Assembly (NCBI GenBank): GCA_900540595.1
Contig: UQGL01000011.1
Location: forward strand, 1 to 64,000
Source: an uncultured Oscillospiraceae bacterium
GTDB lineage: Bacteria > Bacillota > Clostridia > Oscillospirales > Ruminococcaceae
Direction: 5' to 3'
Length of the DNA stretch: 64,000 bases
The notes under the pieces were generated by a model that saw only the letters and a program-made list of their open reading frames with translations, was not told the origin of the DNA and ran no database searches. The position numbers and the translations under genes are program-made. Shown one piece after another: positions 1 through 64,000 of this stretch. The first letter of the stretch is position 1. Each line of letters starts with the position of its first letter.

Positions 1-898
<898 letters not shown>

Positions 899-999
899 TG
901 GTATTTAATCGCCATTTAAAAGCGTTAAATCGCTGTAATCACTCAGACACAATCGCTTGCGTCCTGTATGAATTACTTGTAAATTTGGAATTGATTAAC

Positions 1000-1017
1000 G
1001 TGGGTTTCCAAACCCAC
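1000..1017 (-). other. rRNA leader hairpin
   Basis: A perfect 8-bp inverted repeat (GTGGGTTT, CC loop, AAACCCAC) sits in the 16S leader between promoter P1 and the mature 5' end. It may belong to the leader processing or antitermination region. The rest of 899-1090 is AT-rich leader with no gene. Confidence 0.4.
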
Positions 1018-1096
1018 GATCAAGGTTCCACAAGTTTCAGTTTTGTTCAATTTTCAAGGTCCTGCTGTGCTGCCGCGTCTCCGTGACAGCTTGTAT

Positions 1097-1125
1097 ATTA
1101 TATATCAGAAACGCTTGATTGTCAA
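1097..1125 (-). promoter_or_regulatory. rRNA promoter, proximal
   Basis: On the minus strand, TTGACA (1125-1120) and TATAAT (1102-1097) are separated by exactly 17 nt, a full consensus housekeeping-sigma promoter about 200 nt upstream of mature 16S. Confidence 0.9.
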
Positions 1126-1226
1126 GAGGTTTTCTGAAAGTTTTTTGAAGAAGTTTTCTTCAAAAAACATATACAGGCTGTTATGAAGCGCTTTTCGCGG
1201 CGTGTCCGCCGCGAGACAGCTTGATC

Positions 1227-1255
1227 ATTATAGCAATGTGTATGACTATTGTCAA
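1227..1255 (-). promoter_or_regulatory. rRNA promoter, distal
   Basis: A second full-consensus TTGACA (1255-1250), 17-nt spacer and TATAAT (1232-1227) lies 130 bp upstream of the proximal promoter. Tandem strong promoters are typical of rRNA operons. Confidence 0.9.
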
Positions 1256-1360
1256 GGGTTGTTTTTGATTTTTTTGACAAATTTTGAGGGGGATTTTTGG
1301 GCAAGGTGCATGTTGGGGATGTGTTGTGCAATGGCCACAAGTTGTGGTATCGGATAGGTT

Positions 1361-1456
1361 GCGGGCCGGGCGTGCCCGGCCCCTACGGGGTGGCGGTGGG
1401 TTAGGTTGGTGGTATAGGCAAGGTGCGCGGGCGGCATGTATGCCCGCCCCTACGGG
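1361..1456. repeat. GC-rich intergenic palindromic repeats, two copies
   Basis: Two related units, 1361-1390 and 1426-1456, each form a short GC-rich palindrome (GGGC...GCCC) ending in CCCCTACGGG. They lie between the rRNA promoters and the sigF 3' end. They resemble short dispersed repeats frequent in high-GC gut Firmicutes. The rest of 1256-1510 shows no gene. Confidence 0.5.
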
Positions 1457-1510
1457 TGGGCCGTTTTTTGAATGGTTTCCGTGAGGGGCAGGTTGGGTTG
1501 CAGTCGTATT

Positions 1511-2194
1511 TCACAGTGCCTCCAGCAGTTGTTCGCGCATCCATTTCAGGATGCGGCGCTCGCGGCGGGATATTTGGACCTGCGTTGTGCCTAGAACGCG
1601 GGCCGTTTCGCTTTGGGTCCGGCCCGCAAAAAAGCGCAGCCGAATAAGCTGGCGGTCTCCATCGCTGAGCCTGTCCATCACCTCCGCAAGGCCGATCCGG
1701 TCGGAAAGTGCTTCCTCCGGGGAGTCGATAGGTACATCGAATTCCTTCAGGCCATCCTCATCATCTGTCGGCGTCAGGCTCAGGGCCGGCAGCGAGGCCC
1801 GGATGGCGAGGGCGATCTGCTCCGGGGTTGTGCCCAGTGTTTCTGCCAGTTCTGTGACGCCCGGCTCCTGCCCGGTACGCTTCAGACAGCGCTCCCGCTC
1901 TTGATTGATCTTCAGTGACAGCTCCTTGAGAGAGCGGCTTACTTTGACTGTGCCGCCGTCCCGGAACAACTTTTTGATCTCGCCCAGAATGACCGGTACG
2001 GCGTAGGTTGAAAAGCAGACGCCGCGGCCGGTGTCAAAGCCATCGCAGGCCTTAACCAGCCCCAGACAGCCCGCAGCGTACAGTTCCTCATATTCGATGC
2101 CCCGCCCCTTGAACCTTCCGGCACAGGCGTGTACGAGTCCCAGATTCTTTTCGATAAATTCTTCACGCGGCAGCTGTCGGATATCGGCAGGCAT
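1511..2194 (-). CDS. sigF: RNA polymerase sigma-F factor
   Basis: A 227-aa sigma-70-family protein. Region 2 spans about residues 35-85 (YAAGCLGLVKA, FSTYAVPVILGEIKK), region 3 about 95-145, and a region 4 helix-turn-helix lies near 185-220. In sporulation, sigma F is the first forespore-specific sigma factor and is held inactive by SpoIIAB until SpoIIAA releases it. Family and gene order both support this identity: it is last in the order spoIIAA, spoIIAB, sigF on the minus strand, 31 nt after spoIIAB. At 227 aa it is slightly shorter than the B. subtilis protein (about 255 aa). Sigma G is the main alternative, but the operon argues for sigma F. Confidence 0.93.
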   Translation of the reverse strand: MPADIRQLPREEFIEKNLGLVHACAGRFKGRGIEYEELYAAGCLGLVKACDGFDTGRGVCFSTYAVPVILGEIKKLFRDGGTVKVSRSLKELSLKINQERERCLKRTGQEPGVTELAETLGTTPEQIALAIRASLPALSLTPTDDEDGLKEFDVPIDSPEEALSDRIGLAEVMDRLSDGDRQLIRLRFFAGRTQSETARVLGTTQVQISRRERRILKWMREQLLEAL

Positions 2195-2225
2195 GGCTGT
2201 CCCCTCCTTTTATATATGTAGAGGG

Positions 2226-2660
2226 TCAGGTGCGGGCCTGCAGGCGCTTTGTCAGGGTCACACGGGTTCCGCGCCCCGGTGCAGACGAAACCCGGACCTT
2301 ATCCATAAAGCTTTGCATAACAGCAAAGCCGAGGCCGGCTCGTTCCTCGGCGTCACCTGTCGTGAACATCGGTTCCATCGCCTTGGCGACATCCGGGATG
2401 CCGACACCACGGTCGGATATCGTAATACGAACGATTCCACCCTCATAGATGGCCGCCGTCACTGTCACAGGGCCGATATGATCCGGATAGGCATGCACGA
2501 TACAGTTGGTCACAGCCTCCGACACTGCGGTTTTTATATCCGCCAGCTGGGGCACAGTCGGGTCCAGCTGGACCAGAAACGCCGCCAGCGCGGCGCGGGC
2601 AAAGCCCTCATTGACAGAGCGCCCCGCGAAGGTAAGCTTGACCTGATTGAGCATCTTCAT
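2226..2660 (-). CDS. spoIIAB: Anti-sigma F factor SpoIIAB (serine kinase)
   Basis: 144 aa, the normal family length. It has the GHKL ATPase signature: N-box around E48-N52 (SEAVTNCIVHAYPD), G1 box D83-G87 (DRGVGIP) and G2 box near G109-G111 (AGLGFAVM). SpoIIAB binds sigma F and phosphorylates SpoIIAA using ATP. It is the middle gene of the spoIIA operon, 15 nt downstream of spoIIAA. A second ATG two codons in is an equally possible start; the first is used because it lies at a good distance from the GGAGGA ribosome binding site. Confidence 0.95.
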   Translation of the reverse strand: MKMLNQVKLTFAGRSVNEGFARAALAAFLVQLDPTVPQLADIKTAVSEAVTNCIVHAYPDHIGPVTVTAAIYEGGIVRITISDRGVGIPDVAKAMEPMFTTGDAEERAGLGFAVMQSFMDKVRVSSAPGRGTRVTLTKRLQART

Positions 2661-2675
2661 CGTCTTTTCCTCCGT

Positions 2676-2972
2676 TCAGGCGTAGGTTATGTGAGCAAGA
2701 TCGAGCATTCGCTGCACCGCCCGGGGCGGATTCTGGACGGTCAGCCGTCCGCCCAGCGCACCGATATGCCGGCCGCGCCCCAGAATAAGCCCCACACCGG
2801 AGGAGTCCATAAAGGTGACGCCCGAGAAATCCAGCGTCAGCAATTCCGGAAGGCGGTCATCTATCTGCGCATCGATCTCCCGCCGCAGCGATTGGGCGGC
2901 GTGGTGGTCGATCTCGCCGCTGAGGTAGGCGGCAAGAGTGCCGCTGCCCGGGATGAAGGTTACTTTGGCCAT
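2676..2972 (-). CDS. spoIIAA: Anti-sigma F factor antagonist SpoIIAA (STAS domain)
   Basis: 98 aa, single STAS domain. The conserved phosphorylation motif FMDSSGVG lies at residues 54-61; the serine pair at 57-58 includes the site phosphorylated by SpoIIAB in characterised homologues. Dephosphorylated SpoIIAA binds SpoIIAB and frees sigma F. It is the first gene of the operon and is preceded by an AAAGGGGA ribosome binding site. A complete spoIIA operon indicates that the host lineage retains early sporulation genes. Confidence 0.93.
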   Translation of the reverse strand: MAKVTFIPGSGTLAAYLSGEIDHHAAQSLRREIDAQIDDRLPELLTLDFSGVTFMDSSGVGLILGRGRHIGALGGRLTVQNPPRAVQRMLDLAHITYA

Positions 2973-3123
2973 GGAAGGTTGTCCCCTTTTGTAATAGAGT
3001 TGCAGCAGGTTGGTGGTTGCGGGCCGGGATGGATAAAATTCCCCCTACAGCATAAAGAAAAGCCTGTACCGTTATGATACAGGCTTCAGGGTGCATATTT
3101 TGTTGGAATTGTGCGGTCAGTTG

Positions 3124-4422
3124 TTATTTTTCTGCTTCCTTAAGCAGCCAGGGGCGGGCCTCCGCCGCAAGATAAAGCGAGCCGCAGACCACAACACCGG
3201 CCAGATTGTTCTCATCGGCATAGTCGATGGCCTTGCGCAGGGCATCCTGCACATTGTCGGCAGCCTCGGCATCCATGTGGAAGCGCGCTTCCTTCTGCAA
3301 GTCCTCGGCGCTCAGTGCGCGGGGGCAGTTGGGGGTGACGGTGTAGACCTTGGCAAAGCAGGGCGCCAGATCGGAGAGCATCTCCTTGTAATCCTTGTCG
3401 GCCAGTACGCCAAGCACGCCGACGAGGTTTTCCTCAAAATCGGCGCGGGTCAGGGTCGCAGCCAGCATTTTGGCACCGTCCGGGTTGTGGCAGCCGTCCA
3501 GCAGCAGAAGCGGATGGCGGCGCAGCACCTCGATACGGGCGGGCATCCGCGCAGCGGCAAGGCCCTGCAGAATGGCATCGTCCGAAATATCATAGCCGAA
3601 CTCGCGCCAGAGAGCCAGCGCGATCTCGACAGCCATGGCGGCGTGGTTAGCCTGGTGCGTACCGGGCAGGCCCAGTGCGGCGCGATAGCCGCCGTAGTCG
3701 ATGCGGTTTTCCAGCCGCTTGCCGCGCAGCAGCGTCAAATCGTCCTTATCGGGCGTGATGATGCTGGTGTGGGCTTCGGCCGCAGCGGTCAGGATCGGCC
3801 CCATCGCCTCGGCAGGCTGGTCAGGGTAGTTGACAACGACCGCACCCTCCTTAATGATGCCAGCCTTCTCGGCGGCGATCTTGTCAAGGGTATCCCCCAG
3901 AACTTCCATGTGGTCATAGCCGATCTTTGTAATGGCAGCCACGAGCTTGTGCGGCACGATGTTCGTGGCATCGCAGCGGCCGCCAAGACCGGTTTCCAGC
4001 ACCACAAGGTCGCACTTTTCGCGTGCGAACCAGAGCAGTGCCAGCGCCGTGACGGCCTCGAACTCGACAGGCTTTTCGCCGCCCTCAGCCTCGATGGCAT
4101 CCGCTGCGTCCATGACCTTCTGGGTCAGGCTGGCCAGCGTGCGGGGCGGGATCATCTCGCCGTCGATCTGGAACCGCTCACGGAAGTCCACCACATAGGG
4201 GCTGATGGTCAGGCCGGTCTTATAGCCTGCCGCCGTCAGGATCGCAGAGGTCATCGCCGCAAGGCTGCCCTTGCCGTTTGTGCCCGCAATATGGATGCAC
4301 TGCAGCTCCTTTTCCGGGTTGCCCAGGTGGTCCATCAGATTTTGCATGTGGACAAGGCCGGGTTTCCCCTGCCCCATACGCGGCAGGGCGTGCAGGGCCT
4401 CGATTGCCTGTTGGGTCGTCAT
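3124..4422 (-). CDS. folC: Folylpolyglutamate synthase / dihydrofolate synthase
   Basis: 432 aa Mur-ligase-fold enzyme with the P-loop GTNGKGS at residues 47-53, followed by the ligase core (VLETGLGGRCDATN near 145-160) and a C-terminal Mur-ligase domain containing the LLDGCHNPDGA motif. It adds glutamate to (dihydro)folate in the cytoplasm. The start codon overlaps the stop of the upstream VanZ-like gene (4-nt ATGA overlap), so the two are co-transcribed. The length is normal. Confidence 0.95.
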   Translation of the reverse strand: MTTQQAIEALHALPRMGQGKPGLVHMQNLMDHLGNPEKELQCIHIAGTNGKGSLAAMTSAILTAAGYKTGLTISPYVVDFRERFQIDGEMIPPRTLASLTQKVMDAADAIEAEGGEKPVEFEAVTALALLWFAREKCDLVVLETGLGGRCDATNIVPHKLVAAITKIGYDHMEVLGDTLDKIAAEKAGIIKEGAVVVNYPDQPAEAMGPILTAAAEAHTSIITPDKDDLTLLRGKRLENRIDYGGYRAALGLPGTHQANHAAMAVEIALALWREFGYDISDDAILQGLAAARMPARIEVLRRHPLLLLDGCHNPDGAKMLAATLTRADFEENLVGVLGVLADKDYKEMLSDLAPCFAKVYTVTPNCPRALSAEDLQKEARFHMDAEAADNVQDALRKAIDYADENNLAGVVVCGSLYLAAEARPWLLKEAEK

Positions 4423-5051
4423 TCTTCGTCCTCCTCATCGTATTCGTCATCATCGGGTTCCGGGCGGTTCAGCTGCGCCTCGTGGGCGCGGTGGGCAGCA
4501 CGGCGGGCCAGCCGCTCATGCTCGCGGCGGCGCAGCTCCGCGCTCTCGGCGCGCAGAGCGCGGTTCTCCTGCTTGACGCGGATGAATGCGGTAACGCCGC
4601 GCACGATCAGCAGAATGATGAGTGCAAACAGCAGTCCCGCCACGACGCCGGACATATCGATCCAGACATCCACCACCGACGAGGTGCGGTTGGGGCTGTG
4701 CAGCTGGATGGTCTCATCCATCAGCGCCGTTGTCATGCCGCCCAGCAGCGGCCAGCTCATATGCCGTACAAAATGCTTTGTGTATACGCGGATGCAGAGC
4801 ATCAGCAGAAAGCCCTCCAGCGCAAACTCTGAAAAGTGCGCGAGCTTACGGATCAGATGCTCCGACAATGGGCCGAGATGCACCTTGGCCAGCGCACTGT
4901 TGACCAGCTGCATGACGGCTTGGCTGCGTGCGGACGACTGGGCACCGTTTTCCAGTGAGTTGCGAAAGATAAACATAATGCAGGCGATCAGCGCCGCCGT
5001 AAATACCACGCGGAACAAGATCAGCCACGGACTGGTTCTTTCTTTTTCCAT
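4419..5051 (-). CDS. VanZ-like membrane protein
   Basis: 210 aa with an N-terminal membrane helix (residues 10-28) and the VanZ-family core: KLAHFSEFALEGFLL near 85-100, then MDETIQLHSPNRTSSVVDVWID near 130-150, followed by a final helix (155-175). The C-terminal 40 residues are highly charged and end in an acidic run. VanZ proteins are linked to low-level teicoplanin resistance in enterococci, but most members, including this one, have no proven role. It is translationally coupled to folC. The function is open. Confidence 0.8.
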   Translation of the reverse strand: MEKERTSPWLILFRVVFTAALIACIMFIFRNSLENGAQSSARSQAVMQLVNSALAKVHLGPLSEHLIRKLAHFSEFALEGFLLMLCIRVYTKHFVRHMSWPLLGGMTTALMDETIQLHSPNRTSSVVDVWIDMSGVVAGLLFALIILLIVRGVTAFIRVKQENRALRAESAELRRREHERLARRAAHRAHEAQLNRPEPDDDEYDEEDEE

Positions 5052-5086
5052 AATACTCCTTTATAGATACTCCTCTATAAACCTGT

Positions 5087-5115
5087 ATTATAGCACGCAG
5101 CCCGCATAAGAGCAA
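5087..5115 (-). promoter_or_regulatory. Promoter of the VanZ-folC operon
   Basis: On the minus strand TTGCTC (5115-5110), 17 nt, TATAAT (5092-5087). A 7-bp inverted repeat (TTATAGA...TCTATAA, 5061-5080) lies just downstream of the expected start site and could be an operator. Confidence 0.65.
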
Positions 5116-5161
5116 GCGCCCTGCTGCAGTTTCCCCCATACTATAGGCCCGGCCTTGTAAG

Positions 5162-5190
5162 TTGTCAAGGTACGGTTTTTGTGGTATTCT
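5162..5190 (+). promoter_or_regulatory. Promoter of the ArsC/Spx-like gene
   Basis: TTGTCA (5162-5167), 17 nt, TATTCT (5185-5190), about 30 nt before the start codon. Because the promoter occupies these bases, translation must begin downstream at 5219 or 5225. Confidence 0.65.
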
Positions 5191-5224
5191 AATGAAAAAA
5201 ATGTATTTTGCGGGGGGAATGGCC

Positions 5225-5566
5225 ATGAACATCCAGATTTTCGGCACAAACAAAAGCTTTGACACCAAAAAGGCGCAGCGCTGGTTCAAGGAGCGCGGTA
5301 TCAAATTCCAGATGATCGACATGAAGGAAAAAGGCATGAGCCGCGGCGAGTTCGACAATGTCTGCCGCGCCGTCGGCGGGTGGGCACAGCTTGTCGATGA
5401 GAGCGCAAAGGACAAGGACACGCTGGCACTGCTGCAATGGCTGGACGAAAGCCAGCAGGCGGATAAGCTGTTTGAGAACCAGCAGCTCATCCGCCAGCCC
5501 ATTGTGCGCAACGGCAGGCTGGCCACCGTGGGGTACTGCCCTGATGTATGGGAAAAGTGGGCGTAA
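5225..5566 (+). CDS. ArsC/Spx-family thioredoxin-fold protein lacking the catalytic Cys
   Basis: 113 aa from the ATG at 5225; the ATG at 5219 is only 1-2 nt from the GGGGGG ribosome binding site. The start NIQIFGTNKSFDTKKAQRWF and the later IRQPIVRNG motif match the ArsC/Spx/MgsR family, where IxxPI(V/L) precedes the C-terminal helix. The position normally held by the catalytic cysteine (GTxxCxxTxKA) reads Ser here (TNKSFDTKKA), so thiol-based arsenate reduction is unlikely. It may be an Spx-like regulator or an inactive member. It is monocistronic, between the folC operon and the valS leader. Confidence 0.8.
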   Translation: MNIQIFGTNKSFDTKKAQRWFKERGIKFQMIDMKEKGMSRGEFDNVCRAVGGWAQLVDESAKDKDTLALLQWLDESQQADKLFENQQLIRQPIVRNGRLATVGYCPDVWEKWA

Positions 5567-5591
5567 GCGCATTTATTATCCGGCGATGCCC

Positions 5592-5903
5592 TTGACAAAT
5601 TCCCCGCACTGCGGTACATTATAAGATACAAATGCAGTGCGAAAGAGTGTGCCCGAATCGTACTTTTGCAGCAAGCCGGGGGTTGATGCAAGCCCGGCAG
5701 AGCGCGGCGGGCGCTGTCACTTTCAAGCAGATGCGGTGAGAGGGGCGTTTCCCCTGCCAGCCGCATCCGGGTTTGCCGCCGTTATCCGGGCAGGCGGGCT
5801 GTTCGGCCTGCCGCAAAGCGGCCCGTAGCCGGGCAACTTGGGTGGTACCGCGACTTGAATTGATTCAAGCCGTCCCATGATAACTCATGGGGCGGCTTTT
5901 CTT
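5592..5903 (+). promoter_or_regulatory. T-box riboswitch leader of valS, with promoter and terminator
   Basis: A promoter (TTGACA 5592-5597, 17 nt, TACATT 5615-5620) drives a leader of about 280 nt. The leader contains the diagnostic T-box sequence GGGTGGTACCGCG near 5840-5852. This is followed by a terminator stem in the opposing GCCGTCCCATGA/TCATGGGGCGGC segments (about 5869-5898) and a TTTTCTTTTT run. In T-box control, uncharged tRNA binds the specifier loop and the T-box bulge and stabilises the antiterminator. The downstream gene implies tRNA-Val. I could not fix the specifier codon by eye. Confidence 0.9.
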
Positions 5904-5946
5904 TTTGCGCAAAGCGCCCCGCACATTTATCAGGAGGTTTTATCAC

Positions 5947-8655
5947 ATGCCGAAAGAACTCGCCAAACAATATGCCCCGCAGGGCACCGAGGACCGCATC
6001 TACCAGAACTGGTGCGACAAGGGCTATTTCCATACTCAGGTCGACCGCAGCAAAAAGCCGTTTACCATCGTAATGCCGCCGCCAAACGTCACCGGCCAGC
6101 TGCACATGGGCCACGCTATGGACGAAACCTGGCAGGACATTCTGACCCGCTACAAGCGGATGCAGGGCTACGCCGCCCTGTGGGTGCCCGGCACCGACCA
6201 TGCCTCCATTGCGACCGAGGCCAAGGTCGTAGCCAAGATGCGCGAGGAGGGCCTGACCAAGGAGATGGTCGGCCGTGACGGCTTTTTGGAGCGCGCGTGG
6301 GACTGGAAGAACACCTACGGCAACCGCATCGTCAGCCAGCTGAAAAAGCTGGGCTGCTCCTGCGACTGGCAGCGCGAGCGCTTCACGATGGACGAGGGTT
6401 GCTCCGATGCCGTCAAGGAGGTGTTCGTCCGCCTGTACAACGAGGGGCTGATCTACCGCGGCAACCGCATGGTCAACTGGTGCCCCCACTGCAACACCTC
6501 CATCTCGGACGCCGAGGTCGAGTATGAGAGCAAGGACGGCAGCTTCTGGCACCTGCTCTACCCGGTCAAGGAGACCGGCGAGATGCTGGAGCTGGCCACC
6601 ACCCGCCCCGAGACGATGCTGGGCGATACCGCCGTTGCCATCAATGCGGAAGATCCGCGCTACAAGCATCTGCACGGCTGCCATGTCGTGCTGCCCCTGC
6701 TGGGCCGTGAGATCCCCATCGTCTGTGATGAGCACGCCGACATGGAGAAGGGCACCGGCGTTGTGAAGATCACCCCCGCCCACGATCCCAACGACTTCGA
6801 GGTCGGCAAGCGCCATGACCTGCCGATGATCCGCGTGCTGACCTATGACGGCCACATGACCGGCGCCGCCGACAAGGCCGCCGTCGATGCCGAGAAGGCC
6901 GCCGGCCGCGCAGCTGCCGATGAGCCGGATGTTCTGGACTGCGGCAAATATGCCGGCATGACCGCGCTGGAGGCCCGCAAGGCTATTCTGGCCGATCTGG
7001 AAGCCTGCGGTGCGCTGAAGGAGACCGAGCCCCTGACCCATGAGGTCGGCACCTGCTACCGCTGCCACTCCGTCATTGAGCCGATGGTCTCCAAGCAGTG
7101 GTTCGTCAAGATGGAGCCGCTGGCCAAGCCCGCCATCGAGAGCGTTGAGAAGGGCGAGATCAAGTTCGTGCCCGACCGCTTCACCAAGAACTACATCAAC
7201 TGGATGAAGGGCGGCCGTGACTGGTGCATCAGCCGCCAGCTGTGGTGGGGCCACCAGATCCCCGCGTGGTACTGCGATGACTGCGGCGAGACCGTAGTTT
7301 CCAAGGATGCTCCCTGCAGCTGCCCCAAGTGCGGCAGCACCAAGCTGACCCAGGACCCCGACACGCTGGACACTTGGTTCAGCAGTGCGCTGTGGCCGTT
7401 CTCCACGCTGGGCTGGCCCAACGAGAACGCCGAGGATTACAAGTATTTCTATCCCACCAATACGCTGGTCACCGGCTATGACATCATCGGCTTCTGGGTG
7501 TCCCGCATGATCTTCTCCGGCCTCGCCTACACCGGCAAGGCACCGTTTGACACGGTACTGATCCACGGCATCGTCCGCGACAGTCAGGGCCGCAAGATGT
7601 CCAAATCCTTGGGCAACGGCATTGACCCGCTGGAGGTCATTGAGCAGTACGGCGCGGACGCACTGCGCATGATGCTGATCATCGGCTCCACCGCAGGCAA
7701 TGATATGCGCTACAGCGACGAAAAAGTTCTGGCCTGCCGCAACTTCGCCAACAAGCTGTGGAATGCCTCCCGCTTTGTGCAGATGAACCTGCCCGAGGAC
7801 TTTGAGCCGGGTCTGCCCGAGGAAAGCCTGCTTGACATGAGCGACAAGTGGATCCTGTCCGAGCTTGCCAAGGTCGCCGCCGAGGCCACCGCCAACCTCG
7901 ACAAGTACGAGCTGGGTCTGGCCGCCGAAAAGGTCGAGAACTTCATCTGGGAGGTCTATTGCGACTGGTATATCGAGATCTGCAAGACCCGCCTGAACGG
8001 CGAGGACGCAGCCGCCGCCGATGCCGCCCGCAAGGTGCTGGTCTATGTGCTGGACAAGGCGCTCAAGCTGCTGCACCCCTTCATGCCGTTCATCACCGAG
8101 GAGCTCTATCAGGCCCTGCCCGGCAGCAGCGAAACCATCATGACCGAGAAGTGGCCCGGCGATGAGAACATGAAGATCTGGGCCGAGGATTGCGCTGACT
8201 TTGAAAAGTTGATGGACTACATCAAGGCTGTCCGCGCCATGCGCGCCGAGATGAATGTTCACCCGGCCAAAAAGACGAGCATGATCATCGAGACCGCCAG
8301 CCCGGCCGCCTTTGAGAAGGGCGGCGCCTATCTGGCCCGCTTCGCCTTTGCGACCGATGTGACTGTCACCGGCAAGTACACCGGCAGCACCGAGGGCATG
8401 GTCAATGTGGCCACCCCCGATGCCAAGGGCTTTATCCCGATGATGGAGCTGATCGACCGTGAGAAGGAACTGGCCCGCCTGAACAAGGAGCTGACGAAGG
8501 CCGAGAAGGAACTGGGCATGTTCACGAACCAGCTGAACAACCCGAAGTTCGTCGAGAAAGCCCCCGCCAAGCTGGTCGATGAGACCCGCGCCAAGCTGAC
8601 CGCCGCCCAAGATAAGCTGGCCAAGCTCAAGGAGAGCATTGCGGCGCTGGGGTAA
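5947..8655 (+). CDS. valS: Valine--tRNA ligase
   Basis: 902 aa class I aminoacyl-tRNA synthetase. The HIGH-type motif HMGH is at residues 53-56 within PPPNVTGQLHMGHAM, and KMSKS is at 550-554. The editing domain lies between them, an anticodon-binding domain follows, and a C-terminal coiled-coil arm (last ~65 residues, Lys/Glu/Leu rich) is typical of ValRS. The start at 5947 is preceded by AGGAGGT at a good distance; upstream in-frame codons lie within the T-box terminator and are rejected. Transcription is controlled by the T-box leader. Confidence 0.98.
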   Translation: MPKELAKQYAPQGTEDRIYQNWCDKGYFHTQVDRSKKPFTIVMPPPNVTGQLHMGHAMDETWQDILTRYKRMQGYAALWVPGTDHASIATEAKVVAKMREEGLTKEMVGRDGFLERAWDWKNTYGNRIVSQLKKLGCSCDWQRERFTMDEGCSDAVKEVFVRLYNEGLIYRGNRMVNWCPHCNTSISDAEVEYESKDGSFWHLLYPVKETGEMLELATTRPETMLGDTAVAINAEDPRYKHLHGCHVVLPLLGREIPIVCDEHADMEKGTGVVKITPAHDPNDFEVGKRHDLPMIRVLTYDGHMTGAADKAAVDAEKAAGRAAADEPDVLDCGKYAGMTALEARKAILADLEACGALKETEPLTHEVGTCYRCHSVIEPMVSKQWFVKMEPLAKPAIESVEKGEIKFVPDRFTKNYINWMKGGRDWCISRQLWWGHQIPAWYCDDCGETVVSKDAPCSCPKCGSTKLTQDPDTLDTWFSSALWPFSTLGWPNENAEDYKYFYPTNTLVTGYDIIGFWVSRMIFSGLAYTGKAPFDTVLIHGIVRDSQGRKMSKSLGNGIDPLEVIEQYGADALRMMLIIGSTAGNDMRYSDEKVLACRNFANKLWNASRFVQMNLPEDFEPGLPEESLLDMSDKWILSELAKVAAEATANLDKYELGLAAEKVENFIWEVYCDWYIEICKTRLNGEDAAAADAARKVLVYVLDKALKLLHPFMPFITEELYQALPGSSETIMTEKWPGDENMKIWAEDCADFEKLMDYIKAVRAMRAEMNVHPAKKTSMIIETASPAAFEKGGAYLARFAFATDVTVTGKYTGSTEGMVNVATPDAKGFIPMMELIDREKELARLNKELTKAEKELGMFTNQLNNPKFVEKAPAKLVDETRAKLTAAQDKLAKLKESIAALG

Positions 8656-8664
8656 GTATGAAGA

Positions 8665-8798
8665 CTTCCCCCGTGGGGGAAGCTGTCACCGCAGGTGACT
8701 GATGCGGGCAGCGTTTCTGCCGCAGCTCGTTCACGGGCAATACTGGCACACTCGCCCCTCATCCGGCCCTTCGGGCCACCTTCCCCCGTAGGGGAAGG
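8665..8798. repeat. Intergenic palindromic repeat element, about 134 bp
   Basis: The segment is bounded by two related palindromes, CTTCCCCCGTGGGGGAAG (8665-8682) and CCTTCCCCCGTAGGGGAAGG (8779-8798). Inner parts such as GTCACCGCAGGTGACTGATG and GGCCCTTCGGGCC also form short stems. It has no coding potential. It resembles dispersed GC-rich elements seen between genes of gut Clostridia. A related but shorter copy lies at 14371-14424. Confidence 0.6.
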
Positions 8799-8821
8799 CT
8801 TTTCAGCCACGAACAAAAAAT

Positions 8822-8865
8822 AACCCCGCCCCGTCAGGAACTGCATCCTGACGGGGCGGGGTTTT
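8822..8865. terminator. Bidirectional terminator between valS and the lectin gene
   Basis: A strong 18-bp stem (AACCCCGCCCCGTCAGGA / TCCTGACGGGGCGGGGTT) is flanked by an A-run on the left and TTTT on the right. It serves valS (plus) and the convergent lectin gene (minus). Confidence 0.9.
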
Positions 8866-8908
8866 CTCGTTACAGCACAAAAATCGCAGGGAAAAAGTTC
8901 AAAGCAAA

Positions 8909-9778
8909 TTACTTGCGGCGCTTGCCCTTGCCGCCCTTGCGGGTGTTGGCCTTGGCAGCGGCAGTCTTGACGGCCTCAACAGCCTTCTCAGCGGCAGGCT
9001 TCACAGCCTCGACCGTCTTTTCGACAACAGGCTCGGCGGCCTTGACAGCCTTCTCAACGACAGGCTTCGCGGCCTCAACAGCCTTCTCGGCGGCAGGCTT
9101 CACAGCCTCGACCGTCTTTTCAACAACAGGCTCAGCAGCCTTGACAGCCTTCTCAACAACAGGCTTCGCGGCCTCAACGGTCTTTTCGACAGCGGGCTTG
9201 GCAGCCTTGACAGCCTTCTCGGCGGCGGGCTTTGCGGCCTTGACGACCTCGGTAGCAGCCTTCTCAGCAGCGGCCTTGGCCTTGACAGTGGTGGCCTTGA
9301 CGCTGGTCTTGGGCTTGCGGGTCACCTCATCAATGGTCCAGAACTGGTTATCGCCGTTGACATCGGCCCAAATCTGCAGCACAGTGCCGTTCTCGGTAGC
9401 CATGCCGGGGTCCAGCAGTTTGCCGGCCAGGTTGGACTTGATCTTGACGCGGCCGTCGTTGGTAGGCTCCACGACCCACAGCTGACTGGAGGCCTGTGCG
9501 CCCTCCCACTGGTGGACGCGGGTGCCGTCGCTGACGCCGCCCATATCCAGATCCATCATCTTGCCGGTGAAACGGTTCCGGATGCGGTAGACGCCGTCGC
9601 CCGCTGCGACAAAGCCCCACTGCTGCCACTCAAAGTTGGCATTGTCCATCAGCTGGATCTTTGCGCCGTTGTCAATGTTATAATCAGCAACCTCAACAAC
9701 CTTGCCGTTGGCGGCGCTGATAGTGTAGAACTTACCCTCGGTAAGTACAGTCTGTGCGATCTTCTTTCTGGGTGCCAT
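8909..9778 (-). CDS. Ricin-B-type lectin domain fused to a histone-H1-like Lys/Ala repeat tail
   Basis: 289 aa with no signal peptide, so probably intracellular. Residues 10-150 form a ricin-B beta-trefoil (RICIN/CBM13) with three Q-x-W repeats: QQW 52-54, QLW 99-101, QFW 145-147. Residues 160-275 are an Ala/Lys/Val/Glu/Pro repeat of about nine 11-residue units (for example KPAAEKAVEAA). Three units make a 33-aa supra-repeat encoded by 99-bp DNA repeats beginning at 8991 and 9090. The protein ends in a basic NTRKGGKGKRRK tail. Lys/Ala-rich tails of this sort occur in bacterial H1-like and AlgP-type DNA-binding proteins. A sugar- or polymer-binding module on a nucleic-acid-binding tail is my inference. 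The AGGAGGG site supports this start. Confidence 0.85.
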   Translation of the reverse strand: MAPRKKIAQTVLTEGKFYTISAANGKVVEVADYNIDNGAKIQLMDNANFEWQQWGFVAAGDGVYRIRNRFTGKMMDLDMGGVSDGTRVHQWEGAQASSQLWVVEPTNDGRVKIKSNLAGKLLDPGMATENGTVLQIWADVNGDNQFWTIDEVTRKPKTSVKATTVKAKAAAEKAATEVVKAAKPAAEKAVKAAKPAVEKTVEAAKPVVEKAVKAAEPVVEKTVEAVKPAAEKAVEAAKPVVEKAVKAAEPVVEKTVEAVKPAAEKAVEAVKTAAAKANTRKGGKGKRRK

Positions 9779-9886
9779 AATGCAATACCCTCCTGTTTAT
9801 CATAAAAAGTAAACTACCTTCAGGGCGGCCGTTTTTTCCCTCAGGCCGCAGCGTAAGACACTGCATTTTGCGTGTCTACGCATCCT

Positions 9887-9915
9887 ATTATAACCACTTT
9901 TTTCCTGTCCGTCAA
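9887..9915 (-). promoter_or_regulatory. Promoter of the lectin/H1-like gene
   Basis: Minus strand TTGACG (9915-9910), 17 nt, TATAAT (9892-9887): a strong promoter about 110 nt upstream of the start codon. Together with the AGGAGGG ribosome binding site it predicts high expression. Confidence 0.75.
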
Positions 9916-9943
9916 CTTTTTCGCGCTGTTGCGGCATTTTGCA

Positions 9944-9980
9944 CAAAAACTGCCGGGGCAGCACAAGCTATCCCGGCAGT
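9944..9980 (-). terminator. Terminator of the MarR-ABC operon
   Basis: Stem ACTGCCGGG/CCCGGCAGT (9949-9957 with 9972-9980), followed on the minus strand by a T-run (AAAAA on the plus strand). It lies about 50 nt past the last ABC gene. Confidence 0.85.
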
Positions 9981-10028
9981 TTTGATTGATTTCAGGCTGA
10001 TTTGCGACCTTTTTCGACCGCTGCAGTA

Positions 10029-11960
10029 TCAGCTGTTCTCGGCAAAATTGCCGGTGTACAGCCGGTAATAACGCCCCTTCTGGGCGATCAGCTCGTCATG
10101 GGTGCCGCGCTCGATGATACGGCCCTGCTCCAAAACCATGATGCAGTCGGAGTTGCGCACCGTGGACAGGCGGTGGGCAATGACAAAGGTGGTGCGGCCG
10201 TACATCAGGCCGTCCATGCCGTCCTGCACAAGCTTCTCGGTGCGGGTGTCGATGGAGGAGGTTGCCTCATCGAGGATCAGCACCGGCGGGTCGGCAACAG
10301 CGGCGCGGGCGATGGCCAGCAGCTGGCGCTGGCCTTGGCTCAGGTTCGTGCCGTCACCGGTCAGCATCGTGTTGTAGCCCTCGGGCAGATGCTTGATGAA
10401 GGTATCGGCGTTCGCCAGTCTGGCAGCGGCCATGCACTCCTCATCGGTGGCGGTCAGGCGGCCGTAGCGGATATTCTCCATAACCGTGCCGGTGAACAGG
10501 TGGGTATCCTGCAGCACGATGCCCAGCGAAGAGCGCAGCGCGTCCTTCTCAATGGCCTTGATGTCCAGACCGTCATAGTAGATCTGGCCCTTCTGGATAT
10601 CGTAGAAGCGGTTGATCAGGTTGGTGATGGTCGTCTTGCCGGCGCCGGTGGAGCCGACAAAGGCGATTTTCTGGCCCGGGCGGCCGTAAAGGTTGATGTC
10701 GTGCAGAACGATCTTCTTCTCATCGTAGCCGAAATCAACATCCTTAAAGACGATGTCACCCTTCAGCTCGGTGTAGCTGGGCTTTCCGTCAGCACCCACA
10801 TGTTTCCACGCCCAAGTGCCGGTGGACTCGTCCGCCTCGGTGACGGAATCGTCCGCCAGATATTTCGCGTGGACCAGCGTCACATCGCCCTCGTTGACCT
10901 CGGGCTTCTCGTCCAGCAGGGCAAAGATACGCGCACCGCCGGCCAATGCCATGACGACCGAGTTCAGCTGCATGGAGATCTGGCTGATGGGCTGGTTGAA
11001 CTGGCGGTTCAGTACAAGGAAGCTGGCCAGCCCGCCCAGAGACAGATTGCCACCGAAGCCGCTGATAACCAGCGCGCCACCGATGATAGCGCAGAAGACA
11101 TAGCTCAGGTTGCCCAGCTGGCCGTTGACCGGCATCGCCACAAGAGAGTAGGCGTTGGCCTTGTCGGCGCTTTGGAACAACTCATCATTGAGCTTGTCGA
11201 ACTCGTCGATGGCGATCTGCTCATGGCAGAACACCTTGACGACCTTCTGGCCGTTCATCATCTCCTCAATGTAGCCGTTGACCTTGCCCAGCTCCTGCTG
11301 CTGCCTGAGGAAGTATTTGCCGGAGTTTCCGGTCAGATACTTCGTGACCAGCAGCATAACGCCGACCATTGCCAGCGCCAGCAGCGTCAGAGGGATACTG
11401 AGGTAAATCATCGATGCCAGCACGCCGACCAGCGTGACGATCGTGTTGACCAGCTGGGGCAGGCTCTGGCTGATCATCTGGCGCAGGGTGTCGATGTCGT
11501 TGGTGTAGATCGACATGATGTCGCCGTGGGCGTGGGTATCAAAATATTTGATGGGCAGCGTCTGCATGTGGGTGAACATCTCGTCACGCAGATTCTTCAG
11601 CGTGCCCTGTGTGATGCGGGCCATCAAACGGTTCTGCACAAAGATAGCAGCAATACCGATACAGTAGAACGAAGCCACACGCAGGATGGCGGCGGCCAGA
11701 CCGCTGAAATCCGTGCCGCCCGAACGCAGCAACGGCAGAATGTAACCGTCAATCAGCGTCTGGGAAAACATGACGCCCTGCAGCTGGGCAAACACTGCCA
11801 GCAGAATGCAGCAGAGCACGATGATGACCTGCGCCTTGTACTGGTTCATGACATACCCAAGGATACGCTTGAACACCTTGCCGGGGTTTTCGACCTTGGG
11901 GCGGGGGCCGTTATTGCGCCCGCCGGGGCCGACTTTTACCACTTTCGCTTGCTGTGCCAT
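10029..11960 (-). CDS. ABC exporter, fused permease/ATPase (canonical ATPase site)
   Basis: 643 aa half-transporter. Six membrane helices lie in residues 35-330, followed by a nucleotide-binding domain with Walker A GSTGAGKTT, signature LSQGQRQLL and Walker B VLILDEATSSID that retains the catalytic Glu. It has an unusual charged N-terminus and an extra loop of about 45 residues before the ATPase (VHAKYLADDSVTEADE...). It starts on the last base of the partner gene's stop codon, so both subunits should form one heterodimer. This architecture is that of drug or lipid exporters (BmrCD, MdlAB type). The substrate is unknown. Confidence 0.92.
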   Translation of the reverse strand: MAQQAKVVKVGPGGRNNGPRPKVENPGKVFKRILGYVMNQYKAQVIIVLCCILLAVFAQLQGVMFSQTLIDGYILPLLRSGGTDFSGLAAAILRVASFYCIGIAAIFVQNRLMARITQGTLKNLRDEMFTHMQTLPIKYFDTHAHGDIMSIYTNDIDTLRQMISQSLPQLVNTIVTLVGVLASMIYLSIPLTLLALAMVGVMLLVTKYLTGNSGKYFLRQQQELGKVNGYIEEMMNGQKVVKVFCHEQIAIDEFDKLNDELFQSADKANAYSLVAMPVNGQLGNLSYVFCAIIGGALVISGFGGNLSLGGLASFLVLNRQFNQPISQISMQLNSVVMALAGGARIFALLDEKPEVNEGDVTLVHAKYLADDSVTEADESTGTWAWKHVGADGKPSYTELKGDIVFKDVDFGYDEKKIVLHDINLYGRPGQKIAFVGSTGAGKTTITNLINRFYDIQKGQIYYDGLDIKAIEKDALRSSLGIVLQDTHLFTGTVMENIRYGRLTATDEECMAAARLANADTFIKHLPEGYNTMLTGDGTNLSQGQRQLLAIARAAVADPPVLILDEATSSIDTRTEKLVQDGMDGLMYGRTTFVIAHRLSTVRNSDCIMVLEQGRIIERGTHDELIAQKGRYYRLYTGNFAENS

Positions 11961-13717
11961 CAGGCCTCCCCTCCCTTCTCATCAAAATCGCCGGAGCCTT
12001 TGGTCTGGCTGTTGTAGACATCCTGATAGATCGCGTTGTTTTTGAGCAGGTTGGCGGGGGTGTCAAAGCCGCTGACCCTACCGTTATCCAGCACGAGCAC
12101 CTTGTCCGCATTCTCGACGGAGGAGATGCGCTGGGCGATAATAAACACCGTCGTGCCGGGGATCTTCTCGGCAAAGGAGTGGCGGATCTTCGCGTCCGTG
12201 GCGGTATCGACGGCGGAGGTCGAGTCATCGAGAATCAGGATGCGGGGCTTTTTCAGCAGCGCGCGGGCAATGCAGAGGCGCTGCTTCTGGCCGCCCGAGA
12301 CATTGTTGCCGCCCTGCTCGATGTGGGTCTGGTACTTATCGGGGAAGCGCTCGATAAACTCATCGGCGCAGGCCTGCTTGCAGGCGTCCTCGATCTCGGC
12401 GTCGGTGGCGTCGGGGTTGCCCCAGCGCAGGTTGTCGGCAATCGTACCGCTGAACAGCTCGTTCTTCTGCAGCACCATGGCCACATTGTTGCGCAGCGTG
12501 TCCAGATCATAGCTGCGTACATCGACACCGCCGATGATGACGCGGCCCTCGGTCGCATCGTACAGGCGGGGCAGCAGCTGCACCAGACTGGACTTGGCCG
12601 AGCCGGTGCCGCCGATAATGCCGATGGTCTCGCCGGATTTGATTTCGAGGTCGATATCCTCCAGCGCCTTTTCGCCGTCCTTCTTGTAGGCAAAGCTGAC
12701 ATGATCGAACTTGACCGAGCCGTCCTTGACCTCCATGACAGGGTCCTCACCATTCTTGAGGTCGGACTGCTCGTCCAGCACCTCGGCCACACGCCTTGCG
12801 GAGGCCATAGACATCGTGATCATGACAAAGACCGTCGAGAGCATCATCAGGCTCATCAGGATGTTCATGCAGTAGCTCAGCATGCTCATCAGATCGCCGG
12901 TGGTGAAGGCGGTCGCGCCGGAGCTGACAATGAGCTGTGCGCCCAGCCAGGAGATCAGCAGGATGCAGCTGTAAACGGTCAGCTGCATGAGCGGGGCGTT
13001 CCATGCAAGGATCATCTCAGCGCGCATAAGCAGGCGGCGGACATTCTCGCTGGCCTTTTTGAACTTTTTGCCTTCAAAATCCTCGCGGACATAGGCCTTG
13101 ACTACGCGGATGGCGGAGACATTCTCCTGCACGCTCTCGTTCAGGTCGTCATATTTGCGGAAGGCCTCGCCGAAGTACTTGGTGGCGCGGCTCATGATAA
13201 AGACGAGCGCGCCGCCCAGCAGGATAACTGCGACCAGATAGACGCTTGCCAGCTCACGATTGATGGCAAAGGACATGATCAGCGCCACGATCATGCTGGC
13301 AGGCGCACGGATCGACATGCGCAGCAGCATCTGATAGGCGTTCTGGATATTCGTCACATCGGTGGTCATGCGGGTGACAAGGCCCGCCGTGGAGTATTTG
13401 TCAATGTTGGCAAAGCTGAAGGTCTGGATGTTGCGGAACATCGCGCGGCGCAGGTTGCGGGCAAAGCCGGTGGCCGCATGTGAGCCGGCAACAGCGCCGA
13501 GAATACCGAACAGCAGGCCGAAAAGCGCCGCCACGATCATCTGTGCGCCGACCGTGTAGATGACCTGCATATTGCCCGGCGTAACGCCGTTGTCAATGAT
13601 GGAGGCCATCAGCCTAGGGATGATCATTTCCATGATGACTTCCGCGATCATAAAGACCGGTGTCAGCACGGATACCAGCCGAAAGCCTTTTGTTTCGCGT
13701 CCGAGTGTTTTTAACAA
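11960..13717 (-). CDS. ABC exporter, fused permease/ATPase (degenerate ATPase site)
   Basis: 585 aa half-transporter: six membrane helices in the first ~320 residues, then Walker A GGTGSAKSS, signature VSGGQKQRL and Walker B ILILDDSTSAVD. The catalytic Glu after Walker B is Asp, as in the degenerate subunit of heterodimeric exporters. The start is TTG at 13717, overlapping the end of the MarR gene by 7 nt; a GAGAGGGGA site lies just upstream. It is the first transporter gene of the operon. Confidence 0.92.
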   Translation of the reverse strand: MLKTLGRETKGFRLVSVLTPVFMIAEVIMEMIIPRLMASIIDNGVTPGNMQVIYTVGAQMIVAALFGLLFGILGAVAGSHAATGFARNLRRAMFRNIQTFSFANIDKYSTAGLVTRMTTDVTNIQNAYQMLLRMSIRAPASMIVALIMSFAINRELASVYLVAVILLGGALVFIMSRATKYFGEAFRKYDDLNESVQENVSAIRVVKAYVREDFEGKKFKKASENVRRLLMRAEMILAWNAPLMQLTVYSCILLISWLGAQLIVSSGATAFTTGDLMSMLSYCMNILMSLMMLSTVFVMITMSMASARRVAEVLDEQSDLKNGEDPVMEVKDGSVKFDHVSFAYKKDGEKALEDIDLEIKSGETIGIIGGTGSAKSSLVQLLPRLYDATEGRVIIGGVDVRSYDLDTLRNNVAMVLQKNELFSGTIADNLRWGNPDATDAEIEDACKQACADEFIERFPDKYQTHIEQGGNNVSGGQKQRLCIARALLKKPRILILDDSTSAVDTATDAKIRHSFAEKIPGTTVFIIAQRISSVENADKVLVLDNGRVSGFDTPANLLKNNAIYQDVYNSQTKGSGDFDEKGGEA

Positions 13718-14229
13718 GTGGTATTTCCCCTCTCTTGTGTTATATTTCCTTCTTCCAGGATATGCTGCGCGTTTTTCAGCGTCAGCTCCAGCACAGCGCG
13801 GGCCGCAGCGGCCTGCTGCGGGTCAATGCCGGTCTGCAGATCATCCTCAAACTGCGCAATGCAGGCTTCGATCTGCTCATGGCAGGCACGGCCCTTGTCT
13901 GTGGCCACCAGCCGTTTCAGGCGGGCGTCCTTCTCAACCGCACAGCGGGTGAGAAACCCGTCCTGCTCCATCCCCTGCAGCATCGCCGTCACGCTTGAGC
14001 GGCGGATGTTGAACCACTGCTCAATATCGCGCTGGTAGACATCCCGCCCGCTGCGGTTGCCGCGGACAATGTCGCCCAGCACCATGCCCCGCACACCGGA
14101 AAGATCCGGGTTAACGCCGGAAATGCGGGCATCGAGCGCCCTGCGTATGACCCGCGCGGTCTGGTTCAGCAGTGCGCCGAAGTGAACATCGGCACAGCAG
14201 CCGCATTCATTTTGCGATTCAACGCACAT
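13711..14229 (-). CDS. MarR-family transcriptional regulator
   Basis: 172 aa from the ATG at 14229, which has AGGAGGG seven bases upstream; a longer version from 14259 lacks such a site. The winged helix (IEQWFNIRRSSVTAMLQGMEQDGFLTRCAVEKDARLKRL in shorter pieces) and the flanking dimerisation helices are typical. The N-terminus has a small Cys cluster (ECGCCADVH). It heads the ABC exporter operon, so autoregulation with ligand-induced export is likely. The proposed operator is at 14264-14296. Confidence 0.9.
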   Translation of the reverse strand: MCVESQNECGCCADVHFGALLNQTARVIRRALDARISGVNPDLSGVRGMVLGDIVRGNRSGRDVYQRDIEQWFNIRRSSVTAMLQGMEQDGFLTRCAVEKDARLKRLVATDKGRACHEQIEACIAQFEDDLQTGIDPQQAAAARAVLELTLKNAQHILEEGNITQERGNTTC

Positions 14230-14263
14230 TTCTTCCCTCCTGTTCTGATTTTCAAGCAAAAAT

Positions 14264-14343
14264 CAGTTAGATTTCTAATTGTTCGCAATCTAACTGTTCG
14301 TTTGCGTACTTTACAAGTATAGCACAGGTTCAGGGAATGTCAA
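14264..14343 (-). promoter_or_regulatory. Promoter and palindromic operator of the MarR-ABC operon
   Basis: Minus strand TTGACA (14343-14338), 16 nt, TATACT (14321-14316). Downstream of the -10 lies a perfect 10-bp inverted repeat CAGTTAGATT / AATCTAACTG (14264-14273 and 14287-14296, 13-nt spacer), with an inner TTAGATTTCTAA palindrome. This places a dimeric repressor over the initially transcribed region, fitting MarR autorepression. Confidence 0.75.
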
Positions 14344-14370
14344 GAGGGATTTTCAGCTTGTGCCCGCGCA

Positions 14371-14424
14371 AAAAGGCTCCCCTGTAAGGGGAGCTGGCCA
14401 AGCCTGCGAGGCCTGAGGGGCTTT
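14371..14424. repeat. Short intergenic repeat, related to 8665-8798
   Basis: GGCTCCCCTGTAAGGGGAGC palindrome followed by a GGCC/GGCC-rich arm and TGAGGGGCTTTT. It is a family variant of the repeat at 8665-8798 and may double as a terminator for the PBP gene on the minus strand. Confidence 0.45.
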
Positions 14425-14441
14425 TCCCGTTTGCCATCACC

Positions 14442-16241
14442 CTACACCGTTGGTTTTATACCGATATACGGCAGCGCCTTTTTCAGCACCTCGGCACAGA
14501 CCGGGCCGGAGAGTGCGCCGCCGCTGGTGGTCCAGCTGTGGGGTTCGTCCAGACAGACCAGCACCGCAATTTTGGGGTCATCTATGGGCGCGACCGACAC
14601 AAAGCTGGCGATGCGCGCCCCCTCGTTGGCGCTGTCCAGCTTCTGGCTGGTGCCGCTTTTGCCGCCGACACGATAGCCCGCCACAGCCGCCTGTTTACCG
14701 GTGCCGCCGGTCACAACGCCCTCCATCAGGCGGCACATCGTGGCCGAGGTTTCCTCGCTGATGACCTGCCGCTTCACCACAGGCTCTATCTCCTTTATGA
14801 CTTGCCCGTCCGGTGCCGTGATTTTGCTGACGAGATACGGCTGCATCAGCTTCCCACCGTTGACCACCGCGCAGACGGCCGTAAGCATCTGCAGGTAGCT
14901 TACCTTGCTGCTCTGCCCGAAGGAGCAGCTTGCCAGCTCCACCGGCCCCATCCGGTCGGCCGTGTAGTACTCGCTGCGGCGTATCTCGCCCGGCAGGTCG
15001 ATGCCGGTCGGCTCCCGCAGTCCAAATGCCGCGAAATAGTCGCAGAAGCGCTCCTTGCCAAGCCTTGCGCCGATCTGGATAAAGCAGGGGTTGCAGCTGA
15101 CGGCCAGCCCCTTGGCAAAGGTCTCGCTGCCGTGGATATGGCCGTTGGCGCAGCGGAACCGTGTGCCCGCCACTGTGATCCTGCCCGCGCAGGTGAAATA
15201 GTCTGTAGCCTTGCAGGCACCGCTGTCCAGCGCCGCCGCAGCCGTGATAAGCTTGAACACACTGCCCGGCTCGTACAGGTCGCTGATGGCCTTGTTGCGC
15301 CACTGCGCCTGCTGCGCCCGCTGCAGGGCGGTGCTGCGTTCCTCGCCCTGCAGGGCGTTCACCGTGTCGCGGGCTTCCTTGTTGATAAGGCTGCGCGGTG
15401 AGTTGGGGTCGTAGTCCGGCTGGCAGGACATTGCCAGCACCGCGCCGGTGTGTACATCCATGACGATGCCGACACCCCGCTCGGCAACATGATGCTCGGC
15501 CACGGCGGCGGACAGCGCACTTTCCAGCCAGTGCTGGATCTGGGCATCGATCGTCAGGGTAAGCGTATTGCCGGGCACCGCATCCACAAGGGTCTGGTAG
15601 TGGGTGGGCATGTCATAGCCCCATGCGTTTTTGGCGGTCAGGATGCGCCCGTTCTCCCCTGTCAGCTCGTCATTGTAGCGCAACTCCAGCCCCCACAGCC
15701 CTGCATTGTCCACATCGGTAAAACCGAGGATGCCGCCCATAAAATTTCCCTGCGGGTAGACGCGCTTGGTGTCCTGCCGGATCTGAACGCCCTGCACACC
15801 GTTGTCGCGGCACCAGTCCCGGACCGCATCGGCCATCGCCTTGTCCACGCGGCGGCGCAGTAGGCAATCGTTGGAGGTCCGCTGGCTGAATTTTGCCAGT
15901 GTTTCGGCGTAGTCCAGCTCCAGAATCTCGCTCAGCGCCCTTGCGGCAGGCTCCACGGCTTCGTCCGCCATCTCCCGCGGGGCGGCGCGGATCGTCCAGC
16001 AGGTCTCGCTGGCCGCAAGCAGCGTGCCGTCCGCAGCGTAGATTTCTCCGCGCGCGGCGGGCAGCGTGGCCCCGCGCAGCTGCTGGTCGGCGGCGCGCAG
16101 CGCATAGCCGCCGGGGTCGCGCAGCATCAATACAAAAAGCCGCACCGCCAGACCGCCCAGACACCCGACCGCCAGCACCGCCGCCAGCAGCCGCGTGCGC
16201 AGGCGCATTTTTGTGTTCAGCTGCGGTGTGATATGACGCAT
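14442..16241 (-). CDS. Penicillin-binding protein 2 / SpoVD-FtsI-type transpeptidase
   Basis: 599 aa from the ATG at 16241; longer starts at 16262 or 16382 lack a convincing ribosome site. A single membrane helix (residues 17-40) precedes the PBP dimerisation domain (RGEIYAADGTLLA near 64-77) and a transpeptidase domain. The latter has SVFK (S327, K330), SCN (S382-N384) and KSGT (528-531). It crosslinks peptidoglycan on the outer face of the membrane. There is no C-terminal PASTA domain and no division-cluster neighbour. Class B PBP is certain; whether it is the division (FtsI) or spore-cortex (SpoVD) enzyme is open. Confidence 0.92.
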   Translation of the reverse strand: MRHITPQLNTKMRLRTRLLAAVLAVGCLGGLAVRLFVLMLRDPGGYALRAADQQLRGATLPAARGEIYAADGTLLAASETCWTIRAAPREMADEAVEPAARALSEILELDYAETLAKFSQRTSNDCLLRRRVDKAMADAVRDWCRDNGVQGVQIRQDTKRVYPQGNFMGGILGFTDVDNAGLWGLELRYNDELTGENGRILTAKNAWGYDMPTHYQTLVDAVPGNTLTLTIDAQIQHWLESALSAAVAEHHVAERGVGIVMDVHTGAVLAMSCQPDYDPNSPRSLINKEARDTVNALQGEERSTALQRAQQAQWRNKAISDLYEPGSVFKLITAAAALDSGACKATDYFTCAGRITVAGTRFRCANGHIHGSETFAKGLAVSCNPCFIQIGARLGKERFCDYFAAFGLREPTGIDLPGEIRRSEYYTADRMGPVELASCSFGQSSKVSYLQMLTAVCAVVNGGKLMQPYLVSKITAPDGQVIKEIEPVVKRQVISEETSATMCRLMEGVVTGGTGKQAAVAGYRVGGKSGTSQKLDSANEGARIASFVSVAPIDDPKIAVLVCLDEPHSWTTSGGALSGPVCAEVLKKALPYIGIKPTV

Positions 16242-16331
16242 AACACCAGCCCCCTTCCCCATACGATAAGCGTATGAAGACCCGACTGGCAAAATGCCGA
16301 ATAATCGCGGAGAAGTTCTCCGTATTGACGA

Positions 16332-16361
16332 TTGACCTTTTAAACAAAAAAGAGGTATACT
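16332..16361 (+). promoter_or_regulatory. Promoter of the alcohol dehydrogenase gene
   Basis: TTGACC (16332-16337), 18 nt, TATACT (16356-16361). The following TGTTAATACTTAATTGTGAC (16361-16380) loosely resembles a Rex-type redox operator but does not fit the consensus spacing. Confidence 0.6.
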
Positions 16362-16426
16362 GTTAATACTTAATTGTGACATTTAATTGTCAAAGTACGG
16401 AGCATTATTATAAGGAGGCAATCCCT

Positions 16427-17644
16427 ATGGCTAGATTTACTTTACCCCGTGACCTTTACCACGGCCCCAATGCACTGGAGGCATTGAAGACCCTGCCCGG
16501 CAAGCGCGCCATGATCTGCGTTGGCGGCGGTTCCATGAAGCGTTTCGGTTTTCTGGATCGCGTAGAGGCTTACTTAAAGGAAGCCGGCATGGAGGTCGAG
16601 CTGTTTGAGGGCATCGAGCCTGATCCCTCCGTCACCACCGTCATGAAGGGTGCCGAGGCAATGCTGAAGTTTGAGCCCGACTGGATCGTAGCGATCGGCG
16701 GCGGCTCCCCCATCGATGCAGCCAAGGCGATGTGGATCAAGTATGAGTACCCCGAGATCACCTTTGAGGAGATGTGCAAGGTGTTCGGCATCCCGCCGCT
16801 GCGCCGCAAGGCGCACTTCTGCGCCATCTCCTCCACCTCCGGCACTGCGACCGAGGTGACGGCCTTCTCGATCATCACCGACTATGACAAGGGCATCAAG
16901 TATCCCATCGCGGACTTTGAGATCACCCCCGATGTCGCCATCGTTGACCCCGAGCTGGCCCACACCATGCCCAAAAAGCTGGTCGCCCACACCGGTATGG
17001 ACGCCATGACCCATGCGATCGAGGCGTATGTCTCCACCGCCAACTGCGACTTTACCGACCCGCTGGCCCTGCATGCCATTGAGATGATTCAGGCGGATCT
17101 CGTTGGCAGCTACAACGGCGATATGGAAAAGCGCGATGCCATGCACAATGCACAGTGTCTGGCCGGCATGGCCTTCTCGAACGCTTTGCTGGGCATCGTC
17201 CACAGCATGGCCCACAAGACCGGCGCGGCGTTTGCCGATTACGGCGCACACATCATCCACGGTGCTGCCAACGCCATGTACCTGCCCAAGGTCATCGCCT
17301 TCAACGCCAAAGATCCCACCGCAAAGGCACGCTACGGCGTCATCGCCGACAAGATGCATCTGGGCGGCAGCAATGACGATGAAAAGGTCGCGCTGCTGAT
17401 CAAATACCTGCGCGGCATGAATGACGACCTGAACATTCCGCACTGCATCGGCCACTACGGCCCCGACTCCTACCCCTGCGAGCAGGGCTTTGTCCCGGAG
17501 AATGTCTTCCTTGAGAGACTGCCCGAGATCGCCAAGAACGCCATCGCAGACGCCTGCACCGGCTCCAACCCGCGCCAGCCGAGTCAGGAAGAGATGGAAA
17601 AGCTGCTGAAGTGCTGCTACTACGACACCGAGGTCGATTTCTGA
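16427..17644 (+). CDS. Iron-containing alcohol dehydrogenase
   Basis: 405 aa group III (iron-dependent) dehydrogenase. The NAD(P)-binding GGGSPIDAAK is at residues 91-100, and candidate metal ligands are D192 and H196 (GMDAMTHAIEA), a His in HSMAH (259-263) and H278 (YGAHIIHGAAN). It interconverts aldehydes or ketones and alcohols with NAD(P)H, probably as a fermentative electron sink. The ATG at 16427 is chosen because TAAGGAGG precedes it; the longer frame to 16376 runs into the promoter. It is monocistronic, with its own promoter and terminator. Confidence 0.95.
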   Translation: MARFTLPRDLYHGPNALEALKTLPGKRAMICVGGGSMKRFGFLDRVEAYLKEAGMEVELFEGIEPDPSVTTVMKGAEAMLKFEPDWIVAIGGGSPIDAAKAMWIKYEYPEITFEEMCKVFGIPPLRRKAHFCAISSTSGTATEVTAFSIITDYDKGIKYPIADFEITPDVAIVDPELAHTMPKKLVAHTGMDAMTHAIEAYVSTANCDFTDPLALHAIEMIQADLVGSYNGDMEKRDAMHNAQCLAGMAFSNALLGIVHSMAHKTGAAFADYGAHIIHGAANAMYLPKVIAFNAKDPTAKARYGVIADKMHLGGSNDDEKVALLIKYLRGMNDDLNIPHCIGHYGPDSYPCEQGFVPENVFLERLPEIAKNAIADACTGSNPRQPSQEEMEKLLKCCYYDTEVDF

Positions 17645-17687
17645 TCATAACAAGCCCGCAGCTGCTTTTCTGCGCTGCGTGACCCCT

Positions 17688-17718
17688 GCCCCGGCCGCTT
17701 TATGCGGCCGGGGCTTTT
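17688..17718 (+). terminator. Terminator of the alcohol dehydrogenase gene
   Basis: Stem GCCCCGGCCGC / GCGGCCGGGGC with a short loop, followed by TTTTG. Confidence 0.9.
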
Positions 17719-17827
17719 GTGCGCCGCAAAAGTGGGCAATATCCTTGCGATTTGTTTTTTTGCAATTTTGGCAGCAAACGCTGTCGCCGCGGGATTTTCC
17801 GCGCATTTTTGCCGCACGGCCCACCCA

Positions 17828-17856
17828 TTGATTTCGCATACATTTTGCTGTATACT
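17828..17856 (+). promoter_or_regulatory. Promoter of the MATE gene
   Basis: TTGATT (17828-17833), 17 nt, TATACT (17851-17856), about 45 nt before the start codon. The rest of 17719-17900 shows no gene. Confidence 0.7.
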
Positions 17857-17902
17857 ATCAGTGTAAAGCCTATGCAAAACGCATGTAAAAAGGAGCAATA
17901 CC

Positions 17903-19258
17903 ATGGCAGTCACCGCAAAACCGCAGGCACCCATGTTTACCAAACGGGCGCTGTTTACACTGATCTGGCCCCTTCTGCTGGAGCAGACCCTCAGCGTCAC
18001 GATGGGTATGGCCGACACCCTGATGGTTGCCGGCGTGGGCGAGGCCGCTGTCTCGAGTGTTTCGCTGGTTGACAGCCTGAACATTTTGATCATTCAGATC
18101 CTGTCCGCACTGGCCACCGGCGGCGCAGTCATTGCCAGCCAGTATCTGGGCCGCAAGGATACCGAAAACGCCGGGCGCAGCGCGGCCCAGCTGTACAGCG
18201 TGCTTGGCCTCTCGACTGTGGCGATGGGCATCCTCTGTATGCTGCTCTCCCGCCCGATCCTGCGCGGCGTTTTCGGCAGCATTGATGAGGATGTCATGCG
18301 GTTTGCCCAGCAGTATTTCCTTATCAGCGCCGTGTCCTACCCTTTCATCGGCCTGTATAACGGCGGCGCGGCTCTTTTCCGCGCACAGGGCAACAGCCGC
18401 ATCAGTATGCTGGCCAGCCTTGTCATGAATGTCATCAACATTGCAGGCAACGCCCTGCTGATCTACGGCTTCGGCATGGGGGTCATCGGCGCAGCACTGG
18501 CCACCCTGATCGGCCGTATCTTTGCCGCCGTGTTTATCCTGTGGCAGAACCAAAAGCTCTGCAACCCGCTGCGGGTCCAAAGCCTTGCCGACCTGCGGCC
18601 GCGGCGTGCCCCTATCATGCAGATCCTCTCCATCGGCATCCCGTCCGGCCTTGAAAACGGCATGTTCCAGATCGGCAAGCTCTGCGTCAGCAGCCTGACC
18701 TCCACGCTGGGCACCTCGGCCATCGCGGCCAACGCCGTTGCCAACACGCTTTCAACACTGGCAAACATTCCCGGCAATACGATGAGCCTTGCCATGATCC
18801 CCGTTGTCGGCCAATGTCTGGGCGCAGGCGAGAAAAAGCAGGCCAAGCGGTATGTGTTTTTGCTGATGGGCATTGCCATGGTCGGTCTGGCCGCTGCCAA
18901 TGCCGCGCTGTTCTTCCTGATTTCCCTGCTCGTGGTCTGGTTCAACCTCTCGGCGGAGGCCTCTGCCCTCTGCACCATGGTCGTGCGCATGTTCAACATT
19001 GCCAGCGTCTTTTTCTGGGCCTGCAGCTTTACGCTGCCCAACGCCCTGCGCACCGGCGGCGATGCCAAATTCACCATGACGGTCAGCATCATAAGCATGT
19101 GGCTGTTCCGCGTTATTCTGAGCTATGTCTTTGTGCTGCAGTTCCATCTGGGGCTGGCCGGCGTCTGGCTGGGCATGTTCATCGACTGGCTCTGCCGCGA
19201 CATCTGCTTTATCGCCCGCTTTATCAGCGGCAAGTGGATGGAGCATAAGGTCATATAA
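17903..19258 (+). CDS. MATE-family efflux transporter
   Basis: 451 aa integral membrane protein with about twelve helices in two MatE repeats. Characteristic segments are PLLLEQTLSVTMGMADTLMV near the N-terminus and the related IPSGLENGMFQIGKL after the midpoint. It exports cationic drugs or metabolites using a Na+ or H+ gradient; the substrate is unknown. AAAAGGAGC precedes the ATG. A single-gene unit between its own promoter and a shared terminator. Confidence 0.93.
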   Translation: MAVTAKPQAPMFTKRALFTLIWPLLLEQTLSVTMGMADTLMVAGVGEAAVSSVSLVDSLNILIIQILSALATGGAVIASQYLGRKDTENAGRSAAQLYSVLGLSTVAMGILCMLLSRPILRGVFGSIDEDVMRFAQQYFLISAVSYPFIGLYNGGAALFRAQGNSRISMLASLVMNVINIAGNALLIYGFGMGVIGAALATLIGRIFAAVFILWQNQKLCNPLRVQSLADLRPRRAPIMQILSIGIPSGLENGMFQIGKLCVSSLTSTLGTSAIAANAVANTLSTLANIPGNTMSLAMIPVVGQCLGAGEKKQAKRYVFLLMGIAMVGLAAANAALFFLISLLVVWFNLSAEASALCTMVVRMFNIASVFFWACSFTLPNALRTGGDAKFTMTVSIISMWLFRVILSYVFVLQFHLGLAGVWLGMFIDWLCRDICFIARFISGKWMEHKVI

Positions 19259-19266
19259 AAAGCAAG

Positions 19267-19319
19267 CCTCCCCCGCCCGTGGTATGCGCAGTGCATACTA
19301 CGGGCGGGGGAGGTTTTTT
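19267..19319. terminator. Bidirectional terminator between MATE and rnr
   Basis: Long stem CCTCCCCCGCCCGT.GTATGC / GCATAC.ACGGGCGGGGGAGG followed by TTTTTTA on the plus strand. On the minus strand GCTTGCTTTTTATA follows. It serves the convergent MATE and rnr genes. Confidence 0.9.
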
Positions 19320-19341
19320 ATGGGTCAGCTTTTTCGTGCGG

Positions 19342-21468
19342 TCACTCGACCATATACTCAAAGTCGATACGGCCCAGCGCCACATCGGCAGCGGCCACCT
19401 GAATCTTCATCGAGGAGCCGAGCATCCAGCTCTTGCCGGTCAGCGGGTCGAGCATGCTCACCCCGTCAATGACCTGCGGCTCGCCCTTGCAGAGCTGCGC
19501 GGCGGGCACAAAGCCCTCGACTGTGTTCTCCAGCTCGACAAAGACGCCGCGCGGCGTGATGCCTGCGACCGTGCCGGTATAGACCTCGCCCAGATGGTTG
19601 TGCATATACTCGGCCTTATACAGATCCTCGACATCGCGCTCGATGCGGACGGCTGCAACCTCCTGCTTGCTGGACTTCTCGCTGGCCTGCTGGGCAAACT
19701 CGTTGAAGTCCTTCTGCAGCTGGCTGGCGGACGCACCAAGCAGCATCTCGCTCAAAATGCGATGGATGGCAAGGTCGGGATAGCGGCGGATGGGGCTGGT
19801 AAAGTGGGCATAATCTGCCAGCACCAGACCGTAGTGGCCAAGGGGCTGCGGTGCGTAGCGGGCCTTCTGCATACTGCGCAGGATGCCGGTGTGGACCGGG
19901 ATCTGGATGGGCTGGTCGCGGGTCTCATCGAGCAGGGCGGCCAGCTCCAGCTGCGTTGGGATGGGGTTCTTGAACTTGGCGTTCAGCCCGCAGGCCAGCA
20001 GCGTGGCGGACAGCTTTTCCATCTTTTCGGCATCGGGGGCCTCGTGTACACGGTAGACGAACGGCACCTTGTTCGTGCGGCCGGCGTTGGCGGCGCACTG
20101 GTTGGCCAGCAGCATGAACTCCTCGATCATGCACTCGGAGGTGCCGCGGTCGCGCTTGACGATGTCCACGCAGCGGCCGTTCTCGTCCATGACAAGCTTT
20201 GCCTCGTTGGACTCGATGTCCATGCCGCCGCGGGCCTTGCGCAGCACAAGGCGCTTGCGGTACAGCTCGTCCATGGCGGGCAGCTGGTCCAGCACGGCCT
20301 CATATTTCGTCTTGAGGTCGGTCAGGTCGGCGTCCTCGGCAGGCTCCAGCAGAGCGTTGATCTCCTTGTAGACGCCCTTGACGCGGCTGCAGATGACGCT
20401 CTTGACGAACTTGTAGCTGCGGATCTCGCCGTTCTCGTCCAGACGCATCAGGCAGGAGAATGCCAGACGATCCTCGCCCTCGTTCAGCGAGCAGATACCG
20501 TTGGACAGCTGGGTCGGCAGCATCGGAATGACCTTGTCGGCGTAGTAGATGCTGGTCGCACGCTCGTAGGCCTCCTCATCCAGCGCAGAGCCGGGGCGGA
20601 CATAGTGGCTGACATCCGCGATGTGAACACCCAGCTCATAGCCGTCCTCAAGCTTCTGCAGGCTGATGGCATCGTCAATGTCCTTCGTCTCGGCAGAGTC
20701 GATCGTAAAGATGGGAATACCGCGCAGATCCAGACGCTTAGCCGCCTCGGTCGGGTCGATGACGGCATTATCGTATGCGTGTGCCTCCTCCAGCACCTCC
20801 GGCGGGAATTCCTGTCGGACATTGCGGCCGTAGAGGATCGCCTTGGCACACTCGGAGGCGTAGTCGGAGGAGCCGAACTTTTCGACCACGGCGGCACGGT
20901 GGTCGCTGTGGCGGTTGCCGCGGTGGGTGATGAGGAAGCCGACCTTATCACCCAGATGTACACCCTCGCTCCCCTGCTTGGCCAGCAGGAACTTCACATC
21001 GCGGCAGCCGTCCGGCTCGACCGCCATGCGGCCGTCCTCGGACAGGCAGACCGTCCCCGCGAAGCGGTTGTTGGGGACAGTGACCTCCACGACCTCACCC
21101 TCAGAGGAGCCCTCCACACGGGGATGGTCGAACAGCTTGACATTGATCTTGTCGTTGGGCATGGCGCCGTGCAGGGCGCGTCCCGGGATGAAGATGTCGC
21201 CCTCGCCGTCATCGCGGCTGGCAAAGCCGAAGCGGGCTGCCAGCTTGACCAGTGTGCAGGGAATGGCCGCCGGGGCGTTTGTGTTCTCATAAGTGGCAAA
21301 GCCCGGCACATAGGTGCCGTTGCGCATCGACAGCTCGCCGGTGGCGACCATAGCTGATACGCTGGTGCGCAGGCGGGAATTGTCCACCTGCAGGTTATTC
21401 TGCAGCTCACGCAGCGTCATGGGGCGGCGCTTGACTGCGTTTAAAATACTTTTCTGTAACGGTGTCAT
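19342..21468 (-). CDS. rnr: Ribonuclease R (3'-5' exoribonuclease)
   Basis: 708 aa. An N-terminal winged-helix segment (MTLRELQNNLQVDNSRLRTS) is followed by cold-shock domains, the RNB catalytic domain (TIDSAETKDIDDAISL near 255, with Asp residues binding Mg2+), and a C-terminal S1 domain (GEVYTGTVAGITPRGVFVEL). RNase R degrades structured RNA and takes part in tmRNA-linked quality control. AAAGGAG precedes the ATG. secG lies directly upstream, the usual secG-rnr order in Firmicutes, although a terminator-like stem separates them here. Confidence 0.96.
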   Translation of the reverse strand: MTPLQKSILNAVKRRPMTLRELQNNLQVDNSRLRTSVSAMVATGELSMRNGTYVPGFATYENTNAPAAIPCTLVKLAARFGFASRDDGEGDIFIPGRALHGAMPNDKINVKLFDHPRVEGSSEGEVVEVTVPNNRFAGTVCLSEDGRMAVEPDGCRDVKFLLAKQGSEGVHLGDKVGFLITHRGNRHSDHRAAVVEKFGSSDYASECAKAILYGRNVRQEFPPEVLEEAHAYDNAVIDPTEAAKRLDLRGIPIFTIDSAETKDIDDAISLQKLEDGYELGVHIADVSHYVRPGSALDEEAYERATSIYYADKVIPMLPTQLSNGICSLNEGEDRLAFSCLMRLDENGEIRSYKFVKSVICSRVKGVYKEINALLEPAEDADLTDLKTKYEAVLDQLPAMDELYRKRLVLRKARGGMDIESNEAKLVMDENGRCVDIVKRDRGTSECMIEEFMLLANQCAANAGRTNKVPFVYRVHEAPDAEKMEKLSATLLACGLNAKFKNPIPTQLELAALLDETRDQPIQIPVHTGILRSMQKARYAPQPLGHYGLVLADYAHFTSPIRRYPDLAIHRILSEMLLGASASQLQKDFNEFAQQASEKSSKQEVAAVRIERDVEDLYKAEYMHNHLGEVYTGTVAGITPRGVFVELENTVEGFVPAAQLCKGEPQVIDGVSMLDPLTGKSWMLGSSMKIQVAAADVALGRIDFEYMVE

Positions 21469-21536
21469 GTGTACTCCTTTAATTTACGCCGCACCGCCGT
21501 CCGGCGGTGCCCTTCCGATATACTCCCACAAAAAAC

Positions 21537-21581
21537 GGCCCGCCGGGGCGCTGCTTGCAAAGCTGACGCGCTTGGCGGACC
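21537..21581 (-). terminator. Terminator between secG and rnr
   Basis: On the minus strand, GGTCCGCC (21581-21574) pairs with GGCGGGCC (21544-21537) around an inner GCGC stem, followed by GTTTTTTG. A second stem GCACCGCC/GGCGGTGC (21491-21510) lies nearer the rnr start. These could attenuate read-through into rnr. Confidence 0.7.
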
Positions 21582-21611
21582 CATTTTGTTTCTTTGCTTA
21601 CCCTGCGAGCA

Positions 21612-21860
21612 TCACAGGCGTGCGCTCAGGACGCAGACGACCAGCGTAACGACGAAGAAAACAACGCCGCAAACCTTGGTCAGCTTAGCCAGCTTGGCGT
21701 CCACGCCGCGCTCACGGCCGGCAGCCATCGTAGCAGAGCTTTCGCCCATGATAGCACCGGACAGGCCCTGACCCTTCTGCTCCTGTGCGAGGGTAAAGAC
21801 GATGATCAACAGGGACACGACGACGAGGACGACGCCGAGAGCGATCTCATACCAGTTCAT
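21612..21860 (-). CDS. secG: Preprotein translocase subunit SecG
   Basis: 82 aa with two membrane helices (residues 5-25 and 60-79) and the conserved loop LAQEQKGQGLSGAIMG containing the SecG glycine motif. It is an accessory subunit of the SecYEG channel. Its length and the adjacent rnr gene are typical. A promoter lies at 21924-21952. Confidence 0.95.
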   Translation of the reverse strand: MNWYEIALGVVLVVVSLLIIVFTLAQEQKGQGLSGAIMGESSATMAAGRERGVDAKLAKLTKVCGVVFFVVTLVVCVLSARL

Positions 21861-21923
21861 TGCTTAGCACTCCTTCTATTTCTATCCACGCCGCCATGGC
21901 GCGAAAAGTCTCATGCACCGTAC

Positions 21924-21952
21924 AGTATAGCATAGTTTTCTGTGCGTTGCAA
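21924..21952 (-). promoter_or_regulatory. Promoter of secG
   Basis: Minus strand TTGCAA (21952-21947), 17 nt, TATACT (21929-21924). Confidence 0.7.
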
Positions 21953-21979
21953 GCGCTTTTTTCGCGTTTTTAAAGCAAT

Positions 21980-22954
21980 TCAGTTCTGAAAGGCAATTTT
22001 CTCTCCCTGCACCAGCGGATAGCGCACCAGCCGGGTGCCGTCCAGATCCTCACGGTGCATATCCACCGCCGTGATCTGGTGGTTGCCGTAGGTCGTGTAG
22101 TAGTAAATTCCCCTGTCGGCGTTGCAGCAGCTTGTATACAGCGTGATCTCATACTTGCCGCCGTCCAGCTCGCAGCAGCCGCGCTGCTGTTCGACCGCGT
22201 GCAGGATGTGGAAGAACTGCCCCACACTCTCGGTTTCGCTGTCACCGGATTTCGAGTTCATCTTGACGAATGCCACCCGCACAAAGCGGGACTGGCTGGA
22301 CAGGTCCCCCGGCAGGCCCAGCCCGCCCAGCCCGCGGCTGTAGACCGGCAGGTCAAGGCCGTCCGCAAAGGTATTTTCGGGGGTTCGGGGCGATAGCGCG
22401 CGGTAGTTGTTCAGCGCAAAAAGCTGCTGCGGGAAAGGCGGGTTGTTTGTCAGCACGCCCACGGGGTTGTCGTAGATATGCAGCCCATCGGCGGTGGATT
22501 CCACCGTAATGCTGCCGGTCTTGTCGGCCACAAGCCAGTGCAGCTGGGCCAGCGGCAGCTGGTCACTGAACGGGATATTTACAATGTTGGCCTTCTCCAG
22601 CAGGGCGCGGGCCTCTGCCAGCGTTGCACAGCTGCCCAGCAGCCAGGGAATCAGTTCAAATTGGGTGATGTTGTTTTTACCGTCTGCCGCCGGGTGGTAG
22701 ACGGCGTTGCCCACAAAGTTCAGCCCGGCAACGCCGAGGCCCTTTTCATTGATGGCGTCATAGTACAGCGGGTACTCCCCTGCCACATAGGCCATGCCGA
22801 TCATGGCATACCTTGTGCGGAACTCCCCCATGCAGCGCAGGGCAAACGGATAGCTGCGCGGCGTGACCGTGACTTCATCCCCATAGGAGAATTCATAGTC
22901 AAGATTGCGTCCGAAATAGAAATCTGCTGTCTTATAAGTTGCTGCGGTACACAT
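21980..22954 (-). CDS. Linear amide C-N hydrolase, choloylglycine (bile salt) hydrolase family
   Basis: 324 aa from the ATG at 22954. Cleavage of Met1 exposes the nucleophile C2 (MCTAATYK). Other residues fit the bile-salt-hydrolase site: R16 and D19 (GRNLDYE), N79 (GLNF), N170/N171 (TNNPPF) and R223 (SQSRFVR). This Ntn hydrolase family deconjugates bile salts or opens penicillin V; a bile salt substrate fits a gut host. No signal peptide is seen from this start, so the enzyme is cytoplasmic. The longer frame to 23053 would bury Cys2 and is rejected. AAAGGGG precedes the start. Confidence 0.92.
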   Translation of the reverse strand: MCTAATYKTADFYFGRNLDYEFSYGDEVTVTPRSYPFALRCMGEFRTRYAMIGMAYVAGEYPLYYDAINEKGLGVAGLNFVGNAVYHPAADGKNNITQFELIPWLLGSCATLAEARALLEKANIVNIPFSDQLPLAQLHWLVADKTGSITVESTADGLHIYDNPVGVLTNNPPFPQQLFALNNYRALSPRTPENTFADGLDLPVYSRGLGGLGLPGDLSSQSRFVRVAFVKMNSKSGDSETESVGQFFHILHAVEQQRGCCELDGGKYEITLYTSCCNADRGIYYYTTYGNHQITAVDMHREDLDGTRLVRYPLVQGEKIAFQN

Positions 22955-23053
22955 GGCAAATGCCCCTTTCCTATTTCCTGATACGGCTAGTGTAGCACGC
23001 CGGGGGCCGGATAATCCACCATAAATTGTAAACAATCCGGCCGTCAGCCGCAC

Positions 23054-23743
23054 TTACAGGCCGGCAACCGAGTCGATCGGCATCGACATAAAGATCCCCT
23101 GCGCCGCACTGTGCATACCGCAGCTTTCACCCAGAGATTGCATAAGGGCTACCTTGTTGGCGGATTCCGTCAGAACCAGAACGATTTCCTTTTCATCCTG
23201 CACGCTCAACCCCCAAAAGCCGGTTGCCTCCTCATTGCCGATGCGCCGGCTGCGGATGACGGTGCCGCCGGTGGCACCCGCCGCACGAACAGCCTTCATC
23301 ACATCATCGCTGAAGCCGCTGTTCACGATCGCTGCAACCAGAGAGTGTTTCGTTTCAGACATACTGTTTTCTTCCTTTCCGCTGGTATTCAGAATATCCT
23401 TGCCTGCATCGTGGTCCAGAATACGCAAGATCATGTTGTTTGCACCGTTCAAAGGGATCGTAAAAGCAATGCCGGTGTTGGCTTTGTGCAGCTGCAATTC
23501 CGTGTAGAGCTTTTCCATCAAAATCGGGGACAAATGCTTCGGGACCATGCTGACGAGAACACTTTTGTCAATGCTGCCAAGGCCGAGCATATCCATGATC
23601 TCGCTGGAGGCCGTCCCCTCGGCATTGAAGCGGTATTGCAGCGGCAGCGCCCCTTTCTTGAACATCTCGGCTGCGTGTTCTGCCAGCTTCGGCGTTGTGA
23701 TCAGCACCAACAGCTGAAATGACACTTTCTTCTCATGCTCCAT
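23054..23743 (-). CDS. PII-like signalling protein, two tandem domains
   Basis: 229 aa from the ATG at 23743. Two PII/CutA-like ferredoxin folds appear in tandem: residues 8-105 (FQLLVLITTPKLAEHAAEMF...) and about 118-225 (HSLVAAIVNSGFSDDVMKAVRAAGATGGTVIRSRR in parts), the second close to canonical GlnB topology. It begins 1 nt after the stop of the DUF1538 gene, with GAGGAGG inside that gene's end, so the two are translationally coupled. The pairing suggests it gates or senses the state of the membrane protein. The ligand is unknown. Confidence 0.8.
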   Translation of the reverse strand: MEHEKKVSFQLLVLITTPKLAEHAAEMFKKGALPLQYRFNAEGTASSEIMDMLGLGSIDKSVLVSMVPKHLSPILMEKLYTELQLHKANTGIAFTIPLNGANNMILRILDHDAGKDILNTSGKEENSMSETKHSLVAAIVNSGFSDDVMKAVRAAGATGGTVIRSRRIGNEEATGFWGLSVQDEKEIVLVLTESANKVALMQSLGESCGMHSAAQGIFMSMPIDSVAGL

Positions 23744-23744
23744 T

Positions 23745-25280
23745 TTAGTCGCCCTCCTCAAGATCAACGATCATGTCGCAGTCATCGGCGATTGCAGCCG
23801 GCACGGTCTGCGTCCGCTTGGCGGTTTTCAGCTTGTATACCAGCCCCATAAGCTGGATGGCGATCAGTGGCGTCAGGGCAACCAGCGCAACAACACCGAA
23901 CGCATCGGTCATCAGGTTGCCGCCCAGTGCCTCACATACGCCGATGCTGAGCGGCAGCAAAAAGGTCGAGGTCATCGGGCCGCTGGCAACGCCGCCGGAG
24001 TCAAACGCAATGCCGATAAAAATATCCGGCACCATACGGGACAGCACCAGCGCGATGATGTACCCGGGGATGACAAACCACTGGATGGATATGCCGGTCA
24101 GCACGCGCAGCATGGCCAGACCGACACTGGCTGCCACACCGATCTGCATACAGCGGTTCATCATTTTGACCGAGATGGCGCCGTTTGTGACGGCCTCCAC
24201 CTGATGGTTCAGAACCTGAATGGCAGGCTCTGCTTTGACAATGTAGTAGCCGATCAGCGCACCGATGGGAACCAGAATCCAGCGCAACGATAGCCCTGCC
24301 AGTTCCTTGCCAAGGTAGGCGCCAACAGGTGCAAACCCGACATTGGCACCGCACAAAAACAGCACCAGCCCAATATAGGTATACCCAAAGCCGACGATGA
24401 TGCGCTTGATTTGCAGCCCATGGTAGCGGTGGGTCAGCCATTGGAAAATCAAAAACACCCAGAGGATCGGCACCAGCGAGAGAAGCACCTCTCTGGCGTA
24501 GAGCGGCAGCCCCTGCGCAAACACCCGGGCAACATCCTGCGTGGTGACAACAGTGGCAACATCGGTAAGGGTGTAGGCCGTCTCGGTCGGCTTAAAGAAA
24601 CAGCCGAGGATCAGCACCGCCAGAATCGGCCCCACGCTGGAAAGCGCCACCAGACCGAAGCTGTCATTTGCCGCATTTTTATCGCTGCGCACCGAGGCCA
24701 GCCCGACACCCATGGCCATAATAAAGGGTACGGTCATTGGGCCGGTGGTGACGCCGCCGGAGTCAAAGGCCACTGCCAAAAACTCCTTGGGCACAAACAT
24801 AGACACCAGAATGAGTGCCAGATAGCAAACGATCAGCAGCATCGACAGGCTGATCTTATAGCGGATACGCACGATGGCCAGCGCCAGAAACAGCCCCACG
24901 CCGACAGCCACCGTCATGATCAACACCATGTTCGGCACAGACGGCACCTGCCCCGCAAGAACCTGCAGGTCCGGCTCCGACACGGTAATGATGACGCCCA
25001 TGAGAAACCCTGTCAGCAGGACTGTAAGCAGTTTTTTCATTTTGGAGATCTGCACGCCAACGCCTTCGCCGAGCGGCGTCATTGCCATCTCTGCACCGAG
25101 CTGGAAAAAGCCCATGCCAACGATCAGCATCAGGGCTCCCGTCAGGAACATGACTACGCTTCCCAGCTCCATCGGGATCAGAAAGATGCTGAGCATCAGG
25201 ACAATCCCGGTGATCGGAAGCACGGCAGAGAGCGACTCTCTGATTTTTTCTTTCAGTTTTACATTCAATTCTACGCCCAC
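23745..25280 (-). CDS. DUF1538-family membrane protein (UmpAB-like transporter)
   Basis: 511 aa with roughly twelve helices in two homologous halves. The repeated motif AFDSGGVTTGPMTVPFI (first half) and AFDSGGVASGPMTSTFL (second half) is the DUF1538 signature. I recall DUF1538 proteins being described as UmpAB-type Na+/H+ antiporters in Halomonas; transport here is inferred from that. The start is GTG at 25280 or TTG at 25268, the latter better spaced from AAAGGTGG. It forms an operon with the PII-like gene and lies at the right end of the host chromosomal segment. Confidence 0.85.
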   Translation of the reverse strand: MGVELNVKLKEKIRESLSAVLPITGIVLMLSIFLIPMELGSVVMFLTGALMLIVGMGFFQLGAEMAMTPLGEGVGVQISKMKKLLTVLLTGFLMGVIITVSEPDLQVLAGQVPSVPNMVLIMTVAVGVGLFLALAIVRIRYKISLSMLLIVCYLALILVSMFVPKEFLAVAFDSGGVTTGPMTVPFIMAMGVGLASVRSDKNAANDSFGLVALSSVGPILAVLILGCFFKPTETAYTLTDVATVVTTQDVARVFAQGLPLYAREVLLSLVPILWVFLIFQWLTHRYHGLQIKRIIVGFGYTYIGLVLFLCGANVGFAPVGAYLGKELAGLSLRWILVPIGALIGYYIVKAEPAIQVLNHQVEAVTNGAISVKMMNRCMQIGVAASVGLAMLRVLTGISIQWFVIPGYIIALVLSRMVPDIFIGIAFDSGGVASGPMTSTFLLPLSIGVCEALGGNLMTDAFGVVALVALTPLIAIQLMGLVYKLKTAKRTQTVPAAIADDCDMIVDLEEGD

Positions 25281-25530
25281 CTTTCAACAGAGAGTTGTTT
25301 TTTGCACGGTGCCTTCGGGGGCGCCGCATTCCCCCAAAAGCACGCCATTTTGTATATTTGCGTGCTCACGCAAATATCATTATCTATATTTTACACTACA
25401 AACGCCCCCGCCGCAAGTTCTCTGCGGCAACTGTATTCATTCCGGGTTTCCTGAATTGCCGCTCTGGTATCGGCGCATAAAAATTTCCCGGTAACGAAAG
25501 TGGAAATCACCGGGAGAAGGAGAAGCAAAA

Positions 25531-25564
25531 AGCGCTGCAAGCCCCGAAAAAGGCTTGCAGCGCT
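25531..25564 (-). terminator. Terminator downstream of the tRNA-Arg remnant
   Basis: Perfect 13-bp stem AGCGCTGCAAGCC / GGCTTGCAGCGCT, followed on the minus strand by TTTTTGC. It lies 7 nt beyond the encoded CCA end of the tRNA. Confidence 0.9.
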
Positions 25565-25570
25565 GCTTTC

Positions 25571-25616
25571 TGGCGTCCCAGAGAGGATTTGAACCTCCGG
25601 CCCCACGCTTAGGAGA
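25571..25616 (-). other. Left attachment site: 3' half of tRNA-Arg(CCT)
   Basis: The minus strand reads CTCCTAAG (anticodon loop with CCT), then the 3' anticodon arm, variable loop, T arm (GGAGG TTCAAAT CCTCT), acceptor CTGGGAC, discriminator G and encoded CCA at 25571-25573. The 5' half (expected GTCCCAG acceptor, D arm) is missing; the bases beyond the anticodon loop do not pair and belong to the mobile element. This is the residue expected when an element integrates at the anticodon loop or 3' half of a tRNA. The intact tRNA should lie at the element's right end, outside this window. Confidence 0.8.
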
Positions 25617-25756
25617 ACAAATAACTCTTTGTCCTACGATTCCCTTACACTACATTCCGCTTCGTTTTGTGTCAATTTAGCCCAATGAATTTTTGGTTTC
25701 TCACGCCGTTTTGTGTCATTCTGCACAGTTTCAAGGCGCTGGAATACCTTTCGCGC

Positions 25757-25825
25757 AATTAGCAAAAAATTAGCAGACGGCATTTTTGAGCTTTTGTAAA
25801 AACGCAAATTAGCAGATTATTAGCA
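25757..25825. repeat. Four phased ATTAGCA direct repeats near the attachment site
   Basis: AATTAGCA at 25757-25764, 25768-25775 and 25807-25814, and TATTAGCA at 25818-25825. Within each pair the spacing is 11 bp (one helical turn), and the pairs are 50 bp apart. The location 140-250 bp inside the element end fits arm-type sites for integrase or excisionase. No gene lies in 25617-25919. Confidence 0.65.
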
Positions 25826-25834
25826 GAGCGGCCC

Positions 25835-25869
25835 GCCCGGGGTGTGTTATTTTTATACGCATCCCGGGC
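25835..25869 (+). terminator. Terminator-like hairpin ahead of the first element gene
   Basis: GCCCGGG (25835-25841) pairs with CCCGGGC (25863-25869), followed by TATTTTATCATTTTTA. The first gene begins 50 nt downstream. It may insulate the element from outside transcription or act as an attenuator. Confidence 0.55.
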
Positions 25870-25919
25870 TATTTTATCATTTTTATGCAATAGAATCAAT
25901 CTTAAAATAGGAGGTTTCC

Positions 25920-27056
25920 ATGCCGGCTTATCAATTACAGATCAAACAGGTCGTGGATTACCCACGATGCCGGATTTATCGGCAATTCGTCCATCGGCTG
26001 ATGGCAGACCGGAGCATTCGCACAAGCGGAGGCTCTGGTCTTTTTTATTTTACCGTACTTTGCAGCTACGCAAACTTCCGCACTTCATACCGCCGCATTG
26101 ATGGTATTAGCTATACCATCTATCCGGGCGAATGGGTCTGCACACTCAAGGAAGTGTCCCAATGGTTTCGCACACGGTTTCAATGCCAGGCGTTGACAGT
26201 GCTGGAACAACTGCAGAAACAGCACTTTATCACTTTTCATACACTGGATCGCGGCAATGTGATCCGCTATAAAATTTGCGACTGGGCGCGGCATAACACG
26301 GTGCTTGAATATAATGCTCCCTGCCAAAAGGATACCGGCTTTTTCTTTCTGCCCGTTTCCGTTGTCACAGATCTCATCAGCACAAGCCGATGCTCCGAAA
26401 TGGATATTATTCTGGACCTCTGGGTTTCAGCCGTCTACAACGATAATCAGGTACAGGGGTCAGACCTGGGGCCAGTAGTCTATTTCCGCAACGGCACCGG
26501 CAATCCTCTTGTTGCCTACACTGAACTGGCTGTCCGCTGGGGGGTGTCCCGGGCGACAGTCGGCCGCGTCCTCAAAAAGCTGGCCGCACTGGACTATATC
26601 TCCCTTATGTCCTTCCCGGGCCGACACGGCAGCGTGGTCTATTTGAAAAATTACCTGTCCACCATGTTTGAAATATCGGATGTTATGGTGGACAAAGAGG
26701 AGGTCGCTATGACGCTCAACATCCATTTGGAACTCCCCGATGAATCAGGCTCCAGCCAAAACACACCAAGTATAGAGCATGAGGTTATCGTTTCAAACGA
26801 ACTCAATAGCGTTTCAAAATCGCACATTGAAATTATCATCCAAAAGATGGCTCAAATCCTGATGGCACAAGGGATTTCGTGCTTTGGTTGTCCCCTCTCC
26901 CGCTATAAGTTATATCCCTTATCGGGCGACTGCCGGGAAGATTTACTACCCCGCGCACGGGAACAGTCAACGCTCTGTTTTGGCTTGTCCATTCTGTGCG
27001 GGAACAGGCAGGTCACCACTTTTGAACTTACACTCTCTCCCGTCGCGGAGAATTGA
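25920..27056 (+). CDS. Element-specific winged-helix protein (conserved hypothetical)
   Basis: 378 aa, soluble. A helix-turn-helix-like segment occurs around residues 200-230 (YTELAVRWGVSRATVGRVLKKLAALDYISL), which reads as a winged helix with a wing near SFPGRHGSVVYL. A related segment around 77-110 (LKEVSQWFRTRFQCQALTVL) may be a second one. This first gene of the element is a candidate regulator or replication initiator. It is a family I recognise only from conjugative elements of gut Clostridia and no function is established. AGGAGG precedes the ATG. It sits 17 nt upstream of the next gene. Confidence 0.75.
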   Translation: MPAYQLQIKQVVDYPRCRIYRQFVHRLMADRSIRTSGGSGLFYFTVLCSYANFRTSYRRIDGISYTIYPGEWVCTLKEVSQWFRTRFQCQALTVLEQLQKQHFITFHTLDRGNVIRYKICDWARHNTVLEYNAPCQKDTGFFFLPVSVVTDLISTSRCSEMDIILDLWVSAVYNDNQVQGSDLGPVVYFRNGTGNPLVAYTELAVRWGVSRATVGRVLKKLAALDYISLMSFPGRHGSVVYLKNYLSTMFEISDVMVDKEEVAMTLNIHLELPDESGSSQNTPSIEHEVIVSNELNSVSKSHIEIIIQKMAQILMAQGISCFGCPLSRYKLYPLSGDCREDLLPRAREQSTLCFGLSILCGNRQVTTFELTLSPVAEN

Positions 27057-27072
27057 ATAAGGAGGTCTTACC

Positions 27073-27624
27073 ATGAAGAAATTTGTTGAAAAAGATGTCG
27101 CAGAAAACCCGCTGTACCATGATACCTGGAAACTGTTGAAAAAATACCGCGATGTGGTGTGGAGCCTGGAAATTTCTGTCCAGCATGTGCGTTCCAAGTT
27201 TGAGATCGAATACGGCACATCCATCGAGGAATTTCTGGATTCCATCTATCTGGCCGGCGCCGATCTGAATGGGAGCGATATTGAACACCATGCTAAGTGC
27301 ATTGAGCGCAGCCACAAAATGCTGAAACTTTTGGATTCAGCAGTCGAATTGCTTCGTACCCGCCACAAGAACGGCGAGGCCTATTACTGGCTGCTTTACT
27401 ACTCCTTCCTCTCCCCGCAGCAACTCAAAAATGTGGAGGAGATCATCGAGAATTTGCGTCCGCATATCCGGGACATCTCATTCCGTACTTACTACCGCAG
27501 GCGCAGGGAAGCCATTGACGCACTCAGTTCCGTACTATGGGGGTACACCTCCAAAGACAGTTTGGATATGCTGGAACAGTTCTTTCCAGCGCCAAAACCA
27601 GATGAAAAGGCCAAGGGCAAATAA
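27073..27624 (+). CDS. ArpU-like putative transcriptional activator
   Basis: 183 aa, soluble, helical. The C-terminal half (YYWLLYYSFLSPQQLKNVEEI, then ISFRTYYRRRREAIDALSSV near 140-160) resembles the sigma-region-4-like fold of phage ArpU/RinA late regulators, where the SFRTYYR..REAI helix would contact DNA. AAGGAGG precedes the ATG. Its stop codon touches the first ATTGGC repeat of the promoter at 27624-27692, so it is the best local candidate for the activator of that promoter. The assignment is by pattern only. Confidence 0.6.
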   Translation: MKKFVEKDVAENPLYHDTWKLLKKYRDVVWSLEISVQHVRSKFEIEYGTSIEEFLDSIYLAGADLNGSDIEHHAKCIERSHKMLKLLDSAVELLRTRHKNGEAYYWLLYYSFLSPQQLKNVEEIIENLRPHIRDISFRTYYRRRREAIDALSSVLWGYTSKDSLDMLEQFFPAPKPDEKAKGK

Positions 27625-27692
27625 TTGGCAGAATACGGGAATGAAATTGGCGCATTCCTGCCCTTGAGCCGTAAATCCTGGTGTGCTAAACT
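27624..27692 (+). promoter_or_regulatory. T4SS module promoter with paired activator-like repeats
   Basis: ATTGGCA (27624-27630) and ATTGGCG (27646-27652) are direct repeats 22 bp apart. Then comes the box TGCCCTTGAGCCGTAAATCC (27659-27678) with -35 TTGAGC (27664-27669), a 17-nt spacer and -10 TAAACT (27687-27692). The same arrangement with identical spacings recurs at 43647-43715 before the Tad genes. The weak -35 and upstream repeats suggest activator dependence. Confidence 0.75.
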
Positions 27693-27738
27693 GAATATGC
27701 TCAAACTTGCACCCAAAACTGAATGCAGGCAGTGAACG

Positions 27739-27825
27739 GCACCTTTTTCAAGGTGCTTTTTTGCTGCCCTAATGACCGGCCGATTGGGGAGGGAGCCCGC
27801 ATCTATTACAAGAGCTGCGGGCTCC
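27739..27825 (+). terminator. Two terminator-like hairpins in the T4SS leader
   Basis: GCACCTT/AAGGTGC with TTTTTT (27739-27762), then GGAGCCCGC/GCGGGCTCC with TCTTTTG (27792-27830). Both lie between the promoter and the first T4SS gene, so transcription must pass them. Confidence 0.75.
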
Positions 27826-27873
27826 TCTTTTGTTTGAGTCCCGCATATTACATTTGGATTGGAGGTCCGAAAA

Positions 27874-28269
27874 TTGAAAAAACGCAAGATTCCTCACCAA
27901 AAGCGAAACGGCGATACCAGCCCTCCGCGCCGTTTTTCCATTGGCAGAATCGCTTATATGGCGTTTCTGTGTCCCACCGTCTCATTGATGTTCAGCCAGC
28001 CGGCCTTTGCCGCAACCGATGTTTGGACAAAGGCCACAGAAATCATGCAGGATGTCTACACGCAGATCCTCGCTATCTCCACGATTGCGGCCATTGTGAC
28101 CGCTTCGGTAGCATTGCTGCTCATGAATTTCTCCCGTTCTGGTAAAACGGTGGATGAAAGCAGAGCTTGGCTCAAACGAATTGTTATCACCTGGGCCATC
28201 TTAAACAGTCTGGGCTTTATCATGTCCTATATCGTCCCCTTCTTTGAGGGTGGTCAGTGGGCAGGTTGA
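27874..28269 (+). CDS. VirB2/TrbC-like pilin subunit of the T4SS (putative)
   Basis: About 131 aa from TTG at 27874, chosen because GGAGGT lies 8 nt upstream; TTG at 27859 overlaps that site. It has a long basic leader and hydrophobic signal segment with a likely cleavage after PAFA (near residue 46). A mature part of about 86 residues follows, with two membrane helices (about 60-82 and 100-122). Long signal plus two helices is the VirB2/TrbC plan, and it precedes the VirB6-like gene. The sequence itself is too divergent to be sure. Confidence 0.6.
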   Translation: MKKRKIPHQKRNGDTSPPRRFSIGRIAYMAFLCPTVSLMFSQPAFAATDVWTKATEIMQDVYTQILAISTIAAIVTASVALLLMNFSRSGKTVDESRAWLKRIVITWAILNSLGFIMSYIVPFFEGGQWAG

Positions 28270-28309
28270 TCGGCATCACATTGATACCCGACGAAAGGAG
28301 GCATGACCT

Positions 28310-29020
28310 ATGGGTATTCTGGACGGCATTGTTGAATGGATTGCAGAGCAGGTCATGGCGGGCCTTGACTTGATAACCACCTCGGTTTTGGGGGCACTGG
28401 GCTGCGATATGGCGGTATTTCTGCGCTACTTTCCCGCGGCCGAAACGATGTACAGCGTTTTTGTGGCACTGGGCATCGGTATCATTCTCCTTAACTGGGT
28501 GTGGCAGCTGTTCAAGAACTTTGGCCTGGGAGCCGGTATTGAAGCGGAAGACCCGCTCAAATTGAGCATCCGGTCCGTCATTTTTATTCTTTTAGCGTTC
28601 TTCTCCAATGAGATTGTCAGCATGATCCTGACCATCGGCGGCACACCGTATAACTGGATTATGGATTCGGAGCTGCCGGCACTCAGTTTTGCGGATTTCA
28701 ATTCTGTCATGCTGGTCATCATCGGGGTGTGCGCCAATGGGGCTGTGGCCCTTATCACTCTGATTTTAGTCATCATTCTGGCGTGGAACTACCTGAAGTT
28801 GCTGCTGGAAGCGGCAGAGCGATATGTATTGCTCGGCGTGCTGGTCTATACGGCTCCAGTAGCCTTTTCCATGGGGGCAAGCCAGACAACATCAAACATC
28901 TGGAAATCCTGGTGCCGGATGCTGGGCGGTCAGATTTTTCTTCTGCTGATGAACGCCTGGTGCCTGCGCCTGTTCACGAGCATGGTTGGTTCGTTTATCT
29001 CCAACCCGCTCTCTTTGTAA
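28310..29020 (+). CDS. VirB6/TrbL-like polytopic T4SS membrane protein
   Basis: 236 aa with about five to six membrane helices (near residues 42-62, 83-103, 128-155, 165-180 and 200-225). GTPYNW sits in the loop between the second and third. The position between a VirB2-like gene and the peptidase/VirB4 genes matches VirB6-like channel subunits of Firmicute conjugative elements. AAAGGAGG precedes the ATG. Topology and context carry the call; no catalytic motif exists for this family. Confidence 0.7.
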   Translation: MGILDGIVEWIAEQVMAGLDLITTSVLGALGCDMAVFLRYFPAAETMYSVFVALGIGIILLNWVWQLFKNFGLGAGIEAEDPLKLSIRSVIFILLAFFSNEIVSMILTIGGTPYNWIMDSELPALSFADFNSVMLVIIGVCANGAVALITLILVIILAWNYLKLLLEAAERYVLLGVLVYTAPVAFSMGASQTTSNIWKSWCRMLGGQIFLLLMNAWCLRLFTSMVGSFISNPLSL

Positions 29021-29031
29021 GGAGGGCCATT

Positions 29032-30024
29032 TTGAAAAGACTCAAGAAAATTTTGTTCCTTGCGCTGATGGTCGCAGCTCTCTCCTGTCTGTTCTGCCAG
29101 CCTGCTTTCGCTATTTCGGAGGAAGAAGTCCAGGCACAAGTGGACGCCGTAGGCAAAGAAGCCGTTTCGGGGAATGTGCTGATCTGGTTTATGTGCGCAA
29201 TCGGATTTCTTAAAGTATCACAGAAGATCGATTCTTTTATGGCAAGTCTGGGCGTCAATGTCGGCCATACCGGAGGCAGTATGCTGGCGGAGGCTATGAT
29301 TGCGGCCAGGGGATTCAGCGGATTTAAGAGCTTTGCCAGCAATCACTTTGCGGGAGGCCGCAGCAGTCATTCCTCCCATGTCCGTGCAAACGGTGGCGGA
29401 AAAGGCGGTGCTGGATTCGGCGCTGGTTTTGCCAGCGGTGGCTTGGCCGGCGTGATTAAAAGGAATGTTACCAATAATGCGGTCAAAACGGCCACAACGC
29501 CCCCGGATGCCAAGCCCTCCGGATTAAGTGGGCTGGTCGGCGGCGCTGCAGGCGGCATCGGTGGACATATCTACGCCTCCTCCGTAAGCAAAGGAGGCAA
29601 TTTTGCCAACAATGTCATAGGATCGGTTGCTACCGGGAGTATCACCCAGATGGGAACTATGACCGGGGATAAAGCTGTAGAAGCTCTGCATTCCTACATG
29701 GGTCATGCGGCATTGGAGCCCGGGGCCGAGAATATTCCCACTTATCAGAATGTGGAGATTGGCGGCGGCCGCATTACCGGCACAGAAGTCACTCCGGAGC
29801 ATCCAGAAGGCATCGCTTTTGGTATGTATCATGCAGACCAGTATGTGGCGCCGGAAGGCCAATACACAACCGTTCACGCTGTAGATGGTACTGCCTGGTA
29901 TAAGCAGTATGCTGCGGATGCGGTTGAAAAATCTCCCTATATGGCACCGGACGGCTCGATTGCCTATCACGAATCCATCGTGAAGAAACTGCCGCCTACT
30001 CCCAAAAGAAAGGACAAACTCTAA
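29032..30024 (+). CDS. Secreted/membrane T4SS accessory protein with Gly-rich region
   Basis: 330 aa from TTG at 29032, with GGAGGG 5 nt upstream; longer in-frame starts lie within the VirB6-like gene. A signal peptide ends near residue 27 (CQPAFA). One membrane helix follows around 45-65, then a Gly/Ser/Ala-rich stretch (about 105-195, AGFGAGFASGG) and a soluble C-terminus. It overlaps the next start by one base, so it belongs to the T4SS operon. I do not recognise the family. A Gly-rich stretch with a single anchor could line or span the cell wall. Confidence 0.65.
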   Translation: MKRLKKILFLALMVAALSCLFCQPAFAISEEEVQAQVDAVGKEAVSGNVLIWFMCAIGFLKVSQKIDSFMASLGVNVGHTGGSMLAEAMIAARGFSGFKSFASNHFAGGRSSHSSHVRANGGGKGGAGFGAGFASGGLAGVIKRNVTNNAVKTATTPPDAKPSGLSGLVGGAAGGIGGHIYASSVSKGGNFANNVIGSVATGSITQMGTMTGDKAVEALHSYMGHAALEPGAENIPTYQNVEIGGGRITGTEVTPEHPEGIAFGMYHADQYVAPEGQYTTVHAVDGTAWYKQYAADAVEKSPYMAPDGSIAYHESIVKKLPPTPKRKDKL

Positions 30025-31400
30025 TGGCTGAAGAACAAAAAAACAGCTCCGCCGAAACAGTAGATGCTGCGGCCTCTGCCGCACATACGGTCAAAGGCGC
30101 TATCAAAGCTGGCAAGGCCATCTCTGGAGCAGCGAAAGGCGCTGCCGCCGGCGGCCCCTATGGGGCTGTGGCTGGAGCCGTCTGGGCCGGCCGAAAGCAC
30201 ATCGGCAAAATCATTGCCATCATTGCCATTCTGCTTTTGCTGCCTGTCCTTTTCCTCCTGATGCTGCCCGGCCTGATTTTTGGAGGGCTGGTCAATGCCT
30301 TTTCACCAGCTGATCCTGACACGCCTATCCTCAACAGCGAAACCGCCATCGTAGAAAACGCCAACGACATTACCTTTGCCATCAACGCCATTCTGGGTGA
30401 GGCGCTGGATGATGTGATGGCCCGTATCGAAGTGGACTTTGCCTCTTCTGGCGCCGACAAAATGGAGGTCAAAAACCCCTATTCTTCCGGCCTGGTCTAC
30501 AACGCCAACCTCATCGTTTCACAGTATTGCGCTGCCCGGGATGAAGACTTTGAGAGCATTTCGCTGGATGACCTGTCCACTGTCCTGCGGGAGAACAAAG
30601 AGCATCTATACTCTTATACCAGTGTGCGGGAGAGCCGTGAGGTCACATCCGAAGATCCGGAGACCGGTGAGGAAACCATCTCCACCGAGATCTGGATGAT
30701 CTATACCATTCGCTACAACGGCGAGTCTTATCTTGCCGACCATGTTTTCGCGCTTACGGATGAGCAGAAAGAACTGGCGTCCGATTATGCCTCTAACCTA
30801 AGTCTCTTTTTAGGCGACGGCCTGCTGCAAAATGTGGACGAGTGGACAGGGAACAGTATCCCCTCCCTTGGAGATGTAACCTTTACCGACGGCGGGACCC
30901 CGGTTGTTTATTACAATCAGCTGGATGAACGCTATGCCAGTCAACCCTATGGCACCGATAACATCGGCGGCTATGGGTGCGGGCCCACCGCCATGGCAAT
31001 CGTGGTTTCCTCCCTTACGGACGATATGGTAGACCCGGTGGAAATGGCAAAGTGGTCATATGACAATGGCTATTGGTGCAAAAGCAGCGGCTCTTATCAC
31101 GCATTGATCCCTGCTGCTGCGGAGGAATGGGGCCTTCCGGTATCCGGCTGCACGACTTCCGAGCCCCAGCGGATTCTGGACGCTCTCGCAGATGGCAAGC
31201 TGGTCGTGGCAATTATGTCCGAAGGCCATTTTACCTCATCCGGCCACTTCATTGTTCTCCGTGGCGTAAAAGACGGCCAGATCATGGTGGCTGACCCGGC
31301 CAGTTACAAGCGAAGCGGGCAGTTGTGGGATCTGTCCATCATCTTAAATGAAGCAAGCCGCCGTGCGGCAGCAGGCGGTCCTTTCTGGATTATTGGCTGA
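30024..31400 (+). CDS. Membrane-anchored C39-like cysteine peptidase of the T4SS
   Basis: 458 aa. A cytoplasmic Ala/Gly-rich N-terminus is followed by a membrane helix (about 70-95), an extracellular VirB8-like or stalk region, then a papain-fold domain from about 300. That domain has C319 (YGCGPTAMA), H408 (GHFIVLRG) and a DPAS Asp near 424, the Peptidase_C39_2 pattern. In most Gram-positive conjugation systems this place is taken by a peptidoglycan hydrolase (lysozyme plus NlpC/P60), so a wall-remodelling or protein-processing role is inferred. The ATG overlaps the previous stop. Confidence 0.75.
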   Translation: MAEEQKNSSAETVDAAASAAHTVKGAIKAGKAISGAAKGAAAGGPYGAVAGAVWAGRKHIGKIIAIIAILLLLPVLFLLMLPGLIFGGLVNAFSPADPDTPILNSETAIVENANDITFAINAILGEALDDVMARIEVDFASSGADKMEVKNPYSSGLVYNANLIVSQYCAARDEDFESISLDDLSTVLRENKEHLYSYTSVRESREVTSEDPETGEETISTEIWMIYTIRYNGESYLADHVFALTDEQKELASDYASNLSLFLGDGLLQNVDEWTGNSIPSLGDVTFTDGGTPVVYYNQLDERYASQPYGTDNIGGYGCGPTAMAIVVSSLTDDMVDPVEMAKWSYDNGYWCKSSGSYHALIPAAAEEWGLPVSGCTTSEPQRILDALADGKLVVAIMSEGHFTSSGHFIVLRGVKDGQIMVADPASYKRSGQLWDLSIILNEASRRAAAGGPFWIIG

Positions 31401-31436
31401 CCGCACCGCACCCCGGCATCAGAAACGAGGTAATAC

Positions 31437-34400
31437 ATGAGCAACAAGAATGACCATGATATTTATATCATACCGCCGAACTTCATAGAAACAGGCACTT
31501 TTTTTGGCGGTATGTTCCGTGCGCGGAATGTGATTGAAGCCGGCATCCTGGCACTTGCCATTGGGACGCCGGTTTTTTTGTGCCTTCCATTTGGGCTGAC
31601 CGCCCGCATTATTGCTTTATGCCTGACTGCGCTCCCGGTGGCATTGGTTGCCCTCATTGGCATTTCAGGGGAAAGCCTCTCGCAGTTTCTGGTCACTTTT
31701 CTGAAATACCTGCGGAATCGCCGCATTGTCGGCGGTGACGGTGAACAGCCCGGCGAAAAAACGGGGACCTCCAAATCAGCCGGCAAGCATTTCAAACAGA
31801 AGCCTCCAAAGGAGAGAAAGCCCAAGGCGTCGAAGCGCCGGCGGTCTGGTGAAGCAGATTTCCCAGCTGAGTTTGATGAAGTCCGTGGATATGAGATCCG
31901 CGAAAAACTCCGGCCCAAGAAAAACACCAGGAAGGAACGGCCTGTCAAGGCCAATAAGGCGAAAAAGAAAGCAAAGAAGCGACCTGAAAAAGAGCGGATG
32001 CCTAAACGCCCAGCCCATATCAAGGAGGAAAAGCCTCCCTGCGTCAATCCGGTGGCAGACTATCTGCCCATTGAGAAGATCGTCAACGGCATTATCTACA
32101 CGAAAGACCACCAATTTGTCAAGGTGGTTGAGGTGGTCCCCATCAACTTCATGCTGCGGAGCGCACGGGAACAGAGAAATATTATCTACTCTTTCGTCTC
32201 ATACCTAAAAATCAGTCCTGTTAAATTGCAGATCAAAGTGCTTACCCGGCGTGCCGACATCAACCGCCACCTGGACACAGTACGCCGTGAAATGGCGCAG
32301 GAGGACAATGAGCAGTGCCGCTTGATGCAAGAGGACTACTTGGACTTTGTTCAACAGGTCGGCTCCCATGAGGCGGTTACACGACGCTTCTTTTTGATTT
32401 TTGAGTATGAGCCTTGGAACAACACACGGCGCTCCGAACAGGAAGATGAGGCAATCCAATCTCTCCAAAGTGCTGTCCACACGGCATCCAATTACCTGCG
32501 TCAATGCGGCAACGAGGTCGTTGTCCACGAAAATGAGGACGAATTTACCGTAGATGTTTTCTATAATTTGTTGTGCCGAAATGAAAGTGCAGTCAAGCCC
32601 CTGTCGGTACGGGCACAGGAAATTGTGGCACAGTATCTCCAAAAGGGACGGGAGGGTGAGATTGACCGCATCCCGGCAGTTGAATTTGCCGCGCCCAAAA
32701 GCATCGACTTCACCCATGGACGGTATCTCTGCATAGACGGGCTGTACTATACTTATCTGCTCGTCCCATCAGATGGTTACAAAACCCAGGTGCCCGCAGG
32801 CTGGTTGAGTTTGATCGTCAATGCCGGTGATGGTATTGACCTCGATATGTTTCTTTCGCGTCAACCCAAAGAGCGCATTATTCAGCGGGTCGGCCAGCAG
32901 CTCCGCATCAACCGGTCAAAAATCAAGGATGCCAGCGACACGAACACGGACTTCGATGATATAGACGGCGCTATTCGGAGCGGTTATTTTCTGAAGGAGG
33001 GCCTTGCGAACAACGAAGATTTCTATTATCTCAACTTGTTGATTACTGTGACTGCCCCTTCTGTGGAGGACCTGGAGTGGAAGGCCAGCGAAATAAAAAA
33101 GCTCCTGCTTTCGCAGGATATGGATGTCTGCAACTGCCATTTTCGGGAGGAGCAGGCATTTTGTTCTGCCCTCCCGCTGGTTTCCATGGAAAAGGGACTG
33201 TTCGAGCGTGGTAAGCGCAACCTGTTGACTGGAGGCGCGGCCAGCTGCTATCCGTTCACTTCATTTGAGATGTGCGACGACAACGGAATCCTTCTGGGGG
33301 TCAACAAATATAACAGTTCCCTCATCATCGTGGATATTTTCAACTCTGCGATTTACAAGAACGCCAATATGGCGATCCTGGGTACCAGCGGCGCAGGCAA
33401 GACCTTTACGATGCAGCTCATGGCGTTAAGAATGAGGCGGAAAAACATTCCCGTTTTCATCATTGCGCCTCTGAAAGGGCACGAATTCCACCGTGCCTGT
33501 GCCAATGTAGGCGGGGAGTTTATCCAGATTTCCCCGGCCAGCCCGCACTGCATCAATGTGATGGAGATCCGCAAGGTGGATCGGTCGGTCAGTGAGCTTC
33601 TGGACGGGCCGGGAATCCAGCTCTCCGACCTGGCCGCCAAAATCCAGCAACTCCACATATTCTTCAGTCTGTTGATACCCGATATGTCTCACGAGGAACG
33701 GCAGCTGTTGGATGAGGCTCTGATCCGCACCTACAATTCCAAAGGTATCACCCATGACAACGCCTCATTGGAAGACCCGGCCAATCCGGGCTGCTACCGG
33801 GAGATGCCGGTGCTGGGCGACTTGTATGAGATTTTGAAGGCCGCCCCGGAAACCACTCGCATGGCCCATATCCTCAACCGTCTGGTGAATGGCTCCGCCA
33901 GTACCTTTAACAAGCAGACCAATGTGCGGCTGGATAATAAGTACACCGTACTGGATATTTCCTCGCTTACTGGTGATTTGCTGACTGTGGGGATGTTCGT
34001 GGCCCTTGATTTCGTTTGGGACCGCGCCAAAGCTGACCGCACCGAGGAAAAAGCCATTTTTATTGACGAGTGCTGGCAGCTTCTTTCCGGCGCAGGCGCC
34101 ACGGGTACCCGGCTGGCCGGCGATTTCGTTTTGGAAATTTTCAAAACCGTCCGCGGCTTCGGTGGGTCAGCGATCTGTGCCAGCCAGGACCTTAACGACT
34201 TTTTCAATCTGGACGAAGGGCGTTTCGGAAAAGGCATCATCAACAACAGCAAGACTAAAATCATTCTCAATCTGGAGGATGACGAAGCGGAGCGTGTCCA
34301 GGACACCCTCCATCTCTCTGACGCAGAAACGATGGAGGTCACACACTTTGAGCGCGGCAGCGGCCTGATCTCTACCAATAATAACAATATCATGGTGGAG

Positions 34401-34502
34401 TTCAAGGCCAGCCCATTGGAAAAAGACCTTATAACCACAGACCGCAGGGAGCTGCGGGAGCTTTTGGAGCGCAAGCGCCAAGAACAAGCTGATTCCGCTT
34501 AA
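31437..34502 (+). CDS. virB4: PrgI-VirB4 fusion, conjugative ATPase
   Basis: 1021 aa. Residues 1-100 match a PrgI/VirB3-like domain with two close membrane helices (about 35-75). A Lys/Arg-rich linker (100-200) leads to a VirB4 ATPase: Walker A GTSGAGKT at 649-656 and Walker B FIDECWQLL near 875. VirB4 energises assembly and substrate transfer of the T4SS at the inner membrane face. The fusion of the VirB3-type and VirB4-type parts gives extra length. GAGGTAATAC precedes the ATG. It is the last gene before the palindromic insert at 34518. Confidence 0.95.
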   Translation: MSNKNDHDIYIIPPNFIETGTFFGGMFRARNVIEAGILALAIGTPVFLCLPFGLTARIIALCLTALPVALVALIGISGESLSQFLVTFLKYLRNRRIVGGDGEQPGEKTGTSKSAGKHFKQKPPKERKPKASKRRRSGEADFPAEFDEVRGYEIREKLRPKKNTRKERPVKANKAKKKAKKRPEKERMPKRPAHIKEEKPPCVNPVADYLPIEKIVNGIIYTKDHQFVKVVEVVPINFMLRSAREQRNIIYSFVSYLKISPVKLQIKVLTRRADINRHLDTVRREMAQEDNEQCRLMQEDYLDFVQQVGSHEAVTRRFFLIFEYEPWNNTRRSEQEDEAIQSLQSAVHTASNYLRQCGNEVVVHENEDEFTVDVFYNLLCRNESAVKPLSVRAQEIVAQYLQKGREGEIDRIPAVEFAAPKSIDFTHGRYLCIDGLYYTYLLVPSDGYKTQVPAGWLSLIVNAGDGIDLDMFLSRQPKERIIQRVGQQLRINRSKIKDASDTNTDFDDIDGAIRSGYFLKEGLANNEDFYYLNLLITVTAPSVEDLEWKASEIKKLLLSQDMDVCNCHFREEQAFCSALPLVSMEKGLFERGKRNLLTGGAASCYPFTSFEMCDDNGILLGVNKYNSSLIIVDIFNSAIYKNANMAILGTSGAGKTFTMQLMALRMRRKNIPVFIIAPLKGHEFHRACANVGGEFIQISPASPHCINVMEIRKVDRSVSELLDGPGIQLSDLAAKIQQLHIFFSLLIPDMSHEERQLLDEALIRTYNSKGITHDNASLEDPANPGCYREMPVLGDLYEILKAAPETTRMAHILNRLVNGSASTFNKQTNVRLDNKYTVLDISSLTGDLLTVGMFVALDFVWDRAKADRTEEKAIFIDECWQLLSGAGATGTRLAGDFVLEIFKTVRGFGGSAICASQDLNDFFNLDEGRFGKGIINNSKTKIILNLEDDEAERVQDTLHLSDAETMEVTHFERGSGLISTNNNNIMVEFKASPLEKDLITTDRRELRELLERKRQEQADSA

Positions 34503-34517
34503 AAGGCATTTTCTCTA

Positions 34518-34615
34518 GGGGCTGTTGCAAAATGTAAAATTTCTACATGATGTTGTTTATCCTTACATAGCAATACTCAATATCATGTATCAAAAATTCA
34601 TTTTGCAACAGCCCC
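34518..34615. repeat. 98-bp palindromic MITE-like element with IS6-like ends
   Basis: Terminal inverted repeats GGGGCTGTTGCAAAATG (34518-34534) and CATTTTGCAACAGCCCC (34599-34615) are perfect; inner arms ACATGAT / ATCATGT also pair. The ends resemble IS6-family termini (GG...CTGTTGCAAA). No transposase and no obvious 8-bp target duplication (flanks TTTCTCTA and TTTATTGC). As RNA it would fold into one long hairpin followed by TTTATT. It lies 16 nt after the virB4 stop. Confidence 0.7.
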
Positions 34616-34771
34616 TTTATTGCGCGGAGTAGTGTAAAGAACATGGTTGGATGCTTTACCAACAGACGGCGGGGCAGTACCGTCCTCCGCAACCATTTAG
34701 AATTTTATATGAGGTGAGTCCAATGTATCCGACAATAAAGTAATCAAACAAAGAATTGAGAGGTGATATAA

Positions 34772-35611
34772 AGCGAGTTTAAGAGTTTCTTTAAGCAAGT
34801 TGGAGGCAATGAAGGCGACAAATGCAAATATAACACCCGTTTAGATACTTACGGCTGCGGCTGTCAACACAACTGTAACTACTGCTATGCCCGTTCATTG
34901 CTTCATTTTCGTGGATTATGGGATGCGGCGCATCCTCGTGTTGCGGACATTGAAAAGGTCCGGCGGAAAATCCGCAGTCTCCCATCCGGCAGCATCATCA
35001 GGCTTGGAGGCATGACAGACTGTTTTCAGCCCTGTGAACTCCAGTACCGCACTACCTACCAGGCCATCCAGGAGATGAACCTGTGCAGGGTAAGCTATCT
35101 CATCGTCACGAAGTCTGCACTTCCCGCTGCCCCGGAATATTTAGAGATCTTGGACAAGGAACTGGCCCATATTCAAATTACCGTGACCTGCCTAGACGAT
35201 GCACAAACCGCCCAATTTGAAAAGGCCAGTCCTCCCAGCCAGCGTATCCGCGCAATTCAGGCTCTGCAAGCGGAAGGGTATGATGTAGCAATCCGATTAA
35301 GCCCCATCGTTGAGGAATACATGGATTTCGACAAGCTGAATGATTTGGGAATTGAGCGGTGTGTGGTTGAATTTCTGCGCGTCAATTCGTGGATTAAGCA
35401 GTGGTTTCGGGGTGTTGATTTCTCTAAATATACCGTGCGGCAAGGAGGCTACTATCATCTTCCTTTGAAAGAAAAGCAGCGGATCGTAGAAAAGATACAT
35501 ATCCCACAGAAGACAATCTGTGAAGATGTAACGGAACACTATCAATTCTGGAGGGATTTTGTAAATCCCAATAAAGAGGATTGCTGTAATCTTCGGAAAA
35601 CGCATCATTGA
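34772..35611 (+). CDS. SPL-like radical SAM protein with no usable start codon
   Basis: The reading frame opens at 34772 directly after a TAA and encodes about 279 aa. The N-terminal part holds the iron-sulfur motif C-x3-C-x2-C (CQHNCNYC, about 34862-34888) within TYGCGCQHNCNYCYARS, so the annotated-looking TTG at 34898 would delete the catalytic cluster. No ATG, GTG or TTG precedes the cluster in frame, although GAGAGGTGAT sits at the right distance. Either the start was lost (a recent pseudogene) or a non-standard codon is used. The fold resembles radical SAM proteins of the spore photoproduct lyase-like group found in conjugative elements; the substrate is unknown. Confidence 0.75.
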   Translation, partial: SEFKSFFKQVGGNEGDKCKYNTRLDTYGCGCQHNCNYCYARSLLHFRGLWDAAHPRVADIEKVRRKIRSLPSGSIIRLGGMTDCFQPCELQYRTTYQAIQEMNLCRVSYLIVTKSALPAAPEYLEILDKELAHIQITVTCLDDAQTAQFEKASPPSQRIRAIQALQAEGYDVAIRLSPIVEEYMDFDKLNDLGIERCVVEFLRVNSWIKQWFRGVDFSKYTVRQGGYYHLPLKEKQRIVEKIHIPQKTICEDVTEHYQFWRDFVNPNKEDCCNLRKTHH

Positions 35612-35761
35612 CAGTTTCAATACGCCTATAAGACGCCTTTTTTCCTATTGTTCTCGAAAAACGCCGGATTGACGCTCAAATGGCGTCTTTCCGCAATTTC
35701 TATTTTAACAATGCGCTTTGAATGCGTCTGATTGACGCCTTTGATAAAGGAGGTGAGCCCC
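35612..35761 (+). other. Intergenic region with repeated ATTGACGC / GACGC motifs
   Basis: ATTGACGC occurs at 35668-35675 and 35731-35738 (63 bp apart). Each is next to an opposed GCGTC, so two small stems (GACGC...GCGTC and GCGTC...GACGC) can form. The second is 20 nt upstream of the ribosome site of the next gene. It could be an operator or leader. No gene is seen. Confidence 0.35.
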
Positions 35762-36289
35762 ATGAAGACCAGGGCTGAAATCTATGGAAACGAGGCTGCG
35801 GACTTGTTGCGGATCGTGACGATGTACCCCGGCCTCTGTGAACACCAGCTTCTTTGTTTTCACCCTGGCAAAGAAGATACTGCAAAGGCCCTGCTCTCTC
35901 ATTTGGAGAGGCAGGGCCGCATTTTTCAAACAGACGGCGGTGGTTATTTCCTGGCAGGGCAAGCACCAAAAACTGACCATGCGCTTGTCCGGGCAGTGTG
36001 GGTCCTGCTGGACTTCATCCGACGGGTAGATTACCACGCTCCGGCTGATTTTCCCGTTAAACTCGTGTTTTTTGCCGACGGTGAATTATATGAAATCGCT
36101 TATATTGCCGCCGGACAAGAGGCGCTTGTCTGCCATGCTCTGCGGGGCAACAAAGGGGGATGCCGCCGTATTATGCTGGTCGATGCTCCGGCGCAAATCG
36201 CCCAAATCGACTGTCCGGGCATATCCGGATTTTGTACTGTAGACGAGGAAGGCCGGACAAATTATTTCAAGAAAGCAGGAGGCACATGA
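35762..36289 (+). CDS. DUF5697-like conserved element protein
   Basis: 175 aa from the ATG at 35762 with GGAGGTGAG upstream. The N-terminus (EAADLLRIVTMYPGLCEHQLLCFHPGKED) reads as a winged helix for the first ~75 residues, followed by a C-terminal alpha/beta domain. It matches what I recall as DUF5697, a family found in Firmicute conjugative elements near VirD4. Its stop abuts the TTG of the next gene. The role is unknown; a DNA-binding accessory to transfer is plausible. Confidence 0.7.
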   Translation: MKTRAEIYGNEAADLLRIVTMYPGLCEHQLLCFHPGKEDTAKALLSHLERQGRIFQTDGGGYFLAGQAPKTDHALVRAVWVLLDFIRRVDYHAPADFPVKLVFFADGELYEIAYIAAGQEALVCHALRGNKGGCRRIMLVDAPAQIAQIDCPGISGFCTVDEEGRTNYFKKAGGT

Positions 36290-36952
36290 TTGGATCGAAA
36301 ACTAATATCCCACCGCATTGGAAGCATTCTCGACGATATATCCCGTCTGAGTAATGCGCTGTACGCGCTGGACACCACCGACATCCAGCGTTACCCCGAC
36401 AACTATGAAACGCTTTCCATAGATGCCGCTTTACGGGCAGAGCGGATTGCCTGCCGGCTGCGGCATCTGATTTATTCCAGTACAACCATCCGCAAAGGTG
36501 ACTATCTCAAATCCGCCGGTGCAACGCACGGCATCACTGTCAACTGCGAGAACAGGGTGCTGGAGGTGACGCTGCCCTGTTTGCTGCCAAAGCGCAAACA
36601 GCGGCAAAGCGATGAGTTCCTGTTGGACCCGCTCTATTTTGTCCTTGATCAATACGCCAGAGAACACCCACTTCCGTATTACCGCGATTGCGTTGTCTGC
36701 TTCGCCCAGGTCTATGACCGGGCACTTCCCGACAGGAGGATACGCGATTACGATAATTTGTCGGAAAAGCAATTACTGGATCTTCTCTCTTCCTTTGTGA
36801 TGGCTGATGATACCGGCCTGTTGTGCGACGCCTATAACACGGCTGAACTGGGCGACCAGGATTGCACAAAAATCTATATCATGGAGAAGCAGCGTTTTCC
36901 GCAATGGCTGACAGAGCATAAAACGAGTCTAAAATCCATCTCGGATTTTTGA
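36290..36952 (+). CDS. DUF6100-like conserved element protein
   Basis: 220 aa, soluble, from TTG at 36290 immediately after the previous stop, with AGCAGGAGG upstream. It has an N-terminal helical half (residues 1-65) and a C-terminal alpha/beta half. I recall similar proteins as DUF6100 next to DUF5697 in conjugative elements of Clostridia. No catalytic motif is visible. Co-transcription with its neighbours is evident from the zero-gap spacing. Confidence 0.65.
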   Translation: MDRKLISHRIGSILDDISRLSNALYALDTTDIQRYPDNYETLSIDAALRAERIACRLRHLIYSSTTIRKGDYLKSAGATHGITVNCENRVLEVTLPCLLPKRKQRQSDEFLLDPLYFVLDQYAREHPLPYYRDCVVCFAQVYDRALPDRRIRDYDNLSEKQLLDLLSSFVMADDTGLLCDAYNTAELGDQDCTKIYIMEKQRFPQWLTEHKTSLKSISDF

Positions 36953-36999
36953 CCATTTTGGGCCTTCTCCGGCCCGACATTCAGTGAAGCGGCTGAAAC

Positions 37000-37020
37000 G
37001 CCCGATTTTCCGGGCTTTTT
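37000..37020 (+). terminator. Terminator-like hairpin after the DUF6100-like gene
   Basis: GCCCG ATTTTC CGGGC followed by TTTTT, about 50 nt past the stop. Another small stem (GGGCC TTCTC GGCCC) precedes it. Confidence 0.6.
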
Positions 37021-37039
37021 CCCCTCATGGGGAGGCCCA

Positions 37040-37073
37040 TTTTTACCGAAGTCCTCAGTCATTACGGTAAAAA
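37040..37073. other. Inverted repeat upstream of the wHTH gene
   Basis: TTTTTACCG (37040-37048) and CGGTAAAAA (37065-37073), perfect 9-bp arms with a 16-nt spacer, 28 nt before a TTG start with a strong ribosome site. Candidate operator for the gene that follows. Confidence 0.5.
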
Positions 37074-37225
37074 TCCTGTGCTTTCAAGGGAGGTGACTAC
37101 TTGGGAAAAGCACCAACTATTTTCCACAGCCGGATACGCTTCCGTTCCGGCTTTTATCGCTGACCGCTATTTCGGGAGAGTTCCCCACCAGCCAGCTCAA
37201 CCGCCTTCCCGCCAGTCCTTACTAC

Positions 37226-38224
37226 TTGGAGGCGGTCGTGACTGCGCTCAAAAAGGCCGGACTGCTGCGCACCTACTACCGGGACCGGCTCCGGGGCTAT
37301 CGGCTGGGGATCAAAGCCAAGTCAGCTCTGCTGGACGGATGGCCCGAGCGTTTTACATTCTGCCTTACAGGAGACGCAGAAACCAACCGGCTCAAAAGCG
37401 AAGCAAACCGGAGGTTTCGGCTCCACCGCCTCGCGGAAACCTATATCACTATAGGCAATGCCGGGGTACTGCTCTACCCGGATGAAAAGCCGAAGGTCTT
37501 TGCCCAGACCGGTTTTGGCGGCGAAGCTGTAACATATCCTGTGTTTTACAGTTCACGCGAAGTCAAGGAATTGGGGGCTGATGCCACCCAGATTCGAAGC
37601 TCCCGCTTCGCAGGGGTGCTGCTGGCCCCCACCGGCATCTTTGTGACCTACAATAGCGGGGGCGCTCTGATGAAGTGGCGCTACAAATCCGAACTGCGGG
37701 TAAAAACGCTCCTCTGGAACATTCTATGCCAGCAGCGTCTGGCCCAGCAGTACCGTGTCGAGCAGGTACATGGACTGGTATTGGGGGACAGCATGGATCT
37801 GGCCTACCAGATACTCACCAGTACCGGCGGGGCCAAGCATGACTACTTCATGCTGGACGGCAGCTACGACCACTTTTATTTCCTAACCAATGACCATCAG
37901 GGAGAGGTGATACTGGCGTTACTGTGTGACCCTGTGAAAACCGCGGAACTTGACCGCATTCTGTCACAGGGCCTCTCCGCCGGCAATCCCGGCAGTGCCA
38001 TGGAGCAGGATGCCGCAGAGCCGGATGGAACGCCGGTGCTGTTCGGTTACTTCTGCGATCTGCCCCGGATCGTGCGCTTTAACACCTCCCTCGAACTGAT
38101 GGAACGCCCCGGTACACTGATCTGCTTTGATTTTCAAGCAGATGTGCTGCGCCGCTACTGCGGTGACCGGGTACACCTGCAAACCATTGACTTTACAAAA
38201 TTCGAGGGGAGGTTGTTCCCATAA
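37226..38224 (+). CDS. Winged-helix element protein, N-terminal frameshift suspected
   Basis: 332 aa from the first in-frame TTG, but coding character begins earlier. The same frame from about 37136 reads LPFRLLSLTAISGEFPTSQL, a helix-turn-helix-like start of the domain. A good ribosome site (GGGAGGTGACTAC) precedes TTG at 37101 in another frame, which gives MGKAPTIFHSRIRFRSGFYR and then stops. A small deletion near 37155 would explain both. The N-terminal part resembles replication-relaxation-type winged helices; the rest is a conserved alpha/beta region ending in FEGRLFP. Its stop overlaps the proposed VirD4 start. Confidence 0.6.
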   Translation: MEAVVTALKKAGLLRTYYRDRLRGYRLGIKAKSALLDGWPERFTFCLTGDAETNRLKSEANRRFRLHRLAETYITIGNAGVLLYPDEKPKVFAQTGFGGEAVTYPVFYSSREVKELGADATQIRSSRFAGVLLAPTGIFVTYNSGGALMKWRYKSELRVKTLLWNILCQQRLAQQYRVEQVHGLVLGDSMDLAYQILTSTGGAKHDYFMLDGSYDHFYFLTNDHQGEVILALLCDPVKTAELDRILSQGLSAGNPGSAMEQDAAEPDGTPVLFGYFCDLPRIVRFNTSLELMERPGTLICFDFQADVLRRYCGDRVHLQTIDFTKFEGRLFP

Positions 38225-40158
38225 ACAAAAAGAAACTGATCATAGGCCTGGCAGCAGCACCGGCCGCCGCATTTGCGATTCTATACGCAGGCGGTTTCCT
38301 GGCGCAGCTGTTTGGCAATTATGCAGTATGGAAACAGGGTGGCGGCATCCCCGGAGACGGAACTTCTCCGGCGATGGCATCACCCGATTTTTTTACCTGT
38401 CTGGCCTCCGTATTTCGTCCGCCCTACGGAGTGTACGGTGTCCTGATCTGCATCGGCCTGTTGGCAGTCCTGCTGCTCATGGTCATGCGCATGGGCTACA
38501 GCGATACCGGCGAATATGATACTGACCGGAATTTCATTTACTCGGCCAAGGGCACCTACGGTACCTCCGGCTGGATGAGCCGCAAGGAAATGGCTGGTGT
38601 GTTGGATCTGGTGCCTGACCTGCGCAAGCATAAAGGCGTTGTACTGGGAATGCTGGACAACAAGGCTGTCTGTATTCCCGAAAATCCCCATATCAACGGC
38701 AATCTGGCTGTGTATGGCTCCAGCGGCAGCATGAAAACCCGGTCCTTTTGCATGAATCGTATCCTTCAGGCGGCGGTCCGCGGAGAATCCCTGATTATTT
38801 CAGATCCGAAAAGTGAGCTCTACGAAAAATCCAGCGAGTATCTGCGGGATCAGGGGTACTGTGTCAAGGTGTTCAATTTGGTCAATCCGGAAAACTCGGA
38901 CAGTTGGAACTGCCTTTCCGAAGTGGAGGGGCAGGAACTGATGGCGCAGCTTTTTGTAGATGTCATCATTAAGAACACCATCAACAACGGCAAGGGCGAC
39001 CATTTCTGGGATTCCTGCGAGATGAACTTGCTGAAAGCCCTCGTCCTCTATGTGGACCAGAGTTATGCAGAGCAAAACCGCAATATCGGAGAGGTGTACC
39101 GGCTGCTGACTTTAAGCGGCGAGTCCGATTTGGACAGCCTGTTTGAGAACTTGCCGCCCACCCATCCGGCCAAAGCGCCATACAGCTTGTATAAGCAGGC
39201 CAGCGATACAGTCCGCAGCGGCGTCATCATCGGCCTCGGCTCCCGTCTGCAGGTGTTCCAGTCGGAGCTGATTAAGAAGATCACCACCCGGGATGAAATT
39301 GACTTGGATCTGCCCGGCCAGGAGCGGTGCGCCTACTTCCTTGTTACCAGCGACCAGGACAGCACCTTTGACTTTCTGGCAAGCCTGTTCCTGTCCTTCT
39401 GCTTCATCAAGCTGGTGCGGTATGCAGACAAGAACTGCGAAGGAGGCAAGCTGCCGGTGCCGGTGCATGTCCTGGGTGAAGAATTAACAGCCTGCGGCAC
39501 CATTCCAGACCTCTCCCGCCGGTTAAGCGTCATTCGTTCAAGAAATATCTCTATGAGCTGTGTGTTTCAGAACTTGGCGGGCTTGCAGAATCGGTATCCT
39601 CTCAATCTCTGGCAGGAAATTCTGGGCAACTGCGACGCGCAGTTGTTTCTGGGCTGCACGGATGAATTGACGGCGGAGTTTATTTCTTCCCGCACGGGAC
39701 TGGCTTCTGTGTCGGTATCCAGCAAATCCAAGCAGCTGGGTACCTGGCGTATCTCCAACTACACGCCGGAATACCGGGAAACCTCTGGTGTCGGCAAGCG
39801 TCCTGTCCTCACCCCGGACGAAGTTCTGCGGCTGCCTATCAAGCAGGCGCTGGTCATCATCCGGGGGCAAAAAGTTCTCAAGGTAGACAAAATGGACTAT
39901 TCCAAACATCCGGAGGCATCCAAGCTCCGTTCCTGCAAGGCATCCGCCCACATCCCCGAATGGCGCAGGCTGGAACAGGAGCAACCGAAACCCTCTGCGG
40001 CACAGCCAAAGCCGCAGGCCCCCGCGCCTAAAAAGCCAGTGAAGAAAAAGCCGAAAGCGGCCAGCACATCTACCGGCACCAAGCAGACCGCAGCCGTTCC
40101 AACCGCAGAGGCTCCGAATGGCATCATCACGACAGATAAGGACTCGATCCTTTCTTAA
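38221..40158 (+). CDS. virD4: VirD4/TraG-type coupling protein, possible ATA start
   Basis: T4SS coupling ATPase that links the relaxase-DNA complex to the channel. Walker A-like GSSGSMKT begins near residue 166 counted from 38221; the TraG/VirD4 core (DPKSELYE, LGEELTACGTIPDLS) follows. The C-terminus is a Pro/Lys/Ala-rich tail of about 60 residues. The first in-frame ATG is 38374 (594 aa), but upstream codons from 38221 (INKKKLIIGLAAAPAAAFAI) encode the expected first membrane helix. GAGGGGAGG lies at ideal distance before ATA at 38221, which overlaps the previous stop as ATAA. I therefore extend it, noting 38374 as the conservative start. Confidence 0.9.
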   Translation: MNKKKLIIGLAAAPAAAFAILYAGGFLAQLFGNYAVWKQGGGIPGDGTSPAMASPDFFTCLASVFRPPYGVYGVLICIGLLAVLLLMVMRMGYSDTGEYDTDRNFIYSAKGTYGTSGWMSRKEMAGVLDLVPDLRKHKGVVLGMLDNKAVCIPENPHINGNLAVYGSSGSMKTRSFCMNRILQAAVRGESLIISDPKSELYEKSSEYLRDQGYCVKVFNLVNPENSDSWNCLSEVEGQELMAQLFVDVIIKNTINNGKGDHFWDSCEMNLLKALVLYVDQSYAEQNRNIGEVYRLLTLSGESDLDSLFENLPPTHPAKAPYSLYKQASDTVRSGVIIGLGSRLQVFQSELIKKITTRDEIDLDLPGQERCAYFLVTSDQDSTFDFLASLFLSFCFIKLVRYADKNCEGGKLPVPVHVLGEELTACGTIPDLSRRLSVIRSRNISMSCVFQNLAGLQNRYPLNLWQEILGNCDAQLFLGCTDELTAEFISSRTGLASVSVSSKSKQLGTWRISNYTPEYRETSGVGKRPVLTPDEVLRLPIKQALVIIRGQKVLKVDKMDYSKHPEASKLRSCKASAHIPEWRRLEQEQPKPSAAQPKPQAPAPKKPVKKKPKAASTSTGTKQTAAVPTAEAPNGIITTDKDSILS

Positions 40159-40182
40159 TACAAAACATAGGAGGTTAATTTT

Positions 40183-41778
40183 ATGGCAACCAAGAAAAAA
40201 GTATTGCTGGAGCAGGAAACTCCTGTTCCTGAAAACACCGCCCCCGCGGACGGTACCATTTCTTCCGCTGGCCCCCCGGCTGATGCGGCGGCGCCGCCTG
40301 ACAGTGACGATTTGAGTGCGCTGCTGGCCTCTATGGATCAGACCAATGACAGCGCCTCTACGGATCAATCTGATGGCGACGCCACTTTGGAAGGCTCTGA
40401 CCCTCCCCTTGAGTTTATGGAAACGGAGGCGTCTGATGAAGCTGCCCCCGAGGGTGACGGCACGGCCTCTGGCGCCCCTTCCGATTCGGATGAGCCTGCC
40501 GGATCGGCGGCCGGTGAGGATGGCGACGGTGAGGAAGAGACTCCTTCCAATTTGTCTGCTGAAGGTGCAGATGGCATCCCGGCGGAGACGGTTTCCGAAA
40601 CTGCTGGGGAGCCGGCTCCCCCCAAGCCCAAGCGGGCACCCCGGCGGAAAAAGGCGGCACCTGTGGAAGATCCCGTACATGGCGAGAATGAGGACTCTGC
40701 GGAGGCTCCGGCTGCTGAAGAGCAGGCTGTGGAATCTTCCGCCTCTGTTGAGAATACGGCGCCGCCTGATGAGGGAGAAACACCCATTTCAGAGGATACC
40801 GCTCCCCAAGAGGAGGCGCCGGTAGATACTGCGTCTGCTCTGCGCCGGACCGCCGTAACACACCGCAGTGACGCCTCTATCCTGACCATCCGCAGTCGTG
40901 AAGAGGTGGAAACACAGGAAGACCGCGAGGATGTCATTTGGCACGAGATCCACAACGCCTACCGCACCCGCCGCATCCTCACAGGGCAGCTGGGCGGCAT
41001 TGAGCAGCTGGACAACCGCAAAACTGTGGCCGTAGTGGATTACAAGGGCTTCCGCATCATTATCCCCATCAAGGAGATGATGATCAATCTGGGCCGCAGC
41101 CCTTCCGGCCAGGAGTATGCCGACCTGATGCTGCGTCAAAACAAGATTTTAGGGAATATGCTGGGGGCGGACATTGACTTTGTGGTGCGCGGCATCGACT
41201 CCAAGACCCGCAGCGTTGTCGCAAGCCGCCGTGAGGCTATGATGCGGAAGCGTCAGACCTTTTATTTCGATTTGGACGCCGAGGGGAAGTACCGCATCTA
41301 CGAGGGGCGTATTGTTCAGGCCCGGGTCATCGCTGTTGCGGAGAAGGTCATCCGCGTCGAGGTATTCGGCGTTGAAACCTCAATTCTGGCCCGTGATTTG
41401 GCTTGGGACTGGATCGGCGATGCCCACGAGCGTTTCTCCGTGGGCGATGAAGTGCTGGTCCGCATTCTCAATGTGCGGCGCAACAGCCTTGAAGACCTCG
41501 GAATCCGTGCCGACATCAAGAGCACATCTGAAAACACCGACCGGGACAATCTCCAGAAGTGCCGAATCCAGGGCAAGTATGCCGGAAAAGTGACCGATGT
41601 GCATAAGGGCGTGGTCTATGTCCGGCTTGCCAATGGCGTCAATGCGGTGGCTCATTCCTGCTATGACTACCGGATGCCCGGAAAGAAGGATGATGTATCC
41701 TTTGCCGTCACCCATTTGGATGTGGAGCGCGGTATCGCTCTTGGAATTATCACCCGTATCATCCGGCAGAACCTGTAA
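40183..41778 (+). CDS. S1-domain RNA-binding protein with long acidic disordered N-terminus
   Basis: 531 aa. Residues 1-225 are low-complexity and strongly acidic (Asp, Glu, Ala, Pro, Ser). The folded C-terminal part carries an S1-type beta barrel around 374-432 (YEGRIVQARVIAVAEKVIRVEVFGVE) and a second S1-like unit from about 455 (GKYAGKVTDVHKGVVYVRLANG). AGGAGG precedes the ATG 24 nt after virD4. S1 proteins bind single-stranded RNA; in a conjugative element this one could act on mRNA translation or termination, but nothing proves it. Confidence 0.75.
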   Translation: MATKKKVLLEQETPVPENTAPADGTISSAGPPADAAAPPDSDDLSALLASMDQTNDSASTDQSDGDATLEGSDPPLEFMETEASDEAAPEGDGTASGAPSDSDEPAGSAAGEDGDGEEETPSNLSAEGADGIPAETVSETAGEPAPPKPKRAPRRKKAAPVEDPVHGENEDSAEAPAAEEQAVESSASVENTAPPDEGETPISEDTAPQEEAPVDTASALRRTAVTHRSDASILTIRSREEVETQEDREDVIWHEIHNAYRTRRILTGQLGGIEQLDNRKTVAVVDYKGFRIIIPIKEMMINLGRSPSGQEYADLMLRQNKILGNMLGADIDFVVRGIDSKTRSVVASRREAMMRKRQTFYFDLDAEGKYRIYEGRIVQARVIAVAEKVIRVEVFGVETSILARDLAWDWIGDAHERFSVGDEVLVRILNVRRNSLEDLGIRADIKSTSENTDRDNLQKCRIQGKYAGKVTDVHKGVVYVRLANGVNAVAHSCYDYRMPGKKDDVSFAVTHLDVERGIALGIITRIIRQNL

Positions 41779-41784
41779 CCCGAA

Positions 41785-41832
41785 AACCGCCTGGGAAGTA
41801 TCAAATAGCTGCTTCTCAGGCGGTTGTTTTTA
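41785..41832 (+). terminator. Terminator after the S1-domain gene
   Basis: AACCGCCTG (41785-41793) pairs with CAGGCGGTT (41817-41825), followed by GTTTTTATT. It ends the T4SS block before the AbiE cargo. Confidence 0.85.
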
Positions 41833-41911
41833 TTGCGATGTCATCCGGTTTCGATGCTGAAAAATCAGTATAAATTTTTTGGCTATGGCAATCCTAATTA
41901 CGAAATGCTCA

Positions 41912-41950
41912 TTGCATTTTTGTAACCAATTATATATAATATTGGTTACA
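41912..41950 (+). promoter_or_regulatory. AbiE promoter with operator around the -10
   Basis: TTGCAT (41912-41917), 17 nt, TATAAT (41935-41940). A perfect 10-bp inverted repeat TGTAACCAAT / ATTGGTTACA (41921-41930, 41941-41950) flanks and covers the -10. Type IV AbiEi antitoxins are known to repress their own promoter by binding inverted repeats, so this is the likely AbiEi site. Confidence 0.8.
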
Positions 41951-41967
41951 GAAAGGAGGCCAAGCAT

Positions 41968-42588
41968 ATGAGCAACAGTTACATGGAAAAAATCCGTGAA
42001 CGAATTATGCAGGCTCCGGATGGCAGCGTATTTGTCAATTCAGATTTTGCTGATATTACAGACACCAACACAATCAAGCAAATTATTAGCCGTCTAATCA
42101 AAGAAGGAACTTTACGCCGCATTATCCGTGGTGTATTTGAAAAGCCCAAATACAGTAAACTCTTGCAGGAATATGTTGCTGCTGACCCAAATGAGATTGC
42201 CAATGCTCTTGCAAGGTGTTATCACTGGACCATAGCGCCTTGTGGGGATACTGCTCTGAATAAGTTGGGATTGTCCACACAGGTTACTGCTGTGTGGTCG
42301 TATATCAGTGATGGCCCCTACAAAACATATGAATGGGATAAGACAAAAATCGAATTTAAGCATCGGACTAATAAAGAAATAACGGGCTTATCTCCTACAA
42401 CAATTTTAGTAATTCAGGCTCTAAAAACTCTTGGCAAAGAAAACACTGATTCAAAGGTCATACGGATCCTCTCTCACCGGCTGAACACCGAGGAAAAAGC
42501 GGCATTACTTCGAGAGGGCTCTGAAGCAACAGACTGGGTTTATAATGTGATAAGGGAAATTTGCAAAGGAGAAAAAGAGAATGATTGA
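41968..42588 (+). CDS. AbiEi-like antitoxin / autorepressor (DUF6088 type)
   Basis: 206 aa. An N-terminal winged helix (residues 1-60: VFVNSDFADITDTNTIKQII then LIKEGTLRRIIRGVF) is followed by the AbiEi-type C-terminal antitoxin domain (HWTIAPCGDTALNKLGLS). It overlaps the toxin gene by 8 nt. In type IV systems the antitoxin does not bind the toxin; it opposes its effect and represses the operon. The pair is distinctly AT-richer than flanking genes, a sign of separate acquisition. AAAGGAGG precedes the ATG. Confidence 0.85.
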   Translation: MSNSYMEKIRERIMQAPDGSVFVNSDFADITDTNTIKQIISRLIKEGTLRRIIRGVFEKPKYSKLLQEYVAADPNEIANALARCYHWTIAPCGDTALNKLGLSTQVTAVWSYISDGPYKTYEWDKTKIEFKHRTNKEITGLSPTTILVIQALKTLGKENTDSKVIRILSHRLNTEEKAALLREGSEATDWVYNVIREICKGEKEND

Positions 42589-43582
42589 AATCGCCAAACT
42601 GTCTGCTGATGATCGGCGGGAATTATTTCATAATACGGCTGCTAAAATAGGGCTAAACGATGCAATTATCGAAAAGGATTTTTGGGTGTGTTTGACGCTG
42701 GACTATCTATTTCATCGCTCCCCGTGGAAAGAAGCAGTCACTTTCAAAGGGGGCACCAGCCTGTCAAAAGGATACCATCTGATTAGTCGTTTTTCTGAGG
42801 ACATTGATTTGATTTTGGACTGGCGTGTACTGGGGTATCGCATAGATGAACCCTGGGAGAAACGCTCTAACACCAAACAGGATGCGTTCAATAAAGAGGC
42901 AAATCGCAGGGCAGAAATTTTTCTGTCGGAAGATTTTTGCCCACGGATGCAAAAGGATCTTTCTGTCGAATTGGGGACTTCGGCCAACCTTTACATAGAT
43001 GAAGAAGATCCTCAAACGGTTATCTTTGCTTATCCAAATCTGTTTACAGATACCTCCACGCTACAGGTCATCCGCTTGGAAATCGGTGCGCTGGCTGCAT
43101 GGACGCCAGCCGATATGGTAGATATCACACCTTATACTGCAGAGCAGTATCCCCAGTTATTCAAGCAGAGAACTGTATCAGTTCTGACCGTAGCTCCAGA
43201 GCGGACCTTTTGGGAAAAGGCCACCATCCTACATCATGAAGCAAACCGACCTGAACATCTGTTGATGCCTCAACGGTATTCCCGACATTATTATGATTTG
43301 TACTGTATGGCGATCAGTCCCGTGAAGGAGAAAGCATTTGTTCATCTGGATCTTCTGCAAAAGGTAGTCAATTTCAAAATGAAATTCTACCCACGGGCAT
43401 GGGCAAAATATCCAGAAGCTGTCCCTGCCACCTTGAAACTGCTCCCTCCTTCATATCGACTCGATGCCCTTTGGACGGACTATACCGCCATGCAAAATAT
43501 GCTTTATGGAGAAATCCCATCCTTTGAAAAGATTATGAGTGTCATCAGTGACCTGGAGAACGAGATACACGCACTGCAATGA
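42581..43582 (+). CDS. AbiEii-like nucleotidyltransferase toxin
   Basis: 333 aa. The DNA polymerase-beta-type nucleotidyltransferase signature is present: KGGTSLSKG around 57-63 and SEDIDLIL with Asp at 74 and 76. The rest matches the AbiEii/AbiGii family (ERTFWEKATILHHEA near 205-220). AbiEii-type toxins transfer nucleotides to RNA targets such as tRNA acceptor ends and cause growth arrest or abortive infection. Paired with the antitoxin it would stabilise the element and may block phage. It lies between the T4SS and Tad modules. Confidence 0.9.
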   Translation: MIEIAKLSADDRRELFHNTAAKIGLNDAIIEKDFWVCLTLDYLFHRSPWKEAVTFKGGTSLSKGYHLISRFSEDIDLILDWRVLGYRIDEPWEKRSNTKQDAFNKEANRRAEIFLSEDFCPRMQKDLSVELGTSANLYIDEEDPQTVIFAYPNLFTDTSTLQVIRLEIGALAAWTPADMVDITPYTAEQYPQLFKQRTVSVLTVAPERTFWEKATILHHEANRPEHLLMPQRYSRHYYDLYCMAISPVKEKAFVHLDLLQKVVNFKMKFYPRAWAKYPEAVPATLKLLPPSYRLDALWTDYTAMQNMLYGEIPSFEKIMSVISDLENEIHALQ

Positions 43583-43646
43583 AGCCTTGCTTTGCGTAAC
43601 ATATTTTAATTCAGAAGATTTCGTCCTAAATTCAGTTGAACACAAG

Positions 43647-43715
43647 ATTGGCACAGAATTGTCCTTACATTGGCACAGCCTTGCCCTTGAGCCGTAAATC
43701 CATATCTGTTATACT
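43647..43715 (+). promoter_or_regulatory. Tad module promoter, same architecture as the T4SS promoter
   Basis: ATTGGCACAG at 43647-43656 and 43669-43678 (22 bp apart), then the box TGCCCTTGAGCCGTAAATCC (43682-43701) identical over 20 nt to the one at 27659. Its -35 is TTGAGC (43687-43692), the spacer 17 nt, the -10 TATACT (43710-43715). The distance from the second repeat to the -35 is the same as at 27646. No gene lies in 43583-43783. Confidence 0.8.
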
Positions 43716-43741
43716 TGGTACAGTCAAAAATTTGTAATGCA

Positions 43742-43768
43742 GCCGCTCCGGCCGGGAGCGGCTGTTTT
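43742..43768 (+). terminator. Terminator-like hairpin in the Tad leader
   Basis: GCCGCTCC / GGGAGCGGC with GTTTTTATTT, between the -10 (43715) and the first Tad gene (43784). It sits in the same place as the hairpins at 27739-27825. Confidence 0.8.
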
Positions 43769-43783
43769 TATTTCTGAGTAAAG

Positions 43784-44251
43784 GTGGTGGTTTTTATCCA
43801 TAGCATACTGCAAAAGCTCCGCAGTGCATTAAAAAATGAGCGGGGCGAGGCCAACTACTTTTCCACGGTGGTGTTTATCTTCATTGCCGTTGTTTTGCTG
43901 GCCTTTATCATCGACCTGTTCGGCATTATCTCTACAAAACAGGAGCTTGACCATGCAGCCGATCAGATGGTCAAGCAGATCCAGTTGTCCGGCGGCATCA
44001 ACAGCGAGACGGATGCTCTCTTTGATTTCCTCTGTTCGGAGATCGAGGGGGCCGACAATATCACCTATTCGATTGACGCCACATATAAATCTCCCACACC
44101 TTCCGGGATGTCCCGGGCCATCCAGTTGGGAACGCCCTTCTATATTACCATTGAGGGGGATGCCAAGCTGGGCGGCTTCTGGAATCTGGATCTGGTCAAC
44201 ATCACGGTGGTGGCCCGCGGCTCCGGCGTCAGCGAACATTACTGGAAGTGA
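43784..44251 (+). CDS. TadE-like pseudopilin (DUF4320 type)
   Basis: About 155 aa from GTG at 43784, although that codon overlaps the AAAGGTGG ribosome site. ATC at 43796 has the better distance, so the true start is unclear. The leader ends NERG (residues 18-21) before EANYFSTVVFIFIAVVLLAF, a type III prepilin-like cleavage site followed by one membrane helix. A small extracytoplasmic domain follows. It is the first gene of the Tad operon, 9 nt before its partner. The label matches what I recall of DUF4320. Confidence 0.75.
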   Translation: MVVFIHSILQKLRSALKNERGEANYFSTVVFIFIAVVLLAFIIDLFGIISTKQELDHAADQMVKQIQLSGGINSETDALFDFLCSEIEGADNITYSIDATYKSPTPSGMSRAIQLGTPFYITIEGDAKLGGFWNLDLVNITVVARGSGVSEHYWK

Positions 44252-44259
44252 GGTGGCCT

Positions 44260-44760
44260 ATGAAGCGTTTATTCTCACAGCTGCACCGGCCGCTCCGCAA
44301 CGAGCGGGGGGAGATCACCTTCTTCGCCTGCTTCTTTGTGGTTGGAGTTGTCATGCTCATTTCTTTCCTGCTACTGTATGCCTCGGTGAGAATTACTTGC
44401 ATCAACATCCGCAACGGGGCTAAAATGGAGCTGAACAATCTGAGCGCCACCATCTACGCAGATACTTACCGCTCCCAGAGGGAAACCAATTTTGAAGAGT
44501 ATTTACGCACCCTCTACTCCAGCCGGGACTACACAGAAATGCTGGAGGCCACAGTTGCCGGCGGCCTTGCTGAAAAGGTCCCTCTCTCTACCGATGACTA
44601 CACGGTTTCCGACATCAGCCTTGAATTCAATGTGGTGGGCGACCGTGTGGAGTACATCTTTTACTGTGATGTTGACTTCTATGTGCGGATGTTTGGACAC
44701 AGTTACCCCACCATTACCCAGCGGGTAGAACTGACCGGCTACCACAACACCAAATTTTAG
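44260..44760 (+). CDS. TadE/TadF-like pseudopilin
   Basis: 166 aa from the ATG at 44260 with AGGTGG upstream. NERG (residues 14-17) precedes EITFFACFFVVGVVMLISFLL, again a prepilin-type processing motif with one helix. An extracellular domain of about 110 residues follows. It pairs with the previous pseudopilin; two TadE-like proteins upstream of the assembly genes match the Tad layout, in which pseudopilins initiate fibre assembly. Cleavage by the prepilin peptidase at 47152 is inferred. Confidence 0.7.
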   Translation: MKRLFSQLHRPLRNERGEITFFACFFVVGVVMLISFLLLYASVRITCINIRNGAKMELNNLSATIYADTYRSQRETNFEEYLRTLYSSRDYTEMLEATVAGGLAEKVPLSTDDYTVSDISLEFNVVGDRVEYIFYCDVDFYVRMFGHSYPTITQRVELTGYHNTKF

Positions 44761-44832
44761 CCGTGCTGTTGAAAATTCAGCCAGAACTACAGTATAGGCT
44801 TTATATAACAGCAAAAAAGGAGTGTATCACAC

Positions 44833-45402
44833 ATGAAGAAGTTTTTCCAATCCAAAGGCTTTATCGTTACTTCGCTGGCCGTCCTCTGTGTTGCCATCCT
44901 GGGCGTCTGCTGGTTTGCCAGCCGGGATCGCACAGAAGACTTCAAGCCGGAAGAATCCCCGCCCAGCAGCACGACCAGCGATTGGTCGGATGGCGGCACA
45001 CAGACAGACGGTGAGAGCGGCGCCGGAGCCTATGCGCCCGGCCAGTCCTCCAGTCCTGAAGAGGATTACCCCAAGGTGACCTCCGAAACTGAGGATGAAG
45101 TCGTGATCGACTTCACGGACACGGAGAAACCGGAAACAACGCCTCCGCCCGCGCCAGAAGGGAAAACCGAGCGGGAAGACCCCGGTGAAGATCATCCGGT
45201 CAATCCTGACCCGGAAGTGCCCAAGGTCACCACTCCCCCTGCGGAAAAGGAGCCGGCCAATAACGAGCCGGCCCCCGGAGCCAGCAATGGCAACGGCGCT
45301 GTGTATGATCCAGTGTTTGGGTGGGTAGTTCCCGGCGATGTTCAACAGTCTGTCGGTGATAGCGATGGAGACATCAACAAGCAGGTTGGCAATATGGGCT
45401 GA
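44833..45402 (+). CDS. Membrane-anchored Pro/Glu-rich protein (DUF6550 type)
   Basis: 189 aa. An N-terminal helix (residues 10-28, IVTSLAVLCVAILGVCWFA) is followed by an extracellular, low-complexity segment rich in Pro, Glu, Asp, Ser and Thr (about 32-155). It ends in a short conserved segment (GAVYDPVFGWVVPG). It resembles DUF6550 of conjugative elements, from memory. The shape, anchor plus extended stalk, suggests spanning the cell wall next to the pilus. AAAAGGAG precedes the ATG. Confidence 0.65.
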   Translation: MKKFFQSKGFIVTSLAVLCVAILGVCWFASRDRTEDFKPEESPPSSTTSDWSDGGTQTDGESGAGAYAPGQSSSPEEDYPKVTSETEDEVVIDFTDTEKPETTPPPAPEGKTEREDPGEDHPVNPDPEVPKVTTPPAEKEPANNEPAPGASNGNGAVYDPVFGWVVPGDVQQSVGDSDGDINKQVGNMG

Positions 45403-45431
45403 CCAATCTACAACTGAATATACCCCTGATT

Positions 45432-45465
45432 GGCCGTCACAGAATTGTGGCGGCCTTTCTATTTT
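45432..45465 (+). terminator. Terminator-like hairpin before the large secreted protein gene
   Basis: GGCCGTCACA / TTGTGGCGGCC followed by TTTCTATTTT, ending about 18 nt before the next start codon. It may attenuate distal Tad genes. Confidence 0.75.
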
Positions 45466-45482
45466 AAGAAGAACGGAGTGTG

Positions 45483-47180
45483 ATGTATTTGAAGCGACTT
45501 CTCGCCCTCCTGTGCAGCCTTGCCCTGGTATTTTGTTTGCTCCCTTCCACCGCGTTTGCGGAGGGCGGTAACGGAAATATTGACGGCGGTGGCGGCAGCA
45601 TGGGCCAAGGCACATCCTCTAATTTCTGGAATCCTGGAAATGATGGTGTGCGGATCACCGTTGTGGATGCCGATAGCGGTACAGCAATATCTTCCCCCGT
45701 AGACTTCTCCAACCGGGTACAAAAAAACAGCGTCCTGCACTTTGGGAAAGTCAACAAGTTACAGTATCTGGGCGGCACCGCACTCTCCCTCCAGTCTGGC
45801 GTGGCATACTCCTGCATCAAGCCAGCACAGTCTATGCCCACCATCGTCAGCAGCAAGGGACAGAGCAATATTGAGGCCATCAAGCGATATTTTTGTTCGG
45901 AGTATGCCTGCCAGATGGTTGCCCAAGCGGCCGGTGTGGACTATGAGCGGATGATTGCCGGCGACTATAAGCTGCTGATCGAGCCCATTGCATACTTTAC
46001 GCATAACGGCCAGTATTACTGTATGACCGCTACAGAGGCGGCGCTGTATGACCAAAAATCCGGCGGGGCGCTTCGGAAAACCATGACTTCCCTCACCCAC
46101 AAGAATCTGCCTCTGTCGATGTTTTTGGAATTTAGCGACCTCGGCCTGCCCGCATGGACAGGCAGCACCACAAGCAAGCAGAGCAACGCTGACATCATCA
46201 GCAGTCTGGGCGTCGGCATCGTCTGGTTCGATGAGCGCCCGCCCGAAGGGGAAATTGAAGCGCCCGATGTAGAGTATCGGGTAGATACGGATGTGATCAC
46301 ATCCGTTACTCTGCGGACGGATACGGATTTAACACCGGACAATCCGGCCTCGGTGACCTTCCATATTCTCGGCACCACCTACCGGGTCAATGATATAGTC
46401 ATCCCGGCGGGCGACAGCCAGGTGGTCTGGGTCAAATGGCACACGCCCTCCACTCCACAGTCGGTAACCATCACGGTTTCCGTCAGCGGGGCCTATACCG
46501 CACAAGATACCTTTGTTGCGGAGATCGTGGACTTGAACGAACATATCCCTCCAGATCCGACAGCAACGGATACCAACCCCGGCTACACCGCGCCCTCACT
46601 CCCCAATGAGCCGCAGAAGCTCACTGCCAACTGGGGTGTATGGAGCTGCTACTGGGTACCGGTTTGGGTTTGGTGTGACCACGATGACTGGGGGCACTGG
46701 GTCGATGAAGGCTATTGGGAGTACGAGTACACTGGCTATTCTGCCTCCATCAGCGGTGTGATGTCCCTGATGCCGGATGATATTGTGCCCACGGCCTCCG
46801 GGAAGTCAATGAAAAGCGGGTATGGCGTCAAGCAGGATGTGACAGCCACCCTTTCCACCGACGCGCCCACCAGCCACATCACCCATCCACAGACGGCATT
46901 TTCCGTGTTTCCCGAGTTCCAGTACGAAACATACTTACGCCTTCTGCAGCGGGTGTCCAGCGGCCGGAGTGCCAAATTCACCTTCCAGCCCAATGAGTTC
47001 TCTACCTACAACCGGACTGTGCATTTCAGTCCGCTATGGTTCCCGGATTCCACAGACTACACCGTGTTTACACAGGTGTGGGACACCTGGACCCCTGATG
47101 GAATGTTAAGCATCAACCTGAACGACTATGTTTCAATCGACGGGAGCCTTTATGATGATTGGTACACCAACCGCGAGTAG
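45483..47180 (+). CDS. Large secreted protein of the Tad operon, candidate adhesin
   Basis: 565 aa from the ATG at 45483. A clear signal peptide ends at AFA (about residue 25), then a Gly-rich start. A domain of about 200 residues resembles those binding or crosslinking partners (SEYACQMVAQAAGVDYERM). Beta-rich repeats follow near 255-350, then an aromatic segment dense in Trp and Tyr (WSCYWVPVWVW, about 385-425), and a final beta region. No anchor or LPXTG is seen. It overlaps the prepilin peptidase gene by 29 nt. I do not recognise the family; a pilus-linked or mating-contact adhesin is inference. Confidence 0.65.
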   Translation: MYLKRLLALLCSLALVFCLLPSTAFAEGGNGNIDGGGGSMGQGTSSNFWNPGNDGVRITVVDADSGTAISSPVDFSNRVQKNSVLHFGKVNKLQYLGGTALSLQSGVAYSCIKPAQSMPTIVSSKGQSNIEAIKRYFCSEYACQMVAQAAGVDYERMIAGDYKLLIEPIAYFTHNGQYYCMTATEAALYDQKSGGALRKTMTSLTHKNLPLSMFLEFSDLGLPAWTGSTTSKQSNADIISSLGVGIVWFDERPPEGEIEAPDVEYRVDTDVITSVTLRTDTDLTPDNPASVTFHILGTTYRVNDIVIPAGDSQVVWVKWHTPSTPQSVTITVSVSGAYTAQDTFVAEIVDLNEHIPPDPTATDTNPGYTAPSLPNEPQKLTANWGVWSCYWVPVWVWCDHDDWGHWVDEGYWEYEYTGYSASISGVMSLMPDDIVPTASGKSMKSGYGVKQDVTATLSTDAPTSHITHPQTAFSVFPEFQYETYLRLLQRVSSGRSAKFTFQPNEFSTYNRTVHFSPLWFPDSTDYTVFTQVWDTWTPDGMLSINLNDYVSIDGSLYDDWYTNRE

Positions 47181-47649
47181 CCTGTGGCCGGCATACCTGC
47201 TCACCGTTTTCTCTGTTGTGGCTGGTTTTGCTGTTTACGATATTCTATATAGGCGGGTGCCGGATCGGGCGCTCGCCTTTTTTATGCCCTTCGCCGCTCT
47301 GGCTCCGCTGCTCAAGGTCTGCCTTGCCGGGGACGGTGGGCAGCTCTGGCCTGCCGTTGCCGAGGCTTTGGCGGGGGCGTTGCTTGGCTTTTGCATCCCT
47401 CTGGCTGCTGCCATGGCAACGGGTGGAACTGGGCTTGGGGGAGGCGACATTAAATTCTGTGGGATACTTGGGCTGATTTACGGTCCTTCCGGGATGGCTC
47501 TGGTTTTCTTTGTGGCCGCAGTCTTTGCCATGCCGATGGCCCTTCTGTTCCGAAGGCTTTCCCGGCTCCGCCAGCCCATCGCCATTCCGTTCTTACCTTT
47601 TCTTGCCTGCGGCTGCTCGATTGCAACGCTGGCTGAACTATTTTTATGA
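47152..47649 (+). CDS. Prepilin peptidase (A24 family, TadV/CpaA-like)
   Basis: 165 aa with about five membrane helices. The two catalytic aspartates of A24 peptidases are D30 (YDILYRRVPD) and D99 in the GxGD motif (GLGGGDIKF). It lacks the N-terminal methylase domain, as usual for TadV/CpaA. It cleaves pilin and pseudopilin leaders at the cytoplasmic face; likely substrates are the NERG/NQRG proteins at 43784, 44260 and 54615. The ATG lies inside the end of the previous gene. Confidence 0.88.
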   Translation: MMIGTPTASSLWPAYLLTVFSVVAGFAVYDILYRRVPDRALAFFMPFAALAPLLKVCLAGDGGQLWPAVAEALAGALLGFCIPLAAAMATGGTGLGGGDIKFCGILGLIYGPSGMALVFFVAAVFAMPMALLFRRLSRLRQPIAIPFLPFLACGCSIATLAELFL

Positions 47650-47664
47650 CAGGAGAATGTGCTT

Positions 47665-48510
47665 ATGAAACTCAACAACCGATTTATTTTCGGTATTTTG
47701 TCTCTGGTATTGGCAGCGGTCATCGCTTTTGTGGCGCTGCCCACCATTGCCCGGCAGACCAACGGGAAAACGGAAATTGTCCGTATCACCCAGCCCGTGC
47801 TCAAAGGCGAGCAGGTCACAAAAGAAAACGCTGAGGTTGTGGAGGTAGGCGGCTACAACCTTCCCGCCAATGTGGCTCACAGTCTTGATGATGTGGAGGG
47901 CCTGTATGTGACGGCGGATCTGGCTGCGGGCGATTATATTCTCACCAGTAAGGTGAGCAGCGTCCCAGTTTCCTCCGATGTGGCGCTCAACGACATCCCC
48001 TCTGGTAAGGTTGCTATCTCCCTGACCGTAAAAACGCTGGCCTCCGGACTGTCGGATAAGCTCCAGCCCAATGATATTGTCCGCATCTATCACTTCCTGG
48101 AGACTGCGGAAGAAGTACCCGAACTGCGTTTTGTCAAGGTCCTTTCCGTCACGGATTCTGATGGCATCAATGTGGACAATACCAAGGAGCCCACAGAAGA
48201 TGAAGAGCCGCAGCAGTCTGCTACCATCACAGTGCTGGCAAGCCCGGAGCAGGCCCGCATCATCACTGAGCTGGAGAACGACGGCGTAGCTCATGTGGCC
48301 CTGATCTCCCGCAACAATGACCAGCTGGCTGAAGAACTGCTGGCCGAACAGGACAAGACGCTCCAGGAAATTTACTTCCCGGAAACGCTGGTGGAGGAAA
48401 ACGCTGATGCGCAAAGCAGCGAGCCTGCCGCCGAGGGAGACGCCGAAAACACCGAAGGGGGCGAGCCTGAAACCGTCTCCCCTGAAAGCGGCCAGGAGGA
48501 TAGCAAATAA
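47665..48510 (+). CDS. cpaB: CpaB/RcpC-like pilus assembly protein (SAF domain)
   Basis: 281 aa from the ATG at 47665. There is an N-terminal membrane helix (residues 8-28), a SAF domain (about 38-100: ITQPVLKGEQVTKENAEVVEV), the CpaB core (IPSGKVAISLTV to about 195) and an acidic low-complexity C-terminal tail (about 235-281). In Tad systems CpaB is needed for pilus assembly and in Gram-negatives partners the secretin, which is absent here as expected for a Gram-positive. AGGAG precedes the gene. Confidence 0.88.
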   Translation: MKLNNRFIFGILSLVLAAVIAFVALPTIARQTNGKTEIVRITQPVLKGEQVTKENAEVVEVGGYNLPANVAHSLDDVEGLYVTADLAAGDYILTSKVSSVPVSSDVALNDIPSGKVAISLTVKTLASGLSDKLQPNDIVRIYHFLETAEEVPELRFVKVLSVTDSDGINVDNTKEPTEDEEPQQSATITVLASPEQARIITELENDGVAHVALISRNNDQLAEELLAEQDKTLQEIYFPETLVEENADAQSSEPAAEGDAENTEGGEPETVSPESGQEDSK

Positions 48511-48544
48511 CCAGGGCGGTGAATCGCTTCACCGCCCTGGTTTT
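48511..48544. terminator. Bidirectional terminator after cpaB
   Basis: Perfect stem CCAGGGCGGT / ACCGCCCTGG with TTTT on the right and an A-rich left flank. It separates the convergent cpaB and ATPase genes. Confidence 0.85.
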
Positions 48545-48548
48545 ACCA

Positions 48549-49976
48549 TCAGGTATTTGTTTGGATGAGTTTGTCCTCGTTGATCAGGAACAGGCTGGGA
48601 TTCTGTCCGGCCATATCAAGCAGCCGTGGAGTAAAGCCGCTCTTGGAAAACACCCCGTAGAGGAACTGATAGCCTTTGAATGCTGATTGGATTTCTGCGG
48701 ACACCTGCACTTTGTCCCGCAGGGCAAAGAAAACCGGCGCATCCACTGGCTTGACATGGAACTTGCATTCGCCGGCAAAGACCTGATGATTCTGGTGGTC
48801 TACCGCCATTACATCGATTTCGGTATCGCTGTCAAGGTCATTCAGCCAATAGGCCCCTATACGGGATGGCGTAAATGGAATTTCCCTGTTTCTGCACAAG
48901 TCCGCAAAAACGGCCCTGCAGACATCCTCATAAGCAAAGGCTACAAACTTTTGTTCAAAATCTTTTTCGATCTCGTCCATGACGAGCCGGGAGTTATCCA
49001 ATTCCAGTTCTCCCTTATACGGGTAGACATACCGGAACCAGAAGCGCACAAAGTTATCTTGTATGAAGTAAAGCCCTTTGCGGGACTTCTCTGGATTTTT
49101 CTCCGTCACAGGCGTGTCCTTGACGATAAAGCCCAAATCGCTGAGGGTAGAGAGATAAGGCGTCAGGCCGGAAGTCTCGATCCCCATAGCGCCGGCGATT
49201 TTACCCAGCTTATGATTGCCCTCCGCTATCACTCGGATAATGGAAAAATAGTTTACGGCCGAGGTCACTTCATCTTTCAGCAGGAAATTGGGCTCCTCAT
49301 ATAAAAAGCCGTTTTTCGAGAGGATAACAGATTCCACTTGCTGCAGCAAATCGTCCCGCTCATTAAAGAACTCCAGATACTTGGGTACTCCGCCTGTGAT
49401 TGAGTATTGCTTCACCGCATCTTCAAACGAAAGGCTCTGTGCCGCATACACATCCGGGAATGGCAGCGGAGCAAGGCGGATCTGCGCGGTCCGGCGCCCA
49501 TACAGCGGGCTGTCATATGAGAGGGCATACTTTTGCATCATTCCGATCAGTGAGCCACAGAGGATCAACATCACATTACTGTCCTTGAGGATCTCGTCCC
49601 ATGCGTTTTGGAGAATGGAGGGGAACGCCGGATTCGATTTGACCAGATACGGGAACTCATCGATCACGAGCACTTTTTTCTCCTCCGGACGGTATTCCGA
49701 AATCACACGGAACAAATCCAGCCAATCGGAAAATGCGACTCTCTGCAGCATAGGATTTTTCGTGATCCGTGCGGCAACACTGGCAAGCCGCTTCATGCTC
49801 TGGGATTCTACTTCCTCTGTTGCGAGAAAGTAAAAAGCGAGCTTGTCTTTGATGAACTCTTTGATAAGCGTCGTTTTTCCCACGCGCCGTCTGCCATAGA
49901 TAACAACAAAGCCGCCGTCTGTTTGATACGCGGTTTCAAGGGATTCCAACTCCCTGCGTCTGCCGATAAATTTCAT
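48549..49976 (-). CDS. DUF234-type AAA ATPase, inverted cargo inside the Tad operon
   Basis: 475 aa. Walker A GRRRVGKT is at 28-35 and Walker B VLVIDEFPYL near 100. A winged-helix middle region is followed by a C-terminal DUF234 domain with a PD-(D/E)xK-like pattern (DTEIDVMAV...GECKF), a possible nuclease. Such ATPases are common in archaea and gut bacteria and their function is unsettled. It is read opposite to all its neighbours and is AT-richer, splitting cpaB from cpaE. It carries its own promoter and palindromic operator, so it is likely a recent cargo insertion with a possible defence or stability role. Confidence 0.85.
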   Translation of the reverse strand: MKFIGRRRELESLETAYQTDGGFVVIYGRRRVGKTTLIKEFIKDKLAFYFLATEEVESQSMKRLASVAARITKNPMLQRVAFSDWLDLFRVISEYRPEEKKVLVIDEFPYLVKSNPAFPSILQNAWDEILKDSNVMLILCGSLIGMMQKYALSYDSPLYGRRTAQIRLAPLPFPDVYAAQSLSFEDAVKQYSITGGVPKYLEFFNERDDLLQQVESVILSKNGFLYEEPNFLLKDEVTSAVNYFSIIRVIAEGNHKLGKIAGAMGIETSGLTPYLSTLSDLGFIVKDTPVTEKNPEKSRKGLYFIQDNFVRFWFRYVYPYKGELELDNSRLVMDEIEKDFEQKFVAFAYEDVCRAVFADLCRNREIPFTPSRIGAYWLNDLDSDTEIDVMAVDHQNHQVFAGECKFHVKPVDAPVFFALRDKVQVSAEIQSAFKGYQFLYGVFSKSGFTPRLLDMAGQNPSLFLINEDKLIQTNT

Positions 49977-49989
49977 ACTGCCGCCTCCT

Positions 49990-50051
49990 TTATCATAATC
50001 TATCTTATGATAATTTGATTTATATTATACAACTAACAATGAAAAAGTCAA
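49990..50051 (-). promoter_or_regulatory. Promoter and operator of the DUF234-type ATPase
   Basis: Minus strand TTGACT (50051-50046), 16 nt, TATAAT (50029-50024). A 9-bp inverted repeat TTATCATAA / TTATGATAA (49990-49998, 50005-50013) lies at the expected start of transcription, suiting autoregulation. Confidence 0.7.
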
Positions 50052-50087
50052 GGGGTATCCCACCTCTTTTGAAAGGAGCCTTCGACT

Positions 50088-50894
50088 ATGGGAAAAGTTA
50101 TTACTGTCTGGGGCAGCCCAGGGAGCGGAAAAAGTATGTTTTCCTGCATTCTGGCAAAAGCCCTGACCCGCGACAAGCGGAAAGCGATCATCATCAATGC
50201 GGAAATCAGTGTCCCCATGCTCCCTGTCTGGCTGCCGGAGCAGATCATTCAGACCAACGCCTCCGTAGGGCAGGTACTGAGCAGCGTGGAGATCGACACC
50301 TCTTTGGTGGCAGGCCATGTTACCGTGCTCAAAAGTTACCCCTTCATTGGCGTGATGGGCTATGCTGCCGGTGAAAATCCGTTGAGTTACCCGGAAGTCA
50401 AGTATGCCATGGTACTCCAACTGGTCAATGCCGCCGCAAGGCTTGTGGATTTCGTCATTCTGGACTGCAGTTCCAATATGACGAATGTGTTCACGCCTGC
50501 CGCCATTGAGTCAGGGGATCTGGTCATTCGCATCCTGACGCCTGATCTCAAGGGCGTTAATTACTTAAAGGCCCATCAGCCCCTGTTGGGAGACGGACGC
50601 TTCCACTACGATCAGCACATGACCTTTGCCGGCATGGCCCGCCCCTTCCACGCGCTGGATGAGATGGGCCATATCATTGGCGGATGGGACGGCCTTCTGC
50701 CCTATGGCAAGGAGATTGACCGCTGCGCCACCGAAGGCGGGATGTTCCAGGCCATCAAATACTGCAATCCCAAATACACAGCTTCGCTCAACAAAGTTTT
50801 GGATGCGCTGGAGCAGATGGAGCTGGCTGACCATGCCGCAGAGGATGGTGGGAACGAAACCGAGCATTTTGAGGAGGAAACTGCCGATGAATAA
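50088..50894 (+). CDS. CpaE/TadZ-like ATPase
   Basis: 268 aa MinD/ParA-fold protein with P-loop GSPGSGKS at 9-16 and a Walker B-like FVILDCSS near 125-132. TadZ/CpaE localises the pilus machine at the membrane. There is no N-terminal receiver-like domain, so it is a short form. It overlaps cpaF by 8 nt, and AAAGGAG lies upstream. After the inverted ATPase insertion it restarts the Tad operon, yet no clear own promoter is visible. Confidence 0.85.
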   Translation: MGKVITVWGSPGSGKSMFSCILAKALTRDKRKAIIINAEISVPMLPVWLPEQIIQTNASVGQVLSSVEIDTSLVAGHVTVLKSYPFIGVMGYAAGENPLSYPEVKYAMVLQLVNAAARLVDFVILDCSSNMTNVFTPAAIESGDLVIRILTPDLKGVNYLKAHQPLLGDGRFHYDQHMTFAGMARPFHALDEMGHIIGGWDGLLPYGKEIDRCATEGGMFQAIKYCNPKYTASLNKVLDALEQMELADHAAEDGGNETEHFEEETADE

Positions 50895-52317
50895 TCTCAA
50901 TGACATTTTCTTCGCTCCTGCGGCCAATCAGGACCTTACCTATGAACAGATTCTGGAAGATGTACAGCGGTATTTTGCGGAAAACCACGCCGCCACGATT
51001 GCAGAGGCCGGCGATGGAAATACCGACCGCGCCTCCTCCCTTTTGAAAGAACTGATGGTGCAGTACATCGTCAAGCGAAAATACGCTATCGAGGGGCTGA
51101 CCACGGAGGAGCTGTGCGAGAAGCTCTATGAGGACATGGCCGGGTACTCTTTCCTGAAAAAGTGGATTTACAAGCCTGGTATTGAGGAGGTCAACATCAA
51201 TGCTTACAACGACATTGAGGTGATTGAAGCCGGCGGGCGCAGCGTTAAGATCCCGGACAAGTTTTCCTCCCCACAGCACGCCATTGATGTGGTCCGGCGT
51301 ATGCTCAACGCCTGCGGCATGGTCATAGATGATACCATGCCCAGCGTGATCGGTTTTCTGGATAAGAATGTGCGTATCTCCGTGGATAAGACACCGATTG
51401 TTGACCCGGAGGTGGGGATCAACGCCTCCATCCGTATCGTGAATCAGCAAACGGTTTCCGCACAGAAGCTGCTGGACTCCGGCAGCGCAACCGCGGAAAT
51501 GCTCCATTTTCTGACCGCCTGCATCCGCTATGGCGTATCCGTCTGCATTGCCGGGGCCACCGGCTCCGGCAAAACTACCATCATGGCATGGCTGTTGTCC
51601 CAGGTCCCTGACAACCGCCGCCTCATCACGATTGAGGAAGGCAGCCGCGAATTTGATCTGGTCAAGCGGGACGAAAATGGAAACATTCTGAATTCCGTAG
51701 TCCATCTGCTCACCCGGCCCAGTGAAAATCCATCCTTGAACATCAACCAGGACTTCCTGCTGGAGCGGGTCCTTCGCAAGCACCCGGATGTGATCGGCGT
51801 CGGTGAAATGCGGTCTGCGGCAGAAAGCCTGTCCGCTGCTGAAAGCTCCCGTACCGGCCATACCGTCTGCACCACAATCCACTCTAACAGTTGCGCCTCC
51901 ACTTACCGGCGCATGATGACGCTGGCAAAGCGAAAGTATATGATGGGCGATGATGTTTTGATGCAGATCATGGTCGAAGCCTATCCAATCATCGTGTTCA
52001 CAAAGCAGTTGGAAGACCGGAGCCGTAAAATCATGGAGATCATCGAGGGGGAAGGCTGTGAGGGCGAACGGCTGATTTACCGCACCCTCTACTCTTATAA
52101 TGTGCTGGACAATACTGTTGATGCAGATGGACGGCCTCTTGTGGTCGGCCGCCACAAAAAAGTTTCCGAGATGTCCAGCTCATTGCAGAAGCGTCTCCTG
52201 GACAATGGGATTTCCCATAAGGAGCTGGATGAATTTCTTGAGCACGACAAGGAGGTGTTGAACGGATGCCGTGGGTTTACATCATATGCTTCGCCCTCAT
52301 CGCCGCTGGACTCCTAA
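50887..52317 (+). CDS. cpaF: CpaF/TadA secretion ATPase
   Basis: 476 aa type II/IV secretion ATPase of the CpaF class: N-terminal CpaF domain, then Walker A GATGSGKT at 223-230, an Asp box, Walker B region (VIGVGEMRSAAE) and a His box (GHTVCTTIHSN). It powers pilin polymerisation at the inner membrane. It is a different family from the VirB4 ATPase of the same element, proof of two separate machines. The ATG at 50887 has GAGGAGG upstream; it overlaps tadB by 52 nt. Confidence 0.95.
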   Translation: MNNLNDIFFAPAANQDLTYEQILEDVQRYFAENHAATIAEAGDGNTDRASSLLKELMVQYIVKRKYAIEGLTTEELCEKLYEDMAGYSFLKKWIYKPGIEEVNINAYNDIEVIEAGGRSVKIPDKFSSPQHAIDVVRRMLNACGMVIDDTMPSVIGFLDKNVRISVDKTPIVDPEVGINASIRIVNQQTVSAQKLLDSGSATAEMLHFLTACIRYGVSVCIAGATGSGKTTIMAWLLSQVPDNRRLITIEEGSREFDLVKRDENGNILNSVVHLLTRPSENPSLNINQDFLLERVLRKHPDVIGVGEMRSAAESLSAAESSRTGHTVCTTIHSNSCASTYRRMMTLAKRKYMMGDDVLMQIMVEAYPIIVFTKQLEDRSRKIMEIIEGEGCEGERLIYRTLYSYNVLDNTVDADGRPLVVGRHKKVSEMSSSLQKRLLDNGISHKELDEFLEHDKEVLNGCRGFTSYASPSSPLDS

Positions 52318-53198
52318 CGCTGTTTGGTGTGCGGCCGGGCGATTTCATTGATGCGCTTTTCCGGTCACAGCGCAAGTCGGCCACACTGACCGATGAATTG
52401 AATGTTCTGATGGGCACTCCGGCCAAGGGCTTCTTTAATCAGGACTTTGAATTAAAGCAAATCCTCAAAGGCACCGGGCGGGCTGACCGGTATGAAGCAG
52501 TCAAACGGCTGTCTCTGATCCTGTTCGCGGTGGGCGGTGCCCTGGCGCTGCTGATTGGCAATGTGTACATGGTCCCGATTTTAGGGATCGGATTTTCACT
52601 CGCTCCTATTTGGTATCTGCGCAGCACCGCAGCCAGTTATAAAAAGCATTTGAATGAAGAACTGGAAACGGCCATCTCCATCATCACCACTTCCTACCTG
52701 CGCACGGAGGACCTGATTCGGGCAGTCAAGGAAAACCTGCCCTACATCAATGAGCCGGTGAAGGCCAATTTTGAGGCATTTGTCTATGAGGCAGAGTTGA
52801 TCAACGCAAATACTACGAGTGCCATCAATTCGCTCAAAATGAAGATTCCAAACCGTGTTTTCCATGAGTGGGCTAACATCCTCATTCAGTGCCAGTCTGA
52901 CCGGGCCATGAAAAATACGCTGCCTACCATCGCCCAGAAGTTTTCTGATGTTCGTGTGGTGCAGTCGGAGCTGGAGGCTATGATGCAGGGGCCGCGCCGG
53001 GAGGCAATCACAATGATGTTCCTCGTGATTGCCAATGTACCGCTGCTTTATTTCCTGAATGAAGATTGGTTTCACACGCTGCTCTTCACCACGCCGGGCA
53101 AAATCGCTTTGGCAATCTGCGCAGCCATTATCCTGTTTGCCCTGACCCAGATCATGAAACTGAGCAGGCCCATTGAATATGGAGGTGACAGCGCATGA
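52266..53198 (+). CDS. tadB: TadB-like inner-membrane platform protein (T2SF)
   Basis: 310 aa. Membrane helices lie near residues 2-18, 82-118, 255-270 and 280-298 around a T2SF/GspF-type cytoplasmic domain (LEELETAISIITTSYLR...). It forms, with TadC, the platform that couples CpaF to the pilus. The start lies within the end of cpaF (AAGGAGGTG upstream), and its stop overlaps tadC by 4 nt. Confidence 0.85.
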   Translation: MPWVYIICFALIAAGLLTLFGVRPGDFIDALFRSQRKSATLTDELNVLMGTPAKGFFNQDFELKQILKGTGRADRYEAVKRLSLILFAVGGALALLIGNVYMVPILGIGFSLAPIWYLRSTAASYKKHLNEELETAISIITTSYLRTEDLIRAVKENLPYINEPVKANFEAFVYEAELINANTTSAINSLKMKIPNRVFHEWANILIQCQSDRAMKNTLPTIAQKFSDVRVVQSELEAMMQGPRREAITMMFLVIANVPLLYFLNEDWFHTLLFTTPGKIALAICAAIILFALTQIMKLSRPIEYGGDSA

Positions 53199-54073
53199 CA
53201 CTTTTAGCTCTCACAGCAGTGATTTGTTTCGGTTTTGCCGTCTACAACCTGACTTGCGCCTTTGCAGACATTCCCACGAAGCGTACCTCCCGTATGATGC
53301 TTCTGGCCCGCAAGCAGCAGGGCGTAAAGGCCGAGAAACTGCTGGATGTCTATCTCACCAAAATCGCCAGCCTGATCGCCCCGTACCTGAAGCTGGATAA
53401 GCTCAAGCGGAATAAACTGCAGCGGGCGCTGGACATTGCCGGCATGGAGCTGACACCGGAAGTCTACACCGCCCGGGCCTGGGTCACAGCCGGGGCAGTC
53501 GGCCTCAGTTCTCTGCTGATGGCGTTTCTGATACCGCTTATGGTGCCTGTTCTGATTGGTCTGGCCGTGGCGCTGTGGTTTTCAACCTACTACAAGGTTT
53601 TTGACTTTGTGAAAAAGCGGCGCAAGCTCATTGAGAATGAGATCCCGCGCTTTGCCCTTACCATCGGGCAGAATTTGGAAAACGACCGGGATGTGCTGAA
53701 GATCCTTACTTCCTACCGGCGGGTGGCAGGCAAGGACTTCGGCGCGGAGCTGGACCAGACGATTGCCGATATGAAGACCGGCAACTATGAAAACGCCCTC
53801 ATCCATTTTGAAACCCGCATCGGCAGCCCCATGCTGTCCGATGTGATCCGGGGACTGATTGGCGTATTGCGAGGCGACGATCAGAGGATGTACTTTAAAA
53901 TGATCTGTTTTGACATGAGACAGATTGAGCAGAACAACTTAAAAAAGGAAGCGGCCAAACGCCCCAAGAAAATCCAGCGTTACTCCATGATGATGCTCAT
54001 CTGCATCATGATCATCTACCTGGTGGTCCTCTGTACCGAGGTTATGGGCTCCTTGGGCGCTTTCTTTGGATAA
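53195..54073 (+). CDS. tadC: TadC-like inner-membrane platform protein (T2SF)
   Basis: 292 aa with helices near residues 2-18, 92-135 and 265-290 and a T2SF domain (IPRFALTIGQNLENDRDVLKIL, then DVIRGLIGVLRGDDQ). It is the second platform subunit, translationally coupled to tadB through an ATGA overlap. It is followed by a terminator at 54089-54120, which closes the assembly gene block. Confidence 0.85.
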   Translation: MTLLALTAVICFGFAVYNLTCAFADIPTKRTSRMMLLARKQQGVKAEKLLDVYLTKIASLIAPYLKLDKLKRNKLQRALDIAGMELTPEVYTARAWVTAGAVGLSSLLMAFLIPLMVPVLIGLAVALWFSTYYKVFDFVKKRRKLIENEIPRFALTIGQNLENDRDVLKILTSYRRVAGKDFGAELDQTIADMKTGNYENALIHFETRIGSPMLSDVIRGLIGVLRGDDQRMYFKMICFDMRQIEQNNLKKEAAKRPKKIQRYSMMMLICIMIIYLVVLCTEVMGSLGAFFG

Positions 54074-54088
54074 TCGGACTGCGAATGG

Positions 54089-54120
54089 AACGGCCCCCAC
54101 ATCTGGATGTGAGGGCCGTT
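54089..54120 (+). terminator. Terminator after tadC
   Basis: AACGGCCC.CAC / GTG.GGGCCGTT stem with a short loop, followed by TCCT; a weak T-run. Confidence 0.65.
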
Positions 54121-54199
54121 TCCTATAAGAGCTCTATGGTTTTCTCTGCAAGATACAGCGGAAGATTCGTGATAAATGATGATGCACATTCGAGGCGTC

Positions 54200-54274
54200 C
54201 ACATTTTTCTCTGTTTTGCAATTCATTTTTTCACATTTTTCTGAATGTATGAAGCAGAAAAAACACATTTTTCT
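54200..54274. repeat. Three CACATTTTTCT direct repeats, exactly 32 bp apart
   Basis: CACATTTTTCT at 54200-54210, 54232-54242 and 54264-54274, identical over 11 bp with a constant 32-bp period (about three helical turns). They lie in the 330-bp gap between tadC and the pilin genes, a likely array of protein-binding sites. The remainder of 54121-54355 shows no gene. Confidence 0.8.
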
Positions 54275-54355
54275 ACCTCTTGCAGTGTAAAGGAGGCAAG
54301 TGCTTGTTCTATAGCGGATTTTTGCAGCGGTAGTCAGCTGCCGTCATTTATTTCT

Positions 54356-54390
54356 GGGCCAGCCTGTCATATACAGGCCGGCCCTTGTTT
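54356..54390 (+). terminator. Terminator-like hairpin before the small basic protein gene
   Basis: GGGCC.GCCTG / CAGGC.GGCCC stem with TTGTTTT, ending 14 nt before the next start codon; attenuator-like placement. Confidence 0.7.
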
Positions 54391-54403
54391 TAAGGAGACT
54401 TTT

Positions 54404-54550
54404 ATGCCTAAGAAAAAATTTTTCCCGTCTGGCGGCGCACGGGAAGAAAAGCGCCGTTTCCGCTGGCTTCTGTATCAAAAGCCGAAAGCCTATCCCAGCC
54501 GGCCCATTTCCAATAAAAAGGACATGCTCAAACCGATTCGTCGTTCTTGA
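54404..54550 (+). CDS. Small basic protein upstream of the pilin
   Basis: 48 aa, pI strongly basic, no membrane helix (MPKKKFFPSGG...KPIRRS). TAAGGAGA lies 6 nt before the ATG, and the gene sits between the 32-bp repeats and the pilin gene. I do not recognise it. It might bind nucleic acid or the acidic tail of another element protein. The longer frame from 54245 runs through the repeats and hairpin and is not used. Confidence 0.55.
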   Translation: MPKKKFFPSGGAREEKRRFRWLLYQKPKAYPSRPISNKKDMLKPIRRS

Positions 54551-54614
54551 GCGGTGAGCAGTCTTTTTATAAAACCATCAACATCAAAACAATAAAATTT
54601 CAGGAGGTCTTACC

Positions 54615-54836
54615 ATGAGAAACTTTACCACCCGTATCCAGAACAAGGCGAATGCACTGGCCCTTCGTGCCCGTATGGCGCTTTCCAACCAGCGCGGTGA
54701 TTTTTACATTTCGGACGCTGTTAAGATCATCATCGCCGTGGTGCTGGGCGCCCTTCTTCTGGCGGCCCTGACCCTCATTTTCAACGACACGGTGATTCCG
54801 CGTATCACCAGCGAGATCGAGGGCCTGTTTGGCTAA
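54615..54836 (+). CDS. Flp-like major pilin candidate (DUF6133 type)
   Basis: 73 aa. A basic leader ends NQRG at residues 25-28 before DFYISDAVKIIIAVVLGALL, the Flp-like plan: short leader, processing Gly, then one membrane helix near the new N-terminus. The mature length of about 45 aa is typical of Flp pilins. CAGGAGG precedes the ATG. A possible promoter (TTGAGC 54546-54551, 17 nt, TAAAAC 54569-54574) and terminators on both sides suggest separate, high-level expression. From memory the family is DUF6133. Confidence 0.7.
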   Translation: MRNFTTRIQNKANALALRARMALSNQRGDFYISDAVKIIIAVVLGALLLAALTLIFNDTVIPRITSEIEGLFG

Positions 54837-54844
54837 AATCACCG

Positions 54845-54889
54845 GCGGGGATCGGTCTGTGGACTTCCACAGCCGGTCCCCGCTTTTTT
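54845..54889 (+). terminator. Terminator after the pilin gene
   Basis: GCGGGGA / TCCCCGC outer stem with an inner CTGTGG/CCACAG stem, then TTTTTTAG. Confidence 0.85.
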
Positions 54890-54922
54890 AGTTTTTGAAA
54901 TATAGGATAACGGAGGTACAGG

Positions 54923-55261
54923 ATGAACATTTCCTGCAAAATTTATTCTTTCCTGCGGGCTGTTCGCGGCAACTGGCGCAACGCTATCTTTGTAAGCTGC
55001 GATTGCGGCCACTGCATGTGCGGCCGGACAACGCCCTGTTCCGGTTTTCTTCTGGCTGTGGATGAGTGCGGACAGGTTATGCTGCTTTCTGCCGAGGACA
55101 TCCAAAGACTATCCGGAGAAACTGTAGATTCGTCTGAGTGCATTGCCATTTTGTCCCGGCGCGCCTTTGACGCCGCCTTTTCCAAGTACATCGAATGGCA
55201 CACACCGGAGCCTTCCGCCTGTGCGCTCAGACAACTTTCTCTGGACCCGGGCTGCAATTAA
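54923..55261 (+). CDS. Hypothetical Cys-containing element protein
   Basis: 112 aa, soluble. A cysteine/histidine cluster (CDCGHCMCGRTTPC, about residues 26-39) could bind zinc. The C-terminal part is alpha/beta with no motif I recognise. CGGAGG precedes the ATG. It opens the accessory block downstream of the pilin; no function is assigned. Confidence 0.55.
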   Translation: MNISCKIYSFLRAVRGNWRNAIFVSCDCGHCMCGRTTPCSGFLLAVDECGQVMLLSAEDIQRLSGETVDSSECIAILSRRAFDAAFSKYIEWHTPEPSACALRQLSLDPGCN

Positions 55262-55329
55262 CACTGTTTTTTCACACTGAAAGACGCCTTTGCGCCGTCA
55301 TCTATACGCATTTGGAGGTGATGATTTTT

Positions 55330-55746
55330 ATGACGAAGCAAAAACATATCCAATGCCCTTATTGCCATGCTAACGCCTCTCTTCGCCCCGCCAGCACAGT
55401 CTATGGCTGTAACCGCCGTTCCCAGGGCAAATATATCTATCTCTGTGATCGCTGGCCGGCTTGTGATGCCTATGTGAGTGCCCATGACCGGACACACCGG
55501 CCTATGGGGACTCTGGCAAATGGGGATCTCCGGCACAAACGAATCCTGGCTCACCGGGCGCTGGAGCATCTGCAGCAGAGCCGGCACATGGAAAAATGGG
55601 AGGTCTACATCTGGCTCCAGGCCAAACTGGGACTAAATGACCAGCAGGCACATATTGGCATGTTTTCTGACGGGATGTGCGATGAGGTAATTCGCCTCTG
55701 TTACAAAGCCGCTGCTCCTTTGGGCAATCTGCATTCGGCCGCTTAA
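55330..55746 (+). CDS. DUF3268-type zinc-finger protein
   Basis: 138 aa from the ATG at 55330; 55321 is also possible but sits too close to GGAGGTG. An N-terminal zinc ribbon CPYCHA (residues 9-14) pairs with CNRR and CDRWPACDAYV (about 27-50). A helical C-terminal part follows. DUF3268 proteins occur on phages and conjugative elements. A conserved RNA motif upstream of some DUF3268 genes has been described; the 70-nt leader here should be compared with it, but I cannot confirm a match. Confidence 0.75.
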   Translation: MTKQKHIQCPYCHANASLRPASTVYGCNRRSQGKYIYLCDRWPACDAYVSAHDRTHRPMGTLANGDLRHKRILAHRALEHLQQSRHMEKWEVYIWLQAKLGLNDQQAHIGMFSDGMCDEVIRLCYKAAAPLGNLHSAA

Positions 55747-55760
55747 AGGGGGGTGAAACG

Positions 55761-56336
55761 ATGACCAGTTTAACAGAACAGCAGCAGGAACTTGTTGCCC
55801 GGAATCTTTTTATCGTACATTGGGTCATTTGTGACTACATCCATGTTAATCCGACTATTTGCGGTATGGAATATGGAGACTTGTTCCAAGAGGGGTGCCT
55901 TTGGCTCTGTAAAGCCGCGTCTACTTATAAGAATGACGGACGGGCCCAGTTTTCTACCTACGCCAAAACGGTCGTTAAAAACGGGCTTCTGTCCTATTGC
56001 CGGGCGATCTGCAACAGGAAGAAAAAATTCAGCAGGCTTATTATTGGAGAACATGGAGAACTGGCTGCAGACGGAGAGGCCCTGGAGTCCCGGCCCGACG
56101 CCTTTGACACCCAAGTATCTCTGATAGAAACTCTGTCATTGCTGGATGCCTGTAAAAAAGATTACGATGGTGTAACCCGGCTTGGCATTGAGGCGCTTGC
56201 CCTCAAACTTCAAGGGATGCGGGTCACAGACATCGCGGAGCTTTATCAGGTGCCGCCCTCCCATGTGGGGGCATGGATCTCGCGTTCCACCGCAAAACTG
56301 CGCAGAGACTCCAAGTTCCTGAAAAGCCTGCTCTGA
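55761..56336 (+). CDS. Element-encoded RNA polymerase sigma-70-type factor
   Basis: 191 aa. A region 2-like N-terminus (GMEYGDLFQEGCLWLCKAASTY, then FSTYAKTVVKNGLLSYC) is followed by a region 4-like helix-turn-helix near 155-185 (MRVTDIAELYQVPPSHVGAWISRS). It is a small sigma factor that could direct polymerase to element promoters such as those with TTGAGC -35 boxes. It starts 15 nt after the DUF3268 gene. Confidence 0.8.
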   Translation: MTSLTEQQQELVARNLFIVHWVICDYIHVNPTICGMEYGDLFQEGCLWLCKAASTYKNDGRAQFSTYAKTVVKNGLLSYCRAICNRKKKFSRLIIGEHGELAADGEALESRPDAFDTQVSLIETLSLLDACKKDYDGVTRLGIEALALKLQGMRVTDIAELYQVPPSHVGAWISRSTAKLRRDSKFLKSLL

Positions 56337-56398
56337 ATTTGTTGAAAACCGCGGCCTTTCCGCAGTAAAGGATATATAAAAGAAGGAGGTACTGATGA

Positions 56399-57100
56399 AT
56401 GGAACAGAAAACCCTATATACTGCAATCGGCCGTCTGGACCGGGAAACGAATGGCTGTGGCCGGTCCTGCCCGGTCATCCGCCTGAGCGGGCAAACTTAC
56501 ATGGTGGATATGCAGGAAATGGTCGTTTGGACCGCCCTAAACTGGCGAATTTCTAAACGAGAGGATATTTCCCTCCAGTGTGACAAGCTGGTGTCCTCTC
56601 TGGGAGATTGTATTTCCCGCTCTTGGGATGCCTGCGTAAATCGGCTGCTCACCCGAGGTCTGCTGGTATCTGGCTGCGGTGAAACGGAATACGATGCCCT
56701 GTATGATTTGTTGAGTTCTCTCGGCATTATTCCAGCCAGCGGATCAATGCTGATGAGGAGCATCTCATTTGTCAAACTGGTGGCAGGCCGCCGAGTCCCT
56801 ATTCAACAGGCGCTAAAATTATTCCAAAAAGACCGGCGTACCGACTATGAGACCCGTGTTATGAGGCTGGCCCAGCAAGCTCTGCTGTCCACCGCTGAGA
56901 TCATCAAGTGTGTAGAGCAGGATGTTGCCTATCTTCCCAATGAGCAGTTCTTGATGGAGGCCGTGTACGGTGACGACGAAACCACCTGCTATAATATCGC
57001 CGGCATAATGAAAAACAGCCGGAGCAGTCAGGCAGTAACGCTGGCCGTTGCCAACCTCTACCTGCGCCAGCAAATCATTTTTGAGAGGATTACCACATGA
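56399..57100 (+). CDS. Conserved hypothetical element protein
   Basis: 233 aa, soluble, mainly helical. The first half contains a possible winged helix (DCISRSWDACVNRLLTRGLLVS, residues 60-85), suggesting DNA binding. A helical second half follows. Overlapping ATGs occur at 56395 (wrong frame) and 56399 (used). Its stop overlaps the next start by 4 nt. I do not recognise the family. Confidence 0.6.
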   Translation: MEQKTLYTAIGRLDRETNGCGRSCPVIRLSGQTYMVDMQEMVVWTALNWRISKREDISLQCDKLVSSLGDCISRSWDACVNRLLTRGLLVSGCGETEYDALYDLLSSLGIIPASGSMLMRSISFVKLVAGRRVPIQQALKLFQKDRRTDYETRVMRLAQQALLSTAEIIKCVEQDVAYLPNEQFLMEAVYGDDETTCYNIAGIMKNSRSSQAVTLAVANLYLRQQIIFERITT

Positions 57101-57585
57101 AGAATCAATGGAACCAATTCCCGTTCGTGCTGCGGCGAAAGATTTTGTTGACCTTTTTGGCTGGGCTCGCAAGCATTGCCCTCAGCCTAATCATCTTCAT
57201 TATTACCACAGACCATATCCTGCTGGTACTGGGCAGCATAATCTTTCTTGCCTCTCTGGTACTGGTTAGGAGCTTATGGAGCACCATCGCCCGGGGCCAG
57301 TATGAGATCGTAGAAGGCGTCTGCTCCAGCGTTATCTCTCCTGTGATAAGGCGGTATCGCAAAATCCAACTGATAGATGGACAAGGCGCGGAGCGCACTT
57401 TACTGTTAAGTAAGTCCGCCAAGTTTCAGATTGGCGCCCGGTATCGTTTCTACTTTCAAACCGGCAGCCGCCCTGTGGTCGGGAATGACTATTTGGACGC
57501 GGCTCTCTCCACCAACAGCTTCCTGGGATATGAGGCCCTTGGTGAGCCGGCTGTCTCAGAGGAACAGGCTAAGGAGAACGGCTAA
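57097..57585 (+). CDS. Two-helix membrane protein, unknown function
   Basis: 162 aa with two adjacent membrane helices (about residues 16-36 and 40-58) and a C-terminal cytoplasmic beta-rich domain of about 100 residues (GQYEIVEGVCSSVISP, then AKFQIGARYRFYFQ). It is coupled to the previous gene by an ATGA overlap and followed by a strong terminator. No known family. Confidence 0.6.
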   Translation: MKNQWNQFPFVLRRKILLTFLAGLASIALSLIIFIITTDHILLVLGSIIFLASLVLVRSLWSTIARGQYEIVEGVCSSVISPVIRRYRKIQLIDGQGAERTLLLSKSAKFQIGARYRFYFQTGSRPVVGNDYLDAALSTNSFLGYEALGEPAVSEEQAKENG

Positions 57586-57602
57586 ACCTACGGCAAAATA
57601 GG

Positions 57603-57650
57603 AAAGAGATACGGTGCAGGCTCCACAACCACAGCATCGTATCTCTTTTT
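57603..57650 (+). terminator. Terminator after the two-helix membrane protein gene
   Basis: AAAGAGATACG / GTATCTCTTT stem with inner TGC/GCA pairing and TTTTTC. No gene is seen in 57651-57753. Confidence 0.85.
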
Positions 57651-57753
57651 CTTACTCTTCTATCCGCTATTTTTACAAAGTCTGATTTTGCTGCAGAAAA
57701 ACGGAGGATTTTCCCTATTTAATAGGTAGAATCTAAAAAGGAGGTCTACCCCC

Positions 57754-58359
57754 ATGTACAAGCCACACACGATTGAGCAATACAAAATCCAACAGTTTCT
57801 GGATCATACCTTTGCTATGGAGCACTTTCTGGTCTCTCCATTATCCCGCTCCGCACTCATGCTGGAGGACAGATGCGGTGAGCGGATTGCCTTTTCCTTC
57901 TCAGACAACGAAGTGCGTGAAATCCCGATCCCTTCTGCGCCATCCCCGGACAAGGTGAAATTGTTCATCCGCAGCTTTCGGGCGCTTGGAGCTAAACCGC
58001 ATCTGCGCACCTTTGAAGATGTTACCCGCTGGTGGCTGAATCACCCAAATCCGCTGACCTACCAACAGGCTCTCGGCCTGCCGGATGAACTTTACCGCCG
58101 TTTTCTTTCCTCCACCCCGATTGAAGACGAAGACGCCCAGCGTCTGGCCGCATCAGGGCTTGTTTCGGAAGATGCTTACCAGGACATTCAGCTCTGGTAT
58201 CTCAACGGCAACACTGCTAACTGCTGGCTCGGCCCCCTCGGTATAGATGGAACAGGCAATCTCTATGCGCTGACCTTCAACTATGGTACACCCCGGGCCA
58301 AGGAACTGAAATTCTACCTGTTGGATGATTACTACCGCCACATGAACCACATATTGTAA
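57754..58359 (+). CDS. Conserved hypothetical element protein
   Basis: 201 aa, soluble. DDYYRHMNHIL forms the C-terminus, and a WWLNHPNPLTYQQALGLP segment lies near residues 90-108. No helix-turn-helix, metal site or membrane segment is obvious. AAAGGAGG precedes the ATG. It stands alone between a terminator (57603-57650) and the promoter at 58399. The family is not recognised. Confidence 0.6.
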   Translation: MYKPHTIEQYKIQQFLDHTFAMEHFLVSPLSRSALMLEDRCGERIAFSFSDNEVREIPIPSAPSPDKVKLFIRSFRALGAKPHLRTFEDVTRWWLNHPNPLTYQQALGLPDELYRRFLSSTPIEDEDAQRLAASGLVSEDAYQDIQLWYLNGNTANCWLGPLGIDGTGNLYALTFNYGTPRAKELKFYLLDDYYRHMNHIL

Positions 58360-58398
58360 CTCGCCGGGCCAAAATATCTATATATAGTATTATATCAC

Positions 58399-58633
58399 TT
58401 GACAAATACAAGATATGGTGTTAAACTTAATTTGTAATTGATTTTTGTGCGTTCCCCATGTGGGATACAGATGAAACATCTGTACCGCAAGGCCAAAAGC
58501 CCTGCATTGCACACGCAGTTAAGTTTGTATGCTGTATCAAGTGTCAGTGGTATTGCCACGCCCTTTTCGGGTTGGTATCCGCTGGCACTTTTTATATATA
58601 GATAGTAACGCCGATGGCGAAGAAAGGAGTGTT
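58399..58633 (+). promoter_or_regulatory. ssb promoter and structured ~200-nt leader
   Basis: TTGACA (58399-58404), 17 nt, TAAACT (58422-58427). The predicted leader (about 58434-58633) holds a perfect 8-bp hairpin TACAGATG-AAA-CATCTGTA (58466-58484), other short stems (GGCC-AAAA-GCC; CTGC...GCAG) and a terminator-like stem pairing GTGTCAGTGG (58541-58550) with CCGCTGGCAC (58579-58588) followed by TTTTTATATA. The ssb start follows 40 nt later. It is a candidate regulatory RNA; no known riboswitch class was recognised. Confidence 0.6.
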
Positions 58634-59041
58634 ATGGCACAAATCTATGTATTTGGCCGAGTCATGCACGAGCTTACTCCCAAAGAGAGCCAGTCAAAGC
58701 AGCCGTATGTTTGTTTTGATTTGATGGAACGCTCCGGAGGTGAACATCCGAACTTCTATCAAGTATGGGCCCGCGGCGACCAGGCTGCCCGGCTCACACG
58801 GCTCAAGGTCAAAAAGGGAAGCATGATCTGGCTCACTGGATCGCAGAAACTGGTGGATGTACGGCAAAAGGACGGGGCCACAGTCAAAAAGTTGAAAGTA
58901 TGGCTGACGGACTTTGGCTTTCTTCCTGGGCAATCTTCCAGAGCAAAAGCGGAACATGAGCAGCATGACTCTGACGCAGCGGCAACCGCTCCAGCCCCCT
59001 CCGAGGTAATGGACGGCGACCGCGAATCCCTGCCGGAATAA
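58634..59041 (+). CDS. Single-stranded DNA-binding protein
   Basis: 135 aa from the ATG at 58634, with AAAGGAG upstream; the frame to 58529 lies in the leader. It has an OB-fold of about 95 residues (IYVFGRVMHELTPKESQS, then FYQVWARGDQAARLTRLKVKKGSMIWL), followed by an acidic Ser/Ala-rich tail, though the canonical DDDIPF-type tip is absent. SSB protects transferred single-stranded DNA in the recipient and supports element replication. Confidence 0.8.
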   Translation: MAQIYVFGRVMHELTPKESQSKQPYVCFDLMERSGGEHPNFYQVWARGDQAARLTRLKVKKGSMIWLTGSQKLVDVRQKDGATVKKLKVWLTDFGFLPGQSSRAKAEHEQHDSDAAATAPAPSEVMDGDRESLPE

Positions 59042-59058
59042 AATCCGGCACTGCAAGA

Positions 59059-59112
59059 GGGACCGTATCAAGTTTTCAGAATGAACTGAAGCTTGGTGCG
59101 GTCCCTTTTTTT
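59059..59112 (+). terminator. Terminator after ssb
   Basis: GGGACCG / CGGTCCC stem with a long partly paired loop, then TTTTTTT. Confidence 0.8.
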
Positions 59113-59150
59113 GTTTTCAAGCAAAACTTAAAAGGAAGGACGGTAACAAC

Positions 59151-59966
59151 ATGAGTAACGACAAAGGACTTTTGAGCGGCAGCATCACAATCCTGATCGG
59201 TGCTGTCATCGCCATCATGGCTTTGGTACGCGGACCCTGGCAAGCGTGGCTTCTGATAGGGGTATTTACCCTCTGGGGGCTTTGGGTCGTGCTGATCCTC
59301 CTGCTCCCCTATATGCAGCAGGCCAGGCGCCGCCGTCAGCGTCAGCAGAGGGAGCGCCAGCTCCATGCCGAGGGTATCGCGCAGAACACCTTTACGGTGC
59401 CGGAGCTTGAAGGGCCTGTACCAGACGATTTGCTGCTCCGCTATGCCAACCACCGGATTTTGACTTATCTGCGTTCATCTTTTCCCAATGCCTGCTTTGA
59501 GTGGTGTGAAAAGAGGCCAGCGGACTTGATCCGTAGCAACGGCACAGGGCGTATCCGCCTTTACAATGTGGAGGCGTTCGACCATGCGGACATCACCTTC
59601 GGTAAGGACGCAACCATTCGCTGTGACCTGCTCAAGATCGTACCGCTGTCTAAAGCGGGGACGGAACAGGGGGAACAGGCAGACATCCCGCCCAACAAGC
59701 AGCCCATCGACCCGCGTATCTGGTACGAGAATAACGGGCGCACAGTCATGGAGACGCTGATTTCCGACCTGAACTCACGCGGCCACAGCAAACTCACACT
59801 GAAAGAAAACGGGGACATCTGCATCCAGCAGGGTGAAGAGCTTGTCCCACAGGAACATCTTTCCAACTTTCCGGCAAAGGTCTACTGGCCTCGTCTGGTG
59901 GAAGTGTTTGAGAGCAACGGTCTGGCTGCTGAAACAACAGCGCAGGGCATCCAGGTCTCCTGGTGA
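59151..59966 (+). CDS. Membrane-anchored element protein, unknown function
   Basis: 271 aa. Two N-terminal helices (about residues 8-26 and 32-55) are followed by a basic RRRRQRQQRERQ stretch and a soluble domain from about 75 to the end. That domain has a C...WCE pattern (NACFEWCEKRPADLI) and an alpha/beta core (IRLYNVEAFDHADITF). The family is not recognised. AAAGGAAGG precedes the ATG. It stands between ssb and the DUF932 gene. Confidence 0.6.
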   Translation: MSNDKGLLSGSITILIGAVIAIMALVRGPWQAWLLIGVFTLWGLWVVLILLLPYMQQARRRRQRQQRERQLHAEGIAQNTFTVPELEGPVPDDLLLRYANHRILTYLRSSFPNACFEWCEKRPADLIRSNGTGRIRLYNVEAFDHADITFGKDATIRCDLLKIVPLSKAGTEQGEQADIPPNKQPIDPRIWYENNGRTVMETLISDLNSRGHSKLTLKENGDICIQQGEELVPQEHLSNFPAKVYWPRLVEVFESNGLAAETTAQGIQVSW

Positions 59967-59998
59967 CCGCCATCGTCATAAGAAGGGAGTGAAATAAC

Positions 59999-61072
59999 AT
60001 GAAATCAGGGATCAGTCTTGTGGAAATGGCACAGGAAATCCAGCGGCAGAACGATTTGAAGGCCGATTATATGCTGGACACCCGGAGTCTCCGGTTGGAG
60101 CCTTTTGGTGGCGGGCTATATCTCAACGCTTACGACCAATCCGGTGATTATGCCGTGGAGCCGCTGGAGGTCAACGCCATCGCACACAGGCAGATCGGAA
60201 CGCACCTCAAGATCCCGGCAGCCTATTATGACAAGATGCTGGAGGAATACCCCGAGCTGCTGGCGCAGAATGTGAATGCCTGGTTCCAGCGGGAGCCGGC
60301 TGTGCGTATGGTTCGCACCATAGACGGCACAGCGCGGGCGTTTCTCAGCAACCGCTACCGGCGTATCGACAACCTCGATATTGCCGGGATTGTCCTTCCA
60401 GTCCTGCAGGAGATGGAAGGGATGCACTTCGAGAGCTGCCAGCTTACCGACAGCCGTATGTACATCAAGGTTGTCAACACCCGTTTGGAGGCAGAGGTCG
60501 TACCCGGTGACATCGTGCAGTCCGGTATTATTATCAGCAACAGCGAGGTAGGCCTGGGCTCGGTGAGCATCCAGCCGCTGGTCTATCGTCTGGTGTGCAG
60601 CAACGGTATGGTGGTAAACGACGCCCAGACGCGCCGCAACCATGTAGGCCGTGTCAATGAGGCTTCGGAGAACTACCAGCTGTATTCGGAAAAGACGCTG
60701 GAGGCCGATGACAAAGCCTTCGCCATGAAGATCCAGGACACGGTGCGGGCCGTAGTAGACGAGGTGCGCTTTACCCGTGTGGTCAACATGATGCGGGAAG
60801 CCAAGGACGCCCCCATGAATACTGCCGCTGTCCCTGGCATTGTGAAGCTCGTAAGCAAGGATTTTCACATCACGGACGATGAAAGCTCCGGTGTGCTGCA
60901 GCGGTTGATTGAAGGCAACGATCTGACCTTATATGGTCTGTCCAACGCCGTAACGCGCCACAGCCAGGATGTTAAGGACTATGACCGGGCAACCGCGCTG
61001 GAAGGCATCGGCTACAACATTCTCTCCATGCCGGCACGGCAGTGGAGCCGAATTAACCAGATGGCCGCTTAA
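59999..61072 (+). CDS. DUF932-domain protein
   Basis: 357 aa. The DUF932 core covers most of the length (for example NRYRRIDNLDIAGIVLPVLQ around 117-137 and VYRLVCSNGMVV around 195-207). The family is common on phages, plasmids and conjugative elements and is often called plasmid/phage LGT_TerR-like or DUF932; its function is unresolved, with possible ties to DNA replication or recombination. AGAAGGGAG precedes the ATG; 41 nt separate it from the next gene. Confidence 0.85.
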   Translation: MKSGISLVEMAQEIQRQNDLKADYMLDTRSLRLEPFGGGLYLNAYDQSGDYAVEPLEVNAIAHRQIGTHLKIPAAYYDKMLEEYPELLAQNVNAWFQREPAVRMVRTIDGTARAFLSNRYRRIDNLDIAGIVLPVLQEMEGMHFESCQLTDSRMYIKVVNTRLEAEVVPGDIVQSGIIISNSEVGLGSVSIQPLVYRLVCSNGMVVNDAQTRRNHVGRVNEASENYQLYSEKTLEADDKAFAMKIQDTVRAVVDEVRFTRVVNMMREAKDAPMNTAAVPGIVKLVSKDFHITDDESSGVLQRLIEGNDLTLYGLSNAVTRHSQDVKDYDRATALEGIGYNILSMPARQWSRINQMAA

Positions 61073-61113
61073 ATGGCTGCCATCCATCAAAAAATTAACA
61101 GGAGGAATGAACT

Positions 61114-61959
61114 ATGTACGAACAGAACACTTCTATGGTGGCCGCAAACGAGCAGAACAAATTCTTGCTTCCGGCGATGGTGGAGGGCGACTTCAGCCGC
61201 GATGAGATCGCAGAAGATGCGGATGGGCTTCAGATGATGAGCTTCCAGCGGGTGAAGATTCCCGCCGGCGGCGCCCTGCAGTTTGAAGTTCCCACGGAAG
61301 ATCCCGACAATCCGGATTATACCCGGACGCTGGAGGGCATCATCCTCTACAACCACTCTGCCTATACTCTGTGGCCGGAAGGCAGCGAGTATGACGAAGA
61401 CACCAAACCGCTCTGCTCCTCTGTAGATGGCAAAACAGGGATCGGCGTACCGGGAGGTGCGTGTGCTACCTGCCCCATGAATGCGTATGGATCGGCCAAG
61501 GATGGCGGCCGCGGCAAGGCGTGCAAGAATATGAGGCATCTCTATCTGCTGCGCAGTGGTGAATATATGCCTCTGCTGGTCTCCCTGCCGCCCACCAGCA
61601 TCAGGCCGTTCAAGGAGTTCCTGAACAGGGCTTTTGTCTATCGCCAGCGTGCCACCTATGGCAGTCTGGTCCAGATCGGCCTCAAGAAAGATAGCAACGG
61701 CAGCAATGATTACAGCGTTGCAACTTTCCGCCTTTTGCGTGATTTCCAGGGGGAAGAGCTGGCCCAGATCCGCGCCTATGCCAATGTCTTCAAGGGGCAA
61801 ATCAAAACTATCAACATTCAGCGGGCGCTGATCAATGAGGAACAGCGGGCCAACGATTGCGACTATGAGATCCCGGAATCTGCCACTGCGGCCCCGGCCT
61901 CGGATGGAAGCTATGTGGTCGGCGAGATCAACGGCGACTATGAACAGTTGCCGGCGTAA
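61114..61959 (+). CDS. Cys-cluster element protein, possibly ssDNA/replication linked
   Basis: 281 aa, soluble. A four-Cys segment (C-S-S ... GGACATCPMNAYG ... KACKN, about residues 109-143) could bind zinc or an iron-sulfur cluster. It is embedded in an otherwise beta-rich protein (QRVKIPAGGALQFEV; LYLLRSGEYMPLLVSLPP). Its layout recalls phage and element proteins encoded with SSB and recombination genes, which is inference from context. AGGAGG precedes the ATG. It is co-directional with the DUF932 gene and ends at a terminator. Confidence 0.6.
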   Translation: MYEQNTSMVAANEQNKFLLPAMVEGDFSRDEIAEDADGLQMMSFQRVKIPAGGALQFEVPTEDPDNPDYTRTLEGIILYNHSAYTLWPEGSEYDEDTKPLCSSVDGKTGIGVPGGACATCPMNAYGSAKDGGRGKACKNMRHLYLLRSGEYMPLLVSLPPTSIRPFKEFLNRAFVYRQRATYGSLVQIGLKKDSNGSNDYSVATFRLLRDFQGEELAQIRAYANVFKGQIKTINIQRALINEEQRANDCDYEIPESATAAPASDGSYVVGEINGDYEQLPA

Positions 61960-61998
61960 CTGTTTTTGTTGCGGCAATGCCGCATGATACATCATCAA

Positions 61999-62036
61999 GG
62001 GACACCTCCGGCGCAAGTCGGAGGTATCCCTTTTTT
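61999..62036 (+). terminator. Terminator after the Cys-cluster protein gene
   Basis: GGGACACCTCCG / CGGAGGTATCCC stem (one mismatch) followed by TTTTTTATTT, ending about 22 nt before the next start codon. Confidence 0.85.
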
Positions 62037-62057
62037 ATTTAGAACGGAGGAAAATTT

Positions 62058-62597
62058 ATGTTGTGTGAAGTACCGTTGACAAAGGAGCAGCAGGATTTTG
62101 CCGCTGAACACCATGGCCTGGTCTATAAATTTCTCAATGACAACCATCTTCCAGAGAATGAATTCTATGATGTAGTTATCTTTGGTTACTTAAAGGCTGT
62201 CCAAGACTATTTTTCAAGGGAAATGTTGCGACAATATTCTTTTTCGACGATTGCTTGGAAGATAATGTATCGCAATCTGTCGAACTATTATCTAAGTCAA
62301 ACACGCCGCAAGCGTAATGCAGAAGTCATCAGCATTCATCTGGGCCTATACTCGGATGGCGTTCCGCTGGAAGAGCTGCTGCCGGGTCAGGACCGTCTCA
62401 TGCAGGAATTTGAAATGCAGCAGATGCTCCATGATCTGGCTTCCCATGTTTCTGAACAACAGATGAAAATCGTCCGCATGAAGGGTTACGGCTATGGAAT
62501 CAGGGAGATTTCCAGCCACGAAAAAATACCGATGAAACGCATCCAGGAACTTCTTGAGGAGGTCCATACTGTGTTTTTGAGGTTATGCCGCGAGTAA
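62058..62597 (+). CDS. Sigma-70-like factor (second element-encoded sigma)
   Basis: 179 aa. A region 2-like half (LVYKFLNDNHLPENEFYDVVIFGYLKAVQDYF, then YSFSTIAWKIMYRNLSNYY) is followed by a linker and a region 4-like helix-turn-helix (GYGYGIREISSHEKIPMKRIQELLEEV). It has the same size class as the factor at 55761 but is not closely similar. CGGAGG precedes the ATG, directly downstream of a terminator hairpin. Confidence 0.75.
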   Translation: MLCEVPLTKEQQDFAAEHHGLVYKFLNDNHLPENEFYDVVIFGYLKAVQDYFSREMLRQYSFSTIAWKIMYRNLSNYYLSQTRRKRNAEVISIHLGLYSDGVPLEELLPGQDRLMQEFEMQQMLHDLASHVSEQQMKIVRMKGYGYGIREISSHEKIPMKRIQELLEEVHTVFLRLCRE

Positions 62598-62635
62598 CCC
62601 TCTATCTACCACAAACAGAATGGAGGTCGAAGTAT

Positions 62636-62884
62636 ATGACGAAATCAAAAAAATCTATTGTGATGCGCGGAGCACTTCTGCGTCCGCTGGTGATTGGACA
62701 GGGCGCACTTCTTCATGCAGGTGGTAAGATCTATCATACCTCCCGTGTGGTAGCCATCCACGATCAGTCGGATGATATGGTACGCTTTGAAACACTCAAC
62801 TCCAATTACTGCCTCTCAATGGCCCCTTTTCCGCTGGCGGCCTGCAACCCGCTCCCGATGGTGAGTCTGGCCGCGTGCGCGTAA
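62636..62884 (+). CDS. Small hypothetical element protein
   Basis: 82 aa from the ATG at 62636 with TGGAGG upstream; the longer frame from 62585 overlaps the sigma gene. A beta-rich segment RGALLRPLVIGQGALLHAGGKIYHTSRVVAIHDQ (in parts) suggests a small barrel. No known family. Confidence 0.55.
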   Translation: MTKSKKSIVMRGALLRPLVIGQGALLHAGGKIYHTSRVVAIHDQSDDMVRFETLNSNYCLSMAPFPLAACNPLPMVSLAACA

Positions 62885-62933
62885 AGCGGTTGTAAGAAGA
62901 TACCGGGGCAACAGAGCTTGTCCTATATGTTTT

Positions 62934-62969
62934 GGGCCGTGACGGATTTTCCGCCACGGCCCTTTTTTT
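62934..62969 (+). terminator. Terminator-like hairpin adjoining the ribosome site of the YkgJ gene
   Basis: GGGCCGTG.CGG / CCG.CACGGCCC stem with TTTTTTT, immediately followed by CGGAGG (the ribosome site of the gene at 62982). The geometry means the T-run and the translation signal touch. Confidence 0.85.
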
Positions 62970-62981
62970 CGGAGGATTGTC

Positions 62982-63665
62982 ATGGATAATCAAAAAACAA
63001 TGGTAGTTTCAGTTCACGCCAAAGACTGTGTGGACTATCAGTGCCGCAGATGCGGTCAATGCTGCCGCCATATCAAAGATGCTGTGATGGTAGAGAGCCT
63101 GGACGCCTATCGGCTTGCAAAGTATCTGCGTACTCGTGAGCCCAACATCTGCACCATAGATGAGGTGCTGTCTCAATACTGTGAGCCTATGCCGCTGACC
63201 AACGATTGCTTTCCCATCTTCGTACTGAAAACCACGGGGACGGACGATTCCTGTATTTTTCTGAAGGGCGGGCTGTGCAGCATCTACGATGCACGCCCAC
63301 GCACCTGCCGGCTCTATCCTTTTTCTGTAGGACCCGGCGAGCGAGGCCGTGATTTTGAATACTGCCTCTGCTTTGACCGCAATCAGCAGTATCATTTCAA
63401 CGGCGGAAAGGTTTCCGTCAAAGACTGGTTTTATCGCAATTTCCCCAGAGCGGAGAAAGAGTATTTGAAACAGGAATATGCCGCTATCACGGAAATTGGT
63501 AAGCGGATGCGCTCGATCTCTCCGGAACTATGCAAACAGATGACCTTCCAAGTGCTGTTTTACCGATATTATAACTTCGATTTGGATCAGCCGTTCCTTG
63601 AGCAATACGCGCAGAACACCCGCCTGCTGTTAGAAAAGCTTCGGCAATTCGAGGTGGAAAGGTAG
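62982..63665 (+). CDS. YkgJ-family cysteine-cluster protein
   Basis: 227 aa. The family pattern is present: CRRCGQCCRH (residues 21-30), then CIFLKGGLCSIYDARPRTCRLYPF around 95-118, with the Cys residues forming a probable metal or Fe-S site. YkgJ-like proteins are widespread with no settled function; a link to oxidative or metal chemistry is presumed. It begins 13 nt after a terminator-like stem and is followed at close range by two more small genes. Confidence 0.85.
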   Translation: MDNQKTMVVSVHAKDCVDYQCRRCGQCCRHIKDAVMVESLDAYRLAKYLRTREPNICTIDEVLSQYCEPMPLTNDCFPIFVLKTTGTDDSCIFLKGGLCSIYDARPRTCRLYPFSVGPGERGRDFEYCLCFDRNQQYHFNGGKVSVKDWFYRNFPRAEKEYLKQEYAAITEIGKRMRSISPELCKQMTFQVLFYRYYNFDLDQPFLEQYAQNTRLLLEKLRQFEVER

Positions 63666-63674
63666 GGTGCTGTG

Positions 63675-63845
63675 ATGATGTATGCCTTGGAGCACCTGAC
63701 CCGTCAAGGGCCAGGGCCTCAGTGGAAGCAATATGCTGTTTGTGCGAATAAAGACCTTTTAGAACGGATTTGCCGCAGTCAGCCCCGCCCGGATGAATGG
63801 CGTGTCAGGCTGTCTGTACAGCGGATGAAAAAGGAGGCCGCATAG
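63675..63845 (+). CDS. Small hypothetical element protein
   Basis: 56 aa, starting with tandem ATGs (63675/63678) 10 nt after the ykgJ-type gene and ending 1 nt before the next ATG. The protein is basic and Gln/Arg-rich (MMYALEHLTRQGPG ... RMKKEAA). Tight spacing on both sides supports a real gene. Function unknown. Confidence 0.55.
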   Translation: MMYALEHLTRQGPGPQWKQYAVCANKDLLERICRSQPRPDEWRVRLSVQRMKKEAA

Positions 63846-63846
63846 T

Positions 63847-64000
63847 ATGAAAAACCACTATCAGGAGTTACGGGATCGCCAGCAGGAAGAGGTCAACGCC
63901 TTTCCCATGTTTTTTGCGTTCGATCAACGGCAGTTCGCAGAGGGAATGCGCCGGCTCGGCCTGCGCCCTTCCGACATGAATCAGGTGTATGCTATCGCTG
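63847..64000 (+). CDS. Hypothetical element protein, N-terminal fragment (cut by window end)
   Basis: An open frame of 51 codons from the ATG at 63847 with AAAAGGAGG upstream; it continues past the window. The N-terminus MKNHYQELRDRQQEEVNAFP is helical, followed by MFFAFDQRQFAEGMRRLGLR. It matches small proteins seen in Firmicute conjugative elements, from memory; function unknown. Confidence 0.6.
   Translation, partial: MKNHYQELRDRQQEEVNAFPMFFAFDQRQFAEGMRRLGLRPSDMNQVYAIA

Follow-up and report, generated by a model that had tools for sequence, protein, structure and literature searches.

In phage lambda, the Q gene is followed by the late promoter and the terminator tR', the T run of which lies ~194 nt after the transcription start. 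A promoter with a -10-like element (PMC6606751), and the order of regulator gene, promoter, short leader, terminator and long late operon seen with Q, PR' and tR', are also found at the locus described here. Late regulators of Gram-positive phages (RinA, Alt of TP901-1, Ltr/ArpU/DUF1492 families) are described as products of small genes that immediately precede a promoter carrying several direct repeats, with a long late operon behind (PMC13123087, PMC5601072), and RinA and Alt are likewise placed before repeats of the same period as those reported here (PMC13123087). In phi11 and TP901-1, 11-bp repeats and a -10 follow rinA and alt, respectively, and in TP901-1 the -10 start is followed 8 nt on by a -10-like TATTAT. 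Among Gram-positive conjugation operons, antitermination at conAn (pLS20) and canT (Tn916) allows genes to be reached across terminators; it uses leader RNA, with or without a protein of the same operon, a 452-bp fragment having been used for canT (PMC8955417, PMC11658703).

Site 1 of the present locus has the anatomy of these phage late promoters (RinA, Alt/Ltr), with several imperfect direct repeats upstream of the predicted start and an extended -10 directly behind the gene of an ArpU-like protein, P0001, an adjacency that is also seen in most relatives and suggests that P0001 controls the promoter. The likeness has its limits, as the targets here are T4SS and pilus operons, not packaging and lysis, there are two target sites per element, sequence and profile comparison of P0001 with RinA and Alt gave no significant similarity, and Ltr proteins are described as small and basic (~130-140 aa), whereas P0001 has 183 aa and a pI of 7.07 (that of Alt, 6.33, is not basic either). 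As the downstream genes are those of a T4SS and a pilus, P0001 is regarded as acting like the phage late regulators without being classed with them. The two sites are read here, with a probability of roughly 70%, as paired late promoters of a conjugative element, forming a shared regulon with the ArpU-like protein as activator and requiring read-through. The features, in coordinates of the window (the whole 64-kb stretch of DNA analysed), are as follows.

25920-27056, + strand: 378-aa winged-helix/HTH protein with weak MarR and DnaD-like matches; its gene is the upstream partner of that for the ArpU-like protein
27073-27624, + strand: P0001, a 183-aa ArpU-like regulator and putative activator at both sites; phrog matches
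27622-27665, + strand: site 1, 11-bp phased direct-repeat array, predicted regulator binding sites; units at 27622, 27633, 27644 and 27655 (TAATTGGCAGA / ATACGGGAATG / AAATTGGCGCA / TTCCTGCCCTT)
27659-27678, + strand: site 1, 20-nt box identical to site 2; weak -35 TTGAGC at 27664-27669, GTAAATCC in the spacer
27684-27692, + strand: site 1, extended -10 (TGC TAAACT)
27696-27701, + strand: site 1, -10-like hexamer TATGCT, 9 nt after the -10 start
27738-27762, + strand: site 1, predicted intrinsic terminator of the leader; stem GGCACCTT/AAGGTGCT, then a T run
27791-27835, + strand: site 1, a further terminator-like hairpin; stem of 11 bp followed by T-rich sequence (-23.9 kcal/mol, z -4.5)
27859-41778, + strand: transfer operon presumed driven from site 1; small ORF (27859-28269), C39 peptidase protein, VirB4, DUF5697, DUF6100, VirD4, S1-domain protein
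43645-43688, + strand: site 2, 11-bp phased direct-repeat array; units at 43645, 43656, 43667 and 43678 (AGATTGGCACA / GAATTGTCCTT / ACATTGGCACA / GCCTTGCCCTT)
43682-43701, + strand: site 2, 20-nt box identical to site 1; weak -35 TTGAGC at 43687-43692
43707-43715, + strand: site 2, extended -10 (TGT TATACT)
43719-43724, + strand: site 2, -10-like hexamer TACAGT, 9 nt after the -10 start
43739-43769, + strand: site 2, predicted intrinsic terminator of the leader; 11-bp stem, then a T run (51-nt leader, -24.3 kcal/mol, z -4.4)
43784-54073, + strand: pilus operon presumed driven from site 2; DUF4320 protein, DUF6550, type IV leader peptidase, RcpC, T2SSE/TadA-like ATPase, later genes

The initial annotation had reported the same parts with the same spacings, and an identical 20-mer, at 27624-27692 and 43647-43715, which was confirmed by direct reading. 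The two 76-nt stretches are identical at 51 of 76 positions in one register, and the same register moved to flanking DNA gave 23, 24 and 26 matches of 76. Searched for with up to 3 mismatches, the 21-mer box was found at two places in the window and in none of 100 shuffles, and a scan of both window strands for the composite motif returned exactly two sites (0 in 10 shuffled windows). The paired ATTGGC repeats emphasized earlier are present at both sites and are the best-preserved units of the 11-bp phased array; taken alone, the paired half is not special, with 7 matches at up to 2 mismatches in the window vs 9.9 expected, and among the 7 only the two sites have 0 mismatches. The -10 is where it had been placed, though its fuller form is an extended -10 (TGCTAAACT, TGTTATACT), and the -35 is weak as described but drifts among relatives, several having TTTCGC or TTTCCC at site 2 while others retain TTGAGC, and L181 having no -35 recognizable by eye. 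The weak -35 is real on the whole, because 20 of 36 regions agree with TTGACA in 4 or more of its 6 positions at 16-18 nt spacing, vs 12.5% in shuffles. The spacer element GTAAATCC is common to the TTGGC clade, the array itself lying upstream. The -10-like hexamer and the intrinsic terminator had been overlooked at both sites. A sigma-54 reading (TTGGCAC..TTGC) was rejected, as the GG-GC spacing is 9, not the 10 of the sigma-54 consensus, and a sigma-A extended -10 recurs.

For the comparison across relatives, 47 regions were reduced to 42 by removal of 5 near-duplicates, with L206 (a fragment with internal stops) and L208 (a repeat of the window region) also left out; 41 were long enough for the terminator count, and 36 (6 fell below the -10 score) were used for phasing, -10-like hexamer and -35 counts, these being the window and 35 regions located by protein, not by motif. 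Upstream of the -10, the 36 regions have strong 11-bp phasing (lag 11, z 16.8; lag 22, z 12.4), and 36 of 57 TGGC occurrences, in 22 regions, are locked in one phase at -61, -50 and -39 from the -10 start. For most homologs of P0001, to as low as ~25-30% identity, the gene is immediately followed by the phased array and an extended -10 (exceptions by eye are L189, L192, L194 and L212), and this extended -10 is that of the host in most relatives. By eye, the repeat unit varies with the protein clade (TTGGC, CCGAC, TTAGAC) and the 11-bp period is constant, as expected if the adjacent protein reads the repeats. Genes kept without the repeats in related elements had been named as evidence against the proposal; gene-based searches recovered the repeats in most cases. 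The comparison thus supports the proposal that one element-borne activator serves two weak promoters, and the array and extended -10 behind most homologs support the ArpU-like gene at 27073 as its source. The 16-mer CCCTTGAGCCGTAAAT was found in 114 stretches of genome contigs, and a script over the collected loci counted 117 occurrences. Two TTGGC lie upstream of 20 of them (2 within the window and 18 from Clostridia loci, with L017 being the E. tayi site of L063 again); the remaining 97, mostly from other phyla, have no such pair. The exact 20-mer had no match in IMG/VR. A TIGR01637 search yielded 17 of 150 genomes, none above the cut-off, and 5 of the 8 loci read by eye out of 18 (L236, L237, L241, L246, L253) have a -10, then a hairpin and T run after the gene.

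The stop codon of the P0001 gene overlaps the first repeat of site 1, as noted before. P0001 matches the profiles phrog_1558 (function unknown there, E 1.1e-10) and phrog_36 (transcription regulator, E 0.0027), with no match in NCBIfam and Pfam. Its predicted model is all-alpha (pLDDT 78); a fold search of the PDB gave no match at E<=0.001, and the top viral fold matches, none at E<=0.001 either, include DUF1492, a transcriptional regulator and sigma-70 region 4. Among predicted proteins, 2969 relatives were found at E<=0.001, the best 120 of which were listed, without genomic context. Patterns from close relatives gave 3 records in the phage collection, 4 in plasmids and none in IMG/VR. On plasmid NZ_AP023417, a homolog of the winged-helix protein (59%) is likewise encoded directly upstream of the ArpU-like gene.

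The second site accompanies the pilus module, whether of Tad or sortase type, and in one relative precedes a sortase pilus, not a Tad pilus; there the hairpin is followed by a short T run only and fails the automatic terminator rule. No second site is present in three elements in which pilus genes went undetected (G148, on the basis of DUF4320 alone, G975 and G1030). G150 (contig C63) has a second-site copy of which the terminator is broken off, with no DUF4320 match.

A predicted intrinsic terminator follows the promoter in 30 of 41 regions (mean 2.6, maximum 6 in 20 shuffles), whereas of the 60 further extended -10 matches that the window contains, some of them in coding sequence, none has one. 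Its T-tract lies 63-79 nt after the -10 in 26 of the 30 detected cases. Automatic detection found none in 12 of 42 regions, and 5 of these (L189, L192, L194, L211, L212) have none by eye either. As in lambda, predicted hairpins lie between promoter and late genes at both sites, but the T run comes ~44-65 nt after the predicted start vs ~194, and the array is upstream of the -35, whereas Q binds between -35 and -10. A -10-like hexamer is predicted in the initially transcribed region at +8 or +9 from the -10 start in 27 of 36 regions, that of lambda being 3-4 nt farther. The leaders before the terminator stem, ~39 nt (site 1) and ~17 nt (site 2), are too short for a classical riboswitch. They lack the long structured leader RNA of conAn and canT, from which the arrangement also differs in that the protein gene is upstream of the promoter. 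At gathering thresholds, Rfam found only a 16S rRNA fragment (1-898) in the whole window, so that the leaders contain no riboswitch or antiterminator RNA of a known family.

The ArpU-like protein, encoded at 27073-27624 by the last gene before the transfer operon, likely activates both promoters. It would bind the 11-bp phased TTGGC-type repeats and bring host sigma-A polymerase to promoters in which the -35 is poor and the -10 extended, one before the transfer (T4SS) operon and the other, reached in trans, before the Tad pilus operon at a distance of 16 kb. With one protein acting at both promoters, channel and pilus would therefore be turned on jointly, following the early genes. The transcripts from both would then meet an intrinsic terminator, so that full operon expression should also need read-through, by sheer promoter strength or by a modified polymerase. 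The leader terminators thus imply more than simple activation, hinting at a second, unrecognized layer of control.

One possibility, compatible with activation and held here only tentatively, is processive antitermination of the Q kind, in which channel and pilus genes are reached by a modified polymerase only. The near-fixed distance of the terminator after the -10 at both sites and in most relatives, the recurrent -10-like hexamer, the short leaders and the lambda-like gene order fit it, as does a terminator-like hairpin in the phi11 rinA region, 97 nt after the -10 and before terS. The array and -10-like element are, however, placed differently from those of lambda, in phi11 no -10-like element is seen at +8/+9, and P0001 has no fold match to Q (of the 3 chains listed by a profile search against PDB sequences, none is a Q protein). 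The TP901-1 alt promoter is followed by two tRNA genes, by eye with no close terminator, and many of the Alt relatives shown resemble it, although L379, L390 and L396 do have a close hairpin. Furthermore, a phi13 Ltr reporter that extends no more than 50 bp past the start is reported to remain Ltr-dependent (PMC13123087), which points to control of initiation in that relative. That P0001 itself carries polymerase past the leader terminators, as Q does in lambda, is a bold suggestion, and doubtful. The terminators may instead be insulators that stop leakage, blocking transcription that runs on from the early operon (at site 1) or the transfer operon (at site 2) as well as low basal initiation, and overrun once the promoter is strongly activated. 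The ORFs upstream of both sites are indeed co-directional with them, but an insulator should precede the promoter rather than lie 57-79 nt downstream of the -10, and terminator presence and distance recur across very diverse families; this explanation is given about the same, rather low, probability as antitermination.

Activation by the ArpU-like protein must also be weighed against other regulators. The arrays could be operators of a repressor, such as the DNA-binding-like winged-helix protein encoded next to site 1 at 25920, holding both operons off; this is improbable, as binding sites upstream of the -35 are typical of activators, the broad association is with ArpU-like genes, and the phage parallels are activators. 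An element-encoded sigma factor reading both promoters would have to come from the genes at 55761 or 62058, which occur in 17 and 15 of 21 genomes, with P0001 in all 21, although 11 of these were selected by P0001 (10 by the site motif). The 10 motif-selected genomes have the two sigma genes and P0001 in 10, 9 and 10 cases, respectively; the sigma genes travel with the element, and co-occurrence therefore does not speak against them. Nevertheless, this is very unlikely, with a host extended -10 in most relatives, sites that adjoin the ArpU-like gene rather than the sigma genes, and ECF-type factors recognizing other motifs. Finally, the 20-nt identity could come from a copied segment, but chance or a recent promoter duplication without function can be almost entirely discounted, given the shuffled windows and the separate retention of both sites, with diverged sequence, in many elements.

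To our knowledge, the timing of transfer genes in large conjugative elements of gut Clostridia has been little studied, and a phage-style late switch common to DNA channel and pilus offers a concrete regulator, operator and promoter to test. On this view, channel and attachment organelle should belong to a single regulon in which the pilus type is exchangeable. The recurring leader terminator also raises the question of whether the RinA/Ltr class only recruits polymerase or confers terminator resistance too, which is directly testable, since the arrangement downstream of rinA in the well-studied phage phi11 is alike. Speculatively, ArpU/RinA/Ltr-type regulators of Gram-positive phages and conjugative elements might be antiterminators loaded at the promoter and play the part that Q has in lambda, with binding to an 11-bp phased array, action on polymerase that pauses at the -10-like element and passage of the leader terminator; conjugative elements would have adopted this late switch and set a further copy in front of an interchangeable pilus module (Tad or sortase), making channel and attachment organelle one late regulon.

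The leader hairpin energies omit the L224 stretch, which ended before the terminator T-tract, and a 3-sequence DNA alignment of leaders was of too poor quality for use. An outer stem around the terminator, with its 5' arm in the leader and 3' arm after the T-tract (e.g., GGGCAGC/GCTGCCC in L218), is a lead only. In an earlier cut, the mean of 300 swaps was as high as the observed value, and strong pairs, present in 12 of 30 regions, were equalled in number by the best swap; the mean pairing score of the 30 regions with a detected terminator was above all 500 arm swaps (z 4.25).

The element's promoter-like sites and neighboring genes are listed here by forward-strand position, together with the comparable block of a Vescimonas plasmid.

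Features of the window and of plasmid NZ_AP023417.1
27073-27624: gene of the ArpU-like protein P0001, the proposed activator of both sites
27624-27692: site 1, before the T4SS transfer operon
27791-27835: second terminator-like hairpin of site 1
34898-35611: ORF with a partial PA0069-family radical SAM match, far under the curated cut-off, between the VirB4 and DUF5697 genes
40183-41778: S1-domain RNA-binding protein, end of the transfer operon
41968-43582: DUF6088 and AbiEii-type toxin-antitoxin pair, between the S1 gene and site 2
43647-43715: site 2, before the Tad pilus operon
55761-56336 and 62058-62597: two element-borne sigma-70-like factors
L207:34925-35060 and 35255-40519 (NZ_AP023417.1): Vescimonas plasmid block of conjugative-type genes that includes a sortase-assembled SpaA/SpaH pilus

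Direct re-reading of the window bore out the promoter parts and identical spacings that the initial annotation had described at sites 1 and 2. The box, a 20–21 nt stretch with the weak -35 that is common to both, occurs twice in the window at ≤3 mismatches and in none of 100 shuffles, and 76-nt stretches of the two sites set in one register share 51 matches, against 23–26 for flanking DNA. A composite scan required an extended -10 preceded by 11/22-bp periodicity and followed 50–95 nt downstream by a terminator; it matched the window at 27687, 43710 and 43719, the last being the -10-like element of site 2, and gave no match in 10 shuffled windows. A variant scan, requiring periodicity and a -10-like hexamer and then reporting the best hairpin, again found both sites, with a single weak extra match at 1232 on the minus strand, whose hairpin reaches only -2.8 kcal/mol.

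The initial annotation had proposed searching related elements for the spaced motif, and the first site was found in 11/11 genomes searched, with the site pair on one contig in 10 of these at separations of 14.2 to 64.8 kb. The nearest genome compared (G001, with 46% of sampled words in common with the window) has both sites 16.1 kb apart, and a further element in G146 has the pair 12.5 kb apart. The eleventh genome, G148, has neither a site pair on one contig nor a DUF4320 match; its other motif match, which has 3 mismatches and sits on a different contig, appears fortuitous. With a looser motif, 12/14 genomes gave a match, those without one (G780 and G936) both having diverged sites. Gene-based searches with P0001 were used to avoid motif bias, and gave matches in 20/391 class genomes (E≤1e-12), in 22/391 (E≤1e-8) in another draw that mostly overlapped the first, and in 16/200 genomes within one family (E≤1e-10). 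The DNA downstream of the ArpU-like gene was taken as 47 regions, of which 42 were left after a shared-8-mer filter, a set that still includes close relatives; by coordinates, G155 and G995 are one assembly.

The 36 regions in which the extended -10 is good show, over the 65 nt upstream of it, self-similarity maxima at lag 11 (0.443, shuffles 0.265; z 16.8) and at lag 22 (z 12.4); at the remaining lags between 4 and 24, z does not rise above 3.1. TGGC motifs occur in 22/36, the majority falling at positions -61, -50, and -39 relative to the -10 start. By eye, the repeat unit varies by clade and the 11-bp period is constant, the unit being TTGGC near the window, CCGAC in L209 and L213, TTAGAC in L228, L229, and L233, and AATTGG-like in L190, the locus with the highest lag-11 identity of the 36 (0.72). 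By eye, L190 (G556:C49) carries about a dozen such units at this period, about 10–150 nt past the ArpU-like stop. The extended -10 is the common part of the promoters, the -35 being weak, and a second -10-like hexamer ([TC]AnnnT) begins 8 or 9 nt past the -10 start in 27/36 regions (shuffle mean 2.8, maximum 11 in 1000); in some of the nine regions without one, the -10 chosen automatically looks wrong.

Both window sites are followed by a predicted terminator, with the T-tract 72 nt (site 1) and 57 nt (site 2) past the -10 start. An automated rule placed a terminator 35–125 nt past the -10 in 30/42 regions, 26 of the 30 at 63–79 nt; in a control run the count was 30/41, where 20 rounds of shuffling gave 2.6 on average and never more than 6. 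The window's other extended -10 matches, the majority of them not necessarily promoters, had a terminator in 0/60 cases. The 12 automated misses comprise seven that show a hairpin by eye and were not counted (L187, L210, L213, L215, L217, L229, L231) and five without a terminator hairpin by eye (L189, L192, L194, L211, L212). In several leaders (L218, L209, L224–L227, and the window at 27730-27770) the segments flanking the terminator can pair with each other, enclosing hairpin and U-tract, as in GGGCAGC/GCTGCCC, GCAGGAATG/CATTCCTGC, and GCGGGAG/CTCCCGC. The mean score of this outer pairing exceeded 500/500 arm swaps; the number of strong pairs did not exceed all of them.

The presence of the second site tracks that of a pilus module. 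Plasmid NZ_AP023417 keeps the window's gene order up to the S1 gene, followed by a second site (repeats, TGCTATACT, TACAGT, hairpin), behind which a SpaA/SpaH/class C sortase pilus stands in place of Tad. The hairpin scores poorly by the automatic rule (-5.2 kcal/mol); by eye it reads AGACCGCCG..CGGCGGTCT and the T run behind it is short, which suggests a possibly weak terminator. G780 has a cargo insertion between S1 and site 2, yet site 2, with a hairpin 115 nt past the -10, immediately precedes DUF4320 there (54% identical); the order site 2, DUF4320 recurs in G882, G968, G993, and G1038. G975 and G1030 have no DUF4320, no sortase-pilus proteins and no second site within the 20 kb examined. 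G885, G936, and G1021, whose site or S1 gene is close to the end of a contig or outside the DNA examined, were left out of this judgement. An exception is G150, where the second-site copy on contig C63 departs from the family sequence inside the terminator and has no DUF4320 match, and contig C109 carries an intact copy.

Similar arrangements are found in phages. In phi11 the DNA downstream of rinA holds AAATTGGCAGT/AAAGTGGCAGT, then TATTAT, and, 97 nt past the -10 and ahead of terS, a hairpin with TTTTTT. This terminator-like hairpin (L234:2340-2490) sits between the rinA-downstream promoter region and terS of a well-studied phage. Among the IMG/VR RinA loci listed (80 of 129 kept), a hairpin is common to 3/4 distinct regions, L313 being a RinA region without a clear one. 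Downstream of alt, TP901-1 has AAATTGGGATA/AAAACGACACG/AAAAAGGCACG/AAATTGGAGTG, TGATATACT and TATTAT at +8, followed by two tRNA genes and, further on, a hairpin. Comparison of P0001 with RinA and Alt gave no significant similarity, and the link to these late regulators is therefore one of anatomy.

This anatomy is present at both sites and conserved in relatives, and we infer that P0001 would bind the array and activate both promoters, the transcripts of which would then meet the terminator. P0001 might also act by antitermination: a terminator at a near-fixed distance downstream of the promoter rather than upstream of it, and a -10-like element, recall lambda PR', the promoter of Q antitermination (PMC6606751). 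According to the phi13 paper (PMC13123087), Ltr activates, the direct repeats are needed and Alt sites lie at -76 to -32. The Ltr reporter data there favor initiation control, at least in phi13, and activation is therefore put first, antitermination being rather unlikely. In the open-license PMC literature no paper was found on ArpU together with antitermination; judging by titles, papers on the "ArpU family" are mostly genome reports, and those on conjugative elements with either ArpU or the Tad pilus hold nothing on such a switch.

The window starts inside a 16S rRNA gene, followed by a sigma-70 gene and a HATPase_c_2 gene, a pair that recalls sigF/spoIIAB, and because of these genes the left part looks chromosomal. 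From about 25.9 kb rightwards come the genes and sites of the conjugative element, in the order HTH protein, P0001, site 1, T4SS genes to the S1-domain protein, AbiEii-type pair, site 2 and Tad pilus genes. The S1-domain protein, which could act on the leader RNAs, is present in all six longer relatives' stretches that reach its position. The sigma-70-like factors at 55761-56336 and 62058-62597 occur in 17/21 and 15/21 element-carrying genomes, respectively.
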